This document shows, piece by piece, positions 1 through 43,855 of a stretch of 43,855 nucleotides of DNA. The stretch spans positions 1-43,855 of the forward strand of contig JH600052.1 in assembly GCA_000245075.1 (NCBI GenBank), written 5' to 3'. The notes under the pieces are model-generated. The model was not told the origin of the DNA. It searched no databases and was given only the letters and a program-made list of their open reading frames with translations. Both the position numbers and the translations under genes were made by a program. This stretch comes from Acetobacteraceae bacterium AT-5844. Lineage in GTDB: Bacteria > Pseudomonadota > Alphaproteobacteria > Acetobacterales > Acetobacteraceae. Numbering within the stretch: the stretch's first letter is position 1; each line of letters begins with the position of its first letter.

Positions 1-500
1 TCTGGCGGTGGCGCCGGCGGTTCCGCGGGAGCGGCCTGCGGCGAGCGGTTCAGCAGGGATGGAGCTGGTAGCTCCTCCTCCAACGCCGCGGGCTGCTCCA
101 CCGCCCGGGTCGGCGAAGAGGAGGCTCGCGGGTAATCAGGCGCCGGCGTGTCCTGGCCCTCTGGCGGAGTCGTGGCCTCCCGCGGCTGAAGCGCGGGCCG
201 GGGCTCCACGGGCTGCACCGTTGCCGGGGTGGAGGTGGGCTGCGCCTCGTCCGGGCTCGCGGCGGGTAGCGTGGCCTCCTTCTCCGGCTGCGGAGGCACG
301 GAGCGGGTTTCGGCCGGCGCCGGCGGGGCGGGGGCATGCTCAGGCTGCGCCGGAGTCAGCGGCGCCGGGGGCTCGGGCGGCGGGCTGCGGGTTTCCAGCG
401 GCGCGGGCGCGGTGGCGCCGGGGTGGGATTCGGCGGGCGGGGCCTTTTCCTGCTCCTGGCTCTTGCCGGTCAGCTTGGCCCAGAGGTCACGCAAAGCCAT
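1..500 (-). CDS. ftsY: Probable signal recognition particle receptor FtsY, N-terminal part only (gene runs off the window)
   Basis: An open frame starts with ATG at 500 and stays open to the window edge, giving about 166 codons. The start reads MALRDLWAKLTGKSQEQEK and is followed by a long stretch very rich in Pro, Ala and Glu with no recognisable domain. The NG GTPase domain, which would prove the call, lies outside the window. The identification rests on position: the start is 4 bp after the mtaB stop, and dapF-mtaB-ftsY is a common alphaproteobacterial order. The acidic, low-complexity leader also fits, because FtsY often carries a variable N-terminal A region before its GTPase core. FtsY would receive ribosome-SRP complexes at the inner membrane. 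Another Pro/Ala-rich protein cannot be excluded from this fragment alone. Confidence 0.6.
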   Translation of the reverse strand, partial: MALRDLWAKLTGKSQEQEKAPPAESHPGATAPAPLETRSPPPEPPAPLTPAQPEHAPAPPAPAETRSVPPQPEKEATLPAASPDEAQPTSTPATVQPVEPRPALQPREATTPPEGQDTPAPDYPRASSSPTRAVEQPAALEEELPAPSLLNRSPQAAPAEPPAPPP

Positions 501-504
501 GGCG

Positions 505-1746
505 TCAGGCCGCCTCGGCCAGCAGGCCGCGCGCATCGGCGCCGGTCACGCGCACGCGCATCACGCGCCCCCGCTCCCCGGCCCCCGAAACGAGGCGGAG
601 TGGACAAAAATGCTCGGTGTGGCCGGCATTGGGACGTTCCAGCAGCACGGCTTCCTCCTGGCCCATCCGGGCTTCGTAGAAACGGTTGGCGGCGGCGGCG
701 CCCACGGCGCGCAGCCGGGCCGCGCGTTCCCGCCGCAAGGCGACGGGCAGTTGCGGCATGCGGGCGGCAGGGGTGCCCGGACGTTCGGAATAGGGGAAGA
801 CGTGGAGGAAGTGCAGCCCCGCCTCCTCCACCATCTCCAGCATCTGTTCGAAATCCGCCACGGATTCCGTGGGAAATCCGGCGATGAGGTCGGCCCCCAG
901 GGCGATGCCGGGCCGCAGCGCGCGGGCCCGGGCCGCTACATCCAGTGCCTGGGCGCGGCTGTGGCGGCGCTTCATGCGCTTCAGCATGAGGTCCGCGCCA
1001 TGCTGAAGGGAGAGGTGCAGATGCGGCATCAGCCGCTTCTCCTCCCCGATCAACCGCCAGAGATCCTCGTCGATGGCGGCAGGGTCGATGGAGGACAGGC
1101 GCAGGCGCGGCAGTTCCGGCACCAGGGCCAGCAGCCGGCGGACCATCTGCCCCAGCGTGGGGCGGCCCGGCAGGTCCGGCCCATAGCTGGCGATATCAAC
1201 GCCGGTCAGCACCACCTCGCTATATCCGGCCCCCACCGCCGCGCGCACCTGCCGCACCACCTCGCCCATCGGCGCGGAGCGGGACGGCCCACGGCCGAAG
1301 GGAATGACGCAGAAGGTGCAGCGATGGTCGCAGCCCTGCTGCACTTCGATCAGTGCGCGGGCACGTCCGGCGAATTCCGTGACGGCATGCGGCGTGACAT
1401 CCCGCGCGGCCATGATGTCGGAGACGGGCGCCGCGGCGGCATCGGGCGCCCAGCTCTCCGGCTTCAACTTGTCCGCATTGCCCACCACGCGGGTGACGCC
1501 CGGCAGGGCGCCCCAGCGCTCCGGCGCGATCTGTGCCGCGCAGCCGGTGACGATGATGGGCGTGCCTGGCTTCTCCCGCGCGAGGCGGCGGATGGTCTGG
1601 GCGGCCTGCTTCTCCGCCTCGGCGGTAACGGCGCAGGTATTCACCAGCACGGCGGCGCCATGGCCCGCGCGGGTGGCGAGGTCGCGCATCGCCTCGCTTT
1701 CATAAGTATTGAGGCGGCAGCCGAAGGTGACGACCTCGACGGTCAT
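505..1746 (-). CDS. mtaB: tRNA (t6A37) methylthiotransferase MtaB
   Basis: A 413-residue radical-SAM methylthiotransferase that would convert t6A37 to ms2t6A37 in ANN-decoding tRNAs. The N-terminal UPF0004 domain carries the three expected cluster cysteines, C10 (FGCRLN), C38 (NTCAVT) and C69 (TGCAAQ). The radical-SAM motif CDHRCTFC gives C139, C143 and C146. The last ~60 residues resemble a TRAM RNA-binding domain. The GCRLN form of the first motif is typical of MtaB rather than MiaB or RimO. The ATG overlaps the dapF stop in an ATGA, so the two are translationally coupled, and the probable ftsY follows after 4 bp. The enzyme needs two [4Fe-4S] clusters, which the SUF system at 37-43.6 kb could supply. 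Confidence 0.95.
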   Translation of the reverse strand: MTVEVVTFGCRLNTYESEAMRDLATRAGHGAAVLVNTCAVTAEAEKQAAQTIRRLAREKPGTPIIVTGCAAQIAPERWGALPGVTRVVGNADKLKPESWAPDAAAAPVSDIMAARDVTPHAVTEFAGRARALIEVQQGCDHRCTFCVIPFGRGPSRSAPMGEVVRQVRAAVGAGYSEVVLTGVDIASYGPDLPGRPTLGQMVRRLLALVPELPRLRLSSIDPAAIDEDLWRLIGEEKRLMPHLHLSLQHGADLMLKRMKRRHSRAQALDVAARARALRPGIALGADLIAGFPTESVADFEQMLEMVEEAGLHFLHVFPYSERPGTPAARMPQLPVALRRERAARLRAVGAAAANRFYEARMGQEEAVLLERPNAGHTEHFCPLRLVSGAGERGRVMRVRVTGADARGLLAEAA

Positions 1747-2597
1747 GCCGCCCGGGCGCTCCCCTCAAGCGCGCTCCAGTCGAACTGGCCGAGGAAGGCG
1801 GTCGCCACCGGGCCGGCCATCAGCACATGCCCGTCCAGCCGCCACTCCAGCAGCAGCGTGCCGCCCGGCAGGTCCACCCGCGCCTTGCGGCCCGTCAGCC
1901 CGCGCCGATGCGCATTGACCAGCGTGGCGCAGGCGCCCGAGCCACAGGCGAGCGTCGGACCCGCGCCCCGTTCCCAGATGCCCACGCGGATATGGTCCGT
2001 ATCCACCACCTGGGCGAAACCGATATTGGCGCGGGCGGGCAGCAGCGCGTGGTGTTCCGCCTGCGGCCCCAGCGCCTTCCAGTCCAGCGCATCGAGGTCA
2101 CCCACGAAGAAGGTGACATGCGGGTTGCCCATGGAGCAGGCGGCGGGGTTGGAGAGCGCGCCGACCGTCATGGGCAGGTGCGCGGTATCCGCCTCCTTCG
2201 CCAGCGGAATGTCCTGCCAGCCGAAAGTGGCGGGGCCCATATCCACGCGGATGTCTCCATCCTCCAGGCGCTCGCTCGGCAGCAATCCGCGCACCGTCTG
2301 GATGACGACCTTGTCCCGCCCCGTCTCCGCCATCAGCAGGCTGGCGACGCAGCGCGTGGCGTTGCCGCAGGCCTCGGCCTGGGAGCCATCCGGGTTCCAG
2401 ATGCGCATGAAGACATCCGCCCCCTCCCCGGCAGGCTCCAGCACGATGAACTGGTCGCAGCCGATGCCACGGTACCGGTCCGCCACGGCGGCGGCGCGGG
2501 CCGGGGTGATGGCCATGGCATCCAACGCACCGGGTGCGCGGCCATCCACCACCACGAAGTCGTTGCCGAGGCCGTGCATTTTACGGAAGGGAATCAT
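1743..2597 (-). CDS. dapF: Diaminopimelate epimerase DapF
   Basis: This enzyme interconverts LL- and meso-diaminopimelate, the last step before peptidoglycan cross-linker and lysine synthesis. I place the start at 2597 (MIPFRKMHGLGNDF), giving 284 residues, the usual family length; the frame stays open upstream to 2660 but that extension has no family character. The two catalytic cysteines are visible as C77 in EACGNATRC and a second one near residue 225 in ACGSGACA. The invariant N-terminal HGLGNDF substrate loop is intact. It is the first gene of the dapF-mtaB-ftsY unit and is divergent from rpmI across 197 bp that must hold both promoters. Confidence 0.96.
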   Translation of the reverse strand: MIPFRKMHGLGNDFVVVDGRAPGALDAMAITPARAAAVADRYRGIGCDQFIVLEPAGEGADVFMRIWNPDGSQAEACGNATRCVASLLMAETGRDKVVIQTVRGLLPSERLEDGDIRVDMGPATFGWQDIPLAKEADTAHLPMTVGALSNPAACSMGNPHVTFFVGDLDALDWKALGPQAEHHALLPARANIGFAQVVDTDHIRVGIWERGAGPTLACGSGACATLVNAHRRGLTGRKARVDLPGGTLLLEWRLDGHVLMAGPVATAFLGQFDWSALEGSARAA

Positions 2598-2752
2598 GCC
2601 CGCCCATATGCGGCGCATTCCGGGACAAATGAAGGGGGGATGCGCGGCCGGCGCGGCCAAACGGCCCTTGCCCGAACGGTCGTGATGCGGCTATACGCCG
2701 CCCTCTTCCCGCGCGTCCGGGCCTGTAGGGCATGCCCGGCCGTGGTTTCGTG

Positions 2753-2770
2753 TCCGCCTTCGCGGGCGGA
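2753..2770 (+). promoter_or_regulatory. Small hairpin in the rpmI leader
   Basis: TCCGCC (2753-2758) pairs with GGCGGA (2765-2770) around a 6-nt loop, 13 nt before the AGGAG ribosome-binding site at 2784-2788. L20 autoregulates this operon in several bacteria through leader RNA structures, but this short hairpin is not recognisably an L20 site. Its function is not established. Confidence 0.3.
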
Positions 2771-2794
2771 TACCTCGAGACTTAGGAGATCGAA

Positions 2795-3001
2795 ATGCCC
2801 AAGATGAAGACGAAGTCGAGCGTCAAGAAGCGCTTCAAGCTGACCGCCACCGGCAAGGTGCTGGCCGGCCCCGGCAAGAAGCGCCACTGCCTCTCCGCCC
2901 GCAGCCAGAAGGCCAAGCGCCAGAACCGCGGTTCGCAGGTTCTGCGCCACCAGGACGGCCTGACCGTCAAGCAGTGGCTGCCCTACGGCATCGAGCGCTA
3001 A
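2795..3001 (+). CDS. rpmI: 50S ribosomal protein L35
   Basis: A 68-residue, strongly basic protein starting [21 protein letters not shown], the classic L35 signature, with the conserved KRH and [11 protein letters not shown] blocks. The length is normal for the family. AGGAG at 2784-2788 sits 6 nt before the ATG. rplT follows after 15 bp, so the two are one transcript. In many bacteria infC precedes rpmI; here it does not, and dapF lies upstream on the opposite strand. Confidence 0.98.
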
Positions 3002-3016
3002 GAGAGGTACTGACCA

Positions 3017-3388
3017 ATGGCACGTGTTAAGCGCGGCGTTACCGCCCACGCTCGTCACAAGAAGGTCCTGAAGCTCGCCAAGGGCTATGTGGGCCGTTCC
3101 AACAACGCCTACCGCCCCGCTCTGGAGCGCGTCGAGAAGGCGCTGCAATACGCCTATCGCGACCGTCGCGTTAAGAAGCGTGAGTTCCGCGGCCTGTGGA
3201 TCCAGCGCATCAACGCCGCCGTCCGCGAGCATGGCCTGACCTATTCGAAGTTCATCGCCGGCATCAAGGCCGCGAACATCGAGATCGACCGCAAGGTGCT
3301 GGCCGCCATCGCTTTCGATGACGCCGCGTCCTTTGCGACCTTGGTCGAAAAGGCCAAGGCGGCGCTTCCGGCTTCGGCCGAGGCGTGA
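3017..3388 (+). CDS. rplT: 50S ribosomal protein L20
   Basis: A 123-residue basic protein with the conserved L20 start [19 protein letters not shown] and the [19 protein letters not shown] block. L20 binds 23S rRNA domain II early in 50S assembly and in some bacteria represses its own operon. The ribosome-binding site AGAGAGG precedes the ATG. It is the second gene of rpmI-rplT. A strong intrinsic terminator follows before pheS, so pheST is at least partly separated from ribosomal protein expression. The C-terminus has a short Ala-rich tail, common in high-GC alphaproteobacteria. Confidence 0.98.
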
Positions 3389-3432
3389 TCTTCCGGTCCC
3401 CCCGGGAAACCGGAGGGATCAGGCAGAACAGA

Positions 3433-3477
3433 GCCGCCACCGCCTGGGGCTGACCCCAGGCGTCTGGCGGCTTTTTT
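3433..3477 (+). terminator. Intrinsic terminator or attenuator between rplT and pheS
   Basis: GCCGCCA (3433-3439) pairs with TGGCGGC (3465-3471). Inside it CGCCTGGGG (3441-3449) pairs perfectly with CCCCAGGCG (3454-3462), and six T residues follow (3472-3477). This is a textbook Rho-independent signal, 28 bp before the pheS ATG. A second, weaker hairpin (TCCGGT/ACCGGA, 3392-3414) precedes it. In enterobacteria pheST is attenuated through a Phe-rich leader peptide; no ATG-initiated leader peptide is visible between rplT and this hairpin. Confidence 0.85.
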
Positions 3478-3505
3478 CGTATCCGGGCAAGACGGGACCG
3501 AAGAG

Positions 3506-4588
3506 ATGTCGGACGACCTCGCCAGACTTCAGACCGAAACCGAGGCCGCGCTGGCCGCAGCATCCGACCCCCGCGCGCTGGACGCGGTGCGTGTCGCCAC
3601 GCTGGGCAAGAGCGGGGCGCTGACCGCGCTGCTGAAGGCGCTGGGCGGCTTTCCGCCGGACGAGCGCAAGGAACGCGGCGCCGCCGTCAACCGGCTGAAG
3701 GCCACGCTGGAAGCCGCCATCGAGGCCCGCCGCGTGGAGTTGGACGCCGCCGCGCTGGAAGCGCGCCTCGCGGCCGAGCGGATGGACGTCTCCCTGCCGC
3801 CCCGCCCCTTCCCCCCCGCGGGCGCCGAGAACGGCGCCATCCACCCGATTGCCCGGACGATCGAGGAACTGACGGCGATCTTCGGCGCGATGGGCTTCAG
3901 CGTCGCCGAGGGCCCGGATATCGAGGGCGACTGGTATAATTTCAGCGCGCTGAACATCCCGGACCATCACCCGGCCCGGCAGGACCACGACACCTTCTAC
4001 GTGCCGGCCGGCCCGGACGGGAAGCGGCCGGTGCTGCGCACCCACACCAGCCCGGTGCAGATCCGCACCATGCTGTCGCAGGAGCCGCCGGTCCGCGTCA
4101 TCGTTCCCGGCCGCACCTACCGTGCCGACCATGACGCCACCCACTCCCCCATGTTCCACCAGGTGGAGGGGCTGCTGATCGACAAGGGCATCACCCTCGG
4201 CCACCTGAAGGGCTGCCTGATCGACTTCCTGCGGGCGTTCTTCGATATCCGCGATCTGCCGGTGCGCTTCCGCTCCTCCTACTTCCCCTTCACCGAGCCC
4301 TCCATGGAGGTCGATATCGGCTGGAACCGGAAGACCGGCGAGCTGGGCAAGGGCGGCGACTGGCTGGAGATCCTGGGCAGCGGCATGGTCCACCCCAAGG
4401 TGCTGGCCAATTGCGGCATCGACCCGCGCGAGTGGCAGGGCTTTGCTTTCGGCATGGGCATTGAGCGGATCACCATGCTGAAGCACGGCATCCCCGACCT
4501 GCGCCCGTTCTACGAGAGCGATGTCCGCTGGCTGAAGCATTACGGCACCAGCCCGCTCTCCCCGGCCTCCCTGGCGGAAGGGGTGTGA
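3506..4588 (+). CDS. pheS: Phenylalanyl-tRNA synthetase alpha subunit
   Basis: A 360-residue class II aminoacyl-tRNA synthetase subunit that pairs with PheT (alpha2beta2) to charge tRNA-Phe. Residues ~1-90 are the Ala-rich coiled-coil arm that contacts tRNA. The catalytic domain follows with motif 2 near residues 205-235 ([20 protein letters not shown]) and motif 3 near the C-terminus ([15 protein letters not shown]). The substrate-loop phrase EPSMEVDIG is also present. The start ATG at 3506 follows GAAGAG. pheT begins 4 bp after the stop, so the two subunits are co-translated. Confidence 0.97.
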
Positions 4589-4592
4589 TCCG

Positions 4593-7064
4593 ATGAAATT
4601 CCCTGTCAGCTGGCTGAAGCGGCATCTGGAGACGGATGCGGGCCTCGAGCAGATCCTGGAAACGCTCAATGCCATCGGCCTGGAGGTCGAGGGTGTGGAA
4701 GATCGTGGCGCCGCGCTCGCGCCCTTCCGCATCGCCCATGTGGTGGAGGCGGAGCAGCACCCGAATGCCGACCGCCTGCGCGCGCTGAAGGTCGATGACG
4801 GCTCCGGCACACTGCTCTCCGTCGTCTGCGGCGCGCCCAATGCCCGCGCGGGCATGAAGGGCGTGCTGGGCCGGCCCGGCGCCTATGTGCCCGGCTCCGG
4901 CATCACCCTGAAGGTCGGCGAGATCCGCGGCGTGAAGAGCGAGGGCATGATGTGCTCCTCGCGCGAGCTCGGCCTCGGCGACGACCATGATGGCATCATC
5001 AATCTGCCGGAAGATGCGCCGGTGGGCGTGTCCTACGCGGCCTGGGCGGGGCTTGATGACCCGATCATTGAGATCAGCGTCACGCCGAACCGTGGCGACG
5101 CGCTCTCCGTGCGCGGCGTGGCGCGGGACCTGGCGGCGGCGGGCCTCGGCACGCTGCGGCCCTTCGCGCCGGAGCCGGTGAAGGCCGTGTATCCCTCGCC
5201 GCTGAAGTGGGCGGTAGAAGATCTGGAAGGCTGCCCCTGGGTGCTGGGCCGCGCCGTGCGTGGCGTGAAGAACGGCCCCTCGCCCCAGTGGCTGCAGGAC
5301 AAGCTGACGGCCATCGGCCTGCGCCCGATCAATGCGCTGGTCGATGTCACCAACTGGTTCACCTACGATCTCGGCCGCCCGCTGCACGTCTTCGACCGCG
5401 CGAAGGTGAAGGGAGATACCCTCACCATCCGGCGCGGGCGTGAGGGCGAGAGCTTCACCGCGCTGAACGGCAAGGATGTTGCCGTGACACCGGAAGACCT
5501 CGTCATCGCCGATGCCGAGGCGGTCGAGTCGCTGGCTGGCATCATGGGTGGCGAGCATTCCGGCTCCGAGCTGGACACCACCGAGGTGTTCATCGAGGCC
5601 GCGATCTTCGACCCTGTCCGCATCGCCCTCTCCGGCCGCCGGCATGACCTGCGCTCCGACGCCCGCTCGCGCTTCGAGCGCGGCGTGGACCAGGCGCTGC
5701 CGCCCGCGGCGCTTGAGGCCGCGACGGCGATGATCATCGAGCTGTGCGGCGGCGAGGCCTCCGAGGTGGTTTCCGCCGGCGCCGAGCCGAAGTGGCGGCG
5801 CACCGCGCATCTCCGCTTCGAGCGGATCGCGGGCCTCGGTGGCTCTCCCATCACGGCCGACGAAGCTGTTGAGGGGCTGGAGCGCCTGGGCTTCTCCATC
5901 GCCGCGCGCGACACGGCTGGCGTCACGGTGAACGTGCCCTCCTGGCGCAACGACGTCGCCGGCCAGGGCCCGCTGGCCCAGAGCCCGGCCCTGCCCGCCG
6001 ACAAGGCCGCCAAGGCTGCCGAAGGCTGCGCCGCCACCGAGCCCGAGTGCGATCTTCTCGAAGAAGTCCTGCGCTTGCGCGGGCTGGATGCGGTGCCGCC
6101 GGTCTCGCTGCCCGTGCCCTCCCCGGTACCGCTGCCCAGCCTGACGGCACGCCAGAGCCGCACCGTGCTGGCCCGCCGCGTGCTCGCCGCGCGCGGCATG
6201 TTGGATTGCGTGAGCTTCGGCTTCCTGGATAGCAGGACCGCCGCGCTATTTGGCGAGACACCCGCCGCGCTGCGGCTGGAAAACCCCATCGCCTCCGATC
6301 TGGACCAGATGCGGCCGACGCCTCTGGCCAGCCTCGCCCTGGCCGCTGCCCGCAACATCGCGCGCGGCTACCCGGATGTGGCGCTGGCGGAAATTGGCGG
6401 CGCATATGGCGACATCACGCCGGAAGGGCAGAAGAGCGTGGCCGCCGGCATCCGCACCGGCTTCACGCCGCGCCATTGGTCGGAGCCCGCCCGCGCGGTG
6501 GATGCCATGGACGCCAAGGGCGATGCGCTGGCCGTACTGGCCGCGCTGGGCGTGCCCATGGCGGCGCTGACCGTGACGATGGATGCGCCTGGCTTCTATC
6601 ACCCGGGCCGCTCCGGCGTGATCAAGCAGGGGCCGAAGACCGTGCTTGCCACCTTCGGCGAGCTGCACCCCGCGCTGCGGGCGAAGCTGGACCTGCCTGG
6701 CCCGGCCGTGGGCTTCGAGGTGTTCCTCGACCAGATCCCGGACCCGAAGAAGCGCAAGAAGGCGGTGCCAGACCTGCCAGCCTTCCAGCCGCTGAAGCGC
6801 GATTTCGCCTTCCTCGTCGATGCCGGCGTGCCCGCCGAGAATCTGGTGCGCGCCGCCCGTGGGGCGGAGCGGAACCTGATCGTCGATGTCGCGCTGTTCG
6901 ACCGCTACGCAGGCGACCGCCTGCCGGAAGGCAAGGTGTCGCTGGCGTTGGAAGTCACGCTGCAACCGCGCGAGGCGAGTCTCACGGATGCGGAAATCGA
7001 AGCCGTTGGCTCGAAGATCGTGGCGGCGGTGGCAAAGGCGACCGGGGCCGTTCTGCGCGGATAA
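4593..7064 (+). CDS. pheT: Phenylalanyl-tRNA synthetase beta subunit
   Basis: An 823-residue beta subunit. The domains in order are: an EMAP-like tRNA-binding domain (~40-150), the B3/B4 editing region (~210-380), the B5 domain (~405-490), a catalytic-like core, and the C-terminal FDX-ACB anticodon-binding domain (~730-822, beginning near LPAFQPLKRDFAFLVD). The B5 region carries an insertion of about 30 residues between VNVPSWRNDVAG and DLLEEVLRLRGLD, containing GCAATEPEC. Most bacterial PheT go directly from the WR.D motif to the acidic DLIEEV helix. The insertion keeps frame and the same base use, so it is a real loop rather than a sequence error. It is 4 bp downstream of pheS. Confidence 0.96.
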   Translation: MKFPVSWLKRHLETDAGLEQILETLNAIGLEVEGVEDRGAALAPFRIAHVVEAEQHPNADRLRALKVDDGSGTLLSVVCGAPNARAGMKGVLGRPGAYVPGSGITLKVGEIRGVKSEGMMCSSRELGLGDDHDGIINLPEDAPVGVSYAAWAGLDDPIIEISVTPNRGDALSVRGVARDLAAAGLGTLRPFAPEPVKAVYPSPLKWAVEDLEGCPWVLGRAVRGVKNGPSPQWLQDKLTAIGLRPINALVDVTNWFTYDLGRPLHVFDRAKVKGDTLTIRRGREGESFTALNGKDVAVTPEDLVIADAEAVESLAGIMGGEHSGSELDTTEVFIEAAIFDPVRIALSGRRHDLRSDARSRFERGVDQALPPAALEAATAMIIELCGGEASEVVSAGAEPKWRRTAHLRFERIAGLGGSPITADEAVEGLERLGFSIAARDTAGVTVNVPSWRNDVAGQGPLAQSPALPADKAAKAAEGCAATEPECDLLEEVLRLRGLDAVPPVSLPVPSPVPLPSLTARQSRTVLARRVLAARGMLDCVSFGFLDSRTAALFGETPAALRLENPIASDLDQMRPTPLASLALAAARNIARGYPDVALAEIGGAYGDITPEGQKSVAAGIRTGFTPRHWSEPARAVDAMDAKGDALAVLAALGVPMAALTVTMDAPGFYHPGRSGVIKQGPKTVLATFGELHPALRAKLDLPGPAVGFEVFLDQIPDPKKRKKAVPDLPAFQPLKRDFAFLVDAGVPAENLVRAARGAERNLIVDVALFDRYAGDRLPEGKVSLALEVTLQPREASLTDAEIEAVGSKIVAAVAKATGAVLRG

Positions 7065-7068
7065 CCAG

Positions 7069-7322
7069 AGGGGGCGCCGCCCCCTCCGGACCTCCCCCGC
7101 TGGGGTGACAGTGTCACCCCAGACCCCGCCATTCATTTTTCAGAACTGGCGGCACGGTAGTTCCGCCGGGGGATGACATCCCTCGGCGACTGCCGGCTCA
7201 ACCCGCGCGGCTTGTTTAAAAGCTTCTTTGAAATATCTTGATGTTTGGCACACCACCAAACTCGAAGCGGGGTCCGGGGTGGACTTTCCACCCCGGCGGG
7301 GGCCTGGGGGCAGCGCCCCCAG
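7069..7322 (-). repeat. Composite palindromic extragenic element, copy A
   Basis: This fills nearly all the gap between the convergent pheT and M20 peptidase genes. From left: outer hairpin AGGGGGC/GCCCCCT (7069-7085), inner hairpin CTGGGGTGACA/TGTCACCCCAG (7100-7122), central hairpin with 11-bp arms (7164-7188), inner hairpin CCGGGGTGGA/TCCACCCCGG (7274-7296), and outer hairpin CTGGGGGC/GCCCCCAG (7304-7322). Read on the minus strand it aligns along its length with copy D at 43601 onward. The right edge is 8 bp from the peptidase stop. It has no coding content. The inner hairpins lack a long U tract, so it is a weaker terminator candidate than copies B and C. Confidence 0.85.
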
Positions 7323-7330
7323 AGACTTCC

Positions 7331-8743
7331 TCACCCCGCGCGCGGCGGCGTGGCACCCTCGCCCAAATCCCACCACATGCCAGCAAAAGCCGCGATGCCT
7401 TCACGGGCGGGCGCGATCAGGAAGTGTTCGTCCGGCCCGTGCTGCTTGCAGCCGTTATAGCTGTGCGGCACCCACACCAGCGGCACGTTCAGGAAGTCCA
7501 CGAACACGTCGCCCGGCAGGCCACCGCTGGTGTTGGGAATGATCTGCACGCGCTGGCCCAGCGTCTTTTCCATGCTGGCCTGGGCCCAGCGCACCCAAGG
7601 GTGGTCCGGCGCGGTGCGGCTGGCGGGCATGCGCAGGCGGGCGTTCTCGATGCGCACCATCTCCAGCCCGTGGATGTCCAGGTGGTGGCGCAGCGAGGCC
7701 TCGAAGGTCGCCGGGTCGCTGTCCACGGTGTAGCGGATCTGGCAATGCGCCACCGCATTCGGCGCCACGGCATTCACCGGGTTGGCCGGAACGCCGCTGG
7801 TCATGGCCAGGACGATGAAGCTGTTCCAGCCATAGATCTTCTCGGCGGAGGTCAGGCCGGGCTCGCCCCATTCCGGGTCGATGGTCGCCGCCGCGCCGCC
7901 GCCGCCCACCGGGCAATCCTTCAGCACCGAAAGGATGGATTCCGGCACGCCGCCCTGCCCGTTCGAAGGCAGCCACTTCCGCACCAGGATCTTGCCATTG
8001 CGGTCCATGATGGTGGACAGCGCATGGGACAGGATGATGGCCGGGTCCGTGGTCAGCCCGCCCCAATGGCCGGAATGCACACCGCCTTCCCGCAGCCGCA
8101 CCGCGAGATCGAAATGGAAAGTGCCGCGCGTGCCGGTGGCGATGGTGGGCAGCGCCGGCTCCGCGCGGGGGCCATCCGAGGCAATCAGCGCATCGGCCGC
8201 CAGTTCCTGGGCATGAGCCTCCACGAAGGGGCGCAGGCCGAGGCTGCCGCGCTCTTCCGAGGTCTCCAGCACCACCTTCACATTCGCGCCGAGCTTGCCG
8301 CCGCGTTCCGCCAGCACCGCGTCCAGCGCCGCGAGGTTGAGGGCGTGCTGTCCCTTGTTGTCGGCGGTGCCACGGCCGTACCAGCGGTCGCCCCGCTCGG
8401 TCAGAACCCAGGGGGAAAGGCCCTGAGACCACTGCGCGTCCAGACCGGCAACCGTGTCGCCATGGCCATAGAGCAGCACGGTAGGCAGGCTCGGGTCCTC
8501 GATCCGCTGCGCGGTCAGGATGGGGCCGAAGCCCTGGACCGGGTTCGGGTGGATGGTACTCTCGAAGCCCATCCGGGCCAGCCAGGGCTGGATGGCGCCT
8601 TCCAGATAGCGGTCCAGCGCCGGGCGGTGCTGGTCCTCCTGAGAGGTAGAGGGAATCGCGACGAGGCTGGCCAGGAGATCCCGGAAGCCGCCTTCGTCAA
8701 AGAATTGCTGCGCGCGCCCGATCGCGCCGTCGCGTGTCGCCAT
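7331..8743 (-). CDS. M20 family metallopeptidase (dipeptidase/ArgE-DapE superfamily)
   Basis: A 470-residue zinc peptidase of the M20/M28 clan. I choose the ATG at 8743 (MATRDGAIGRAQQFF), preceded by GAAGGGGG; the upstream open frame is not family-like. The binuclear metal site is complete: H94 with D96 (YGHGDT), D128 (GTADNKG), the general base and ligand pair E163/E164 (ETSEERGS), an Asp in ASDGPR, and a C-terminal His in GPDEH. The lid or dimerisation domain lies between, with the VHSGHWGG block. Substrate cannot be read from sequence; relatives cleave dipeptides or N-acyl amino acids. It is the last gene of a minus-strand run after the maiA-like and Gly-rich genes, 116 bp away. Confidence 0.9.
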   Translation of the reverse strand: MATRDGAIGRAQQFFDEGGFRDLLASLVAIPSTSQEDQHRPALDRYLEGAIQPWLARMGFESTIHPNPVQGFGPILTAQRIEDPSLPTVLLYGHGDTVAGLDAQWSQGLSPWVLTERGDRWYGRGTADNKGQHALNLAALDAVLAERGGKLGANVKVVLETSEERGSLGLRPFVEAHAQELAADALIASDGPRAEPALPTIATGTRGTFHFDLAVRLREGGVHSGHWGGLTTDPAIILSHALSTIMDRNGKILVRKWLPSNGQGGVPESILSVLKDCPVGGGGAAATIDPEWGEPGLTSAEKIYGWNSFIVLAMTSGVPANPVNAVAPNAVAHCQIRYTVDSDPATFEASLRHHLDIHGLEMVRIENARLRMPASRTAPDHPWVRWAQASMEKTLGQRVQIIPNTSGGLPGDVFVDFLNVPLVWVPHSYNGCKQHGPDEHFLIAPAREGIAAFAGMWWDLGEGATPPRAG

Positions 8744-8859
8744 TTGGCCCCCTTCGCCATCCCCAGGAGCCGCACTGGACTCCCCTGAAATCAACCAGGC
8801 CGCGAGGATGCGGGGATCGCAGCCGGACGTCGAGGGCCGGCGCATGAATTTCTGGCCGC

Positions 8860-9201
8860 TTAGCGCGTGCGCACCGGCCCGCTGCCGCCGCCACCGCCGC
8901 CACCGGCAAGGCCGGAGCCCAGCAGCGCACCTGCCGCCGCGGGCAGCAGGGCGCCGATGAGGGGCGCGCCCAGCAGGCCCCTGCCGGAGGGCAGCACCAC
9001 CGGCGCCGGCTCCTCGGCATCCGGAACCTGCGCCACGGGGGGGGCCACGAGGCGAGGCACCGCCTGGCCGCGTGGCGCGACCACGACGCCGCTTTCCGCC
9101 GGCACTGCCACGCTCCGCAACTGGGCAGCGGCCGGCAGGGGCAACATGGCCATGGCCGGCAGGCACAGCAGGGCGTGGGTCAGGCAGCGGGGCAGGATCA
9201 T
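8860..9201 (-). CDS. Small secreted Gly/Pro-rich protein of unknown function
   Basis: A 113-residue protein I do not recognise. It starts with a clear signal peptide (MILPRCLTHALLCLPAMAM, probable cleavage after PAAAQ). A Pro/Val-rich middle follows, then a hydrophobic Ala/Leu/Gly segment (GLLGAPLIGALLPAAAGALLG) and a run of seven glycines near the C-terminus. The hydrophobic stretch resembles a Gly-zipper membrane segment. Its ATG overlaps the stop of the maiA-like gene by 4 bp (ATGA), which supports it being translated. It is probably exported to the periplasm or envelope. There is no catalytic motif. Confidence 0.65.
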   Translation of the reverse strand: MILPRCLTHALLCLPAMAMLPLPAAAQLRSVAVPAESGVVVAPRGQAVPRLVAPPVAQVPDAEEPAPVVLPSGRGLLGAPLIGALLPAAAGALLGSGLAGGGGGGGSGPVRTR

Positions 9202-9827
9202 GCGGACGTCTCAGCCAATGGGTTGGGTTGGGTGGCGTGAAACGCCGGTAAGGTCATGCAGGCCGCCTCGGCCGCCAGCAGATGTGGATAGGCCAGGGTC
9301 AGGCCAAGCTCCCGCGCCACGGCCAGCTGGGGTACGAGGCAGATATCGGCGAGGCTAGGCGAAGTGCCGAAGCAGAAGGGACCGTCGCCATCCCGCAGCA
9401 GGGCCTCACAGGCCTCCAGCCCTTCTGTGATGTTCTGCCGCACCCAGGCCCGGGCCTGCATCTCGCCGAGGCCCAGCGCTTGCAGGCGTGCCACGATGCG
9501 GGGCGCGTGCAGAGGATGCATCTCGCAGGTGATGGCCAGCGCAAAGGCGCGTGCCCGGGCGCGGGCATGTGGGTCCACAGGCAGCAACGCAGGGGTAGGC
9601 CACATTTCCTCCAGCCATTCCAGGATGGCGAGGGATTGCGTGAGAGGGCCGTCCTCGGTTTCCAGGACGGGCGCGAGCCCCTGTGGGTTCATGGGCAGCA
9701 GCGTGGCCAGGCGCCCGTCAGCCTCCGACACCTGATGGTGCACTGCTTCGACCCCCAGGCCCTTCAGGGCCAGGGCGATGCGCACCCGCCATGTCGATGA
9801 GGATTGGGCAAAGCCGTGCAGACGCAT
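9198..9827 (-). CDS. maiA: Glutathione S-transferase family protein, maleylacetoacetate isomerase-like
   Basis: A 209-residue zeta-class GST. The N-terminal thioredoxin-like fold has the zeta signature SSSTWRVRIALALKG near residues 9-23 and the glutathione-binding phrases NPQGLAPVLE and LTQSLAILEWLEE. The helical C-terminal domain has the SLADICLVPQL block. Family members isomerise maleylacetoacetate in tyrosine breakdown with glutathione. No other hpd/hmgA/fahA gene is in the window, so a pathway role is not supported by context. It is divergent from the Lrp regulator (180 bp gap) and 4-bp overlapped with the Gly-rich gene downstream. A general GST function is the alternative. Confidence 0.8.
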   Translation of the reverse strand: MRLHGFAQSSSTWRVRIALALKGLGVEAVHHQVSEADGRLATLLPMNPQGLAPVLETEDGPLTQSLAILEWLEEMWPTPALLPVDPHARARARAFALAITCEMHPLHAPRIVARLQALGLGEMQARAWVRQNITEGLEACEALLRDGDGPFCFGTSPSLADICLVPQLAVARELGLTLAYPHLLAAEAACMTLPAFHATQPNPLAETSA

Positions 9828-10007
9828 CGGATCCCTTTCTTGCTCTCAAATTTGTGATCCACAACGCGCGGAGCGTCAACCTTTTCCGGTGCCACCCCCT
9901 GCGGAAGTGGCTGCGGAAGCCAAGTTCCGACAGAATCGTGGCAGAAATACTGTCACGCCTCGCCTCGATTATGGCTTGTCTGACATCTTCCTGCCGCAGG
10001 GGGCTCC

Positions 10008-10460
10008 ATGGACCAGACCGATCACCGCATCCTGCGTGCCCTCGCCCGCAACGGGCGCCTGACCAATGCCGAGCTGGCGGAGGAAGTCGGCCTCTCGGCC
10101 TCCCCTTGCTGGACGCGCGTGCGGCGGCTGGAGCAATCGGGCGTCATCAAGGGCTATGTCGCCCTCATGGATCAGGCGGCGCTTGGCCTGCCGGATACCG
10201 TCTTCGTCGAGGTCATGATGGACAAGCACGACGAGGAAGCGCTTGGCCGGTTCGAGCAGGCGGTGAACGCCATGCCCGAGGTGCTGGAATGCCACCTGAC
10301 CACGGGCGAATACGATTATCTCATCAAGGCCGCCGTCAACGGCACAGCGGGATATGAGGCGCTGCTGCGGGAGAAGCTCTACCGCCTGCCCGGCGTGCGC
10401 CACACCCGCACCGCCTTCGCCCTGCGTTGCCTGAAGCGGAACCTCTCGCCGGTGCCTTGA
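10008..10460 (+). CDS. Lrp/AsnC family transcriptional regulator
   Basis: A 150-residue regulator. Residues ~3-60 form the AsnC-type winged helix (DQTDHRILRALARNGRLTNA, then SASPCWTRVRRLEQSGVIKG). Residues ~65-145 form the RAM ligand-binding domain (VLECHLTTGEYDYLIKAAV). Such proteins are octamers that sense amino acids. The start ATG at 10008 follows GCAGGGGG. It is divergent from the maiA-like gene, so it may control that gene and itself. The shared 180-bp spacer has CCCCCTGCGG near 9896 and its complement CCGCAGGGGG just before the start, but I cannot assign a site. Confidence 0.93.
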   Translation: MDQTDHRILRALARNGRLTNAELAEEVGLSASPCWTRVRRLEQSGVIKGYVALMDQAALGLPDTVFVEVMMDKHDEEALGRFEQAVNAMPEVLECHLTTGEYDYLIKAAVNGTAGYEALLREKLYRLPGVRHTRTAFALRCLKRNLSPVP

Positions 10461-10470
10461 AGGCCCTCGT

Positions 10471-10493
10471 GCGGAGGGGAGATGCCCCTCCGC
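10471..10493. terminator. Bidirectional hairpin between convergent Lrp and M32 genes
   Basis: GCGGAGGGG (10471-10479) pairs perfectly with CCCCTCCGC (10485-10493) around a 5-nt loop, filling the 41-bp gap between two facing stop codons. There is no U tract on either side, so it may act as a 3' end stabiliser or a weak terminator. Confidence 0.55.
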
Positions 10494-10501
10494 CAGTAGC
10501 C

Positions 10502-11986
10502 TCAGGCGGTCAGATACCGCTCCGTCAGATGCGCGGTGAAGTCGGAGGGGTCCAGCGCCTTGCCGGTCGCTTCACGCAGCAGGTCCTGGAAGCCGAGGCG
10601 CGAGCCCTGGCCGTGGACCTTCAACCGCAGCCACTCCCGCAACGGGGTGAAATCGCCCTGCGCCAAGGCGTCATCCAGCCCCGGGACACCAGCGCGGGCC
10701 GCGCGCATCAGCTGCGCCGCGCCCATGGCGCCCAGCGTGTAGGAGGGGAAGTAGCCAAAGGCGCCATCATGCCAGTGGATATCCTGCAGGCAGCCGCGCG
10801 CGTCATCCGGCGGCGTCATGCCGAGCAGGCGCTGGAAGCCTTCATTCCAGGCGGCGGGAATACCCTCCACCTCCAGCTCGCCACCGATCAGCGCACGCTC
10901 CAGGCGGAAGCGGAGGATGACGTGGGCGGGATAGGTCAGTTCATCCGCATCCACGCGGATGAAGCCGCGCTCCACCTTCCGCCACAGGCCGGCGAGGTTG
11001 GCCGCCGCGTAAGGCGCAGCATCGCCGCCGAAGGCAGCGTGCAGCTGCGGGCCGATGAAGCGCAGAAAGGCATCCGACCGGCAGGCCTGCATTTCAATGA
11101 TCAGGCTCTGCGATTCATGCGCGGCCATGCCGGCGGCCTCACCCACCGGCTGATGCGCGAAGGCGGCCGGAAGACCCCGTTCATATAGCGCATGTCCGGT
11201 TTCATGCAGCACGCCGAGCAGGGCCTGCGCCACCGAATCGGTGTTGTAGCGGGTGGTGATGCGCACATCGGTTGGCGTGCCGCCGCAGAAGGGATGCGCG
11301 CTTTCATCCAGCCGGGCGTGGCTGAATTCCAGGCCAACCCGCTCGGCCATGGCGCGGCAAAGGGCCTGCTGCGCCGGAATGGGGAACGGGCCCGGCAACG
11401 GGAGGGGCGCCGGGCGCGCGGCCTGAATGGCCTCGGCACGCGGCAAGGCATCGGCGAGGAAGCTTTCATAGGCCGCGAAGATCGGTTCCACATCAGCGGC
11501 GCCGATGCCGCGCTGATAGCCTTCCATCAGCGCGTCGTAAGGGCTGAGGCCGGTGGCCGCGGAAAGAGCAGCCGCCGTCTCCCGCTGCAGCCGCACCACC
11601 TCTTTCAGCGCGGGCGCGACCATGCCGAAATCAGCATTGGCCCGCGCGGTGCGCCAGCGCTGCTCGCATGCCGCATTGGCGCGGGCGGTGGCCTCCACCA
11701 GCGGAGTGGGCAGCGCGATGGCGCGGGCATGGGCATCCCGCATCAGGGCGAGATTGGCGCTATCCCACATGCCGCTGGCTTCGGCGGCAGCGAGATCCTC
11801 CGCCACCTGCGGCGCGATCAGCAACTCATGCGAAAGGCCGGAGAGCGTGGCCAACTGCTCGCCCCTCGCCTCCGCCCCACCCACGGGCATGACCGCCGCC
11901 GCATCCCAGTGCAGCATGGACTGGGCCTGCCCCAGCAGGGCGATGCGGGCGAAACGCGCCTTCAGGCGGTCACAGGCGGTGCTCAT
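10502..11986 (-). CDS. M32 family metallocarboxypeptidase (Taq carboxypeptidase type)
   Basis: A 494-residue zinc carboxypeptidase that would trim C-terminal residues from peptides. The family HExxH zinc motif is present as HETGH near residue 260 (GVLHETGHALYERG). The third ligand region is E in HESQSLIIEMQ, and the M32-specific blocks DVRITTRY and GLWRKVERGFIRVDADELTYPAHV are intact. The start at 11986 (MSTACDRLKARFARI) is fixed by a 4-bp ATGA overlap with the SURF1 stop; an upstream extension is unlikely. The coupling to an oxidase assembly gene is unusual and may be only positional. It is convergent with the Lrp gene. Confidence 0.94.
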   Translation of the reverse strand: MSTACDRLKARFARIALLGQAQSMLHWDAAAVMPVGGAEARGEQLATLSGLSHELLIAPQVAEDLAAAEASGMWDSANLALMRDAHARAIALPTPLVEATARANAACEQRWRTARANADFGMVAPALKEVVRLQRETAAALSAATGLSPYDALMEGYQRGIGAADVEPIFAAYESFLADALPRAEAIQAARPAPLPLPGPFPIPAQQALCRAMAERVGLEFSHARLDESAHPFCGGTPTDVRITTRYNTDSVAQALLGVLHETGHALYERGLPAAFAHQPVGEAAGMAAHESQSLIIEMQACRSDAFLRFIGPQLHAAFGGDAAPYAAANLAGLWRKVERGFIRVDADELTYPAHVILRFRLERALIGGELEVEGIPAAWNEGFQRLLGMTPPDDARGCLQDIHWHDGAFGYFPSYTLGAMGAAQLMRAARAGVPGLDDALAQGDFTPLREWLRLKVHGQGSRLGFQDLLREATGKALDPSDFTAHLTERYLTA

Positions 11987-12675
11987 GCGGATTCCCTCAG
12001 GCGAATGCGTGCCCATGCCACGAAGACACCAAGCGCGGCCAGGGCCAGCCCATACCAGGTGATGACGTAGCCGAGGTGGCTGTTGGGCGGGCGGGGCAGA
12101 TGTTGGGCGGGCTGCGGCAAGCTCTCCGTCAGCGGCCCCATGGCGACCAGTCCGTAGGAGACCAGGTCCGGAGTACCAATGGCGGCGCCGATGGCAGCGG
12201 GGTCGAAGGTGTAGAAGCGCCGGTTGGCAGCATCATCGGTGGCACTGGTCCAGCCGGCGGTCTCGCCCGGGCGGATATAGCCTTCCACCCGTACAGGCCC
12301 TTCCGGCCGGGTGATGACGCCCTCCTCCAGCGGCACCCAGCCACGATCGACGAGCAGGGGCGCAGCGCCCTCCCGCGCCAGCGGCGTGACGAGATGCGCG
12401 CCCAGCGTGGCGCCACGCACTTCAACCCCCAGCATGACCTCCCTGGCATGCAGGAAATGCCCGTCCGCGAAAACCTTGGCGTAGGGGAGCGGAGGATCGG
12501 AGAGCCTCGTGGCGGGCCCGGCCTCGGCGGCGGCGAAAGTAGCCAGCAGTTCGGTCTTCCAGCGCAGCCGCTGCATCTGCCAGGTGCCAAGGCCGATGAG
12601 GATGGCCAACACCGGCAACAGGCACAGCGTGGGCAGGAACAGGCGGCGCCAGGGAGAGGCCAGTCGGACAGTCAT
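11983..12675 (-). CDS. SURF1 family cytochrome oxidase assembly protein
   Basis: A 230-residue inner-membrane protein with one transmembrane helix at each end (~14-32, LPTLCLLPVLAILIGLGTWQ, and ~205-222, TWYGLALAALGVFVAW) and a periplasmic domain between, as in Shy1/SURF1. Conserved family phrases are GTWQMQRLRWK, VDRGWVP and SHLGYVITWYGLA. It assists heme a insertion into CtaD. I choose ATG 12675 (MTVRLASPWRR); the open frame continues to 12771 without family similarity. It lies downstream of ctaE but beyond a terminator, so it needs its own promoter in 12676-12769. Its stop overlaps the M32 gene start. Confidence 0.92.
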   Translation of the reverse strand: MTVRLASPWRRLFLPTLCLLPVLAILIGLGTWQMQRLRWKTELLATFAAAEAGPATRLSDPPLPYAKVFADGHFLHAREVMLGVEVRGATLGAHLVTPLAREGAAPLLVDRGWVPLEEGVITRPEGPVRVEGYIRPGETAGWTSATDDAANRRFYTFDPAAIGAAIGTPDLVSYGLVAMGPLTESLPQPAQHLPRPPNSHLGYVITWYGLALAALGVFVAWARIRLRESA

Positions 12676-12769
12676 GCGCTGCCTGTTAGCATGGACGAGG
12701 GAGATTGGCTGCCAGCCGCCATGAAGAAGCGGCCTGCCAGCGGCCCGGCTGTGCCAGGGCATCAGACGC

Positions 12770-12805
12770 AAAAAGGGGCCGGGAAACGTGCTTCCCCGGC
12801 CCCCT
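12770..12805 (-). terminator. Intrinsic terminator of the cta operon
   Basis: On the minus strand GGGGCCGGG (12803-12795) pairs with CCCGGCCCC (12783-12775) and is followed by five T residues (12774-12770). It lies 16 bp after the ctaE stop and separates the oxidase genes from SURF1. Confidence 0.85.
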
Positions 12806-12820
12806 TGCGGAAGAAAAGCC

Positions 12821-13663
12821 TCAGTGGGCGGCTATCTCGCCCACGCCGAGGATGTAGACCACGACGAAGAGGAACAGCCACACCACGTCCACGAAGTGCC
12901 AGTACCAGGCAGCCGCCTCGAAGCCGAAATGGCGCTCCGGCGTGAAATCCCCGCGCCGGGCACGCAGCCAGCACACGGCCAGGAAGATGGTGCCGACGAT
13001 GACGTGGAAGCCGTGGAAGCCAGTCGCCAGGAAGAACACCGAGGGATAGATGCCGCCGGTGAAGGCGAAGGGCGCCTCGGCATACTCGTAGGCCTGGAAG
13101 AAGCTGAAGGACAGGCCGAGGATGACGGTCAGCCCGAGCCCTTGCAGCAGGCCCTTGCGGTCATTTTCCAGCAGCGCGTGGTGTGCCCAGGTGACCGTGC
13201 AGCCGGAGAGAAGCAGGATCATGGTGTTGAGCAGCGGCAGGCCCAGCGGATCGAAAGTGTGGATACCCGCGGGCGGCCAGATGGCCTTGGCGGCGCCGGA
13301 GACGTGTTCCGGGTACAGGTAGAAGTGGAACCAGGACCAGAAGAACGCGACGAAGAACATCACCTCGGAGGCGATGAACAGCACCATGCCGTAGCGCAGG
13401 CCGAGGCGGACGACAGCGTTGTGCACGCCCGGCTGCTTCGATTCGCGAATGATGTCGCGGAACCAGAAATACATCGAGGTCAGCACGCCGAGCAGGCCGA
13501 CACCCATCACCCAGTGTACGCCGTAATGGGCCAGGAGAATGATGCCGAACAGCATCAGCCCGGCCGAGAACGAAGCCACCAGCGGCCACGGGCTGGGGTC
13601 CACCAGATGGTAGGGGTGCTTGTTATGGGTGGGTGTGCCCACCGCGATGTCGCTGCTGGCCAT
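12821..13663 (-). CDS. ctaE: Cytochrome c oxidase subunit III
   Basis: A 280-residue, seven-helix membrane protein. The family phrases HPYHLVDPSPWPL, WFHFYLYPE (EHVSG) and the C-terminal YWHFVDVVWLFLFVVVY are present, the last being the hallmark of subunit III. It stabilises the proton-pumping aa3 oxidase core. I choose ATG 13663 (MASSDIAVG), preceded by AGGAAG; the open frame upstream to 13735 is not conserved. It is the last gene of the cta cluster, 123 bp after ctaG, with a GC hairpin in that gap and an intrinsic terminator after the stop. Confidence 0.97.
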   Translation of the reverse strand: MASSDIAVGTPTHNKHPYHLVDPSPWPLVASFSAGLMLFGIILLAHYGVHWVMGVGLLGVLTSMYFWFRDIIRESKQPGVHNAVVRLGLRYGMVLFIASEVMFFVAFFWSWFHFYLYPEHVSGAAKAIWPPAGIHTFDPLGLPLLNTMILLLSGCTVTWAHHALLENDRKGLLQGLGLTVILGLSFSFFQAYEYAEAPFAFTGGIYPSVFFLATGFHGFHVIVGTIFLAVCWLRARRGDFTPERHFGFEAAAWYWHFVDVVWLFLFVVVYILGVGEIAAH

Positions 13664-13705
13664 GGGGCTTCCTGGACTTATTTCATCACACGCGGGCTGA
13701 GACAT

Positions 13706-13727
13706 GGCGCGGCGGGCAGGCCGCGCC
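13706..13727 (-). promoter_or_regulatory. Intercistronic hairpin between ctaG and ctaE
   Basis: GGCGCGGC (13706-13713) pairs perfectly with GCCGCGCC (13720-13727) over a 6-nt loop. No T run follows on the minus strand, so it looks like an mRNA-processing or stability hairpin rather than a terminator. Confidence 0.45.
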
Positions 13728-13786
13728 CCGCTCATCCGGAACGATCCGTTGCATCAATCCTGAAATCCGGGAGCGGATCAAGCCCG

Positions 13787-14425
13787 TCACGGCGTCGCCG
13801 TGTGGCTTGAGCCGGGCTGAACCAGCTCCGTCCGCTTTCCGACATGCTCTCCCGCATTGGCGAGGGCGCCGGCGCGCTCCGCATCGGCCAGGGTACGGAA
13901 GAAGGTGTAGTTGATGGTGATGGCGCGGATGTCCCGGGTGTTCGGGTCTTCCGCGATCTTCGGGTCCACCCAATAGGAGATCGGCATTTCCACCTGCTGG
14001 CCGGCGGCCAGGGTCTGCTCGTCGAAGCAGAAGCAGGCCACCTTGTGGAAATACCGGCCTGCGACCTCGGGCGTGACATTGTAGGTGGCGATGCCGGTGA
14101 CCGGCGCTTGCGAGAGATTCTGGGCCGTGTAGAAGGCCATGCCTTCCTGCCCCAGCGGCAGGTTCTCGCTGCCCTGCCCCGCGGCGAAGCGCCAGGGCAG
14201 GCCCGGATGGGTGTTGGCGTTGAAGCGGACAGTGATGCTCTTGTCGGTGGCGCCAGGCGCCACGCCGCCGATCATCGGCGTGCCGTTATAGCCGGTGACA
14301 GCGCAGAAAATGGCGTAGAGCGGCACCGACGCGAAGGCGAGGCCAACCATGGCCGCCACGACCCCGCCAGCAACGGCGGCGGTGCGGCGGTTCTTGCGGG
14401 CGAGTTCCGGGTCCTGGACGTTCAT
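13787..14425 (-). CDS. ctaG: Cytochrome c oxidase assembly protein CtaG (Cox11)
   Basis: A 212-residue copper chaperone that delivers Cu to the CuB site of CtaD. One transmembrane helix near residues 15-38 anchors a periplasmic immunoglobulin-like domain. The copper-binding motif CFCF gives C131 and C133, followed by DEQTL, exactly as in Cox11. The juxtamembrane VPLYAIFC block with C41 is also conserved. I choose ATG 14425 (MNVQDPELARKN); the open frame upstream overlaps the coxF-like gene. It lies 32 bp after that small gene and upstream of ctaE. Confidence 0.96.
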   Translation of the reverse strand: MNVQDPELARKNRRTAAVAGGVVAAMVGLAFASVPLYAIFCAVTGYNGTPMIGGVAPGATDKSITVRFNANTHPGLPWRFAAGQGSENLPLGQEGMAFYTAQNLSQAPVTGIATYNVTPEVAGRYFHKVACFCFDEQTLAAGQQVEMPISYWVDPKIAEDPNTRDIRAITINYTFFRTLADAERAGALANAGEHVGKRTELVQPGSSHTATP

Positions 14426-14457
14426 TGGTTCTTTCTTCCCTCCCTTCCCCTGCCCGC

Positions 14458-14586
14458 TCAGCCGGTGGTCAGCCGCGCCATGGCAATCAGGTAGAACAGC
14501 CCCACCAGAGCCAGAAGCGCGATGAGTATCGCCCAGTTGCGGCCTCTGCGGCGGCGCTCGAAGGCAGCCAGTTCCTCGGGCGTCAT
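14458..14586 (-). CDS. coxF: Small membrane protein, CoxF-like (42 aa)
   Basis: A 42-codon gene read directly from the sequence: a charged N-terminus (MTPEELAAFERRRRGRN), one transmembrane helix (about residues 18-36, WAILIALLALVGLFYLIAM), and the end ARLTTG. Its ATG overlaps the ctaB stop by 4 bp (ATGA), and ctaG starts 32 bp after its stop. Alphaproteobacterial cta clusters often carry a short single-helix gene at exactly this place between ctaB and ctaG, known as coxF. The Arg-rich side before the helix puts the N-terminus in the cytoplasm. Function in oxidase assembly is inferred from position only. Confidence 0.8.
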   Translation of the reverse strand: MTPEELAAFERRRRGRNWAILIALLALVGLFYLIAMARLTTG

Positions 14587-15542
14587 GAGCCGAAGACCAG
14601 CTTGTCCGCGGCCAGGGCCGTGAACAGGACGAACAGGTAAAGAATGGAGAAGCGGAAGGCCGCGCGGGCGGGCGCATCGTTGCTCCGGCTGACGCCGGCC
14701 TCATCCTGCACGTCGCGCTTCACGCGCCACATGTAATGCAGGAAGAAGCCCCCCAGCACCAACGCGGCGGCGCCATAGGCCGGGCCGGACATGCCGATGG
14801 CGACCGGCAGCAGGGTGATGGGCACCAGCAGCAGCGAATAGAGCCAGATCTGGCGGCGGGTTTCCTTGGCCCCGGAGACCACCGGCAGCATCGGCACGCC
14901 GGCGCGCTGATAGTCGCCCGACGCATAGAGCGACAGCGCCCAGAAATGCGGCGGCGTCCAGAAGAAGATGATGGCGAACATCACCAGCGCCTCGACCGAC
15001 AGGCTGCCGGTGACGGCAGCCCAGCCAATGGCGGGCGGGAAGGCCCCGGCCGCACCGCCGATGACGATGTTCTGCGGCGTCCGGCGCTTCAGCCACATGG
15101 TGTAGACGAAGACATAGAAGCCGATGGAGCCCGCCAGCGCGGCAGCGGCCACGACATTGGTGGACAGCCCCATCAGCAGCACGGAGGCGACGGACAGAAA
15201 CACCCCGAAGGCCAGCGCCGCCCGCGGCCGGATACGCCCGGCGGGAATGGGCCGGTTGGCCGTGCGGCGCATGACCGCGTCGATATCGCGGTCGAACCAC
15301 ATGTTGATGGCACCCGCCGCGCCGGCGGCGATGGCGATGCACAGGATGGCGGTGCCCGCCAGCACCGGGTGCAGATGCCCCGGCGCAACCAGCAGGCCGA
15401 CCAGGCCGGAAAACACGACCAGGGACATGACCCGTGGCTTCAGCAGCGCGATCCAGTCGCGCGCCTCGCTCAGGTCAAGCTCGCCAGATGTAGAGAGGGG
15501 GGCCGCTGCCCCCCCCGTCTGACGGATCGTGCTGTCACTCAT
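14583..15542 (-). CDS. ctaB: Protoheme IX farnesyltransferase (heme O synthase)
   Basis: A 319-residue UbiA-family prenyltransferase that attaches farnesyl to heme B, giving heme O for the oxidase. It has about nine membrane helices. The first Asp-rich motif is N80-D88 (NMWFDRDID) followed by MRRTANRPIPAGR, the classic CtaB/CyoE block. The LLKPRVMSLVVFSG start of helix 1 is also typical. It sits 18 bp after ctaD and overlaps the small coxF-like gene. No ctaA (heme A synthase) is in the window, so that gene must be elsewhere. Confidence 0.97.
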   Translation of the reverse strand: MSDSTIRQTGGAAAPLSTSGELDLSEARDWIALLKPRVMSLVVFSGLVGLLVAPGHLHPVLAGTAILCIAIAAGAAGAINMWFDRDIDAVMRRTANRPIPAGRIRPRAALAFGVFLSVASVLLMGLSTNVVAAAALAGSIGFYVFVYTMWLKRRTPQNIVIGGAAGAFPPAIGWAAVTGSLSVEALVMFAIIFFWTPPHFWALSLYASGDYQRAGVPMLPVVSGAKETRRQIWLYSLLLVPITLLPVAIGMSGPAYGAAALVLGGFFLHYMWRVKRDVQDEAGVSRSNDAPARAAFRFSILYLFVLFTALAADKLVFGS

Positions 15543-15560
15543 CAGCCGGCCTCCATGCCC

Positions 15561-17198
<1,638 letters not shown>

Positions 17199-17271
17199 TC
17201 ACCGCGTTCCGGCGGCGCCTCTGTTATCCGTCCGGCGATGCCTGGGGGGCAACGCCGGGTCCCTTCTCTCT

Positions 17272-17291
17272 GGCGCTGCCGGGGCAGCGCC
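17272..17291 (-). promoter_or_regulatory. Intercistronic hairpin between ctaC and ctaD
   Basis: GGCGCTGC (17272-17279) pairs perfectly with GCAGCGCC (17284-17291) over a 4-nt loop, 10 bp after the ctaC stop on the minus strand. No U tract follows. It could stabilise the ctaC message or lower read-through into ctaD. Confidence 0.45.
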
Positions 17292-17301
17292 GCGCTAACG
17301 C

Positions 17302-18225
17302 TTAACGGTGCAGTTCCGCCACCGTGGTCGTGGCCTGGCCCGCCGGGGCCGGCGTGCCCGCATCGGCGGCGAAGCGCTCGCGCGCCTGCTCCAGCCAGGC
17401 CTGGTACTCGGCCTCCGGCACGGCCTTGACCACGATCGGCATGAACCAGTGGTTCTGGCCGCAGATCTGATTGCACTGGCCGTAAAAGGTGCCAGGGCGG
17501 TCGGCACGGAACCAGGTCTCCAGCGTCCGGCCGGGGATGGTATATTTCTGCACGCCCAGGCTCGGCACGAAGAAGCTGTGGATCACGTCCTGGCCGGTGG
17601 TCAGCACCCGGATATTCTTGCCCACGGGAATGACCATGGGGTTATCGACATCCAGGTTGCGCAACTGTCCCGGCTGCAGGTCGGCCGTGGCGATGGGGTA
17701 GCTGTCGAACGCCAGGTTGCCGGCATCCGGATAGGCATAGTGCCAGTACCACTGCCGACCCGTGACGTTGATCGTCATGTCCGCGTCCACCGCCCGGTCC
17801 TGGTAGTAGATCAGGCGGAAGGACGGGATGGCGATGGCGATCAGGATGAGCACGGGAACCACCGTCCAGGCCACTTCCAGCCAGGTGTGGTGGCTGGTGC
17901 GCGAGGGCACCGGGTTCTTGGAGGCGCGGAAGCGCCAGATCACGAAGGCCAGCAGGAGGCCGACGAAGACGGTGATGAGGGAGATGATCCACAACACGAA
18001 CTGATTGAAGTCGTGGATCGATTCCTTCACGGGGCCGCCCGCGGCCTGCAGGCCCATGGCCCAGTTCTCGGGCGCGATGACCACTGGCGAAGAGGAGGCC
18101 CCCGGCACGTCAGCACCGGTGGCCTGGGCAAAGGCCGAGGCCGCCGACATCACGAGGCCCAGCCCCGTTGCGAGCCCTGCTGTCGCGAGGAAACCCGCGT
18201 AACGCGAAACGTTCGACCGCCGCAT
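17302..18225 (-). CDS. ctaC: Cytochrome c oxidase subunit II
   Basis: A 307-residue subunit that receives electrons from cytochrome c. It has a signal peptide (AGFLATAGLATGLGLVMSAASAFA), two transmembrane helices (FVLWIISLITVFVGLLLAF and WTVVPVLILIAIAIPSF), then the periplasmic cupredoxin domain. The CuA ligands are complete: His in HSFFVPSLG, then C-NQI-C-GQNHWFM giving the two Cys, His and Met. The aromatic patch GRQWYWHYAYP is present. I choose ATG 18225; a TTG two codons upstream is also possible. It is the first gene of the cta cluster, with its promoter in 18226-18472, downstream of the arsR terminator. Confidence 0.97.
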   Translation of the reverse strand: MRRSNVSRYAGFLATAGLATGLGLVMSAASAFAQATGADVPGASSSPVVIAPENWAMGLQAAGGPVKESIHDFNQFVLWIISLITVFVGLLLAFVIWRFRASKNPVPSRTSHHTWLEVAWTVVPVLILIAIAIPSFRLIYYQDRAVDADMTINVTGRQWYWHYAYPDAGNLAFDSYPIATADLQPGQLRNLDVDNPMVIPVGKNIRVLTTGQDVIHSFFVPSLGVQKYTIPGRTLETWFRADRPGTFYGQCNQICGQNHWFMPIVVKAVPEAEYQAWLEQARERFAADAGTPAPAGQATTTVAELHR

Positions 18226-18453
18226 TCCCAATCCCGTCCGCCGTATCTCATGCGCGATCGGGTCCCAGCACGGCCAAATGGCCGGTCAGGTCCTTTTCAC
18301 GCCACTCCCATCCATCGACCGTCGCCGCACCGTACGGCCCCGGCCTGCCAGCCCCCCTGCGACAGGGAACATGGCCTTTTGCCTGACCATAGTCGCGGCT
18401 CGCCCGGCAGCACAAGGGAGGGCGGGGCGGCCCGGACCGGAACAAGCCTGGGA

Positions 18454-18469
18454 CAGCGAAATTTCGTTG
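18454..18469. promoter_or_regulatory. Near-perfect palindrome in the ctaC upstream region
   Basis: CAGCGAAATTTCGTTG is a 16-bp palindrome with one mismatch pair; its core CGAAATTTCG is perfect. It lies about 230 bp before the ctaC start. It could be an operator for ctaC, but no matching family site is known to me. Confidence 0.3.
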
Positions 18470-18472
18470 CGT

Positions 18473-18495
18473 AAAAAAGGCCGGATCACGCCGGC
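18473..18495 (-). terminator. Intrinsic terminator overlapping the arsR stop codon
   Basis: On the minus strand GCCGG (18495-18491) pairs with CCGGC (18484-18480) and is followed by six T residues (18478-18473). The TGA stop of the ArsR gene (18488-18486) lies inside the 6-nt loop, so the terminator begins within the gene's last codons. Confidence 0.75.
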
Positions 18496-18869
18496 GGGGC
18501 AGATACCGATTCGCCGGCCGATTCGCCCTCGGCGACATGGTCCACCATGTCCGACAACATGGAACGGATATGCTCGTCCGTAACGGCATAGAGCACCTGC
18601 CGCCCCCGCCTCTCCGCCTGCAACAGCCGCGCGGCGCGCAGCAGGCGCAGGTGGTGGGACGCCAGGCTGGCGGAGATCCCGATGCGCTCCGCCATCTCCC
18701 CCACGGGGGAAGGCTCGTCCAGGCAGGCGAGGATGATTCGCAGCCGTGTCGGGTCGCTCATCAGCCAGAACATGCCGGCCAGCTCGACAACCTCGTCGTC
18801 ATTGATGCGGGCAGGCACCCGGCGCGGCGTGGAGGGCGCCCCGGAGCCTGGCCTGCGGGCGGATGGCAT
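18486..18869 (-). CDS. ArsR family winged-helix transcriptional regulator
   Basis: A 127-residue regulator with the ArsR wHTH (about residues 28-105): LMSDPTRLRIILACLDEPSPVGEMA, the recognition helix ASLASHHLRLLRAARLLQ, and the wing RRGRQVLYAV. It lacks the CVC metal motif of ArsR/SmtB, so a metal signal is not evident; some relatives sense redox state or other ligands. It starts 17 bp after the methyltransferase stop on the same strand, so both are likely one transcript. A terminator overlaps its stop, which isolates it from ctaC. Confidence 0.92.
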   Translation of the reverse strand: MPSARRPGSGAPSTPRRVPARINDDEVVELAGMFWLMSDPTRLRIILACLDEPSPVGEMAERIGISASLASHHLRLLRAARLLQAERRGRQVLYAVTDEHIRSMLSDMVDHVAEGESAGESVSAPPA

Positions 18870-18886
18870 GCTCCGCCCTCCCCGCC

Positions 18887-19612
18887 TCAGGCGGCCGCGG
18901 CAGCGGCGGTCGCCGGAGCGTCCAGGTTACGGACCTGCACCAGCGTGAACAGCCCGGCAGGCTGGCAGGGCTGCACGGAATCAAGCTGCACGGTCTTGGG
19001 GTCCAGCAGGTCCCGCAACTCGAAATCCGGGTGCCAGCCGAGAATGCGGGAGAGCGGCGCCATGGCGCGCTCGATCCACCAGCGCGGCCCGGCCTCGGCG
19101 GCGAAATGGTTGACGAAAAGCAGGTAGCCGCCCGGCCGCACCACGCGGCGCATCTCGGCGAACAGCTTCTTCGCGTCCGGCACCACGCTGGCGGTGAACA
19201 TGGCCACGGCGATGTCGAAGGAATCGTCGCGGAAGGCCATCGACTCGGCGTCCATCTCGAGAAGCCCGTCCACATGCGGCAGCTTCTCGTTCTGCACCCG
19301 CTCCTGCGCCTTCATCAGCATTTCGCGGGAGAGGTCGATGCCCGTCACCCGCTTGTCGGTGCGGTAGCGCGGCAGGGCGAGGCCGGTGCCGACCCCTACC
19401 TCCAGCACCCGGTCTCCCGGCAGGCTGTTGACGGCGGCCACGGCCCGGCGGCGGCCGAAGGCGGAGACGCCGCCGAACACCGCGTCGTACATCCCGGCCC
19501 AGCGACGATACGCGTCGCGTACCGAATCGGCGTCGAGCGCGGCGCGCGGGTGGTCCCGCAGGGCGCCGTCCGCCGAAGAATGATTCCGGGTTGCCTCGAT
19601 GATGCTGGCCAT
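18887..19612 (-). CDS. Class I SAM-dependent methyltransferase, PmtA/UbiE-like
   Basis: A 241-residue Rossmann-fold methyltransferase. Motif I is VLEVGVGTGLALP (about residues 70-82); the acidic motif II is TGIDLSREML. Later come DMDAESMAFRDDSFD-type residues and motif VRPGGYLLFVNHF. The early AYRRWAGMYDAVFGG phrase resembles bacterial phosphatidylethanolamine N-methyltransferases (PmtA of the Rhodobacter type) and UbiE. I choose ATG 19612 (MASIIEATRNHSS). A PmtA role in making phosphatidylcholine is plausible but not proved. The ArsR gene follows after 17 bp. Confidence 0.82.
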   Translation of the reverse strand: MASIIEATRNHSSADGALRDHPRAALDADSVRDAYRRWAGMYDAVFGGVSAFGRRRAVAAVNSLPGDRVLEVGVGTGLALPRYRTDKRVTGIDLSREMLMKAQERVQNEKLPHVDGLLEMDAESMAFRDDSFDIAVAMFTASVVPDAKKLFAEMRRVVRPGGYLLFVNHFAAEAGPRWWIERAMAPLSRILGWHPDFELRDLLDPKTVQLDSVQPCQPAGLFTLVQVRNLDAPATAAAAAA

Positions 19613-19716
19613 ATCCTGTCCTCGCGCCGGGCTTCCGCTAGCGCCTGTGGCCGGTGGGCGCAAGCATGACTGTCGTTTCTTCGACTTACCCGGACCGGCT
19701 GATGGAGCGGCTGCGC

Positions 19717-20616
19717 TCATGGCGATGCCTCTTGCCTGGGACGTTGCGGCCAAGCCACGAGGACGCCGCCCAGGGCGATGATAGCCGCACCAATCAGGGT
19801 GAAGCGATCCGGCATATGCCCAAAGACAAGCGCCGAGGCGAGAGTTGCCCAGATGAGCTGCGTGTAGGCGATTGGCGCGAGAAGGCTGGCCTGCACCCGG
19901 CTGAAGGCCAGCACCAGGAGGCCATGGCCGGAAGCGCCCAGAAAACCGAGAGCGATCAGGCCGAACCAGACCCAGCCCGCCGGCAGGGGCCCGGAAGTGC
20001 CGGGCCATTGCCAGATGAAAGGCTGGACCAGGGCGAGCATCAGCGCACCCGCCACGCCCGTGTAAAGAATTGTTGTACGGGGATCGTCGATGGCCGCCAG
20101 CTTGCGGGTGAGGATCTGGTAGAGGGCGTAGAACACTGCATTCGCCAGCGGCAGCAGAATGCTCCAATGCGGCAGCGGCCCGCCGGTCAGAAAGGGCGGG
20201 CGCAGCGCGACCAGCACGCCGACAAGCCCGATGGTCACCCCCGCCCAGCGCCGCGGGCCCACCTTTTCGCCCAGCAACACGGCCGCCAGCGCGACCGTCA
20301 GCATCGGGGACGCGAAGCCCACGGCGGTGGCATCCGCCAGCGGCAGGTAGACCAGCCCGCTGATGAAGAACAGGCTGGACACCACCAGGCACAACGACCG
20401 CACCATCTGCATGCCCAGCGCCTTGGTGCGCCAGGGTATGCTGCCCGTCAGCAGCCGGATGGCCAGTGCGACGAACAGCACATGGAAGACGAAGCGCACG
20501 AAGGCGAGCTGCGCCACCGGGTAATTCGCCGCCAGGAGCTTCCCCGTCGTGTCCATGGTCACGAAGAACAGCAGGGCTGCGAGATTGAGGGCGATGCCGG
20601 TGACGGTGGCGGACAT
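19717..20616 (-). CDS. DMT superfamily (EamA) transporter
   Basis: A 299-residue protein with ten predicted membrane helices in two EamA repeats. The second-half signature is GLIALGFLGASGHGLLVLAFSRVQASLLAPIAY, and the first half ends with the FVTMDTTGKLLAANYPVAQLAFVRF type motif. Members export metabolites or amino acids; the substrate cannot be read. The start is uncertain: ATG 20616 (MSATVTGIALN) fits the family length, while a GTG at 20673 would add 19 residues. No good ribosome-binding site is seen for either. It precedes the methyltransferase gene by 104 bp on the same strand. Confidence 0.9.
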   Translation of the reverse strand: MSATVTGIALNLAALLFFVTMDTTGKLLAANYPVAQLAFVRFVFHVLFVALAIRLLTGSIPWRTKALGMQMVRSLCLVVSSLFFISGLVYLPLADATAVGFASPMLTVALAAVLLGEKVGPRRWAGVTIGLVGVLVALRPPFLTGGPLPHWSILLPLANAVFYALYQILTRKLAAIDDPRTTILYTGVAGALMLALVQPFIWQWPGTSGPLPAGWVWFGLIALGFLGASGHGLLVLAFSRVQASLLAPIAYTQLIWATLASALVFGHMPDRFTLIGAAIIALGGVLVAWPQRPRQEASP

Positions 20617-20788
20617 GTCACGGACATCATGCACCGCTGCGACGGCCACGCCAGAGCCGAGGGCGGCTATCACGTGGGATTTTTGCGCGGCGCCGCTGTT
20701 AAATTCGCAGGGGCAGGGAGAAGCACGCTTCCTAAACCGCCACGTTCAGAACGCACCCTGGCATACGAGGTGCCGTGGCGAAGGCGGG

Positions 20789-20828
20789 TTGGCGGAGCCT
20801 TCCCCGGCAACCGGGAACGCTCCGCCAA
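20789..20828 (-). terminator. Nested hairpin downstream of the SIMPL gene
   Basis: TTGGCGGAG (20789-20797) pairs perfectly with CTCCGCCAA (20820-20828), and CCCGG pairs with CCGGG inside. It lies 17 bp after the stop of the SIMPL-domain gene. No U tract follows, so termination is only suggested. Confidence 0.45.
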
Positions 20829-20845
20829 GGTTCAGCCGGTGGCCT

Positions 20846-21580
20846 TCAGCGCTTCGGCCGCAGCACCACTTCGGCCACTGCCGTGGAGGTGACGCTCACA
20901 TCCTCCGGGGCGCTGGCGGGCGGGGTCGCGCCACCGGCCACGGCCGCGCGCATCATGGCCACGCGCGGCATGGGCACCTCCGGCGCGTCCAGCCGCAGGC
21001 TGCGGATGCCGGCGACCTCCATGCCCAGCTGCTCCGCCACCGCGGTGGCGCGCTGGCGCAGGGCGTCGATGGCCAGGCGGCCGGCCTCCTGCCGCGCCTG
21101 CTGCTCCCCATTGCGGGAGAGGCTCCAGTCCATCCCGTCCAGCGCCAGGCCCTGGCCCTGCAACGCGCCGGTCAGCTCCAGCAGCTGCGCGGCGCCGGTG
21201 CCCTGCAACGTCATGCGCTGGCTGGCCGTCCACTGGTTGGATTCATTATCCCGGTTGGTCCAGTAGCCGCCGGTATTCGCCTGCACACCTTGGACCTCAC
21301 GGGCACGGGCAAGCGCGGCCTGCATGGCACGGTTCACCTGTTCCTGCACGGCGGCGGCATCCGCGCCGCGCGCTTCCGCCTTCAGGGTCACGCGCACCTC
21401 TTCCGGCGCGCGCTTCACCTCGGCTGTCTCGGACAGGGTGAGAACCGTCTCCAGCGCGGACTGCGCGACGGCCGGCCGTCTCTCCTGCGCCAGCGCGCCA
21501 TGCAGCGGCGGCGTTGCCAGCACGCCACACAACACCGCGAGCGGCAACAAGGCAGGACGGGCGAAACGGGGCGGTGTCAT
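20846..21580 (-). CDS. SIMPL-domain (DUF541) periplasmic protein
   Basis: A 244-residue protein with a signal peptide (PALLPLAVLCGVLATPPLHGALA) and a DUF541/SIMPL domain covering most of the rest: LSETAEVKRAPEEVRVTL at the front, the QALARAREVQGV helix, YWTNRDNESNQWTASQRM in the middle and VSVTSTAVAEVVLRPKR at the end. Family members are periplasmic or outer-membrane-associated and linked to oxidative stress, but have no defined activity. It is divergent from the LysR gene across 166 bp, so it is a candidate target of that regulator. Confidence 0.9.
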   Translation of the reverse strand: MTPPRFARPALLPLAVLCGVLATPPLHGALAQERRPAVAQSALETVLTLSETAEVKRAPEEVRVTLKAEARGADAAAVQEQVNRAMQAALARAREVQGVQANTGGYWTNRDNESNQWTASQRMTLQGTGAAQLLELTGALQGQGLALDGMDWSLSRNGEQQARQEAGRLAIDALRQRATAVAEQLGMEVAGIRSLRLDAPEVPMPRVAMMRAAVAGGATPPASAPEDVSVTSTAVAEVVLRPKR

Positions 21581-21607
21581 GCGACTTCCTCAGCATTCTT
21601 CGCGGTT

Positions 21608-21621
21608 TTTGCCCAGGCAAA
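21608..21621. promoter_or_regulatory. Palindrome between the SIMPL and lysR genes
   Basis: TTTGCC-CA-GGCAAA is a perfect 14-bp inverted repeat in the divergent spacer, 27 bp from the SIMPL start. It resembles a LysR-type box (T-N12-A) and is a candidate site for the adjacent regulator. Confidence 0.4.
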
Positions 21622-21746
21622 GGCGGCCCGAACAAGGCAGATGTGTGCACCCGAAGGCCACGAGGAAAGGGGGCGGGCATGGCGGGGGCTTGGCGCAGAG
21701 GGTTCCCCACCCCACAAACAGGCGCGAAACCCCTGATGACATCTTC

Positions 21747-22670
21747 ATGAGCCACGCTGATCGCCTCCCCGACCTCAACCTGCTGCGCCTTTTCGTTGCA
21801 CTTATGGAAGAACGCCACGTCACCCGCGCGGGTGAGCGGCTCTTCCTGTCCCAGCCCGCTGCCTCGGGCGGGCTGAAGCGGCTGCGGGAACAGTTCCACG
21901 ACGTCCTGCTGGTGCGGGAGGGGCAGGAGCTTCGCCCGACGCCCCGCGCCGAGGAACTCTACGCCACCCTCGCCCCCCTGCTGGGGCAGATGATGGACGC
22001 CATCGCCGTTTCCACGCCCTTCGACCCAGCTACCGATCACCGCACCTTCGTACTAGGGTGCAGCGACGCCATCGCCTTCGCGGTGCTGCCGCCGCTGCTG
22101 GAACGCTTCCGGCAATCGGCGCCGGGCTGCTCGCTCTCCGTGCGCATGGGCGACCAGCACAGCCTGCCCGCCATGCTGGCGGCGGGCGAGATCGATACGG
22201 CGCTGGGCTATCTCGGCAATGAGCTGCCGGCGAATGCGCGTATGAAGGTGCTGCGCCATTCCAGCTGGGTGGTGCTGCGGGACCCGGCCACAGGCCCTGT
22301 CACCACGCTCGACGCTTACTGCGCGCGTCCGCATGCGCTCATCTCGGTGCGCGGCAATCTGGAGGGCAATGTGGACGCGCTGCTGCGCCAGGAAGGGCGG
22401 GAACGACGGGTCGTACTCGGACTCAGCTCTTTCTTCCTCCTGGCTGCCGCACTTCCAGGCACGCAGATGATCGCCACCGTGCCGGACTTCGTCGGGGAGC
22501 GCCTGGCCTCGCGCGCAGGACTGGTGGTGGAGAAGCCACCCGTCACGCCGTCGCTCACGCCGAATGCCCTGGCCTGGAATGCCTCGCGCGACCGGGACCC
22601 GGCGGAGCGCTGGTTCCGGCAGGGTGTGACCGCGGCCATGGAGAATGCCATGACGGTGGCCCGGCTGTAG
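21747..22670 (+). CDS. LysR family transcriptional regulator
   Basis: A 307-residue LTTR. The N-terminal wHTH is LPDLNLLRLFVALMEERHVTRAGERLFLSQPAASGGLKRLRE (residues ~7-50). The substrate-binding domain spans ~90-300, with phrases FVLGCSDAIAFAVLPPLLERF and IDTALGYLGN. I choose ATG 21747 (MSHADRLPDLNLL), since this puts the helix-turn-helix where the family has it; the open frame upstream overlaps the SIMPL gene. It is divergent from SIMPL. The inducer is unknown. Confidence 0.93.
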   Translation: MSHADRLPDLNLLRLFVALMEERHVTRAGERLFLSQPAASGGLKRLREQFHDVLLVREGQELRPTPRAEELYATLAPLLGQMMDAIAVSTPFDPATDHRTFVLGCSDAIAFAVLPPLLERFRQSAPGCSLSVRMGDQHSLPAMLAAGEIDTALGYLGNELPANARMKVLRHSSWVVLRDPATGPVTTLDAYCARPHALISVRGNLEGNVDALLRQEGRERRVVLGLSSFFLLAAALPGTQMIATVPDFVGERLASRAGLVVEKPPVTPSLTPNALAWNASRDRDPAERWFRQGVTAAMENAMTVARL

Positions 22671-22722
22671 GAAAAGAGGACAATTCCGCGCCCGATCTTT
22701 CCGCCGCGACGGTTTCGCATCC

Positions 22723-22739
22723 CTTAACCTTCGGTTAAG
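22723..22739 (+). promoter_or_regulatory. CtrA-like site / hairpin before the SCO gene
   Basis: CTTAACCTTCGGTTAAG is a perfect inverted repeat (7-bp arms, 3-nt loop). It also matches TTAA-N7-TTAA, the known core of alphaproteobacterial CtrA boxes. It ends 8 nt before the SCO start codon, in the place where a ribosome-binding site would be, and no Shine-Dalgarno sequence is visible. Confidence 0.5.
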
Positions 22740-22747
22740 CATGCGGC

Positions 22748-23428
22748 ATGCAGCGCGTGATCCGAATCCTGGCTCTTGTCCTGATCCTGGGCCTTGGCGC
22801 CCTTTGGGCCACCGCGTGGTTCGGACGCGAGCCAGGCGAGAGCGCCGGCAATGCCTTCATGCGTCAGTTCGCGGCGCTGACGGGGCGGGAACAGCTTCCC
22901 GCCGGCCCGCAGGTCGGCATTCAGCTGCCCGCTGGCGTCACGCTGGGCGGTCCCTTCGAGATGCGGAACCAGGATGGCCGCGCGGTGACGCAGGCCGATT
23001 TCCAGGGCCAGCTTCTGGTCGGCTATTTCGGCTTCACCTTCTGCCCCGATGTCTGCCCGACGGAGCTGGGCAGCATCGCTGCCGCCATGGACATGCTGGC
23101 GCAGGACCAGGCAGCCAAGGTGACCCCGGTCTTCGTTACCGTGGACCCGGAGCGCGACACGCCGGAGCAGATGAAGAACTATGTCGGCAATTTCCATCCG
23201 CGCATGGTGGGCCTGACCGGCACGCCGGAGCAGACGGCGGACATGGCCCGGCGTTTCCGCGTGTATTACGCCAAGGTCGAGCGGCCGGATATGAGCGAGT
23301 ACCTGATGGACCACTCCTCCTTCATCTATCTGATCGGTGATGGCGGCCGGGTGCGCGCGCTCTTGCGGCCGCAAAGCTCGCCGGAAGACATTGCGGCTGC
23401 TATCCGCGCATTGTTACCGCAGGCGTGA
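22748..23428 (+). CDS. SCO1/SenC family copper chaperone
   Basis: A 226-residue membrane-anchored thioredoxin-like protein that would bring copper to the CuA site of CtaC. The N-terminal helix (residues ~5-24) anchors it. The copper ligands are C99 and C103 in FCPDVCPTELG, and the conserved His in MDHSSFIYLIG near residue 188. VFVTVDPERDTPEQM is the typical SCO loop. It is 4.5 kb from ctaC but on the opposite strand, so it is a partner by function and not by operon. The start has no clear ribosome-binding site. Confidence 0.94.
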   Translation: MQRVIRILALVLILGLGALWATAWFGREPGESAGNAFMRQFAALTGREQLPAGPQVGIQLPAGVTLGGPFEMRNQDGRAVTQADFQGQLLVGYFGFTFCPDVCPTELGSIAAAMDMLAQDQAAKVTPVFVTVDPERDTPEQMKNYVGNFHPRMVGLTGTPEQTADMARRFRVYYAKVERPDMSEYLMDHSSFIYLIGDGGRVRALLRPQSSPEDIAAAIRALLPQA

Positions 23429-23522
23429 CGGCGGGCCGATTCTCTCCATTGATCGGCGGCAGGGGCCGCGGGACACCATACGGCGCCGGAGTGTTGCCGG
23501 CCGCAAGGAGCGACGAACGACG

Positions 23523-23813
23523 ATGAGCCAGGATGAGTTCGAGGATCTGGCAGGCCGCCCCACGCCCCGCTCCGCTGCCACGGCCCCCTCTCCCCGCTAT
23601 ACACGACGGCTGTCGGACAAGATTCTCATCGCGTTCCATCAGGCTTGCGACCAGGGCGATTACGAGATCGCCGAGGAACTGCTGCGCATCCTGGAACAGA
23701 TCCTGACCCGACGCCCCGTCACCACGGATACCAACCGCCGCAAGAACCTGGAGAGCCTGGTGGCGGCGCATGAGCGGCTGTGGCTGCTGCGGCATCCGGA
23801 CAGCGGCAACTGA
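23523..23813 (+). CDS. Small conserved-looking helical protein of unknown function (96 aa)
   Basis: A 96-residue protein that I cannot name. After a low-complexity start (MSQDEFEDLAGRPTPRSAA) it has a well-formed amphipathic helical part: LSDKILIAFHQACDQGDYEIAEELLRILEQIL, then NLESLVAAHERLWLLRH. That pattern resembles a TPR-like or helical-hairpin fold. I choose ATG 23523 because the preceding sequence (GCAAGGAGCGACGAACGACG) has AAGGAG; the frame stays open to 23337 inside the SCO gene. There are no Cys and no catalytic motif. It is 94 bp after SCO on the same strand. Function unknown. Confidence 0.75.
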   Translation: MSQDEFEDLAGRPTPRSAATAPSPRYTRRLSDKILIAFHQACDQGDYEIAEELLRILEQILTRRPVTTDTNRRKNLESLVAAHERLWLLRHPDSGN

Positions 23814-23981
23814 GCCGCCTGGGCACCGGCGGAAAAGGCGGCCGGGCTCAAGCTTTGAAGCAAGCGTTAATTTGACGTTTTTCTGGCGGATATTCCGCGC
23901 GCACCCCTTCTCCTGCACGCCTTGACGCACGATCTCACCCCGTGATTTCCTGCGCCAACGCCAGAGGAGAGAGGACGCCGC

Positions 23982-24614
23982 ATGACCATCCAACTCGGCC
24001 AGACCGCCCCTGATTTCGAGGCACAAACCTCCCAGGGCCCCATCCGCTTCCACGAATGGGCCGGCAATTCCTGGGTCGTGCTGTTCAGCCACCCGAAGGA
24101 CTTCACCCCTGTCTGCACCACCGAACTTGGCGAGACGGCACGGCTGAAGCCCGAATTCGACAAACGCAACGTCAAGCCCATCGGCCTCTCCGTCGACACG
24201 CTGGAGAACCATGAGGGCTGGAACGCTGACATCGCGGAAACCCAGGGCACAGCCCCGAACTTCCCGGTGATCTCGGATGCGGACAAGAAGGTCTCCTCCC
24301 TCTACGGCATGGTGCATCCCGAGGCCGACCCGGCCCTCACCGTCCGCACCGTCTATGTGATCGACCCGAACAAGAAGGTGCGGATGACGCTGGCCTATCC
24401 GCCTTCGGCCGGCCGCAACTTCGCGGAAATTCTGCGTGTCATCGACAGCCTGCAACTGACCGACAAGCACAAGGTGGCGACGCCGGTGAACTGGCAGCCA
24501 GGCGAGAAGGTCATCATCGTCCCCAGCGTGCCGGACGAGCAGGCCAAGGAACTCTTCCCGCAGGGCTGGAAGGCGGAGAAGCCCTATCTGCGCTGGGTGG
24601 AACTGAAGAACTGA
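23982..24614 (+). CDS. 1-Cys peroxiredoxin (Prx6 type)
   Basis: A 210-residue peroxiredoxin that reduces H2O2 and organic peroxides. The peroxidatic cysteine is C45 in FTPVCTTELG; I see no other Cys in the protein, so it is a true 1-Cys enzyme needing an external reductant. The Prx6 C-terminal extension (PVNWQPGEKVIIVPSV, then PYLRWVEL) is complete. GAGGAGAGAGGA precedes the ATG. The stop shares one base with the cysK start (TGATG), so the two are coupled. That links peroxide defence to cysteine synthesis. Confidence 0.96.
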   Translation: MTIQLGQTAPDFEAQTSQGPIRFHEWAGNSWVVLFSHPKDFTPVCTTELGETARLKPEFDKRNVKPIGLSVDTLENHEGWNADIAETQGTAPNFPVISDADKKVSSLYGMVHPEADPALTVRTVYVIDPNKKVRMTLAYPPSAGRNFAEILRVIDSLQLTDKHKVATPVNWQPGEKVIIVPSVPDEQAKELFPQGWKAEKPYLRWVELKN

Positions 24615-25606
24615 TGGCTATTGCCGATGGTTTTTGGGGGGCGGTGGGCAACACCCCCCTCATCCGCCTGAAGCGCGCCTCAGAGGCGACAGGCTGCGAG
24701 ATCCTCGGCAAGGCCGAGTTCATGAACCCGGGCGGCTCGGTGAAGGACCGTGCCGCCCTCGGCATTTTGCAGGACGCGGTGGATCGCGGCCTGCTGGTGC
24801 CGGGCAAGCCGGGGCTGGTGGTGGAAGGCACGGCCGGCAATACCGGCATCGGCCTCGCCCTCGCCGCGAACGCCCATGGCTGGAAAAGCGTCATCGTCGT
24901 GCCGGAGACGCAGAGCCGCGAGAAGCTGGACTATCTGCGGATGATCGGCGCCGACCTGCGCCTCGTGCCGCCGAAGCCCTATGCGGACCCCGGCAACTAC
25001 GTCCATGTCTCCCGCCGCCTGGCGGAGGAGCTGGGCGGCGTCTGGGCCAACCAGTTCGACAACCTCGCCAATGCGGCGGCGCATGAGCACACCACCGGGC
25101 CGGAGATCTGGGAGCAGACCGGCGGGCGGGTGGATGCCTTCACCTGCGCCTGCGGCACCGGTGGCACGCTCGCCGGCACCGCACGCGCGCTGAAGGCGAA
25201 GAACAAGGACGTTCGCATCGTTCTGGCCGACCCCGCCGGCAGCGGCCTCGCCGCCTGGGTGAAGACCGGAACGGTGAAGGCCTCCGAAGGCAATTCCATC
25301 ACCGAGGGAATCGGGCAGGCCGCCCGCGCCCCCGCCAACCTGCATGGCGCGCCGATCGACGACGCCGTCACCATCCCGGATTCCGAGGCGATGGAGCATG
25401 TCTTCTCGCTGCTGATCGACGAGGGCATCTCCGTCGGCGGCAGCGCGGGGCTGAACGTCGCGGCGGCAGTGCGGGTGGCGAAGACGCTGGGTCCCGGGCA
25501 CACCATCGTCACAGTGCTGGCAGATGGCGGCGCGCGGTACCAGTCCAAGCTCTTCAACCCGGACTTCCTGCGGGAGAAAGGGCTGCCGACGCCGCCCTGG
25601 CTCTAG
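24614..25606 (+). CDS. cysK: Cysteine synthase (O-acetylserine sulfhydrylase)
   Basis: A 330-residue PLP enzyme making cysteine from O-acetylserine and sulfide. The PLP lysine is K44 in NPGGSVKDRAA. The substrate loop TAGNTGIGLA and the phosphate-binding GTGGTLAGTARAL are intact, as is the GGSAGLN block. At 330 residues it is slightly longer than E. coli CysK and resembles CysK2-like/bacterial CBS-like forms without a regulatory domain. No cysE is nearby. It overlaps the peroxiredoxin stop by one base. Copy B of the palindromic element starts 25 bp after its stop. Confidence 0.94.
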   Translation: MAIADGFWGAVGNTPLIRLKRASEATGCEILGKAEFMNPGGSVKDRAALGILQDAVDRGLLVPGKPGLVVEGTAGNTGIGLALAANAHGWKSVIVVPETQSREKLDYLRMIGADLRLVPPKPYADPGNYVHVSRRLAEELGGVWANQFDNLANAAAHEHTTGPEIWEQTGGRVDAFTCACGTGGTLAGTARALKAKNKDVRIVLADPAGSGLAAWVKTGTVKASEGNSITEGIGQAARAPANLHGAPIDDAVTIPDSEAMEHVFSLLIDEGISVGGSAGLNVAAAVRVAKTLGPGHTIVTVLADGGARYQSKLFNPDFLREKGLPTPPWL

Positions 25607-25631
25607 GTGGACCGGTATTCAGAGGAGGAGG

Positions 25632-25883
25632 AAGGCTGGGGAAAGAATTCCCCAGACCCCTTCTTTTTTTCTGCGAGTTTGGCGTGGCGCTTCAGGAGCG
25701 GGAGGGGATGCCCTTGATGATATTTAAAATGGGCGGGCGAGGGCTGAACCCTCAGTCGCCGGAGGTCTAAGACCTCCGGCGCGACCTTGGCTTGGTCTCG
25801 CCAGCCAGCCCTTATCCACAGCCACGCCGGAAAAAACTCGAAGAAAGAAAAGAAGGGGTCTGGGGAATTCTTTCCCCAGCCTT
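25632..25883 (+). repeat. Composite palindromic extragenic element, copy B
   Basis: This occupies most of the 359-bp gap between cysK and the TPP-enzyme gene, both on the plus strand. Left end: hairpin CTGGGGAA/TTCCCCAG (25636-25655), then ACCCC and a run of seven T (25664-25670), a good intrinsic terminator for cysK. Central hairpin CGCCGGAGGTC/GACCTCCGGCG (25757-25781) is perfect over 11 bp. Right end: CTGGGGAA/TTCCCCAG (25860-25879), preceded by GAAGAAAGAAAAGAAGGGGT, which is the left end reversed. The two ends are thus inverted repeats of about 40 bp, with the T tracts pointing inward. It has no coding content. About 80 bp of pyrimidine-rich sequence remains before the next gene. Confidence 0.88.
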
Positions 25884-25965
25884 CTCTCCACCCTCACGCC
25901 CTCCCCCCCTTGGCGCGGAGAAGCTTTCGCTCCACCCTCCCTCTGGATATGAGGAGGAGCGCCGT

Positions 25966-27507
25966 ATGAACGGAGCCGAGAGCCTGGTCCACACCCTGTT
26001 GGCCAGCGGTGTGGACACGTGTTTCGCCAATCCTGGCACCAGCGAGATGCACTTCGTCGCCGCGCTGGACCGGATTCCGGGCATGCGGTGCGTGTTGGGC
26101 CTTCAGGAGAACGTCGTCACCGGCATGGCCGATGGCTACTACCGCATGACCGGCAAGCCGGCGGCGACGCTGCTGCATTGCGGGCCGGGCCTCGCGAACG
26201 GCCTCGGCAACCTGCACAACGCGCGGCGCGCGCGCAGCGGCATCGTCAATGTGGTCGGCGACCAGGCAACCTATCACCGCCCCTATGACGCGCAGCTGAC
26301 GGCCGATACGGAAGGTTGGGCGCGCCCTGTCTCCGCCTGGACGCGCACCTCCACGGATGCGACCAAGGTCGGCGCGGATGCCGCCGTGGCCGTGCAGGCC
26401 GCGCGCACCGCGCCGGGGCAGATCGCCACGCTGATCCTGCCCGCCGACACCGCCTGGAATGATGGTGGCGTGGTGGCCGAAGCCCTGCCCGTCCCCTCCC
26501 CCGTGGCGCCGGACCCGCAGGCCGTGCGCAACGCCGCCCGCGTGCTGCGCGAGAAGAAGAACGTGCTGATCCTGCTGGGTGGCGCCGCTCTGCGTGGCCG
26601 CACCCAGGCGCTGGCCTGGCGCGCGGCGCAAAGCACCGGCCAGAAGGTGATGGCCGAGATGTCCAACGCGCTGGTGGAGCATGGCCGCGGCCGCCTGCCG
26701 CTGGACCGGGTGCCCTACCCTGTCGATGCGGCGGTGAAGGCGCTCGAAAGCTACGAGCACCTGATCCTGGTGAATGCCAAGGCGCCGGTGGGCTTCTTCG
26801 CCTACCCCGGCAAGCCCAGCAAGCACTACCCGGAGAGCGCGGAAGTTCACGTTCTCAGCCGCTACGAGCAGGACGCCGAGCTGGCCTTGCAGGCGCTGGT
26901 GGACGAACTTGGCGCCCCCGAGGCCACCCTGCCGGATGCCGGGCCACGCCCCTCCATCGGCCGTGGCGCGCCGACCTCCGAAGGCGTGGCGCAGACCGTG
27001 GCGGCGCTGCTGCCGGATGATGCCATCATCGTCGATGAAAGCGTTTCCTTCGGCCGCAGCTTCTTCTCCGGCACCCACACGGCTGCCCCGCATGACTGGC
27101 TGCAGCTCACTGGCGGCGCCATCGGCGATGGCATTCCGCTGGCCACGGGCGCAGCGGTCGGCACGGCCGGCCAGCGGCGCGTGGTGAACCTGCAGGCCGA
27201 TGGCTCCGCCATGTACAGCCTGCAGGGGCTGTGGACACAGGCGCGCGAGAAGCTGCCGGTGACCACCGTCATCCTGGCCAACCGCAAGTACCAGATCCTC
27301 ATCGGTGAGTATCAGAATGTCGGCGCCAATCCGGGCCCGACGGCGATGAACATGCTCGATCTCGGCAACCCGGATCTGGACTGGCTACACCTGGCCCGCG
27401 GCATGGGCGTGGAGGCGGCGCGCGCGACGAGCCTGGAGCAGCTGGGCGACCTGATGCAGCAGAGCTTCTCGCAGGACGGCCCCTTCCTCATCGAGCTGGT
27501 GATCTGA
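25966..27507 (+). CDS. TPP-dependent enzyme, acetolactate synthase large-subunit-like
   Basis: A 513-residue thiamine diphosphate enzyme with the three-domain layout of acetolactate synthase and benzoylformate decarboxylase. The catalytic Glu that activates TPP is E48 (GLQENVVTGMADGY). The C-terminal TPP/Mg block is LQADGSAMYSLQGLWTQARE, followed by NRKYQIL. ADG replaces the more usual GDG, as in this subgroup of IlvB-like proteins. There is no small subunit (ilvN) beside it, so a role in branched-chain amino acid synthesis is doubtful; a 2-keto acid decarboxylase or carboligase is as likely. ATG 25966 follows GAGGAGGAG. Confidence 0.85.
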   Translation: MNGAESLVHTLLASGVDTCFANPGTSEMHFVAALDRIPGMRCVLGLQENVVTGMADGYYRMTGKPAATLLHCGPGLANGLGNLHNARRARSGIVNVVGDQATYHRPYDAQLTADTEGWARPVSAWTRTSTDATKVGADAAVAVQAARTAPGQIATLILPADTAWNDGGVVAEALPVPSPVAPDPQAVRNAARVLREKKNVLILLGGAALRGRTQALAWRAAQSTGQKVMAEMSNALVEHGRGRLPLDRVPYPVDAAVKALESYEHLILVNAKAPVGFFAYPGKPSKHYPESAEVHVLSRYEQDAELALQALVDELGAPEATLPDAGPRPSIGRGAPTSEGVAQTVAALLPDDAIIVDESVSFGRSFFSGTHTAAPHDWLQLTGGAIGDGIPLATGAAVGTAGQRRVVNLQADGSAMYSLQGLWTQAREKLPVTTVILANRKYQILIGEYQNVGANPGPTAMNMLDLGNPDLDWLHLARGMGVEAARATSLEQLGDLMQQSFSQDGPFLIELVI

Positions 27508-27516
27508 AGCAAGGCG

Positions 27517-27535
27517 GGCCGGGGTCTCCCCGGCC
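27517..27535 (+). terminator. GC hairpin after the TPP-enzyme gene
   Basis: GGCCGGGG (27517-27524) pairs perfectly with CCCCGGCC (27528-27535) over a 3-nt loop, 9 bp after the stop. There is no U tract. A second, more AT-rich structure at 27607-27631 (TTGCGA/TCGCAA then TTATTTTT) could also terminate. Confidence 0.55.
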
Positions 27536-27606
27536 AGATTGGCGGCGCCTGCTGTCCTTCCCCAGGGATGGCGGGCGTCGTGGCGTCGATGGGCAGGGCC
27601 CTCCAG

Positions 27607-27623
27607 TTGCGACCCGCTCGCAA
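27607..27623. promoter_or_regulatory. Inverted repeat TTGCGA-N5-TCGCAA, upstream copy
   Basis: Perfect 6-bp arms with a CCCGC spacer, 72 bp upstream of a second copy. It is also followed by TTATTTTT, so on the plus strand it could be a weak terminator. The shape resembles Fur-family boxes, but the match is not exact enough to name the regulator. Confidence 0.4.
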
Positions 27624-27651
27624 TTATTTTTGGGCTCCCTGTCGATCTTGC

Positions 27652-27679
27652 TTGACGACACCAGGGTGATAGGTTCTAT
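27652..27679 (+). promoter_or_regulatory. Promoter-like sequence upstream of yciI
   Basis: TTGACG (27652-27657), 16 bp, TTCTAT (27674-27679) is a reasonable sigma-70-type match. It lies 338 bp before the yciI ATG and nothing closer is recognisable. The -10 hexamer abuts the second inverted repeat. Confidence 0.4.
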
Positions 27680-27694
27680 TGCGAATAACTCGCA
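27679..27694. promoter_or_regulatory. Inverted repeat TTGCGA-N5-TCGCA, downstream copy
   Basis: TTGCGA-ATAAC-TCGCA overlaps the end of the -10-like hexamer, the position expected for a repressor site. TTGCA follows, giving a possible third half-site. Fur-type repression is a guess based on shape and AT-rich centre. Confidence 0.42.
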
Positions 27695-27873
27695 GTTGCA
27701 GATGAAGACCGGAGGGGGCGGCCACCGTCCCACCGCAATCCGGGTCCCGCATTCTCTCCCGGGCCCCTTCGGTCTTCCCCTCTGCATACGAGAACCGGCC
27801 ACTGCCTGCAGGGGAGGCATTGGTCGGGAGCGGGTCGGAGGGATCGGGCGTGACTGCGAACCGCCCTTTCCGA

Positions 27874-27937
27874 GTCTGATGACGCCTGAAGGGGGATGTC
27901 ACCAGACAACTGATTTGCACACGGGCAGGGTGTGCAA
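27874..27937 (+). other. Two tandem hairpins in the yciI upstream region
   Basis: GTCTGATGAC (27874-27883) pairs with GTCACCAGAC (27898-27907) with one mismatch. TTGCACAC (27915-27922) then pairs perfectly with GTGTGCAA (27930-27937). They lie 80-140 nt before yciI. If transcribed from 27.68 kb they would form a structured leader. They match no riboswitch class that I can recognise. Confidence 0.35.
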
Positions 27938-28016
27938 CTCCGACCCGCGCCCCTTCCTTGCTTCCGGCAAGGCTGGCGCTACGCTCCTCCTCACCCTTTG
28001 AGGAAGGAAACACGGC

Positions 28017-28322
28017 ATGCCCTTTCTGATCGAAACCTGGGACAAGCCCGACAGCCAGGCGCTCCGCACCGAGGCTCGCCCCCCGCATCTGGAATATCTG
28101 GCGCAGAACGCCGCCAAGCTGCTGGCCTGCGGCGCCAAGCTGGCCGATGACGGCAGCGATGGCGGCGGCAGCTTCTACATTGTCGATGTGGAGACGCGCG
28201 CGGAGGCCGAGGCCTTCCTGGCCGCCGATCCCTTCGCCAAGGCCGGGCTGTTTACCCGCAACACCATCACCCGCTGGCGCAAGGCCTATCTCGACGGCCG
28301 CTCCTATTTGCCGAAGAGCTGA
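28017..28322 (+). CDS. YciI family protein
   Basis: A 101-residue protein with the YciI ferredoxin-like fold: MPFLIETWDKPDSQALRTEARPPHLEYL at the start, a Gly-rich turn, YIVDVETRAEAEAFLAADPFAKAGL (the classic YciI motif with DPF) and the final ITRWRKAY. Members of this family often have a His-Asp pair; here H27 and D88-type residues are plausible but untested. Activity is unknown for most members. AGGAAGGA precedes the ATG. Its 3' end overlaps the convergent GNAT gene by 19 bp. Confidence 0.88.
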   Translation: MPFLIETWDKPDSQALRTEARPPHLEYLAQNAAKLLACGAKLADDGSDGGGSFYIVDVETRAEAEAFLAADPFAKAGLFTRNTITRWRKAYLDGRSYLPKS

Positions 28323-28777
28323 TCCGCCGGATCGGCCAGCCATTTCACATGGCTGGCCGTCTCCTCCGCCAGGGGCTGGTAGCCATGGCGCAGATAGAAC
28401 CGCGCGGCCTGCTCCGTATCCGTGCGGAGGCGGAGCAAAGCGAAATGGCCTCGCGCCGAGGCTTCCAACCGGCCAATGAGTGCTGACGCGATGCCCTGCC
28501 GCCGGGCCGCGCGCATCACGTAGAGATGCCGCAGCCGTCCTGCCCCCGCGCCTCCTGCATAGGGGTCCCGGTTAAGGCCGCCGCAGCCCACCAGGGCACC
28601 GGCCTGGAAGGCGCCCCAAAGACATTCCCCAGGCTCGCTGAAGCGGTTGGTGCCCTCAGCCCATTCCCGCTGCATGCGGCGCAGGAAGCGAAAGCCCTCG
28701 GCCTCCGACTCGGCGCAGAAGGCGAAGAAGTCCTCAGGCAGGGTGTCGAGTCGCGTGAATCGCAGGTCAGAGGTCAT
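28304..28777 (-). CDS. GNAT family N-acetyltransferase
   Basis: A 157-residue acetyltransferase with the GNAT fold. The acetyl-CoA pyrophosphate loop is RRQGIASALIGRLE, preceded by the LRHLYVMRAA strand and followed by LRLRTDTEQAARFYLRHGYQPL, the usual motif B. The substrate is unknown. I choose ATG 28777 (MTSDLRFTRLDT); a TTG at 28813 would add 12 residues that lie in the operator region. It is convergent with yciI (19-bp overlap) and divergent from marR, so it may be controlled by that regulator. Confidence 0.9.
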   Translation of the reverse strand: MTSDLRFTRLDTLPEDFFAFCAESEAEGFRFLRRMQREWAEGTNRFSEPGECLWGAFQAGALVGCGGLNRDPYAGGAGAGRLRHLYVMRAARRQGIASALIGRLEASARGHFALLRLRTDTEQAARFYLRHGYQPLAEETASHVKWLADPADQLFGK

Positions 28778-28813
28778 GGCGCCAGCATGGCCGTGGCCCT
28801 TGTTCGCGCGCAA

Positions 28814-28833
28814 TTAGATGACTTATCATCTAA
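28814..28833. promoter_or_regulatory. Probable MarR operator
   Basis: TTAGATGA-CTTA-TCATCTAA is a perfect inverted repeat with 8-bp arms, in the 78-bp spacer between the divergent GNAT and marR genes. A further GATCATC half-site follows. It is AT-rich in a GC-rich genome. MarR proteins commonly bind 16-20 bp palindromes beside their own gene. Confidence 0.7.
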
Positions 28834-28855
28834 TGACAGATCATCTTTTTGGCCG

Positions 28856-29317
28856 ATGACCGAACCTCTTGCTCCCCTTCGCAGCGGCTTCGCCATGCTG
28901 GTCTATCAGACCTCACGGCACTGGCGGCGCTCGCTGAATCGCCGGCTTCAACCCTTCGGGCTGTCTGAGGCGACGTGGCGGCCTTTGCTCTATCTCTCCC
29001 GCAACGGCGCGCCGATGCGGCAGAAGGAACTCGCTGCGGCCCTCGGCCTCGACAACTCCTCTGTCGTCCGCACGCTGGATGCGCTGCAGGCCGCCGGGCT
29101 GGTGGAGCGGCGGGAGGATCAGGATGACCGCCGGGCCCGCGCCCTGGTGCTGACCCCGGCCGGCGGCGCCATCGTCCAGCAGGTGGAGCAGGTCGCCACC
29201 GCCATGCGCGCCGAAACCCTGGCGGGCCTCTCCGATGCCGAGCTCGAAGCCGCCACCCATGTGCTGAACCACATCAACCGCCAACTCGCCGCCGAGGCAG
29301 AGGAGCAGGAGCCGTGA
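28856..29317 (+). CDS. MarR family transcriptional regulator
   Basis: A 153-residue winged-helix regulator. The DNA-binding part covers about residues 30-100: LSEATWRPLLYLSRNGAPMRQKELAAALGLDNSSVVRTLDALQAAGLVERREDQDDRRARALVLT, which contains the MarR wing DxRxxxxLT. I choose ATG 28856 (MTEPLAPLRSGF); the longer upstream frame covers the operator and the GNAT gene. Its stop overlaps the GTG start of the exporter gene by 4 bp (GTGA), the common marR-MFS arrangement, so it probably represses that pump and itself. Confidence 0.93.
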   Translation: MTEPLAPLRSGFAMLVYQTSRHWRRSLNRRLQPFGLSEATWRPLLYLSRNGAPMRQKELAAALGLDNSSVVRTLDALQAAGLVERREDQDDRRARALVLTPAGGAIVQQVEQVATAMRAETLAGLSDAELEAATHVLNHINRQLAAEAEEQEP

Positions 29318-30510
29318 GCGACAGCCGGCCAATGCCCTACCCGAATGTTCCTCTCTGGCTGCTGGCGCTGATCACCTTCAGCGGCACGCTGGCGATGCAT
29401 ATCTTCGTCCCTGCCCTGCCCCAGGCGGGGGCCGATCTCGGCGCCAGCCAGGCCGCCATGCAGTCCACGGTCAGCCTCTACATCCTGGGCCTGGCGCTAG
29501 GGCAGCTCGGCTATGGGCCGCTCTCGGACCGCTTCGGCCGGCGCCCGGTGCTGATGGGGGGCCTCGTGGTCTATACCGCCGCCGGCCTCGCCGCCGCGCT
29601 CGCGCCGGATGCGCAGGCGCTGATCGCGGCGCGACTGTTCCAGGCGCTGGGCGGCTGCGCGGGGCTGGTGCTCGGCCGCGCCATCGTGCGGGACACCGCC
29701 GCGCCGCAGGACGCCGCGCGCCGGCTGGCGCTGATGAACCTGATGGTGACGGTCGGCCCGGGCCTCGCGCCTCTTGTGGGCGGTGCGCTGGCAGCTTCCA
29801 CCGGCTGGCGCTCCATCTTTCTCGTGCTCTGTGGCCTTGGCGTGGTGAATTTCCTCTTTGCCTGGAAAATGCTGCCGGAAACCGGCAAGCCCGGCCCGGC
29901 GCGCCCCGGCTCCGCCACCCTGGCGCAGAATTATCTGAAGCTCATCCGCTCCCCGGCCTTCATCGGCTATTCCATCGGCGGTGGCTGCGCGACGACCTCG
30001 ATGTACGCCTTCATCGCCGCGGCGCCCTTCATCTTCATCAACCAGCTGCACCGCCCGGAGCATGAGGTGGGCATCTATCTCGCGCTCCTCATCTCCGGCG
30101 TCTGGCTGGGCAGCATGCTCGCCAGCCGCCTCATCCCGCGCATGGCGATCGAGAAAGTGCTCGTCCGGGCCAATTGGATCAGCGTCATCGCCGCCTTCAT
30201 CCTGCTCGGCGCCACCCTTACGGGCCATCTCAACGTGTTCCTGGCCGTGGGGTGCATGTTCTTCTTCACCCTGGGGGTGGGAACGGCGGCACCGGGCGCG
30301 CTGACGCAGGCCATCAGCGTGAACCCGCATGTCATCGGCTCGGCCTCTGGCCTTTACGGCTTTACCCAGATGGCCACGGGGGCGATCTGTACGGCGCTGG
30401 CGGGTGTCGGCAACAACCCGGCCCTGGCGGCGGCCATGATCCTGACCGCCTCAGGGGTGATCGCGCAGCTTTCGTTCTGGCTGGCAGGACGGGCAAGGGC
30501 CGCGACGTGA
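29314..30510 (+). CDS. Bcr/CflA family multidrug MFS transporter
   Basis: A 398-residue, twelve-helix MFS exporter. The family signature GYGPLSDRFGRRPVL (motif A, near residues 68-82) and the Bcr/CflA-typical ARLFQALGGCAGLVLGRAIVRD are present. Helix 1 has MHIFVPALPQ, also typical. Such proteins export drugs such as bicyclomycin, or cysteine-like metabolites. The start is GTG at 29314, inside the marR stop; this is fixed by the coupling. It is convergent with prpC and ends with a hairpin. Confidence 0.93.
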   Translation: MSDSRPMPYPNVPLWLLALITFSGTLAMHIFVPALPQAGADLGASQAAMQSTVSLYILGLALGQLGYGPLSDRFGRRPVLMGGLVVYTAAGLAAALAPDAQALIAARLFQALGGCAGLVLGRAIVRDTAAPQDAARRLALMNLMVTVGPGLAPLVGGALAASTGWRSIFLVLCGLGVVNFLFAWKMLPETGKPGPARPGSATLAQNYLKLIRSPAFIGYSIGGGCATTSMYAFIAAAPFIFINQLHRPEHEVGIYLALLISGVWLGSMLASRLIPRMAIEKVLVRANWISVIAAFILLGATLTGHLNVFLAVGCMFFFTLGVGTAAPGALTQAISVNPHVIGSASGLYGFTQMATGAICTALAGVGNNPALAAAMILTASGVIAQLSFWLAGRARAAT

Positions 30511-30515
30511 AAGGT

Positions 30516-30543
30516 GCCGGAGGAGAACGAAACCTCCTCCGGC
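30516..30543. terminator. Bidirectional hairpin between the MFS and prpC genes
   Basis: GCCGGAGGAG (30516-30525) pairs perfectly with CTCCTCCGGC (30534-30543) over an 8-nt loop, filling the 40-bp gap between two facing stops. It lacks a U tract. Confidence 0.6.
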
Positions 30544-30550
30544 CCCTGCT

Positions 30551-31708
30551 TCAGCCCCGCGCGGAAAGCGGCACGAATTCCCGGTTCTCCGGCCCCGTGT
30601 AATTGGCCGTGGGGCGGATGATCTTGCCGTCGATGCGCTGCTCGATGACATGCGCGCTCCACCCGGCCGTGCGGGCGATGACGAAGAGCGGGGTGAACAT
30701 CGCCGTCGGCACGCCCATCATGTGGTAGGAGACGGCGCTGAACCAATCGAGATTGGCGAACATCTTCTTGGTATCCGCCATCACCGCCTCGATCCGGTCC
30801 GCGATGGCGAACATCTTGCGAGAACCGGCCTCGTCCGAAAGCTCGCGGGCAACATCCTTGATGATGACGTTGCGCGGATCGCTGATCGTGTAGACCGGGT
30901 GGCCGAAGCCGATCACCACTTCCCTGTTGGCGACGCGCTGGCGGATATCGGCCTCCGCTTCATCCGGGTCCGCGTAACGCTTCTGGATCTCGAAGGCGAC
31001 CTCATTGGCCCCGCCATGCTTCGGCCCGCGCAGGGCGCCGATGCCGCCGGCAATGGCGGAGTACATATCCGCCCCCGTCCCCGCGATAACGCGGCAGGTG
31101 AAGGTGGAAGCGTTGAACTCGTGCTCGGCATAGAGGTTCAGGGAGGTGTGCATGGCGCGCACCCAGCTTTCACGCGGCGCCTTGCCGTGCAGCAGATGCA
31201 GGAAATGGCCGCCGATGCTGTCGTCATCGGTCTCCACCTCGATCCGCCGGCCATTCTGCGCGTAATGGTGCCAGTAGAGCAGCATGGAACCCAGAGAGGC
31301 CATCAGCCGGTCCGCGATATCCCGCGCGCCGGCATGGCTGTGGTCCTCCTTCTCCGGCAGCACGGTGCCGAGGGCGGAGACGCCGGTGCGCATGACATCC
31401 ATCGGGTGCGCGGCGGCAGGGATGGCCTCCAGCGCCTGGCGCACGGCCGCCGGCAGCCCGCGCAGGCTGCGCAACTTGGCTTTGTAGCCCCGCAACTCCG
31501 CCTCGGTGGGCAAGGCGCCATGGACGAGGAGATAGGCAATCTCCTCGAACTCGCACCGCGTGGCGATGTCGAGGATGTCATAACCGCGATAGTGCAGGTC
31601 ATTGCCGCTACGGCCAACGGTGCAGAGCGCCGTGTTGCCGGCGGGCACGCCGGAGAGTGCGACGGATTTCTTGGGCTTGGGGGCGGATGCGGTCAGCGCC
31701 TCGCTCAT
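30551..31708 (-). CDS. prpC: 2-Methylcitrate synthase (citrate synthase family)
   Basis: A 385-residue enzyme that condenses propionyl-CoA, and to some degree acetyl-CoA, with oxaloacetate. The N-terminal [22 protein letters not shown] block and YRGYDILD are the PrpC hallmark and distinguish it from GltA. The catalytic residues are His in [10 protein letters not shown], His in [13 protein letters not shown] and the C-terminal Asp region ([13 protein letters not shown]). I choose ATG 31708 ([11 protein letters not shown]); the frame runs further upstream without similarity. prpB and prpD are not next to it, unlike in many genomes. It is divergent from the LtnD-like gene. Confidence 0.93.
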
Positions 31709-31762
31709 GGATCGTCCTTCCTTGTGCCGGGCGGTCGGAAATCTCCGCCACCTTCTTTGGGA

Positions 31763-31812
31763 GAAGCATCGCCAATCGAACCCGCCATGGGAAGGCTGCA
31801 TTGCGATGCTTC
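31763..31812. promoter_or_regulatory. Wide inverted repeat between prpC and the LtnD-like gene
   Basis: GAAGCATCGC (31763-31772) and GCGATGCTTC (31803-31812) are perfect 10-bp arms, with their starts 40 bp apart. They lie in the divergent spacer, 55 bp from prpC and 51 bp from the other start. The four-turn spacing suits two repressor dimers or a looped site; the pair could also be a transcribed hairpin. Confidence 0.45.
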
Positions 31813-31862
31813 CCTTGCTCGTCATCTGGGCCCACCCTGTGCGCATAGGGAGGATCGGCGAG

Positions 31863-32756
31863 ATGAAGATCGGCGTGATCGGGCTGGGCAGCATGGGCAT
31901 GGGGGCGGCGCAATCCGCCCTGCGGGCCGGCCTGGCGGTTACAGGGGTGGACCCGCGGCAGGCGGCACGGGATGCCTTCGTCGCGGCCGGCGGGCAGGCC
32001 GTGGCCAGCGCGGCGGAATTGCCCGAGGGCACGGAAGCCGTGGTGGTGCTGGTGGTGAACGCGGCGCAGACGGAGACGGCGCTGTTCGGCCCGGATGGCG
32101 CCCTGCCCCGCCTCGCCCAGGACGCGGTCGTCATTTCCTCCGCCACCATGGCGCCCGATGACGCACGCCGCATCGCCGCCCGGCTGGAAGAAGCGGGCAT
32201 GCTGCCGCTGGATGCGCCGGTTTCCGGCGGTGCCGTGAAGGCCATGGCCGGGGAAATGACCGTAATGGCCTCGGGCAGCGCGGCCGCTTTCGACAGGGCG
32301 GCACCTTTGCTGGCCGCCATCGCCACCAAGGTCTGGCGGCTGGGCGACGCACCGGGCATCGGTGCCACGGTGAAGGTGGTGCACCAATTGCTGGCGGGCG
32401 TGCATATCGCCGTGGCGGCGGAGGCGATGGCTCTCGGCATCCGCGCGGGGGCAGACCCGCAGCAGCTCTACGACGTCGTCACCAGCGCGGCCGGCAATTC
32501 CTGGATGTTCGAGAACCGCATGGCGCGCGTGCTGGCCGCCGACGACGCCCCTCGCAGTGCCGTCGATATCTTCGTGAAGGATCTCGGCCTGGTGGCGGAT
32601 ATGGCGAAGGGGCTGGATTTTCCGGTGCCGCTGGCCGCCCAGGCCCAGCAGCTTTTCACCGCCGCGCACGCCCTCGGCCATGGGCAGAAGGATGATGGCT
32701 TCGTCATCCGCGTCTGGCAGGCGATGACAGGGATCAAGCTGCCCGGAGAAGCGTAG
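31863..32756 (+). CDS. NAD(P)-dependent beta-hydroxyacid dehydrogenase, LtnD-like
   Basis: A 297-residue 3-hydroxyisobutyrate-dehydrogenase-family protein. The N-terminal Rossmann motif is [17 protein letters not shown]. The substrate loop is [22 protein letters not shown], and the catalytic Lys is in [23 protein letters not shown]. The QLLAGVH phrase matches L-threonate dehydrogenase (LtnD) more closely than MmsB. No otnK, otnC or otnI genes adjoin it, so the four-carbon acid pathway is not shown here. I choose ATG 31863 (MKIGVIGLG), preceded by GGGAGGA. It is divergent from prpC. Confidence 0.85.
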
Positions 32757-32765
32757 GGGGAGAAG

Positions 32766-33024
32766 AAAAAAAGGGTCTGGAGAAGGAATTCCCAGACCCT
32801 TTCTTGTCTTTTTCCGAGTTTTTTCGGCTTCGGCTGTTGAGGGGTTTGGCCTTTTAAGACTGCACCGGGGTCCCGCCGGAGGTCTATGATGACCTCCGGC
32901 GGCTGAGGGTTCAGCTCGCGCTGCCCATTTTCAATATCACCAAGAGTCTCTGTTACGCCCTCGAAGCTCCACGCCAAACTCGCAGAAAAAAGAAGGGGGT
33001 TTGGGGGAATTCATTCCCCCAATC
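32766..33024 (-). repeat. Composite palindromic extragenic element, copy C
   Basis: This lies in the 323-bp gap between the convergent LtnD-like and pntB genes. Left end: seven A (32766-32772), hairpin GGGTCTGG/CCAGACCC (32773-32799), then TTTCTTGTCTTTTT, a terminator for the plus strand that would also work in reverse. Central hairpin CCGCCGGAGGTC/GACCTCCGGCGG (32873-32902) is perfect over 12 bp. Right end: TTGGGGGAAT/ATTCCCCCAA (33001-33022), which on the minus strand is followed by ACCCCCTTCTTTTTTC, a terminator for pntB. Read on the minus strand it aligns with copy B throughout, including GATATT-GAAAATGGGC near the middle. The remaining 55 bp before pntB is pyrimidine-rich with no structure I can assign. 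Confidence 0.88.
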
Positions 33025-33079
33025 TTGCCTTCCCCAATCCATTCGAGGACACTCCCTCCAACTTTTCAGCGCGCCGCTG

Positions 33080-34489
33080 CTACTTTTGCAGCGCCTGGAC
33101 GATCTGCTGCGTCACCTTCTTGGCGTCGCCGAACAGCATCATGGTGTTGTCGCGAAAGAAGAGTTCATTCTCCACACCGGCATAGCCGGAAGACATGCCG
33201 CGCTTCACGAAGAAGACGGTCTTGGCCTTTTCCACATCCAGGATGGGCATGCCGTAGATGGGGCTGGATTTGTCGGTCTTCGCCGCCGGGTTCGTCACGT
33301 CATTGGCGCCGATGACATAGGCCACATCGGCCTCGGCGAACTCCGGATTGATCTCTTCGAGCTCGTGAACTTCCTCGTAGGGGACATTGGCTTCGGCCAG
33401 CAGTACGTTCATGTGGCCGGGCATGCGGCCCGCGACGGGATGGATGGCGTAGGAAACCTCCGCGCCTTCTTTCTTCAGCAGGTCCGCCATTTCGCGCAGC
33501 ACCTGCTGCGCCTGCGCCACCGCCATGCCGTAGCCCGGCACGATGATGACCTTGCCCGCATTCTTCATGATGTAGGCGGCATCTTCCGGGGAGCCGGACT
33601 TCACCGGCCGCGCCGGCTGCGCGGCACCACCACCCGTGGCGGCACCGCCCGCCTCCGCGCCGAAGCCGCCCAGCAGCACGTTGAAGATGCTGCGGTTCAT
33701 GCCCTTACACATGATGTAGGACAGGATGGCACCCGAGGCACCGACCAGCGCGCCCGTCACCACCAGCAGCAGGTTCTGCAGCGTGAAGCCGATGCCCGCC
33801 GCCGCCCAGCCGGAATAGCTGTTCAGCATGGAGACGACGACCGGCATATCGGCGCCGCCGATCGGGATGATCAGCAGGAAGCCCAGCGCCAGCGCCAGGA
33901 TGGCGATCAGCCAGAACAGGACGCCGTTGCCCGTCGCCACGAAGGCGATGACCAGCACCACCAGCAGAATACCCAGCGCCAGGTTGAGCCAATGCTGGCC
34001 CTTGAAGGTGATGGGCGCGCCGGACATCAGCGCCTGCAATTTGGCGAAGGCGATGACGGAGCCGGAGAAGGTGATGGCACCGATGGCAACGCCCAGCGAC
34101 ATCTCCACCAGCGAGCCGCCATGGATGTGGCCGGCGGTACCGATGCCGAAGCTTTCCGGATTATAGAAGGCCGCAGCAGCGACGAACACCGCCGCGAGAC
34201 CCACCAGGGAGTGGAAGGCGGCCACCAGCTGCGGCAGCGCCGTCATCTGGATGCGGCTGGCCAGGATGGTGCCGATGGTACCGCCGATGGCGAGGCCGAC
34301 CAGCACGATGACAATGCCGGAAACCTCCATGCCCGGCCGCAGCAGCGTCGCCACGATGGCGATGCCCATGCCGATCATGCCGTACAGGTTGCCGCGCCGG
34401 CTGGTGGTCGGGTGAGAGAGGCCGCGCAACGCCAGGATGAACAGGACGGAGGCGACGAGATAGGCGAGCGTCGTCAAAGACTGTGCCAT
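33080..34489 (-). CDS. pntB: NAD(P) transhydrogenase subunit beta
   Basis: A 469-residue membrane protein with about nine helices followed by the NADP(H)-binding domain III (from about residue 300). Domain III is marked by VIIVPGYGMAVAQAQQVLREM, HPVAGRMPGHMNVLLAEANVPY and YVIGANDVTNPAA. With PntAA/PntAB it couples proton entry to hydride transfer from NADH to NADP+. The Ala/Gly-rich linker GAEAGGAATGGGAAQ separates the membrane and nucleotide parts. It begins 4 bp after pntAB. Copy C follows its stop. Confidence 0.97.
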   Translation of the reverse strand: MAQSLTTLAYLVASVLFILALRGLSHPTTSRRGNLYGMIGMGIAIVATLLRPGMEVSGIVIVLVGLAIGGTIGTILASRIQMTALPQLVAAFHSLVGLAAVFVAAAAFYNPESFGIGTAGHIHGGSLVEMSLGVAIGAITFSGSVIAFAKLQALMSGAPITFKGQHWLNLALGILLVVLVIAFVATGNGVLFWLIAILALALGFLLIIPIGGADMPVVVSMLNSYSGWAAAGIGFTLQNLLLVVTGALVGASGAILSYIMCKGMNRSIFNVLLGGFGAEAGGAATGGGAAQPARPVKSGSPEDAAYIMKNAGKVIIVPGYGMAVAQAQQVLREMADLLKKEGAEVSYAIHPVAGRMPGHMNVLLAEANVPYEEVHELEEINPEFAEADVAYVIGANDVTNPAAKTDKSSPIYGMPILDVEKAKTVFFVKRGMSSGYAGVENELFFRDNTMMLFGDAKKVTQQIVQALQK

Positions 34490-34493
34490 CCAC

Positions 34494-34904
34494 TCAGCCC
34501 TTCTTCTTGCCGGCGAACATGGAGAGCATCCTTCGCGTGACGAGGAAGCCGCCGAAGATGTTCACGGCCGCCAGCGTCGCCGCCAGGAAGCCGAAGACCT
34601 TGGCGAGGATGCTGTCGCCCAGCCCGGTCGCCAGGACGGCGCCGACGATGATGACGGAGGAGATGGCGTTGGTGACGCCCATCAGCGGCGAGTGCAGCGC
34701 GGGCGTGACGTTCCACACCACGTAATAGCCGACGAAGCAGGCCAGCAGGAAAATCGTCAGCAGCATCAGGAAAGGCTCGGCAGCGGCCGCCACTGGCGCC
34801 ACCGGGGCCAGGGTGGTCTCCGCCATGGCACGGGCCTGGGCCGCCAGCGCCAGCGCGCGCTCCGCGGTGGCCGTCGCCTGGTTGGCGAGGTCGGTCGGGT
34901 TCAT
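34494..34904 (-). CDS. pntAB: NAD(P) transhydrogenase subunit alpha part 2
   Basis: A 136-residue membrane protein forming the first helices of the proton channel. After a 55-residue Ala-rich leader come three helices (FLMLLTIFLLACFVGYYVVW, LMGVTNAISSVIIVGAVLATGL and KVFGFLAATLAAVNIFGGFLV) and the cytoplasmic end TRRMLSMFAGKKKG. VTPALHSPLMGVTNAISS is the conserved channel loop. A separate alpha-2 gene is normal in alphaproteobacteria. It lies 13 bp after pntAA and 4 bp before pntB. Confidence 0.96.
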   Translation of the reverse strand: MNPTDLANQATATAERALALAAQARAMAETTLAPVAPVAAAAEPFLMLLTIFLLACFVGYYVVWNVTPALHSPLMGVTNAISSVIIVGAVLATGLGDSILAKVFGFLAATLAAVNIFGGFLVTRRMLSMFAGKKKG

Positions 34905-34917
34905 CGTCTCTCTCCCC

Positions 34918-36078
34918 TCAGGCGTCTTGCGTCAGTTGCGGGTGGACCACGGCATTGCCCCGCGTCAGCAGCACACCGCGGACGATCTCGTCATCATCCG
35001 GCAGCTTGGGCGCCTTGGCGTCCTTGTCCCAGAAGGTCGTCAGGAAGGTCAGCAGGTTGCGGGCGTAGAGCGCGCTGGCGGCGCCAGCGATGCGGCCCGG
35101 CCAATTGGTGAAGCCCAGCACCTTCACGCCATTGGCGGTCACGATGGCTTCGCCCGGCTTGGTCGCGGCGCAATTGCCACCGGCATCGGCGGCGATGTCC
35201 ACGATCACGCTGCCGGGGCGCATGCTGGCCACCATGGCTTCCGTCACCAGGGCCGGCGCCTTGCGGCCTTGCACCAGGGCGGTGGTCACCACCACGTCCT
35301 GCTTGGCGATGTGGGTCGCCACCACTTCGGCCTGCTTGGCGTAGAACTCGGCGGAAAGCTGCTTGGCGTAGCCACCGGCGGTCTGGGCCGCCTTGCTTTC
35401 CTCATCCTCGTAGCCGACGAAGCTGGCGCCGAGGGATTTTATTTCCTCCTTCGCCGCCGGGCGCACATCGGTGGCGGAGACGCGGCCGCCCAGGCGCCGC
35501 GCCGTCGCGATGGCCTGGAGCCCCGCCACGCCCGCGCCCATGACGAAGACATTGGCGGCCGGGATGGTGCCCGCCGCCGTCATCAGCATGGGGAAACCCT
35601 TGTCGAAGGCCCCTGCCCCCTCGATGACCGCACGGTAGCCCGCCAGGTTCGCCTGGGAGGAGAGCACGTCCATGCTCTGCGCCCGGGTAATGCGCGGGAG
35701 GAGCTCCATGCTGCAGGCCTCGATGCCGGCAGCGGCATAGGCACGGGCACGGTCCGGGTTGGTCAGCGCTTCCAGCGTGCCGATCAGCAGCGCGCCACGG
35801 GGGATATGGGCAAGCTCGTCCACCTCCCCCTCCCCGGCCGCCAGCGGTGCCCGGACCTTCAGCACGATATCGGCTCCGGCCAGGGCGGCCGCCGAATCGG
35901 GCGCGATCTCGGCGCCTGCCTCGCGATAGGCGGCGTCGGTGTAGCCGGAGGCAAGTCCTGCCCCGGCCTCCACGGTAATAATGGTAATGCCAAGGCCGAT
36001 CAGTTTCTTAACCGTCTCCGGCGTGGCGGCGACACGGGTCTCACCCGCGCGCCGTTCCTTGAGCACCGCCAGGCGCAT
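34918..36078 (-). CDS. pntAA: NAD(P) transhydrogenase subunit alpha part 1
   Basis: A 386-residue soluble domain I that binds NAD(H), related to alanine dehydrogenase. Family phrases are KERRAGETRVAATPETV at the start, the mobile-loop region (SSQANLAGYRAVIEGA), the Rossmann motif VFVMGAGVAGLQAIATARRLG and ATDVRPA. I choose ATG 36078 (MRLAVLKERR), because AAGGAGGAG lies 4 nt before it; the ATG 18 bp upstream (MAKEEQ) has no such site and itself encodes the Shine-Dalgarno. It is the first gene of the pnt operon. Confidence 0.96.
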   Translation of the reverse strand: MRLAVLKERRAGETRVAATPETVKKLIGLGITIITVEAGAGLASGYTDAAYREAGAEIAPDSAAALAGADIVLKVRAPLAAGEGEVDELAHIPRGALLIGTLEALTNPDRARAYAAAGIEACSMELLPRITRAQSMDVLSSQANLAGYRAVIEGAGAFDKGFPMLMTAAGTIPAANVFVMGAGVAGLQAIATARRLGGRVSATDVRPAAKEEIKSLGASFVGYEDEESKAAQTAGGYAKQLSAEFYAKQAEVVATHIAKQDVVVTTALVQGRKAPALVTEAMVASMRPGSVIVDIAADAGGNCAATKPGEAIVTANGVKVLGFTNWPGRIAGAASALYARNLLTFLTTFWDKDAKAPKLPDDDEIVRGVLLTRGNAVVHPQLTQDA

Positions 36079-36115
36079 CTGCTCCTCCTTGGCCATTTAA
36101 GGTCTGGGGCACGGA

Positions 36116-36138
36116 GGATGGCTGTGGCTCCGCCATCC
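36116..36138 (-). promoter_or_regulatory. Hairpin between the NUDIX and pntAA genes
   Basis: GGATGGC (36116-36122) pairs with GCCATCC (36132-36138) over a 9-nt loop, 38 bp before the pntAA start. There is no U tract. It may be a weak 3' end for NUDIX or part of the pnt leader. Confidence 0.35.
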
Positions 36139-36209
36139 GGCAAGTAAGGCTTCGCGGATGCGAGAAAGGAAGCCCGGAGGGAAGGAGGAGTTCCGTCCGG
36201 ACGTCCGCG

Positions 36210-36866
36210 TCACTGCCGGCTGTGCGCGGATTCCGAGAGGAGGGGAAAGCGCTCGGGCTGCGGATTATCCTGCCCGCGATAGCAGACCAGCGCCCGGGCG
36301 GCACGCTCGGCGGTCGGCATCGCCATGAGGGTGGAGAATTGGCCCAGGACGCAGCCGGTAATGGGGGCCAGCGGGGCTCCCCGGGCTTCCTCCAGGCTGA
36401 ACCAGCCGAGGGCTTCCAACTCCCCACAGCCGCCCAGCATACCACGCGCCGCCTCGGCCGGGGCGGCCAGGAAGCGGGCATTGAAGCGGATGGGCAGCGT
36501 GGCCGGGGTCACGGCGCGACAGACGTAATCCAGCACGCCCAAGGCCGGGATGTCGGTGCCCGGCGGCGCCAGGGTGAGGCCGGTCTCCTCTTCCAGTTCC
36601 CGGGCGGCGGCTATGCCCAGGGCGCGGGCCAGGCGCGGCGGCGCCGCACGCTCCAGGGCGGCACGGGTCTCGGGCTGCAATTCGCTCGCCGCGGGGGCCG
36701 TGCGGTCCGCGAGATCCACCCGCCCGCCGGGGAAGACCAGGCGGTTCGGCATGAAGCGGTGGGCGGAGTGGCGGATGCCCATCAGGATCTCCACCACACC
36801 CCCGGCCCGGCGCCGCCAAAGGATGAGGCTGGCGGCATGGCGGGGAAAGGTTGTGTCTCGGGGCAT
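36210..36866 (-). CDS. NUDIX hydrolase
   Basis: A 218-residue protein with the Nudix fold. The Nudix box ends in RELEEETGL, with G in ALGIAAARELEEETGL and the family VFPGGRVDLAD strand ahead of it; the catalytic Glu pair is intact. A long insertion of about 40 residues (DRTAPAASELQPETRAALERA) separates VFPGGR from the box, as in the larger CoA-diphosphatase-like or mammalian Nudt19-type members. The substrate is not readable. I choose ATG 36866 (MPRDTTFPRHAA); a start at 36911 is possible. It is divergent from sufR and upstream of pntAA on the same strand. Confidence 0.88.
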   Translation of the reverse strand: MPRDTTFPRHAASLILWRRRAGGVVEILMGIRHSAHRFMPNRLVFPGGRVDLADRTAPAASELQPETRAALERAAPPRLARALGIAAARELEEETGLTLAPPGTDIPALGVLDYVCRAVTPATLPIRFNARFLAAPAEAARGMLGGCGELEALGWFSLEEARGAPLAPITGCVLGQFSTLMAMPTAERAARALVCYRGQDNPQPERFPLLSESAHSRQ

Positions 36867-36940
36867 GGCAACAAAACTGCCACCGGGGGGCGCGGCAGGC
36901 AAACCAGCCATTCGCGCAACGGATTCGCCCCGTCACGTCC

Positions 36941-36993
36941 TTGACATCAGGGGGCGCCAAGCGCATCTGCCCGAAACTGGACAAACGAGGTCC
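36941..36993 (+). promoter_or_regulatory. Probable promoter and operator of the suf operon
   Basis: TTGACA (36941-36946) is a perfect -35; the best -10 after 17 bp is the weak CATCTG (36964-36969). Downstream, GGAC-AAACGAG-GTCC (36979-36993) is a perfect inverted repeat 21 bp before the sufR start. A site here suits autorepression by the Rrf2-type SufR, but it is not an exact IscR consensus. Confidence 0.5.
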
Positions 36994-37014
36994 GCTTTCG
37001 AGGAGTGACCCGCC

Positions 37015-37500
37015 TTGCTGCGGTTGTCGAAGCTCACCGATTACGCTGTCGTCGTACTGGCCCGGCTGGATGCCGAGGGGGGAGTGCAGACCGCCCCCTG
37101 CCTCGCGCAATGCACCGGAATTGCCGAGCCGACGGTCGCGAAGGTGTTGAAAATCCTGGCCCATGCCGGGCTGGTGGAAGGCCTGCGCGGTGCGCGGGGC
37201 GGATACCGCCTGGCGCGCCCGCTGGCTGAGACGACGCTTTCCGACGTCATCCTGGCGGTGGATGGGCCCATCGCCCTCACCGCCTGCGTCGACGGCGCCT
37301 CCGGTGGTTGCGAGACGGAGGCCCACTGCCCCGTCCGTGGCCGCTGGGACCCCGTGAACGAGGCGGTGCGCAACGCGCTCTCCGCCATCAGCCTAGCCGA
37401 CCTCGCCGGTCCGGCCTCGCGAACCTGCCATTCGCACGGCCATTCCAGGACCATGACCAACACCCTGCCGGCCATGCCGGCACCGTTGCCTGCCGAGTAG
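37015..37500 (+). CDS. sufR: SUF system Fe-S cluster-sensing regulator (Rrf2 family)
   Basis: A 161-residue Rrf2/IscR-like repressor. The start is TTG at 37015 (LRLSKLTDYAVVVLARL); the upstream GAGGAG fits, and the family begins at just this residue. The wHTH covers residues 1-75 (IAEPTVAKVLKILAHAGLV, then RGARGGYRLARP). The cluster-binding cysteines are C91, C99 and C105 (ACVDGASGGCETEAHCPVRGRW). The C-terminus ends in a CHSHGHS His-rich tail. It probably represses suf when clusters are plentiful. sufB follows after 12 bp. Confidence 0.93.
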   Translation: MLRLSKLTDYAVVVLARLDAEGGVQTAPCLAQCTGIAEPTVAKVLKILAHAGLVEGLRGARGGYRLARPLAETTLSDVILAVDGPIALTACVDGASGGCETEAHCPVRGRWDPVNEAVRNALSAISLADLAGPASRTCHSHGHSRTMTNTLPAMPAPLPAE

Positions 37501-37512
37501 GGACCCCAATCC

Positions 37513-39012
37513 ATGCCCGCCGTCACAGAAACCATCGACGCCGTCGCCTCCGTTACCGAGGGCCCCTACAAGTACGGGTTCGAGACGGATATCGAGATGG
37601 AGTTCGCCCCCAAGGGGTTGAACGAGGACATCGTCCGCTTCATCAGCGCCAAGAAGAACGAGCCGGAGTGGCTGCTGGAATGGCGCCTGAAGGCCTTCGC
37701 CATCTGGCAGAAGATGGAAGAGCCGCGCTGGCCGGCGGTGAAGTATCCGCCTATCGACTACCAGGACGCCTATTATTACGCGGCGCCGAAGAACAAGCCC
37801 GGCCCGAAGTCCCTGGACGAGGTCGACCCCGAGCTGCTGCGCACCTATGAGAAGCTCGGCATTCCGCTGAAGGAGCAGGCCATCCTGGCCGGCGTCGAGG
37901 GCGCGGGCGAGACCCCCGCCGAGGGCGGCCGCCTGCCTGTTGCCGTGGACGCGGTGTTCGACAGCGTCAGCGTCGCCACAACCTTCAAGCACCGGCTGGA
38001 GAAGGAAGGCATCATCTTCTGCTCCATCTCCGAGGCGGTTCAGAACCACCCGGAGCTGGTGCGCCAGTACCTGGGCTCCGTGGTGCCGCAGGCCGACAAT
38101 TTCTTCGCGGCGCTGAACAGCGCGGTCTTCACGGATGGCAGCTTCGTCTACATCCCGAAGGGCGTGCGCTGCCCGATGGAGCTGTCCACCTACTTCCGCA
38201 TCAACGCGAAGAGCACGGGCCAGTTCGAGCGCACGCTGATCATCGCCGATGCCGGCAGCCATGTGTCCTATCTGGAGGGCTGCACGGCGCCGATGCGCGA
38301 CGAGAACCAGCTGCACGCCGCGGTGGTGGAGCTGATCGCGCTGGACGACGCCACCATCAAGTACAGCACGGTGCAGAACTGGTATCCGGGCGACGAGAAC
38401 GGCAAGGGCGGCATCTATAACTTCGTGACGAAGCGTGGCGCCTGCCGCGGTGCGCGGTCCAAGATCTCCTGGACGCAGGTGGAGACGGGCTCGGCCATCA
38501 CCTGGAAGTACCCCTCCTGCATCCTGCAGGGCGAGGACAGCGTGGGCGAGTTCTACAGCGTCGCCATCACGAACAACTACCAGCAGGCCGATACGGGGAC
38601 GAAGATGTTCCACATCGGCCCGCGCACGCGCTCGACCATCGTGTCGAAGGGCATCAGCGCTGGCCGGGGCCAGAATACCTATCGTGGCCTGGTGAAGATC
38701 AGCCCGAAGGCGACCGGCGCGCGCAACTTCACCCAGTGCGACAGCCTGCTGATCGGCGATCAGTGCGGCGCGCATACGGTGCCTTACATCGAGAACCGCT
38801 GCATGACGGCGAAGGTGGAGCACGAGGCGACCACCAGCCGCATCGCCGAGGACCAGCTCTTCTATTGCCGCCAGCGTGGACTTTCGCAGGAAGACGCTGT
38901 CGGCCTGATCGTGAACGGTTTCTGCCGGGAGGTTCTGAAGGAACTGCCGATGGAATTCGCGGTCGAGGCGCAGAAGCTGCTGCAGATCAGCCTTGAAGGC
39001 TCGGTTGGTTAA
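37513..39012 (+). CDS. sufB: Fe-S cluster assembly protein SufB
   Basis: A 499-residue scaffold subunit of the SufBC2D complex on which clusters are built. The long right-handed beta-helix core holds the family phrases [21 protein letters not shown]-type strand, [38 protein letters not shown] and the C-terminal [19 protein letters not shown]. These contain the conserved Cys and His that hold the nascent cluster. The [16 protein letters not shown] motif is intact. It follows sufR by 12 bp and precedes sufC by 33 bp. Confidence 0.98.
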
Positions 39013-39045
39013 GCCAGAGATTTTGGGACGGACGAGTTTATCATC

Positions 39046-39789
39046 ATGTTGAAGATCGAAGGCCTGACGGCCGAAATCGATGGCAAGCAGATCCTGAAGG
39101 GGATCGACCTGGAAGTACCGACCGGGGAAATCCATGCCATCATGGGGCCGAACGGTTCCGGCAAGTCCACGCTGTCCTACGTGTTGGCGGGGCGCGAGGG
39201 CTACGAGATCACCGGCGGCACCGCCACCTATAACGGCCTCGACCTGCTGGCGATGGAGCCGGAAGAGCGCGCCGCTGCCGGCGTGTTCCTGGCCTTCCAG
39301 TATCCGGTGGAGCTGCCGGGCGTGGGCAATGCCAACTTCCTGCGCACGGCGCTGAACGCCATTCGCCGCAGCAAGGGCGAGCCCGAGCTGGATGCCATGC
39401 AGTTCCTGAAGCTGGCGCGCGCCCGCATGAAGGAGCTCTCCATGCCGGAGGACATGCTGAAGCGCGGCGTGAATGTCGGCTTCTCCGGCGGTGAGAAGAA
39501 GCGCAACGAGGTGCTGCAGATGGCCCTGTTGCAGCCCGGCCTCGCCATCCTCGACGAGACGGATTCCGGCCTCGACATCGACGCGCTGAAGATCGCGGCC
39601 GATGGCGTGAACGCCATGCGCGGCCCGAACTTTTCTTCTCTTGTCATCACCCACTACCAGCGCCTGCTGAACTACATCGTGCCGGACCGCGTCCATGTCC
39701 TGATGGAAGGCCGTATCGTCCAGTCCGGTGGCCCGGAGCTGGCAAAGCAGCTGGAGGAGAGCGGCTACGCGGCCGTTCAGGCGGCATGA
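39046..39789 (+). CDS. sufC: Fe-S cluster assembly ATPase SufC
   Basis: A 247-residue ABC-type ATPase that drives SufBC2D. Walker A is GPNGSGKST (about residues 34-42), the signature is FSGGEKKRNE, Walker B is LAILDETDSGLD, with the H-motif in ITHYQRLL. The unusual SufC signature with KKRNE is as in E. coli. Its stop overlaps the sufD start by 4 bp (ATGA). Confidence 0.98.
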   Translation: MLKIEGLTAEIDGKQILKGIDLEVPTGEIHAIMGPNGSGKSTLSYVLAGREGYEITGGTATYNGLDLLAMEPEERAAAGVFLAFQYPVELPGVGNANFLRTALNAIRRSKGEPELDAMQFLKLARARMKELSMPEDMLKRGVNVGFSGGEKKRNEVLQMALLQPGLAILDETDSGLDIDALKIAADGVNAMRGPNFSSLVITHYQRLLNYIVPDRVHVLMEGRIVQSGGPELAKQLEESGYAAVQAA

Positions 39790-41060
39790 TCACGCTGTTC
39801 GAACCTGGTCCCGAAGGCTTTCTGCGCCGCTATGAGGGGCTGAACGCCCGCCTGCCCGGCAACCGCACCCCCTGGGTCGCGGCGCTGCGGGAGAAGGCGG
39901 CGGCCGCCTTCCGCGCGCAGGGCTTCCCGACCCGCAAGATCGAGGCCTGGCACTTCACCGACCTGGGCATGATGGCCCGTAGCGCCTTCACCGAGGCGCT
40001 GACGCCGGTGGATGGCAGCGTGGAGCTTCCCGCCTCCCACGCTTCGCGCCGGGCGGTGTTCGTCGACGGGCGCTTCCGCGAGGATCTGTCCGAAACGCCG
40101 GTGCAGAGCCTGGGCGCCAATCTCTCGGCGGCCGAAGGGCTGCTGGGCAGCGTGGCGCGCGTGGACGATGTCCCGCTGGCTGCCCTGAACACCATGCTCT
40201 TCGAGGATGGCGCGCTGATCGACCTGCCCGCCGGCGAGGATGGCGGCACGATCGAGCTGCTGTCCATCATCGAAGCGAACGACCGGCCGATCGCCGTGCA
40301 TCCGCGCCATGTCATTCGCCTGGGCAAGGGCGCGACGCTGGTGCTGATCGAGCGTGCCATCGGGCGTGGCGAGGGCCGCTACCTGCATAACCCGGTCGTC
40401 GAGATCGTGCTGGAGGAAGGTGCACACCTCACCCACGCGCGCATCCAGCAGGAAGGCAAGGACGGCATCTTCCTCTCCACCGTCTTCGCGAAGGCGGCGG
40501 CGGGCGCCACCTATGACAGCTTCCTGCTCCATGCCGGCGCGAAGTTCTCGCGCAGCGAGGCGCATGTCTCGCTGGATGGCCCGAAGGCGATGGCGCACCT
40601 CAACGGTGCCCAGCTGCTCTCCGACGGCCAGTTCGGCGACTGCACCACTTTCCTCGACCACGCGGCCCCGGATTGCGCCAGCCGCCAGACGGTGAAGACC
40701 GTGCTGGCCGGCAAGTCCCGCGGCGTGTTCCAGGGCAAGATCCACGTTCATCAGGTCGCCCAGCGCACCGATGGCTACCAGATGAACCAGGCCCTGCTGC
40801 TCTCCGACCAGGCGGAGATCAACAGCAAGCCGCAGCTGGAAATCTACGCGGACGACGTGAAGTGCAGCCACGGCGCCACGGTGGGCGAGCTGGATGAGAA
40901 CCAGCTCTTCTACCTGCAGACGCGCGGCATTCCGCAGGCCACGGCCCGCTCCATGCTGATCGAGGCCTTCCTGGAGGAAGCCGTGGAGTCGGTGGAGGAA
41001 GAGACCGCGCGCGCGGCCCTGGCTGAGGCCGTTGCCGGCTGGTGGGAGAAGGTTGCGTGA
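39786..41060 (+). CDS. sufD: Fe-S cluster assembly protein SufD
   Basis: A 424-residue partner of SufB in the SufBC2D scaffold, helping iron entry. The C-terminal beta-helix block SDQAEINSKPQLEIYADDVKCSHGATVGELDENQLFYLQTRGI is the SufD/SufB family hallmark, including the conserved CSHGAT. The N-terminal part is weakly conserved, beginning MITLFEPGPEGFL. It is coupled to sufC by a 4-bp overlap and to sufS by a 1-bp overlap (TGATG). Confidence 0.97.
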   Translation: MITLFEPGPEGFLRRYEGLNARLPGNRTPWVAALREKAAAAFRAQGFPTRKIEAWHFTDLGMMARSAFTEALTPVDGSVELPASHASRRAVFVDGRFREDLSETPVQSLGANLSAAEGLLGSVARVDDVPLAALNTMLFEDGALIDLPAGEDGGTIELLSIIEANDRPIAVHPRHVIRLGKGATLVLIERAIGRGEGRYLHNPVVEIVLEEGAHLTHARIQQEGKDGIFLSTVFAKAAAGATYDSFLLHAGAKFSRSEAHVSLDGPKAMAHLNGAQLLSDGQFGDCTTFLDHAAPDCASRQTVKTVLAGKSRGVFQGKIHVHQVAQRTDGYQMNQALLLSDQAEINSKPQLEIYADDVKCSHGATVGELDENQLFYLQTRGIPQATARSMLIEAFLEEAVESVEEETARAALAEAVAGWWEKVA

Positions 41061-42301
41061 TGGACGGCGCGGTCGTCTCAGGCTTCAACGTGGAGCGCGT
41101 GCGGCAGGATTTCCCGATCCTGTCGCAGACGGTGCGCGGGAAGAAGCTCGTCTTCCTGGATTCCGGCGCCTCGGCGCAGAAGCCGCGCGCGGTGATCGAC
41201 ACGATGGTGCGCACGATGGAGACGGCCTACGCCAACGTCCATCGTGGCGCGTACAACCTGTCGGAACAGGCCACCGCCGCCTATGAGGCCGCCCGCGCCG
41301 CCGTTGCCCGCTTCATTCACGCGGCGGATGAGCGGGAGGTGGTTTTCACCAGCTCCTCCACCGCCGCCATCAACCTCGTCGCGCACAGCTATGGGCGCGG
41401 CGTGCTGAAGGCCGGCGATGCCGTGCTGATCAGCGAGATGGAACACCACGCCAACCTCGTCCCCTGGCAGATGCTGCGGGATGGGCATGGCATCGAGCTG
41501 CGCGTCGCCCGCGTCACCGATGCTGGCGAGCTGGACCTCGCCGATGTCGAGGCCAAGCTGGCCGATGGCAAGGTGAAGCTCTTCGCCGTGGCGCATATGT
41601 CCAACGTGCTGGGCACCGTGACCCCCGCCGAGCGCCTCGCCGCCCTCGCCCATGCGCATGGCGCCAAGCTGCTGCTGGATGGCTCCCAGGCCGCCGTGCA
41701 CCGGCGTGTGGATGTGCAGGCGCTGGATTGCGACTTCTACGTCTTCACTGGCCACAAGCTCTACGGCCCCACCGGCATTGGTGTGCTCTGGGGGCGAATG
41801 GAGCTGCTGGAGCGGATGCCGCCTTTCCTCGGCGGCGGTGACATGATCGCCGAGGTATCGCTGGAGCGGTTCATCCCCGCCCCGGTGCCGGCGAAGTTCG
41901 AGGCCGGCACCCCGCCCATCATCGAGGCGGTCGGCCTGCACGCGGCCATCGACTATGTCGAGAGCATCGGCATGCCGGCCATCGAGGCGCATGAGCGCAC
42001 CCTGGTGGACCGCGCCATGACGCGGCTGGCCTCCATCGAGGGGCTGACCCTGCTGGGCCGGGCGCAGGATCGCGGCGGCGTCTTCGCCTTCGCGCTCGAC
42101 AACGCCCATGCGCATGATCTTGCAACCCTGCTCGACCGCACGGGCATCGCCGTCCGCTCCGGGCGCCATTGCGCTGAACCCCTCCACGCCCGATTTAATG
42201 TGGAGAGCACCTGCCGCGCCTCCTTCGGCCTCTACACCACGGTGGAGGAGGTCGATTACCTCGCCGAGGCGCTGGTCAAGGCCAGGGAGTTCTTCGCTTA
42301 A
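41060..42301 (+). CDS. sufS: Cysteine desulfurase SufS
   Basis: A 413-residue type II PLP cysteine desulfurase that removes sulfur from cysteine. The PLP lysine is in FTGHKLYGPTG, and the catalytic cysteine is in RSGRHCAEPLHARF near the C-terminus. NNEMEHHANLVPW-type residues (EMEHHANLVPW) bind the cofactor. I choose ATG 41060 (MDGAVVSGFNVE), sharing one base with the sufD stop; a GTG at 41042 would overlap sufD by 19 bp. Its stop shares one base with sufU (TAATG). With SufU next to it, sulfur is likely passed to that protein. Confidence 0.97.
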   Translation: MDGAVVSGFNVERVRQDFPILSQTVRGKKLVFLDSGASAQKPRAVIDTMVRTMETAYANVHRGAYNLSEQATAAYEAARAAVARFIHAADEREVVFTSSSTAAINLVAHSYGRGVLKAGDAVLISEMEHHANLVPWQMLRDGHGIELRVARVTDAGELDLADVEAKLADGKVKLFAVAHMSNVLGTVTPAERLAALAHAHGAKLLLDGSQAAVHRRVDVQALDCDFYVFTGHKLYGPTGIGVLWGRMELLERMPPFLGGGDMIAEVSLERFIPAPVPAKFEAGTPPIIEAVGLHAAIDYVESIGMPAIEAHERTLVDRAMTRLASIEGLTLLGRAQDRGGVFAFALDNAHAHDLATLLDRTGIAVRSGRHCAEPLHARFNVESTCRASFGLYTTVEEVDYLAEALVKAREFFA

Positions 42302-42768
42302 TGTTCGACGACCTGCGCGATCTCTACCAGGAAGTCATCCTGGACCATGGCCGGAAGCCCCGTAACTTCCGCCGGCTGGAGGATGCCGACCGCCACGCCC
42401 GGGGCGACAACCCCATGTGCGGCGACCGGATGGAGCTGTGGGTCAAGCTGGGCGAGGATGGCCGGATCGCCGACGCCGCGTTCCAGGGCAAGGGCTGCGC
42501 CATCTCCATGGCCAGCGCCAGCCTGATGACGGAAACGGTGCGCGGCAAGACGGCCGCCGAGGCGCATGAGCTGGGCGATAAATTCCGCACCCTGGCCATG
42601 ACCGGCACCTGCCCCGAATGCGGCGCGGCCCTGGCGGATGAGATGGAGCGTCTCCAGGTTCTCGGCGGCGTGTCCGAGTATCCCAGCCGGGTGAAATGCG
42701 CGACGCTGGCCTGGCACACGCTGAACAACGCCCTGGACAACAAGCAGGAGGCGGCCAGCAGTGAGTGA
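42301..42768 (+). CDS. sufU: SUF system NifU-like sulfur acceptor SufU
   Basis: A 155-residue IscU-like protein. The metal site is C40, D42 (NPMCGDRM), C66 (GKGCAISM) and C133 (RVKCATLAW). The spacing between C66 and C133 is long, as in Gram-positive SufU and unlike IscU, so it should serve as a zinc-dependent sulfur acceptor for SufS. An extra TCPECG (C104, C107) lies in the inserted segment and is not part of the standard site. The ATG overlaps the sufS stop by one base; the sufT GTG overlaps its end by 8 bp. Confidence 0.95.
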   Translation: MFDDLRDLYQEVILDHGRKPRNFRRLEDADRHARGDNPMCGDRMELWVKLGEDGRIADAAFQGKGCAISMASASLMTETVRGKTAAEAHELGDKFRTLAMTGTCPECGAALADEMERLQVLGGVSEYPSRVKCATLAWHTLNNALDNKQEAASSE

Positions 42769-43201
42769 CGATACCACCACCAAGCCCCAGCGCCCCATGG
42801 CTCCCGGCCCCGCCGACTTCGCGCGGGAAGAGCAGGAAGCCAAAGCCGCCACGCTGAGCAGCTGGACGCCGGATGGCGAGCAGCCGACGCCGCCGGACCA
42901 TGTCTCGGAGGGCGCTGTGATCGACATGATCGGCACGGTGTTCGACCCTGAGATCCCGGTGAACATCTACGAGCTGGGGCTGATCTACGCGATCGAGATC
43001 GGCGACGACGGCAAGGTGAAGGTGGAGATGACGCTCACCGCGCCCTCCTGCCCCTCCGCCCAGGAATTGCCGCAGCAGGTGGAGGAAGCCATCCGCCTGG
43101 TGCCCGGCGTGACCGATGTCTCCGTCGAAGTGGTGTGGGACCCGCCCTGGGACCCGTCGCGCATGAGCGAGGATGCCCGCCTCGCCCTGAACATGTTCTG
43201 A
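42761..43201 (+). CDS. sufT: SUF system protein SufT (DUF59/MIP18 family)
   Basis: A 146-residue protein. A low-complexity leader of about 45 residues precedes the MIP18 domain: VIDMIGTVFDPEIPVNIYELGLIY, then LTAPSCPSAQELPQQVEEAI with the conserved Cys, and VVWDPPWDPSRMSEDARLALN. SufT aids Fe-S protein maturation under high demand; the mechanism is not settled. The start is GTG at 42761 (VSDDTTTKPQ), overlapping sufU by 8 bp. No other start fits the domain boundary as well. Confidence 0.94.
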   Translation: MSDDTTTKPQRPMAPGPADFAREEQEAKAATLSSWTPDGEQPTPPDHVSEGAVIDMIGTVFDPEIPVNIYELGLIYAIEIGDDGKVKVEMTLTAPSCPSAQELPQQVEEAIRLVPGVTDVSVEVVWDPPWDPSRMSEDARLALNMF

Positions 43202-43217
43202 GAGGGGGAACCCGCCG

Positions 43218-43586
43218 ATGAGCACAACCACCGCCGCCCCGCGCGCTCCCCGCGCCCTGCCGCCGCTGATGCAGCTTTCCGATACGGCCGCCGAGCGGCT
43301 GCAGAAGCTCTACGCCAGCGGCCAGGAAGGCAAGCTGTTGCGCATCGCCGTCAGCACCAAGGGCTGCTCCGGCATGTCCTACGACCTGTCCTGGGCCGAT
43401 GAAGCCGGGCCGACCGATGAGGTGGTGACGGATAAGGGCGTGACCGTGCTGGTGGACCGCAAGGCCACGCTGTTCCTGATCGGCACGACGATGGATTACG
43501 AGGTGAAGGCCATGTCCGCGGGCTTCACCTTCGTGAACCCGAATGAGAAGGGCCGCTGCGGGTGCGGCGAGAGCTTCCACGTCTGA
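43218..43586 (+). CDS. sufA: Fe-S carrier protein, HesB/IscA family (SufA)
   Basis: A 122-residue A-type carrier that receives clusters from SufBC2D. The three conserved cysteines are in KGCSGMSYDLSW (residue ~54) and the C-terminal RCGCGESFHV pair. A Pro/Ala-rich 15-residue leader precedes the fold. AGGGGGAA is upstream of the ATG. It ends the suf operon; copy D begins 15 bp after the stop. Confidence 0.96.
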   Translation: MSTTTAAPRAPRALPPLMQLSDTAAERLQKLYASGQEGKLLRIAVSTKGCSGMSYDLSWADEAGPTDEVVTDKGVTVLVDRKATLFLIGTTMDYEVKAMSAGFTFVNPNEKGRCGCGESFHV

Positions 43587-43600
43587 GGGCGTGGCGCCTG

Positions 43601-43855
43601 CCGGGGGCGCTGCCCCCGGGCCCCCGCCGGGGTGAAAAGTTCACCCCGGACCCCGCTTCGAGTTTGGCGGTGCGCTGAACCCATGAAGCGATGCGCTGAA
43701 CATCAGCGATTTCAAAGAATTTCTAAAAGCCACGCGGGCCAAACCCGCAGTCGCCGAAGATCCTGGACCTTCGGCGGAACCACCGTGCCACAGCCAAAGG
43801 AATGGCGGGGTCTGGGGTGATACTATCACCCCAGCGGGGGTCCAGGGGGCAGCGC
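43601..43855 (+). repeat. Composite palindromic extragenic element, copy D (cut by the window end)
   Basis: From left: outer hairpin CCGGGGGC/GCCCCCGG (43601-43619), inner hairpin CCGGGGTGAA/TTCACCCCGG (43627-43649), then GACCCCGCTTCGAGTTTGGC, central hairpin CGCCGAAG/CTTCGGCG (43752-43776, with further pairing inside), inner hairpin CTGGGGTGATA/TATCACCCCAG (43812-43834), and the first half of an outer hairpin at the edge. It aligns with the minus strand of copy A. It holds an extra ~21-bp imperfect duplication with GCGCTGAAC twice (near 43672 and 43693) that copy A lacks. Confidence 0.85.

Follow-up and report, generated by a model that had tools for sequence, protein, structure and literature searches.

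Non-coding repeats of roughly 250 bases that closely follow genes in Pseudoroseomonas-type bacteria: a large family with two opposed putative intrastrand-triplex motifs

Introduction

RIME and the ABC mosaics of rhizobia, ERIC, Correia and other bacterial MITEs are intergenic, palindromic and present in high copy number. The repeats described here resemble them by description, and differ from them in showing no clear target duplication. In the available parts of PMC3733652 and PMC1525189, REP and BIME repeats (GTAG and CGTC super-families) are likewise palindromes often found in inverted pairs, mostly between convergent or unidirectional genes, and are insertion-sequence targets; the same sources (PMC3733652/PMC1525189) report that CGTC repeats are missing in Acetobacteraceae, and take G-T pairing as a sign of RNA action. 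The central stem-loop of Br-REP1 of Bradyrhizobium occurs at about 200 sites, and its flanking palindrome is found separately in relatives (PMC5082802, available part).

BoxC/PIT/TM(ECO) motifs, as presented in the available part of PMC4666352, are also repeated and intergenic, with a block of purines, the complementary block and a third, triplex-compatible block on a single strand. Five loci of E. coli K-12 hold two intrastrand-triplex motifs in inverted configuration, and such repeats of E. coli are linked to variable loci (PMC4666352). TM(ECO) belongs to class II (pyrimidine, purine, third purine), is 37 nt long and is found more often upstream of ORFs, at no set distance (PMC4666352), whereas the elements described here have the class I/III order, form a fixed pair with a central module and lie at stop codons. 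The strings "covari" and "compensat" have 0 occurrences in the available text of that paper.

Results

Four composite copies of two types

The window is the whole stretch of DNA that was analysed, namely 43,855 nt of contig JH600052.1 of Acetobacteraceae bacterium AT-5844. A preliminary description had placed in it four copies (A to D) of a composite element, and both the copies and their common plan are borne out by the sequence: end hairpin(s), an ACCCC run, CGAGTTT, a one-sided A-rich patch and a central hairpin adjoining CAGTCGCCG. What had been taken for a single family has the conserved ends, intergenic location and high copy number expected, but consists of two subfamilies (type I, copies A and D; type II, copies B and C). 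The features are as follows.

7069..7322, - strand: copy A, composite of type I, flanked by pheT (+, stop 7062-7064) and by an M20 peptidase gene (-, ends 7331)
7070..7098, + strand: copy A left arm, hairpin 1 (7070-7084, GGGGGC/GCCCCC), followed by the third run CCCCC (7094-7098)
7100..7122, + strand: copy A left arm, hairpin 2 (CTGGGGTGAC/GTCACCCCAG), then ACCCC
7163..7192, - strand: copy A central hairpin, adjoining CAGTCGCCG (reads on -)
7215..7237, - strand: copy A A/T-rich patch
7274..7322, - strand: copy A right arm, opposite orientation, hairpin 2 (7274-7296) and hairpin 1 (7304-7322)
25632..25883, + strand: copy B, composite of type II, downstream of a PALP gene (+, stop 25604-25606) and upstream of a TPP-enzyme gene (+, start called at 25966)
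25632..25670, + strand: copy B left arm, hairpin GGGGAA..TTCCCC (located within 25636-25655), followed by ACCCCTT and a T-rich run
25714..25734, + strand: copy B A/T-rich patch TTGATGATATTTAAAATGGGC, which is also conserved in the consensus of type II
25753..25781, + strand: copy B central hairpin, CAGTCGCCGGAGGTC-taa-GACCTCCGGCG
25844..25883, - strand: copy B right arm, opposite orientation, same hairpin, third run CCCCTT
32766..33024, - strand: copy C, composite of type II, flanked by a 3-hydroxyisobutyrate-dehydrogenase-like gene (+, stop 32754-32756) and by pntB (-, ends 33080)
32777..32805, + strand: copy C left arm, degraded hairpin, in which no perfect stem of 6 was found
32873..32905, - strand: copy C central hairpin
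32986..33022, - strand: copy C right arm, GGGGGAA..TTCCCCC hairpin, third run CCCCCTT
43601..43855, + strand: copy D, composite of type I, downstream of an Fe-S biosynthesis (SufA-like) gene (+, stop 43584-43586)
43603..43649, + strand: copy D left arm, hairpin 1 (43603-43617), its third run CCCCC and hairpin 2 (43627-43649)
43748..43777, + strand: copy D central hairpin, CAGTCGCCGAAGATC..
43812..43855, - strand: copy D right arm, opposite orientation, with hairpin 2 (43812-43834) and a hairpin 1 truncated at the window edge

Copy D meets a scaffold gap of 20 N at the window edge. Copy A lies in inverse orientation to copy D (91% complementarity of 7243-7320 with 43603-43680), and copy C in inverse orientation to copy B (84% complementarity of 25650-25700 with 32956-33006). 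Copies A and B, which were folded, are each predicted to form one long single stem (z-scores -8.6 and -13.1), and none of 200 shuffles was equally stable.

In the draft genome of AT-5844 itself, matches to the family merge into 67 places on 32 contigs, and blastn of the copies against its other loci gave E-values as low as 2.4e-90. The high-copy family that had been suggested is thus larger than claimed, and far from confined to the four original loci. An origin by chance or assembly artefact is rejected, the family being present in many genomes. As the preliminary description anticipated in finding no named relative, Rfam gave 0 matches at gathering score in the window; laxer scans of copies A and B yielded, as lowest E-value, BjrC80 on copy A (22 bits against 80, E 0.023). 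Plasmid matches are only short and partial, and occur in P. cervicalis plasmids. Arms are also present in many other genera of Acetobacteraceae, where they are mostly single, which suggests that the arms are probably older than the composite. Judged from these sequences, the repeats form a large family in Pseudoroseomonas-type bacteria, whose members are non-coding, roughly 250 bases long and placed directly downstream of genes.

By eye, two alignments of 39 arms each reveal no GTAG or CGTC tag at the arm ends, which are mostly AAGGC or GGGGGC-like. The elements further differ from REP/BIME in their longer unit and in the absence of a RAYT gene from the AT-5844 genome. Br-REP1 is set apart by description and by eye, as its central palindrome differs (CCGGAATCTCGAGATTCCGG, compared with CGCCGGAGGTC..GACCTCCGGCG here) and the available part of PMC5082802 describes no third run.

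The composite as a unit

Among the 211 inverted arm pairs in the fetched loci, 161 are II/II, 50 are I/I and none is mixed, and 183 span 200-280 bp. Cores up to 97% identical sit in differing flanks (closest pair: core identity 0.97, flanks 0.50-0.56). The first 30 nt beyond the left end are nonetheless 0.59-0.66 identical in three of the five compared pairs, above the random 95% level of 0.58, so that the left end of the element may be fuzzy. The nearest type II relative lies within the same species for 18 of the 21 AT-5844 copies and 99 of the 102 copies labelled aerophila. Empty sites, proposed earlier as a check, do exist: nine distinct sites are empty in AT-5844 and filled in relatives. 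Near-identical cores in different flanks, together with these sites, indicate that the composite has spread as a unit in the Pseudoroseomonas lineage.

To this extent the suggestion of a MITE-like mobile element holds, the element being a non-coding unit with sharp ends (the left possibly fuzzy) and near-identical copies in unrelated flanks; a clear target-site duplication is the part that does not. Among 136 pairs of type II and 42 of type I, no clear direct repeat of 4 or 6 nt was found: the offset ranking first for type II falls within the element, the remaining ones comprise 3-5 copies, about as in shuffles, and the true end is uncertain. A RAYT-driven REP is rejected, as RAYT (PF01797) has 0 matches in the AT-5844 genome; one of the 17 genus genomes contains PF01797, as a 36-position fragment. 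No autonomous relative with the same ends was detected among arm pairs up to 1500 nt in the fetched loci. Other mobile sequences have inserted into elements.

Each end hairpin covaries internally, without covariation with the opposite arm: the left-right identity within an element is reached by 203 of 2000 shuffles in other loci and 277 of 2000 in AT-5844. Hairpins that vary with themselves and not with the other end argue that the ends are not simple terminal inverted repeats, and a single long palindrome maintained by arm-to-arm pairing is unsupported. The outer motif GGATCGAYATT was also rejected as a pre-existing palindromic target (30 inverted pairs, 27 of them within genes, versus 85 in the three other orientations).

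Position relative to genes

Two features escaped the earlier reading, namely the placement directly downstream of stop codons and a third run whose sequence varies along with the hairpin. In 444 kb, arms are held by 9 of 37 convergent, 9 of 126 tandem and 1 of 56 divergent gaps, and the first arm begins 2-26 nt after the stop in eight of the nine tandem gaps. In other genera, whose loci were selected by arm matches, the 42 gaps with arms (doubles removed) are convergent in 15 cases, tandem in 27 and divergent in none, with a stop-to-arm distance of at most 10 nt in 25 of 36 cases. A gap-type count over loci selected for the central motif agrees, with few elements in divergent gaps. Such inverted palindrome pairs, placed in convergent or tandem and rarely in divergent gaps, are BIME/REP-like in the broad sense.

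In each of four convergent gaps that are empty in AT-5844 (33-42 nt), a simple, perfectly paired hairpin of 6-11 pairs takes the place of the arms present in a relative. As regards a possible role of the elements in causing rearrangement, the neighbouring gene is changed at 64 of 100 element-bearing 3' ends, compared with 7 of 73 without an element, but element-free convergent gaps are mostly changed too (5 of 7).

Covariation of stem and third run

In each arm, a third run follows the first hairpin and varies along with its stem, in parallel register. As this register is required by a triplex and not by Watson-Crick pairing, the variation fits a three-stranded fold. The third run fits in 81 of 92 arms for type I hairpin 1 (shuffle mean 31, maximum 46 in 2000 shuffles) and 240 of 282 type II arms (mean 160, maximum 176 in 1000); in other genera it fits in 21 of 22 type I arms (maximum 17 in 2000) and 17 of 25 type II arms (maximum 13 in 1000). 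These shuffles ignore the descent common to copies, and significance is thereby overstated; a guard against shared descent is provided by about a dozen different stem variants, each with a fitting third run. The rule is broken by 42 of the 282 type II arms, and by 8 of the 25 in other genera. Unparsed arms number 13 for type I (5 in other genera), 44 for type II (1) and 15 for hairpin 2 (2).

The register itself can be read from stem GAGGG, which carries CTCCC in 10 of 13 cases and CCCTC in 0 of 13. In 531 of 573 type II cells, an A of the stem is accompanied by A or T in the third run, and A stands opposite A-T in 90 cells. Antiparallel matching also exceeds its shuffles (43 of 92, maximum 30; 15 of 22, maximum 14, in other genera), because the symmetric stems GGGGG and GGAGG count both ways. 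Against a triplex, type I hairpin 2 is off the rule, its C-run staying at 4 when the G-run is 6 (6/6 in the first set, 6/6 in other genera).

Three blocks that fit triads occur on a single strand, as in intrastrand triplex motifs of the PIT/TM kind, for which stems of 6-15 and loops of 1-6 nt are specified; the type II motif reads GGGGAA-NGAA-TTCCCC-about 3 nt-CCCCTT or CCCCAT. With 5 triads, type I hairpin 1 falls short of the published minimum of 6, and the shortness of the putative triplexes (5-8 triads) counts against this assignment.

Terminators, promoters and wobble pairs

No canonical intrinsic terminator (G+C-rich hairpin, then T-tract) was found at the arms of copies A and B, where a C-run stands at the place at which the U-tract should begin; a T-rich tract follows the C-run in type II arms. 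No sigma-70 promoter was found in these two copies. The G-T pairing sign of REP RNA action is not seen in the arms, whose stems exhibit no wobble excess in other species (G-T 13 versus A-C 19) and neither mismatch at pairs 1-8 in AT-5844 (G-T 0, A-C 0). In the centres of other species, G-T and A-C pairs number 11 and 2 for type I (p 0.02), and 29 and 37 for type II; at pairs 1-11 of AT-5844 centres, the corresponding numbers are 1 and 2 for type I, and 3 and 1 for type II.

Discussion

Starting from the observed family, unit length, position and covariation of hairpin and third run, we infer triplex formation in cells, an action on polymerases and a mechanism of unit movement. Our tentative reading, possible rather than probable, is that of a dispersed non-coding gene-end boundary element with two opposed putative intrastrand-triplex motifs. 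The element, about 245-260 bp long, would consist of two opposed arms flanking a one-sided central module (A/T-rich patch and hairpin), each arm comprising a polypurine hairpin and then a third pyrimidine run able to lie in the stem groove. The gene-sense strand would present the order purine, pyrimidine, third pyrimidine (class III of PMC4666352, available part), and the template strand the order third purine, purine, pyrimidine (class I, the purine motif). With the composite usually beginning a few to a few tens of bases after a stop codon, the strands would open at polymerase arrival, the arm facing the polymerase would fold into a hairpin or triplex, and the folded arm would stop or slow the polymerase; two opposed arms would serve both genes of a convergent pair.

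Several observations speak against a boundary function. Of the 23 single arms located in tandem gaps of other genera, 9 are directed at the start of the next gene, not at the stop; where a tandem gap contains a pair, its inner arm is directed at no gene end, yet such pairs are retained. Inspection by eye shows no arm at the pheT end in genome G008, and four P. aerophila arms behind an ordinary-looking terminator. Earlier work on E. coli PIT/BoxC reported no terminator activity and no in vivo effect (PMC4666352, available part).

Alternatively, the composite could be a selfish MITE-like element moved by an enzyme supplied elsewhere, the arm hairpins being recognised by this enzyme and the post-stop placement resulting from loss of gene and promoter insertions, with no action at gene ends. 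The unit with fairly sharp ends, the species-specific amplification, the filled and empty sites, the few copies in divergent gaps and the insertion of other mobile sequences favour such an element; a clear target-site duplication, an autonomous parent among fetched pairs and a RAYT in the AT-5844 genome were not found, and such an element leaves unexplained why arms begin 2-26 nt after the stop in long tandem gaps, why single arms of other genera lie close to stops, and why the third run agrees with the stem. We consider it rather unlikely. Action at the RNA level also seems unlikely: in REP/BIME-like 3'-end elements, mRNA hairpins would be two-way terminators or exonuclease blocks, and the third run an RNA (class III) triplex or a mere tract. 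Position after stop codons, the T-rich tract of type II arms, the simple hairpins at empty sites, the G-T excess in type I centres of other species and the REP roles told in the available parts of PMC5082802 and PMC3733652 agree with this, but arm stems and type II centres have no wobble excess, a C-run occupies the expected U-tract start in copies A and B, and A opposite A-T fits the purine motif, which according to the available part of PMC4666352 is not formed in RNA.

The agreement of stem and third run might also reflect inheritance of a few ancestral variants, or pairing of opposite arms in a long foldback, instead of a triplex. Copies A and B do fold as one long stem, the third runs of both arms are complementary to one another, the C-run of type I hairpin 2 is constant and shuffles ignore descent. 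Arm-to-arm covariation was however not found in the shuffle comparisons, a foldback offers no reason for a third run to track its own stem in parallel register, and the arms of other genera, mostly single, obey the third-run rule too, all of which makes this explanation very improbable.

For the boundary element, stems and third runs that change together in triplex register, in many copies, in several genera and near stop codons, mean that the sequence record can test whether BoxC/PIT-type triplexes act in cells, and the natural stem/third-run variants (such as GAGGG/CTCCC, GGAGG/CCTCC and GGGGGAG/CCCCCTC) already provide compensated pairs for experimental use. Because the elements interrupt draft assemblies and have received other insertions, they are also relevant to the interpretation of these genomes. 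A wider proposal, which we hold to be doubtful, is that Acetobacteraceae mark gene ends with short intrastrand DNA triplex hairpins under three-strand selection, the Pseudoroseomonas composite being a mobile double mark that has replaced ordinary intergenic terminators. If this were true, three-strand covariation would be evolutionary evidence of intrastrand triplexes forming and mattering in living cells.

Copy number, types and taxonomic range

Composite elements fall into two types, I (copies A and D of the window) and II (copies B and C), and both types share a plan of two opposed arms, a one-sided A/T-rich patch and a central hairpin adjoining CAGTCGCCG. In the draft genome to which the window belongs (5.19 Mb, 157 contigs; the window is G000:C143:1-43855), blastn returned at least 44 matches with copy A as query and at least 113 with copy B (40 candidates scored in each search). 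Merging these matches by position, and adding two places from an arm-model search, gave at least 67 places, partial copies counted, distributed over 32 contigs. Composite repeats break up this draft assembly. Across Acetobacteraceae, the family within which Pseudoroseomonas falls (NCBI taxonomy), the type I arm model matched 66 of 150 genomes and 50 of 102 genera, and the type II model 36 and 27, respectively (E 0.001; about 33-36 candidates scored per genome); weak single matches may be due to chance. The exact central pattern was found in at least 96 stretches across the named genomes, and the six that lie outside Roseomonas-like bacteria, among the matches listed, look like chance occurrences.

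Arm structure

Read from the outer end inward, a type II arm consists of AAGGC[T/C]GGGGAA-NGAA-TTCCCC[A/G]G-A-CCCC[T/A]TC, a T-rich run and CGAGTTT, while a type I arm comprises hairpin 1 (GGGGGC-GCT-GCCCCC), a third run (CCCCC), hairpin 2 (CYGGGGTG..CACCCCRG) and ACCCCGC. The 473 distinct arms of one set of fetched loci resolved into 211 inverted pairs and 51 single arms. Pairs were II/II (161) or I/I (50), never mixed, and spanned 200-280 bp in 183 cases (240-260 in 137).

In other species, pairs 1-8 of the arm stems are 97% Watson-Crick (2171 of 2232 cells, 279 arms), with 13 G-T and 19 A-C mismatches, a balance that does not point to RNA. Central hairpins of type I in other species show 11 G-T versus 2 A-C mismatches on the CAGTCGCC strand, unlike those of type II (29 versus 37).

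We also considered a long foldback between arms. Within the same type II hairpin, positions 6 and 23 (112 elements, other loci) are C-G in 143 cases and T-A in 29, the non-pairing or register-shifted remainder being C-C (25), T-C (15), C-A (8) and others (4). Position 6 and the opposite arm's position 23 give C-G 55, C-A 22, C-C 15, T-G 13, T-C 5 and T-A 2. As these positions pair less across arms than inside their own hairpin, the long foldback was rejected as the conserved structure.

Agreement between stem and third run

The third run, a pyrimidine run following the arm hairpin, is a candidate third strand of an intrastrand triplex, and it varies with the stem. Hairpin 1 stems of type I read GGGGG, AGGGG, GAGGG or GGAGG, and the runs after them are mostly CCCCC, ACCCC or TCCCC, CTCCC and CCTCC; the A preceding CCCC in AGGGG arms may be a plain spacer. 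In parallel register, 81 of 92 arms agree (2000 shuffles: mean 31, maximum 46). Antiparallel agreement (43 of 92; shuffles: mean 21, maximum 30) arises through the symmetric stems, and the GAGGG stem, which decides the register, is followed by CTCCC in 10 of 13 arms and by CCCTC in none of the 13. In type II, G-run and C-run lengths are equal in 231 of 275 arms (5000 shuffles: mean 168, maximum 186), and 240 of 282 arms obey the full rule, under which G is matched by C and A by either A or T (1000 shuffles: mean 160, maximum 176); 42 break it.

Other genera show the same agreement: 21 of 22 type I hairpin 1 arms in parallel register (shuffle maximum 17) and 15 of 22 in antiparallel (maximum 14), and 17 of 25 type II arms, the rule being broken in eight (shuffles: mean 6.5, maximum 13). 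They add the stem/third-run variants GGGGGAG/CCCCCTC, GGGGAGAA/CCCCTCAT and GGGGAAA/CCCCATT. Type I hairpin 2 goes against the third-run rule, its C-run staying at four with a G-run of six (6/6 in the first set, 6/6 in other genera). We know of no Watson-Crick partner within the arm able to yield the parallel match; purine-motif triads of the template strand (G.G-C, A.A-T and T.A-T) do yield one.

Position relative to genes

Genes were predicted with a purpose-built small codon-usage caller, which places stop codons fairly well and start codons less well. Among gaps of at least 40 nt within 443,855 bp of the genome carrying the window, arms occupy 9 of the 37 convergent ones, 9 of the 126 tandem ones and 1 of the 56 divergent ones, in a non-random sample since contigs C60, C153 and C50 and the window were known beforehand to carry copies; four arms fall outside every listed gap. 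The first arm begins 2-26 nt past the stop in eight of nine tandem gaps. Contig C49 carries no arms within its first 180 kb and a partial composite match at 182.9 kb (blastn); it encodes a repABC-type RepC at 174070.

Among the named loci, a set biased by selection for the central motif, arms occupy 66 of 76 convergent, 56 of 170 tandem and 7 of 71 divergent gaps. Short loci from other genera, picked by arm matches, provided 42 gaps with arms once doubles were removed: 15 convergent, 27 tandem and no divergent. Single arms fill 35 of them and pairs seven (spans 120-272, one of mixed type). The stop-facing arm lies within 10 nt of the stop in 25 of 36 distances, and the 23 single arms in tandem gaps face the stop (14) or the next start (9).

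Spread and insertion sites

The composite has spread: type II cores at different loci are up to 97.2% identical. In five close copy pairs, identity drops from 0.90-0.97 in the core to 0.46-0.66 over the first 30 nt outside and 0.44-0.58 over the next 30 (random median 0.49, 95% level 0.58), so the unit ends near the hairpins, and a faint tail may extend outside it. Type II copies mostly have their closest relative within their own species: this applies to 18 of 21 copies from the genome carrying the window and to 99 of 102 labelled aerophila, a label that is wrong for a few of the loci L141-L156 (e.g. L143, L154).

Comparing gaps with relatives revealed nine distinct sites empty in this genome and filled in a relative (one double removed). 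None of the compared gaps showed the reverse, as expected because most relatives' loci were picked for the motif. Four of the empty convergent gaps (33-42 nt) each hold a perfect hairpin of 6-11 pairs. At the pheT end, a type I element lies between the same genes in genomes G001, G007 and G009; by eye, G005 and G014 have other neighbours and type II-like arms, and G008 has no arm. No clear target duplication was found around composite pairs, nor any RAYT (the Y1/IS200-like transposase tied to REPs) in the genome carrying the window.

Several copies contain gaps of 20 Ns (e.g. at 43855), some with overlapping ends. A second palindromic element, whose ends resemble GAGACCGTTTGGAAA / TTTCCAAACGGTCTC with slight variation, was seen by eye as an insertion within composites of P. 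aerophila or G001, as was an insertion-sequence-like stretch in another fetched locus:

L107:7571-7978, second palindromic element
L148:579-986, second palindromic element
L092:5462-6020, second palindromic element
L174:1048-1452, second palindromic element
L210:1653-2095, second palindromic element
L098:2956-3952, insertion-sequence-like stretch within one composite, ends GGGTCTGGTCCAGATTAGG / CCTAATCTGGACCAGACCC

In some type II arms the hairpin is separated from the run after it by a roughly 20-bp palindrome, TCAAACSTATASGTTTGA or a near variant, at an identical arm location across several species (L039 and L051 from the genome carrying the window, where L045 is cut by Ns; also L064, L092, L124, L139, L123 and L213). 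Outside many type II arms of that genome lies a degenerate motif near YTAGG-n-GGATCGAYATT (e.g. 25604-25625). It exceeds the 95% background level in 24 of 49 flanks, a count inflated by scoring words taken from 16 such flanks. In 10 of 29 cases its TAG serves as the stop codon of the neighbouring gene, versus 30 of 324 in general; P. aerophila-type loci show no excess (13 of 124).

Known systems and interpretation

Among the published titles on repeats that we found, none describes the composite family. In the portions of PMC3733652, PMC5082802, PMC1525189 and PMC4666352 on which our comparison rests, the close analogues are the TM/BoxC pairs (PMC4666352) and Br-REP1 (PMC5082802). E. coli PIT elements, as told in PMC4666352, had no terminator activity in earlier work.

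Composites sit at stops, and their stems agree with their third runs. We infer that the arms fold as triplexes in cells and that they act on polymerases. The best account of the composite is a dispersed gene-end boundary element, which would be built from two opposed intrastrand-triplex hairpins.
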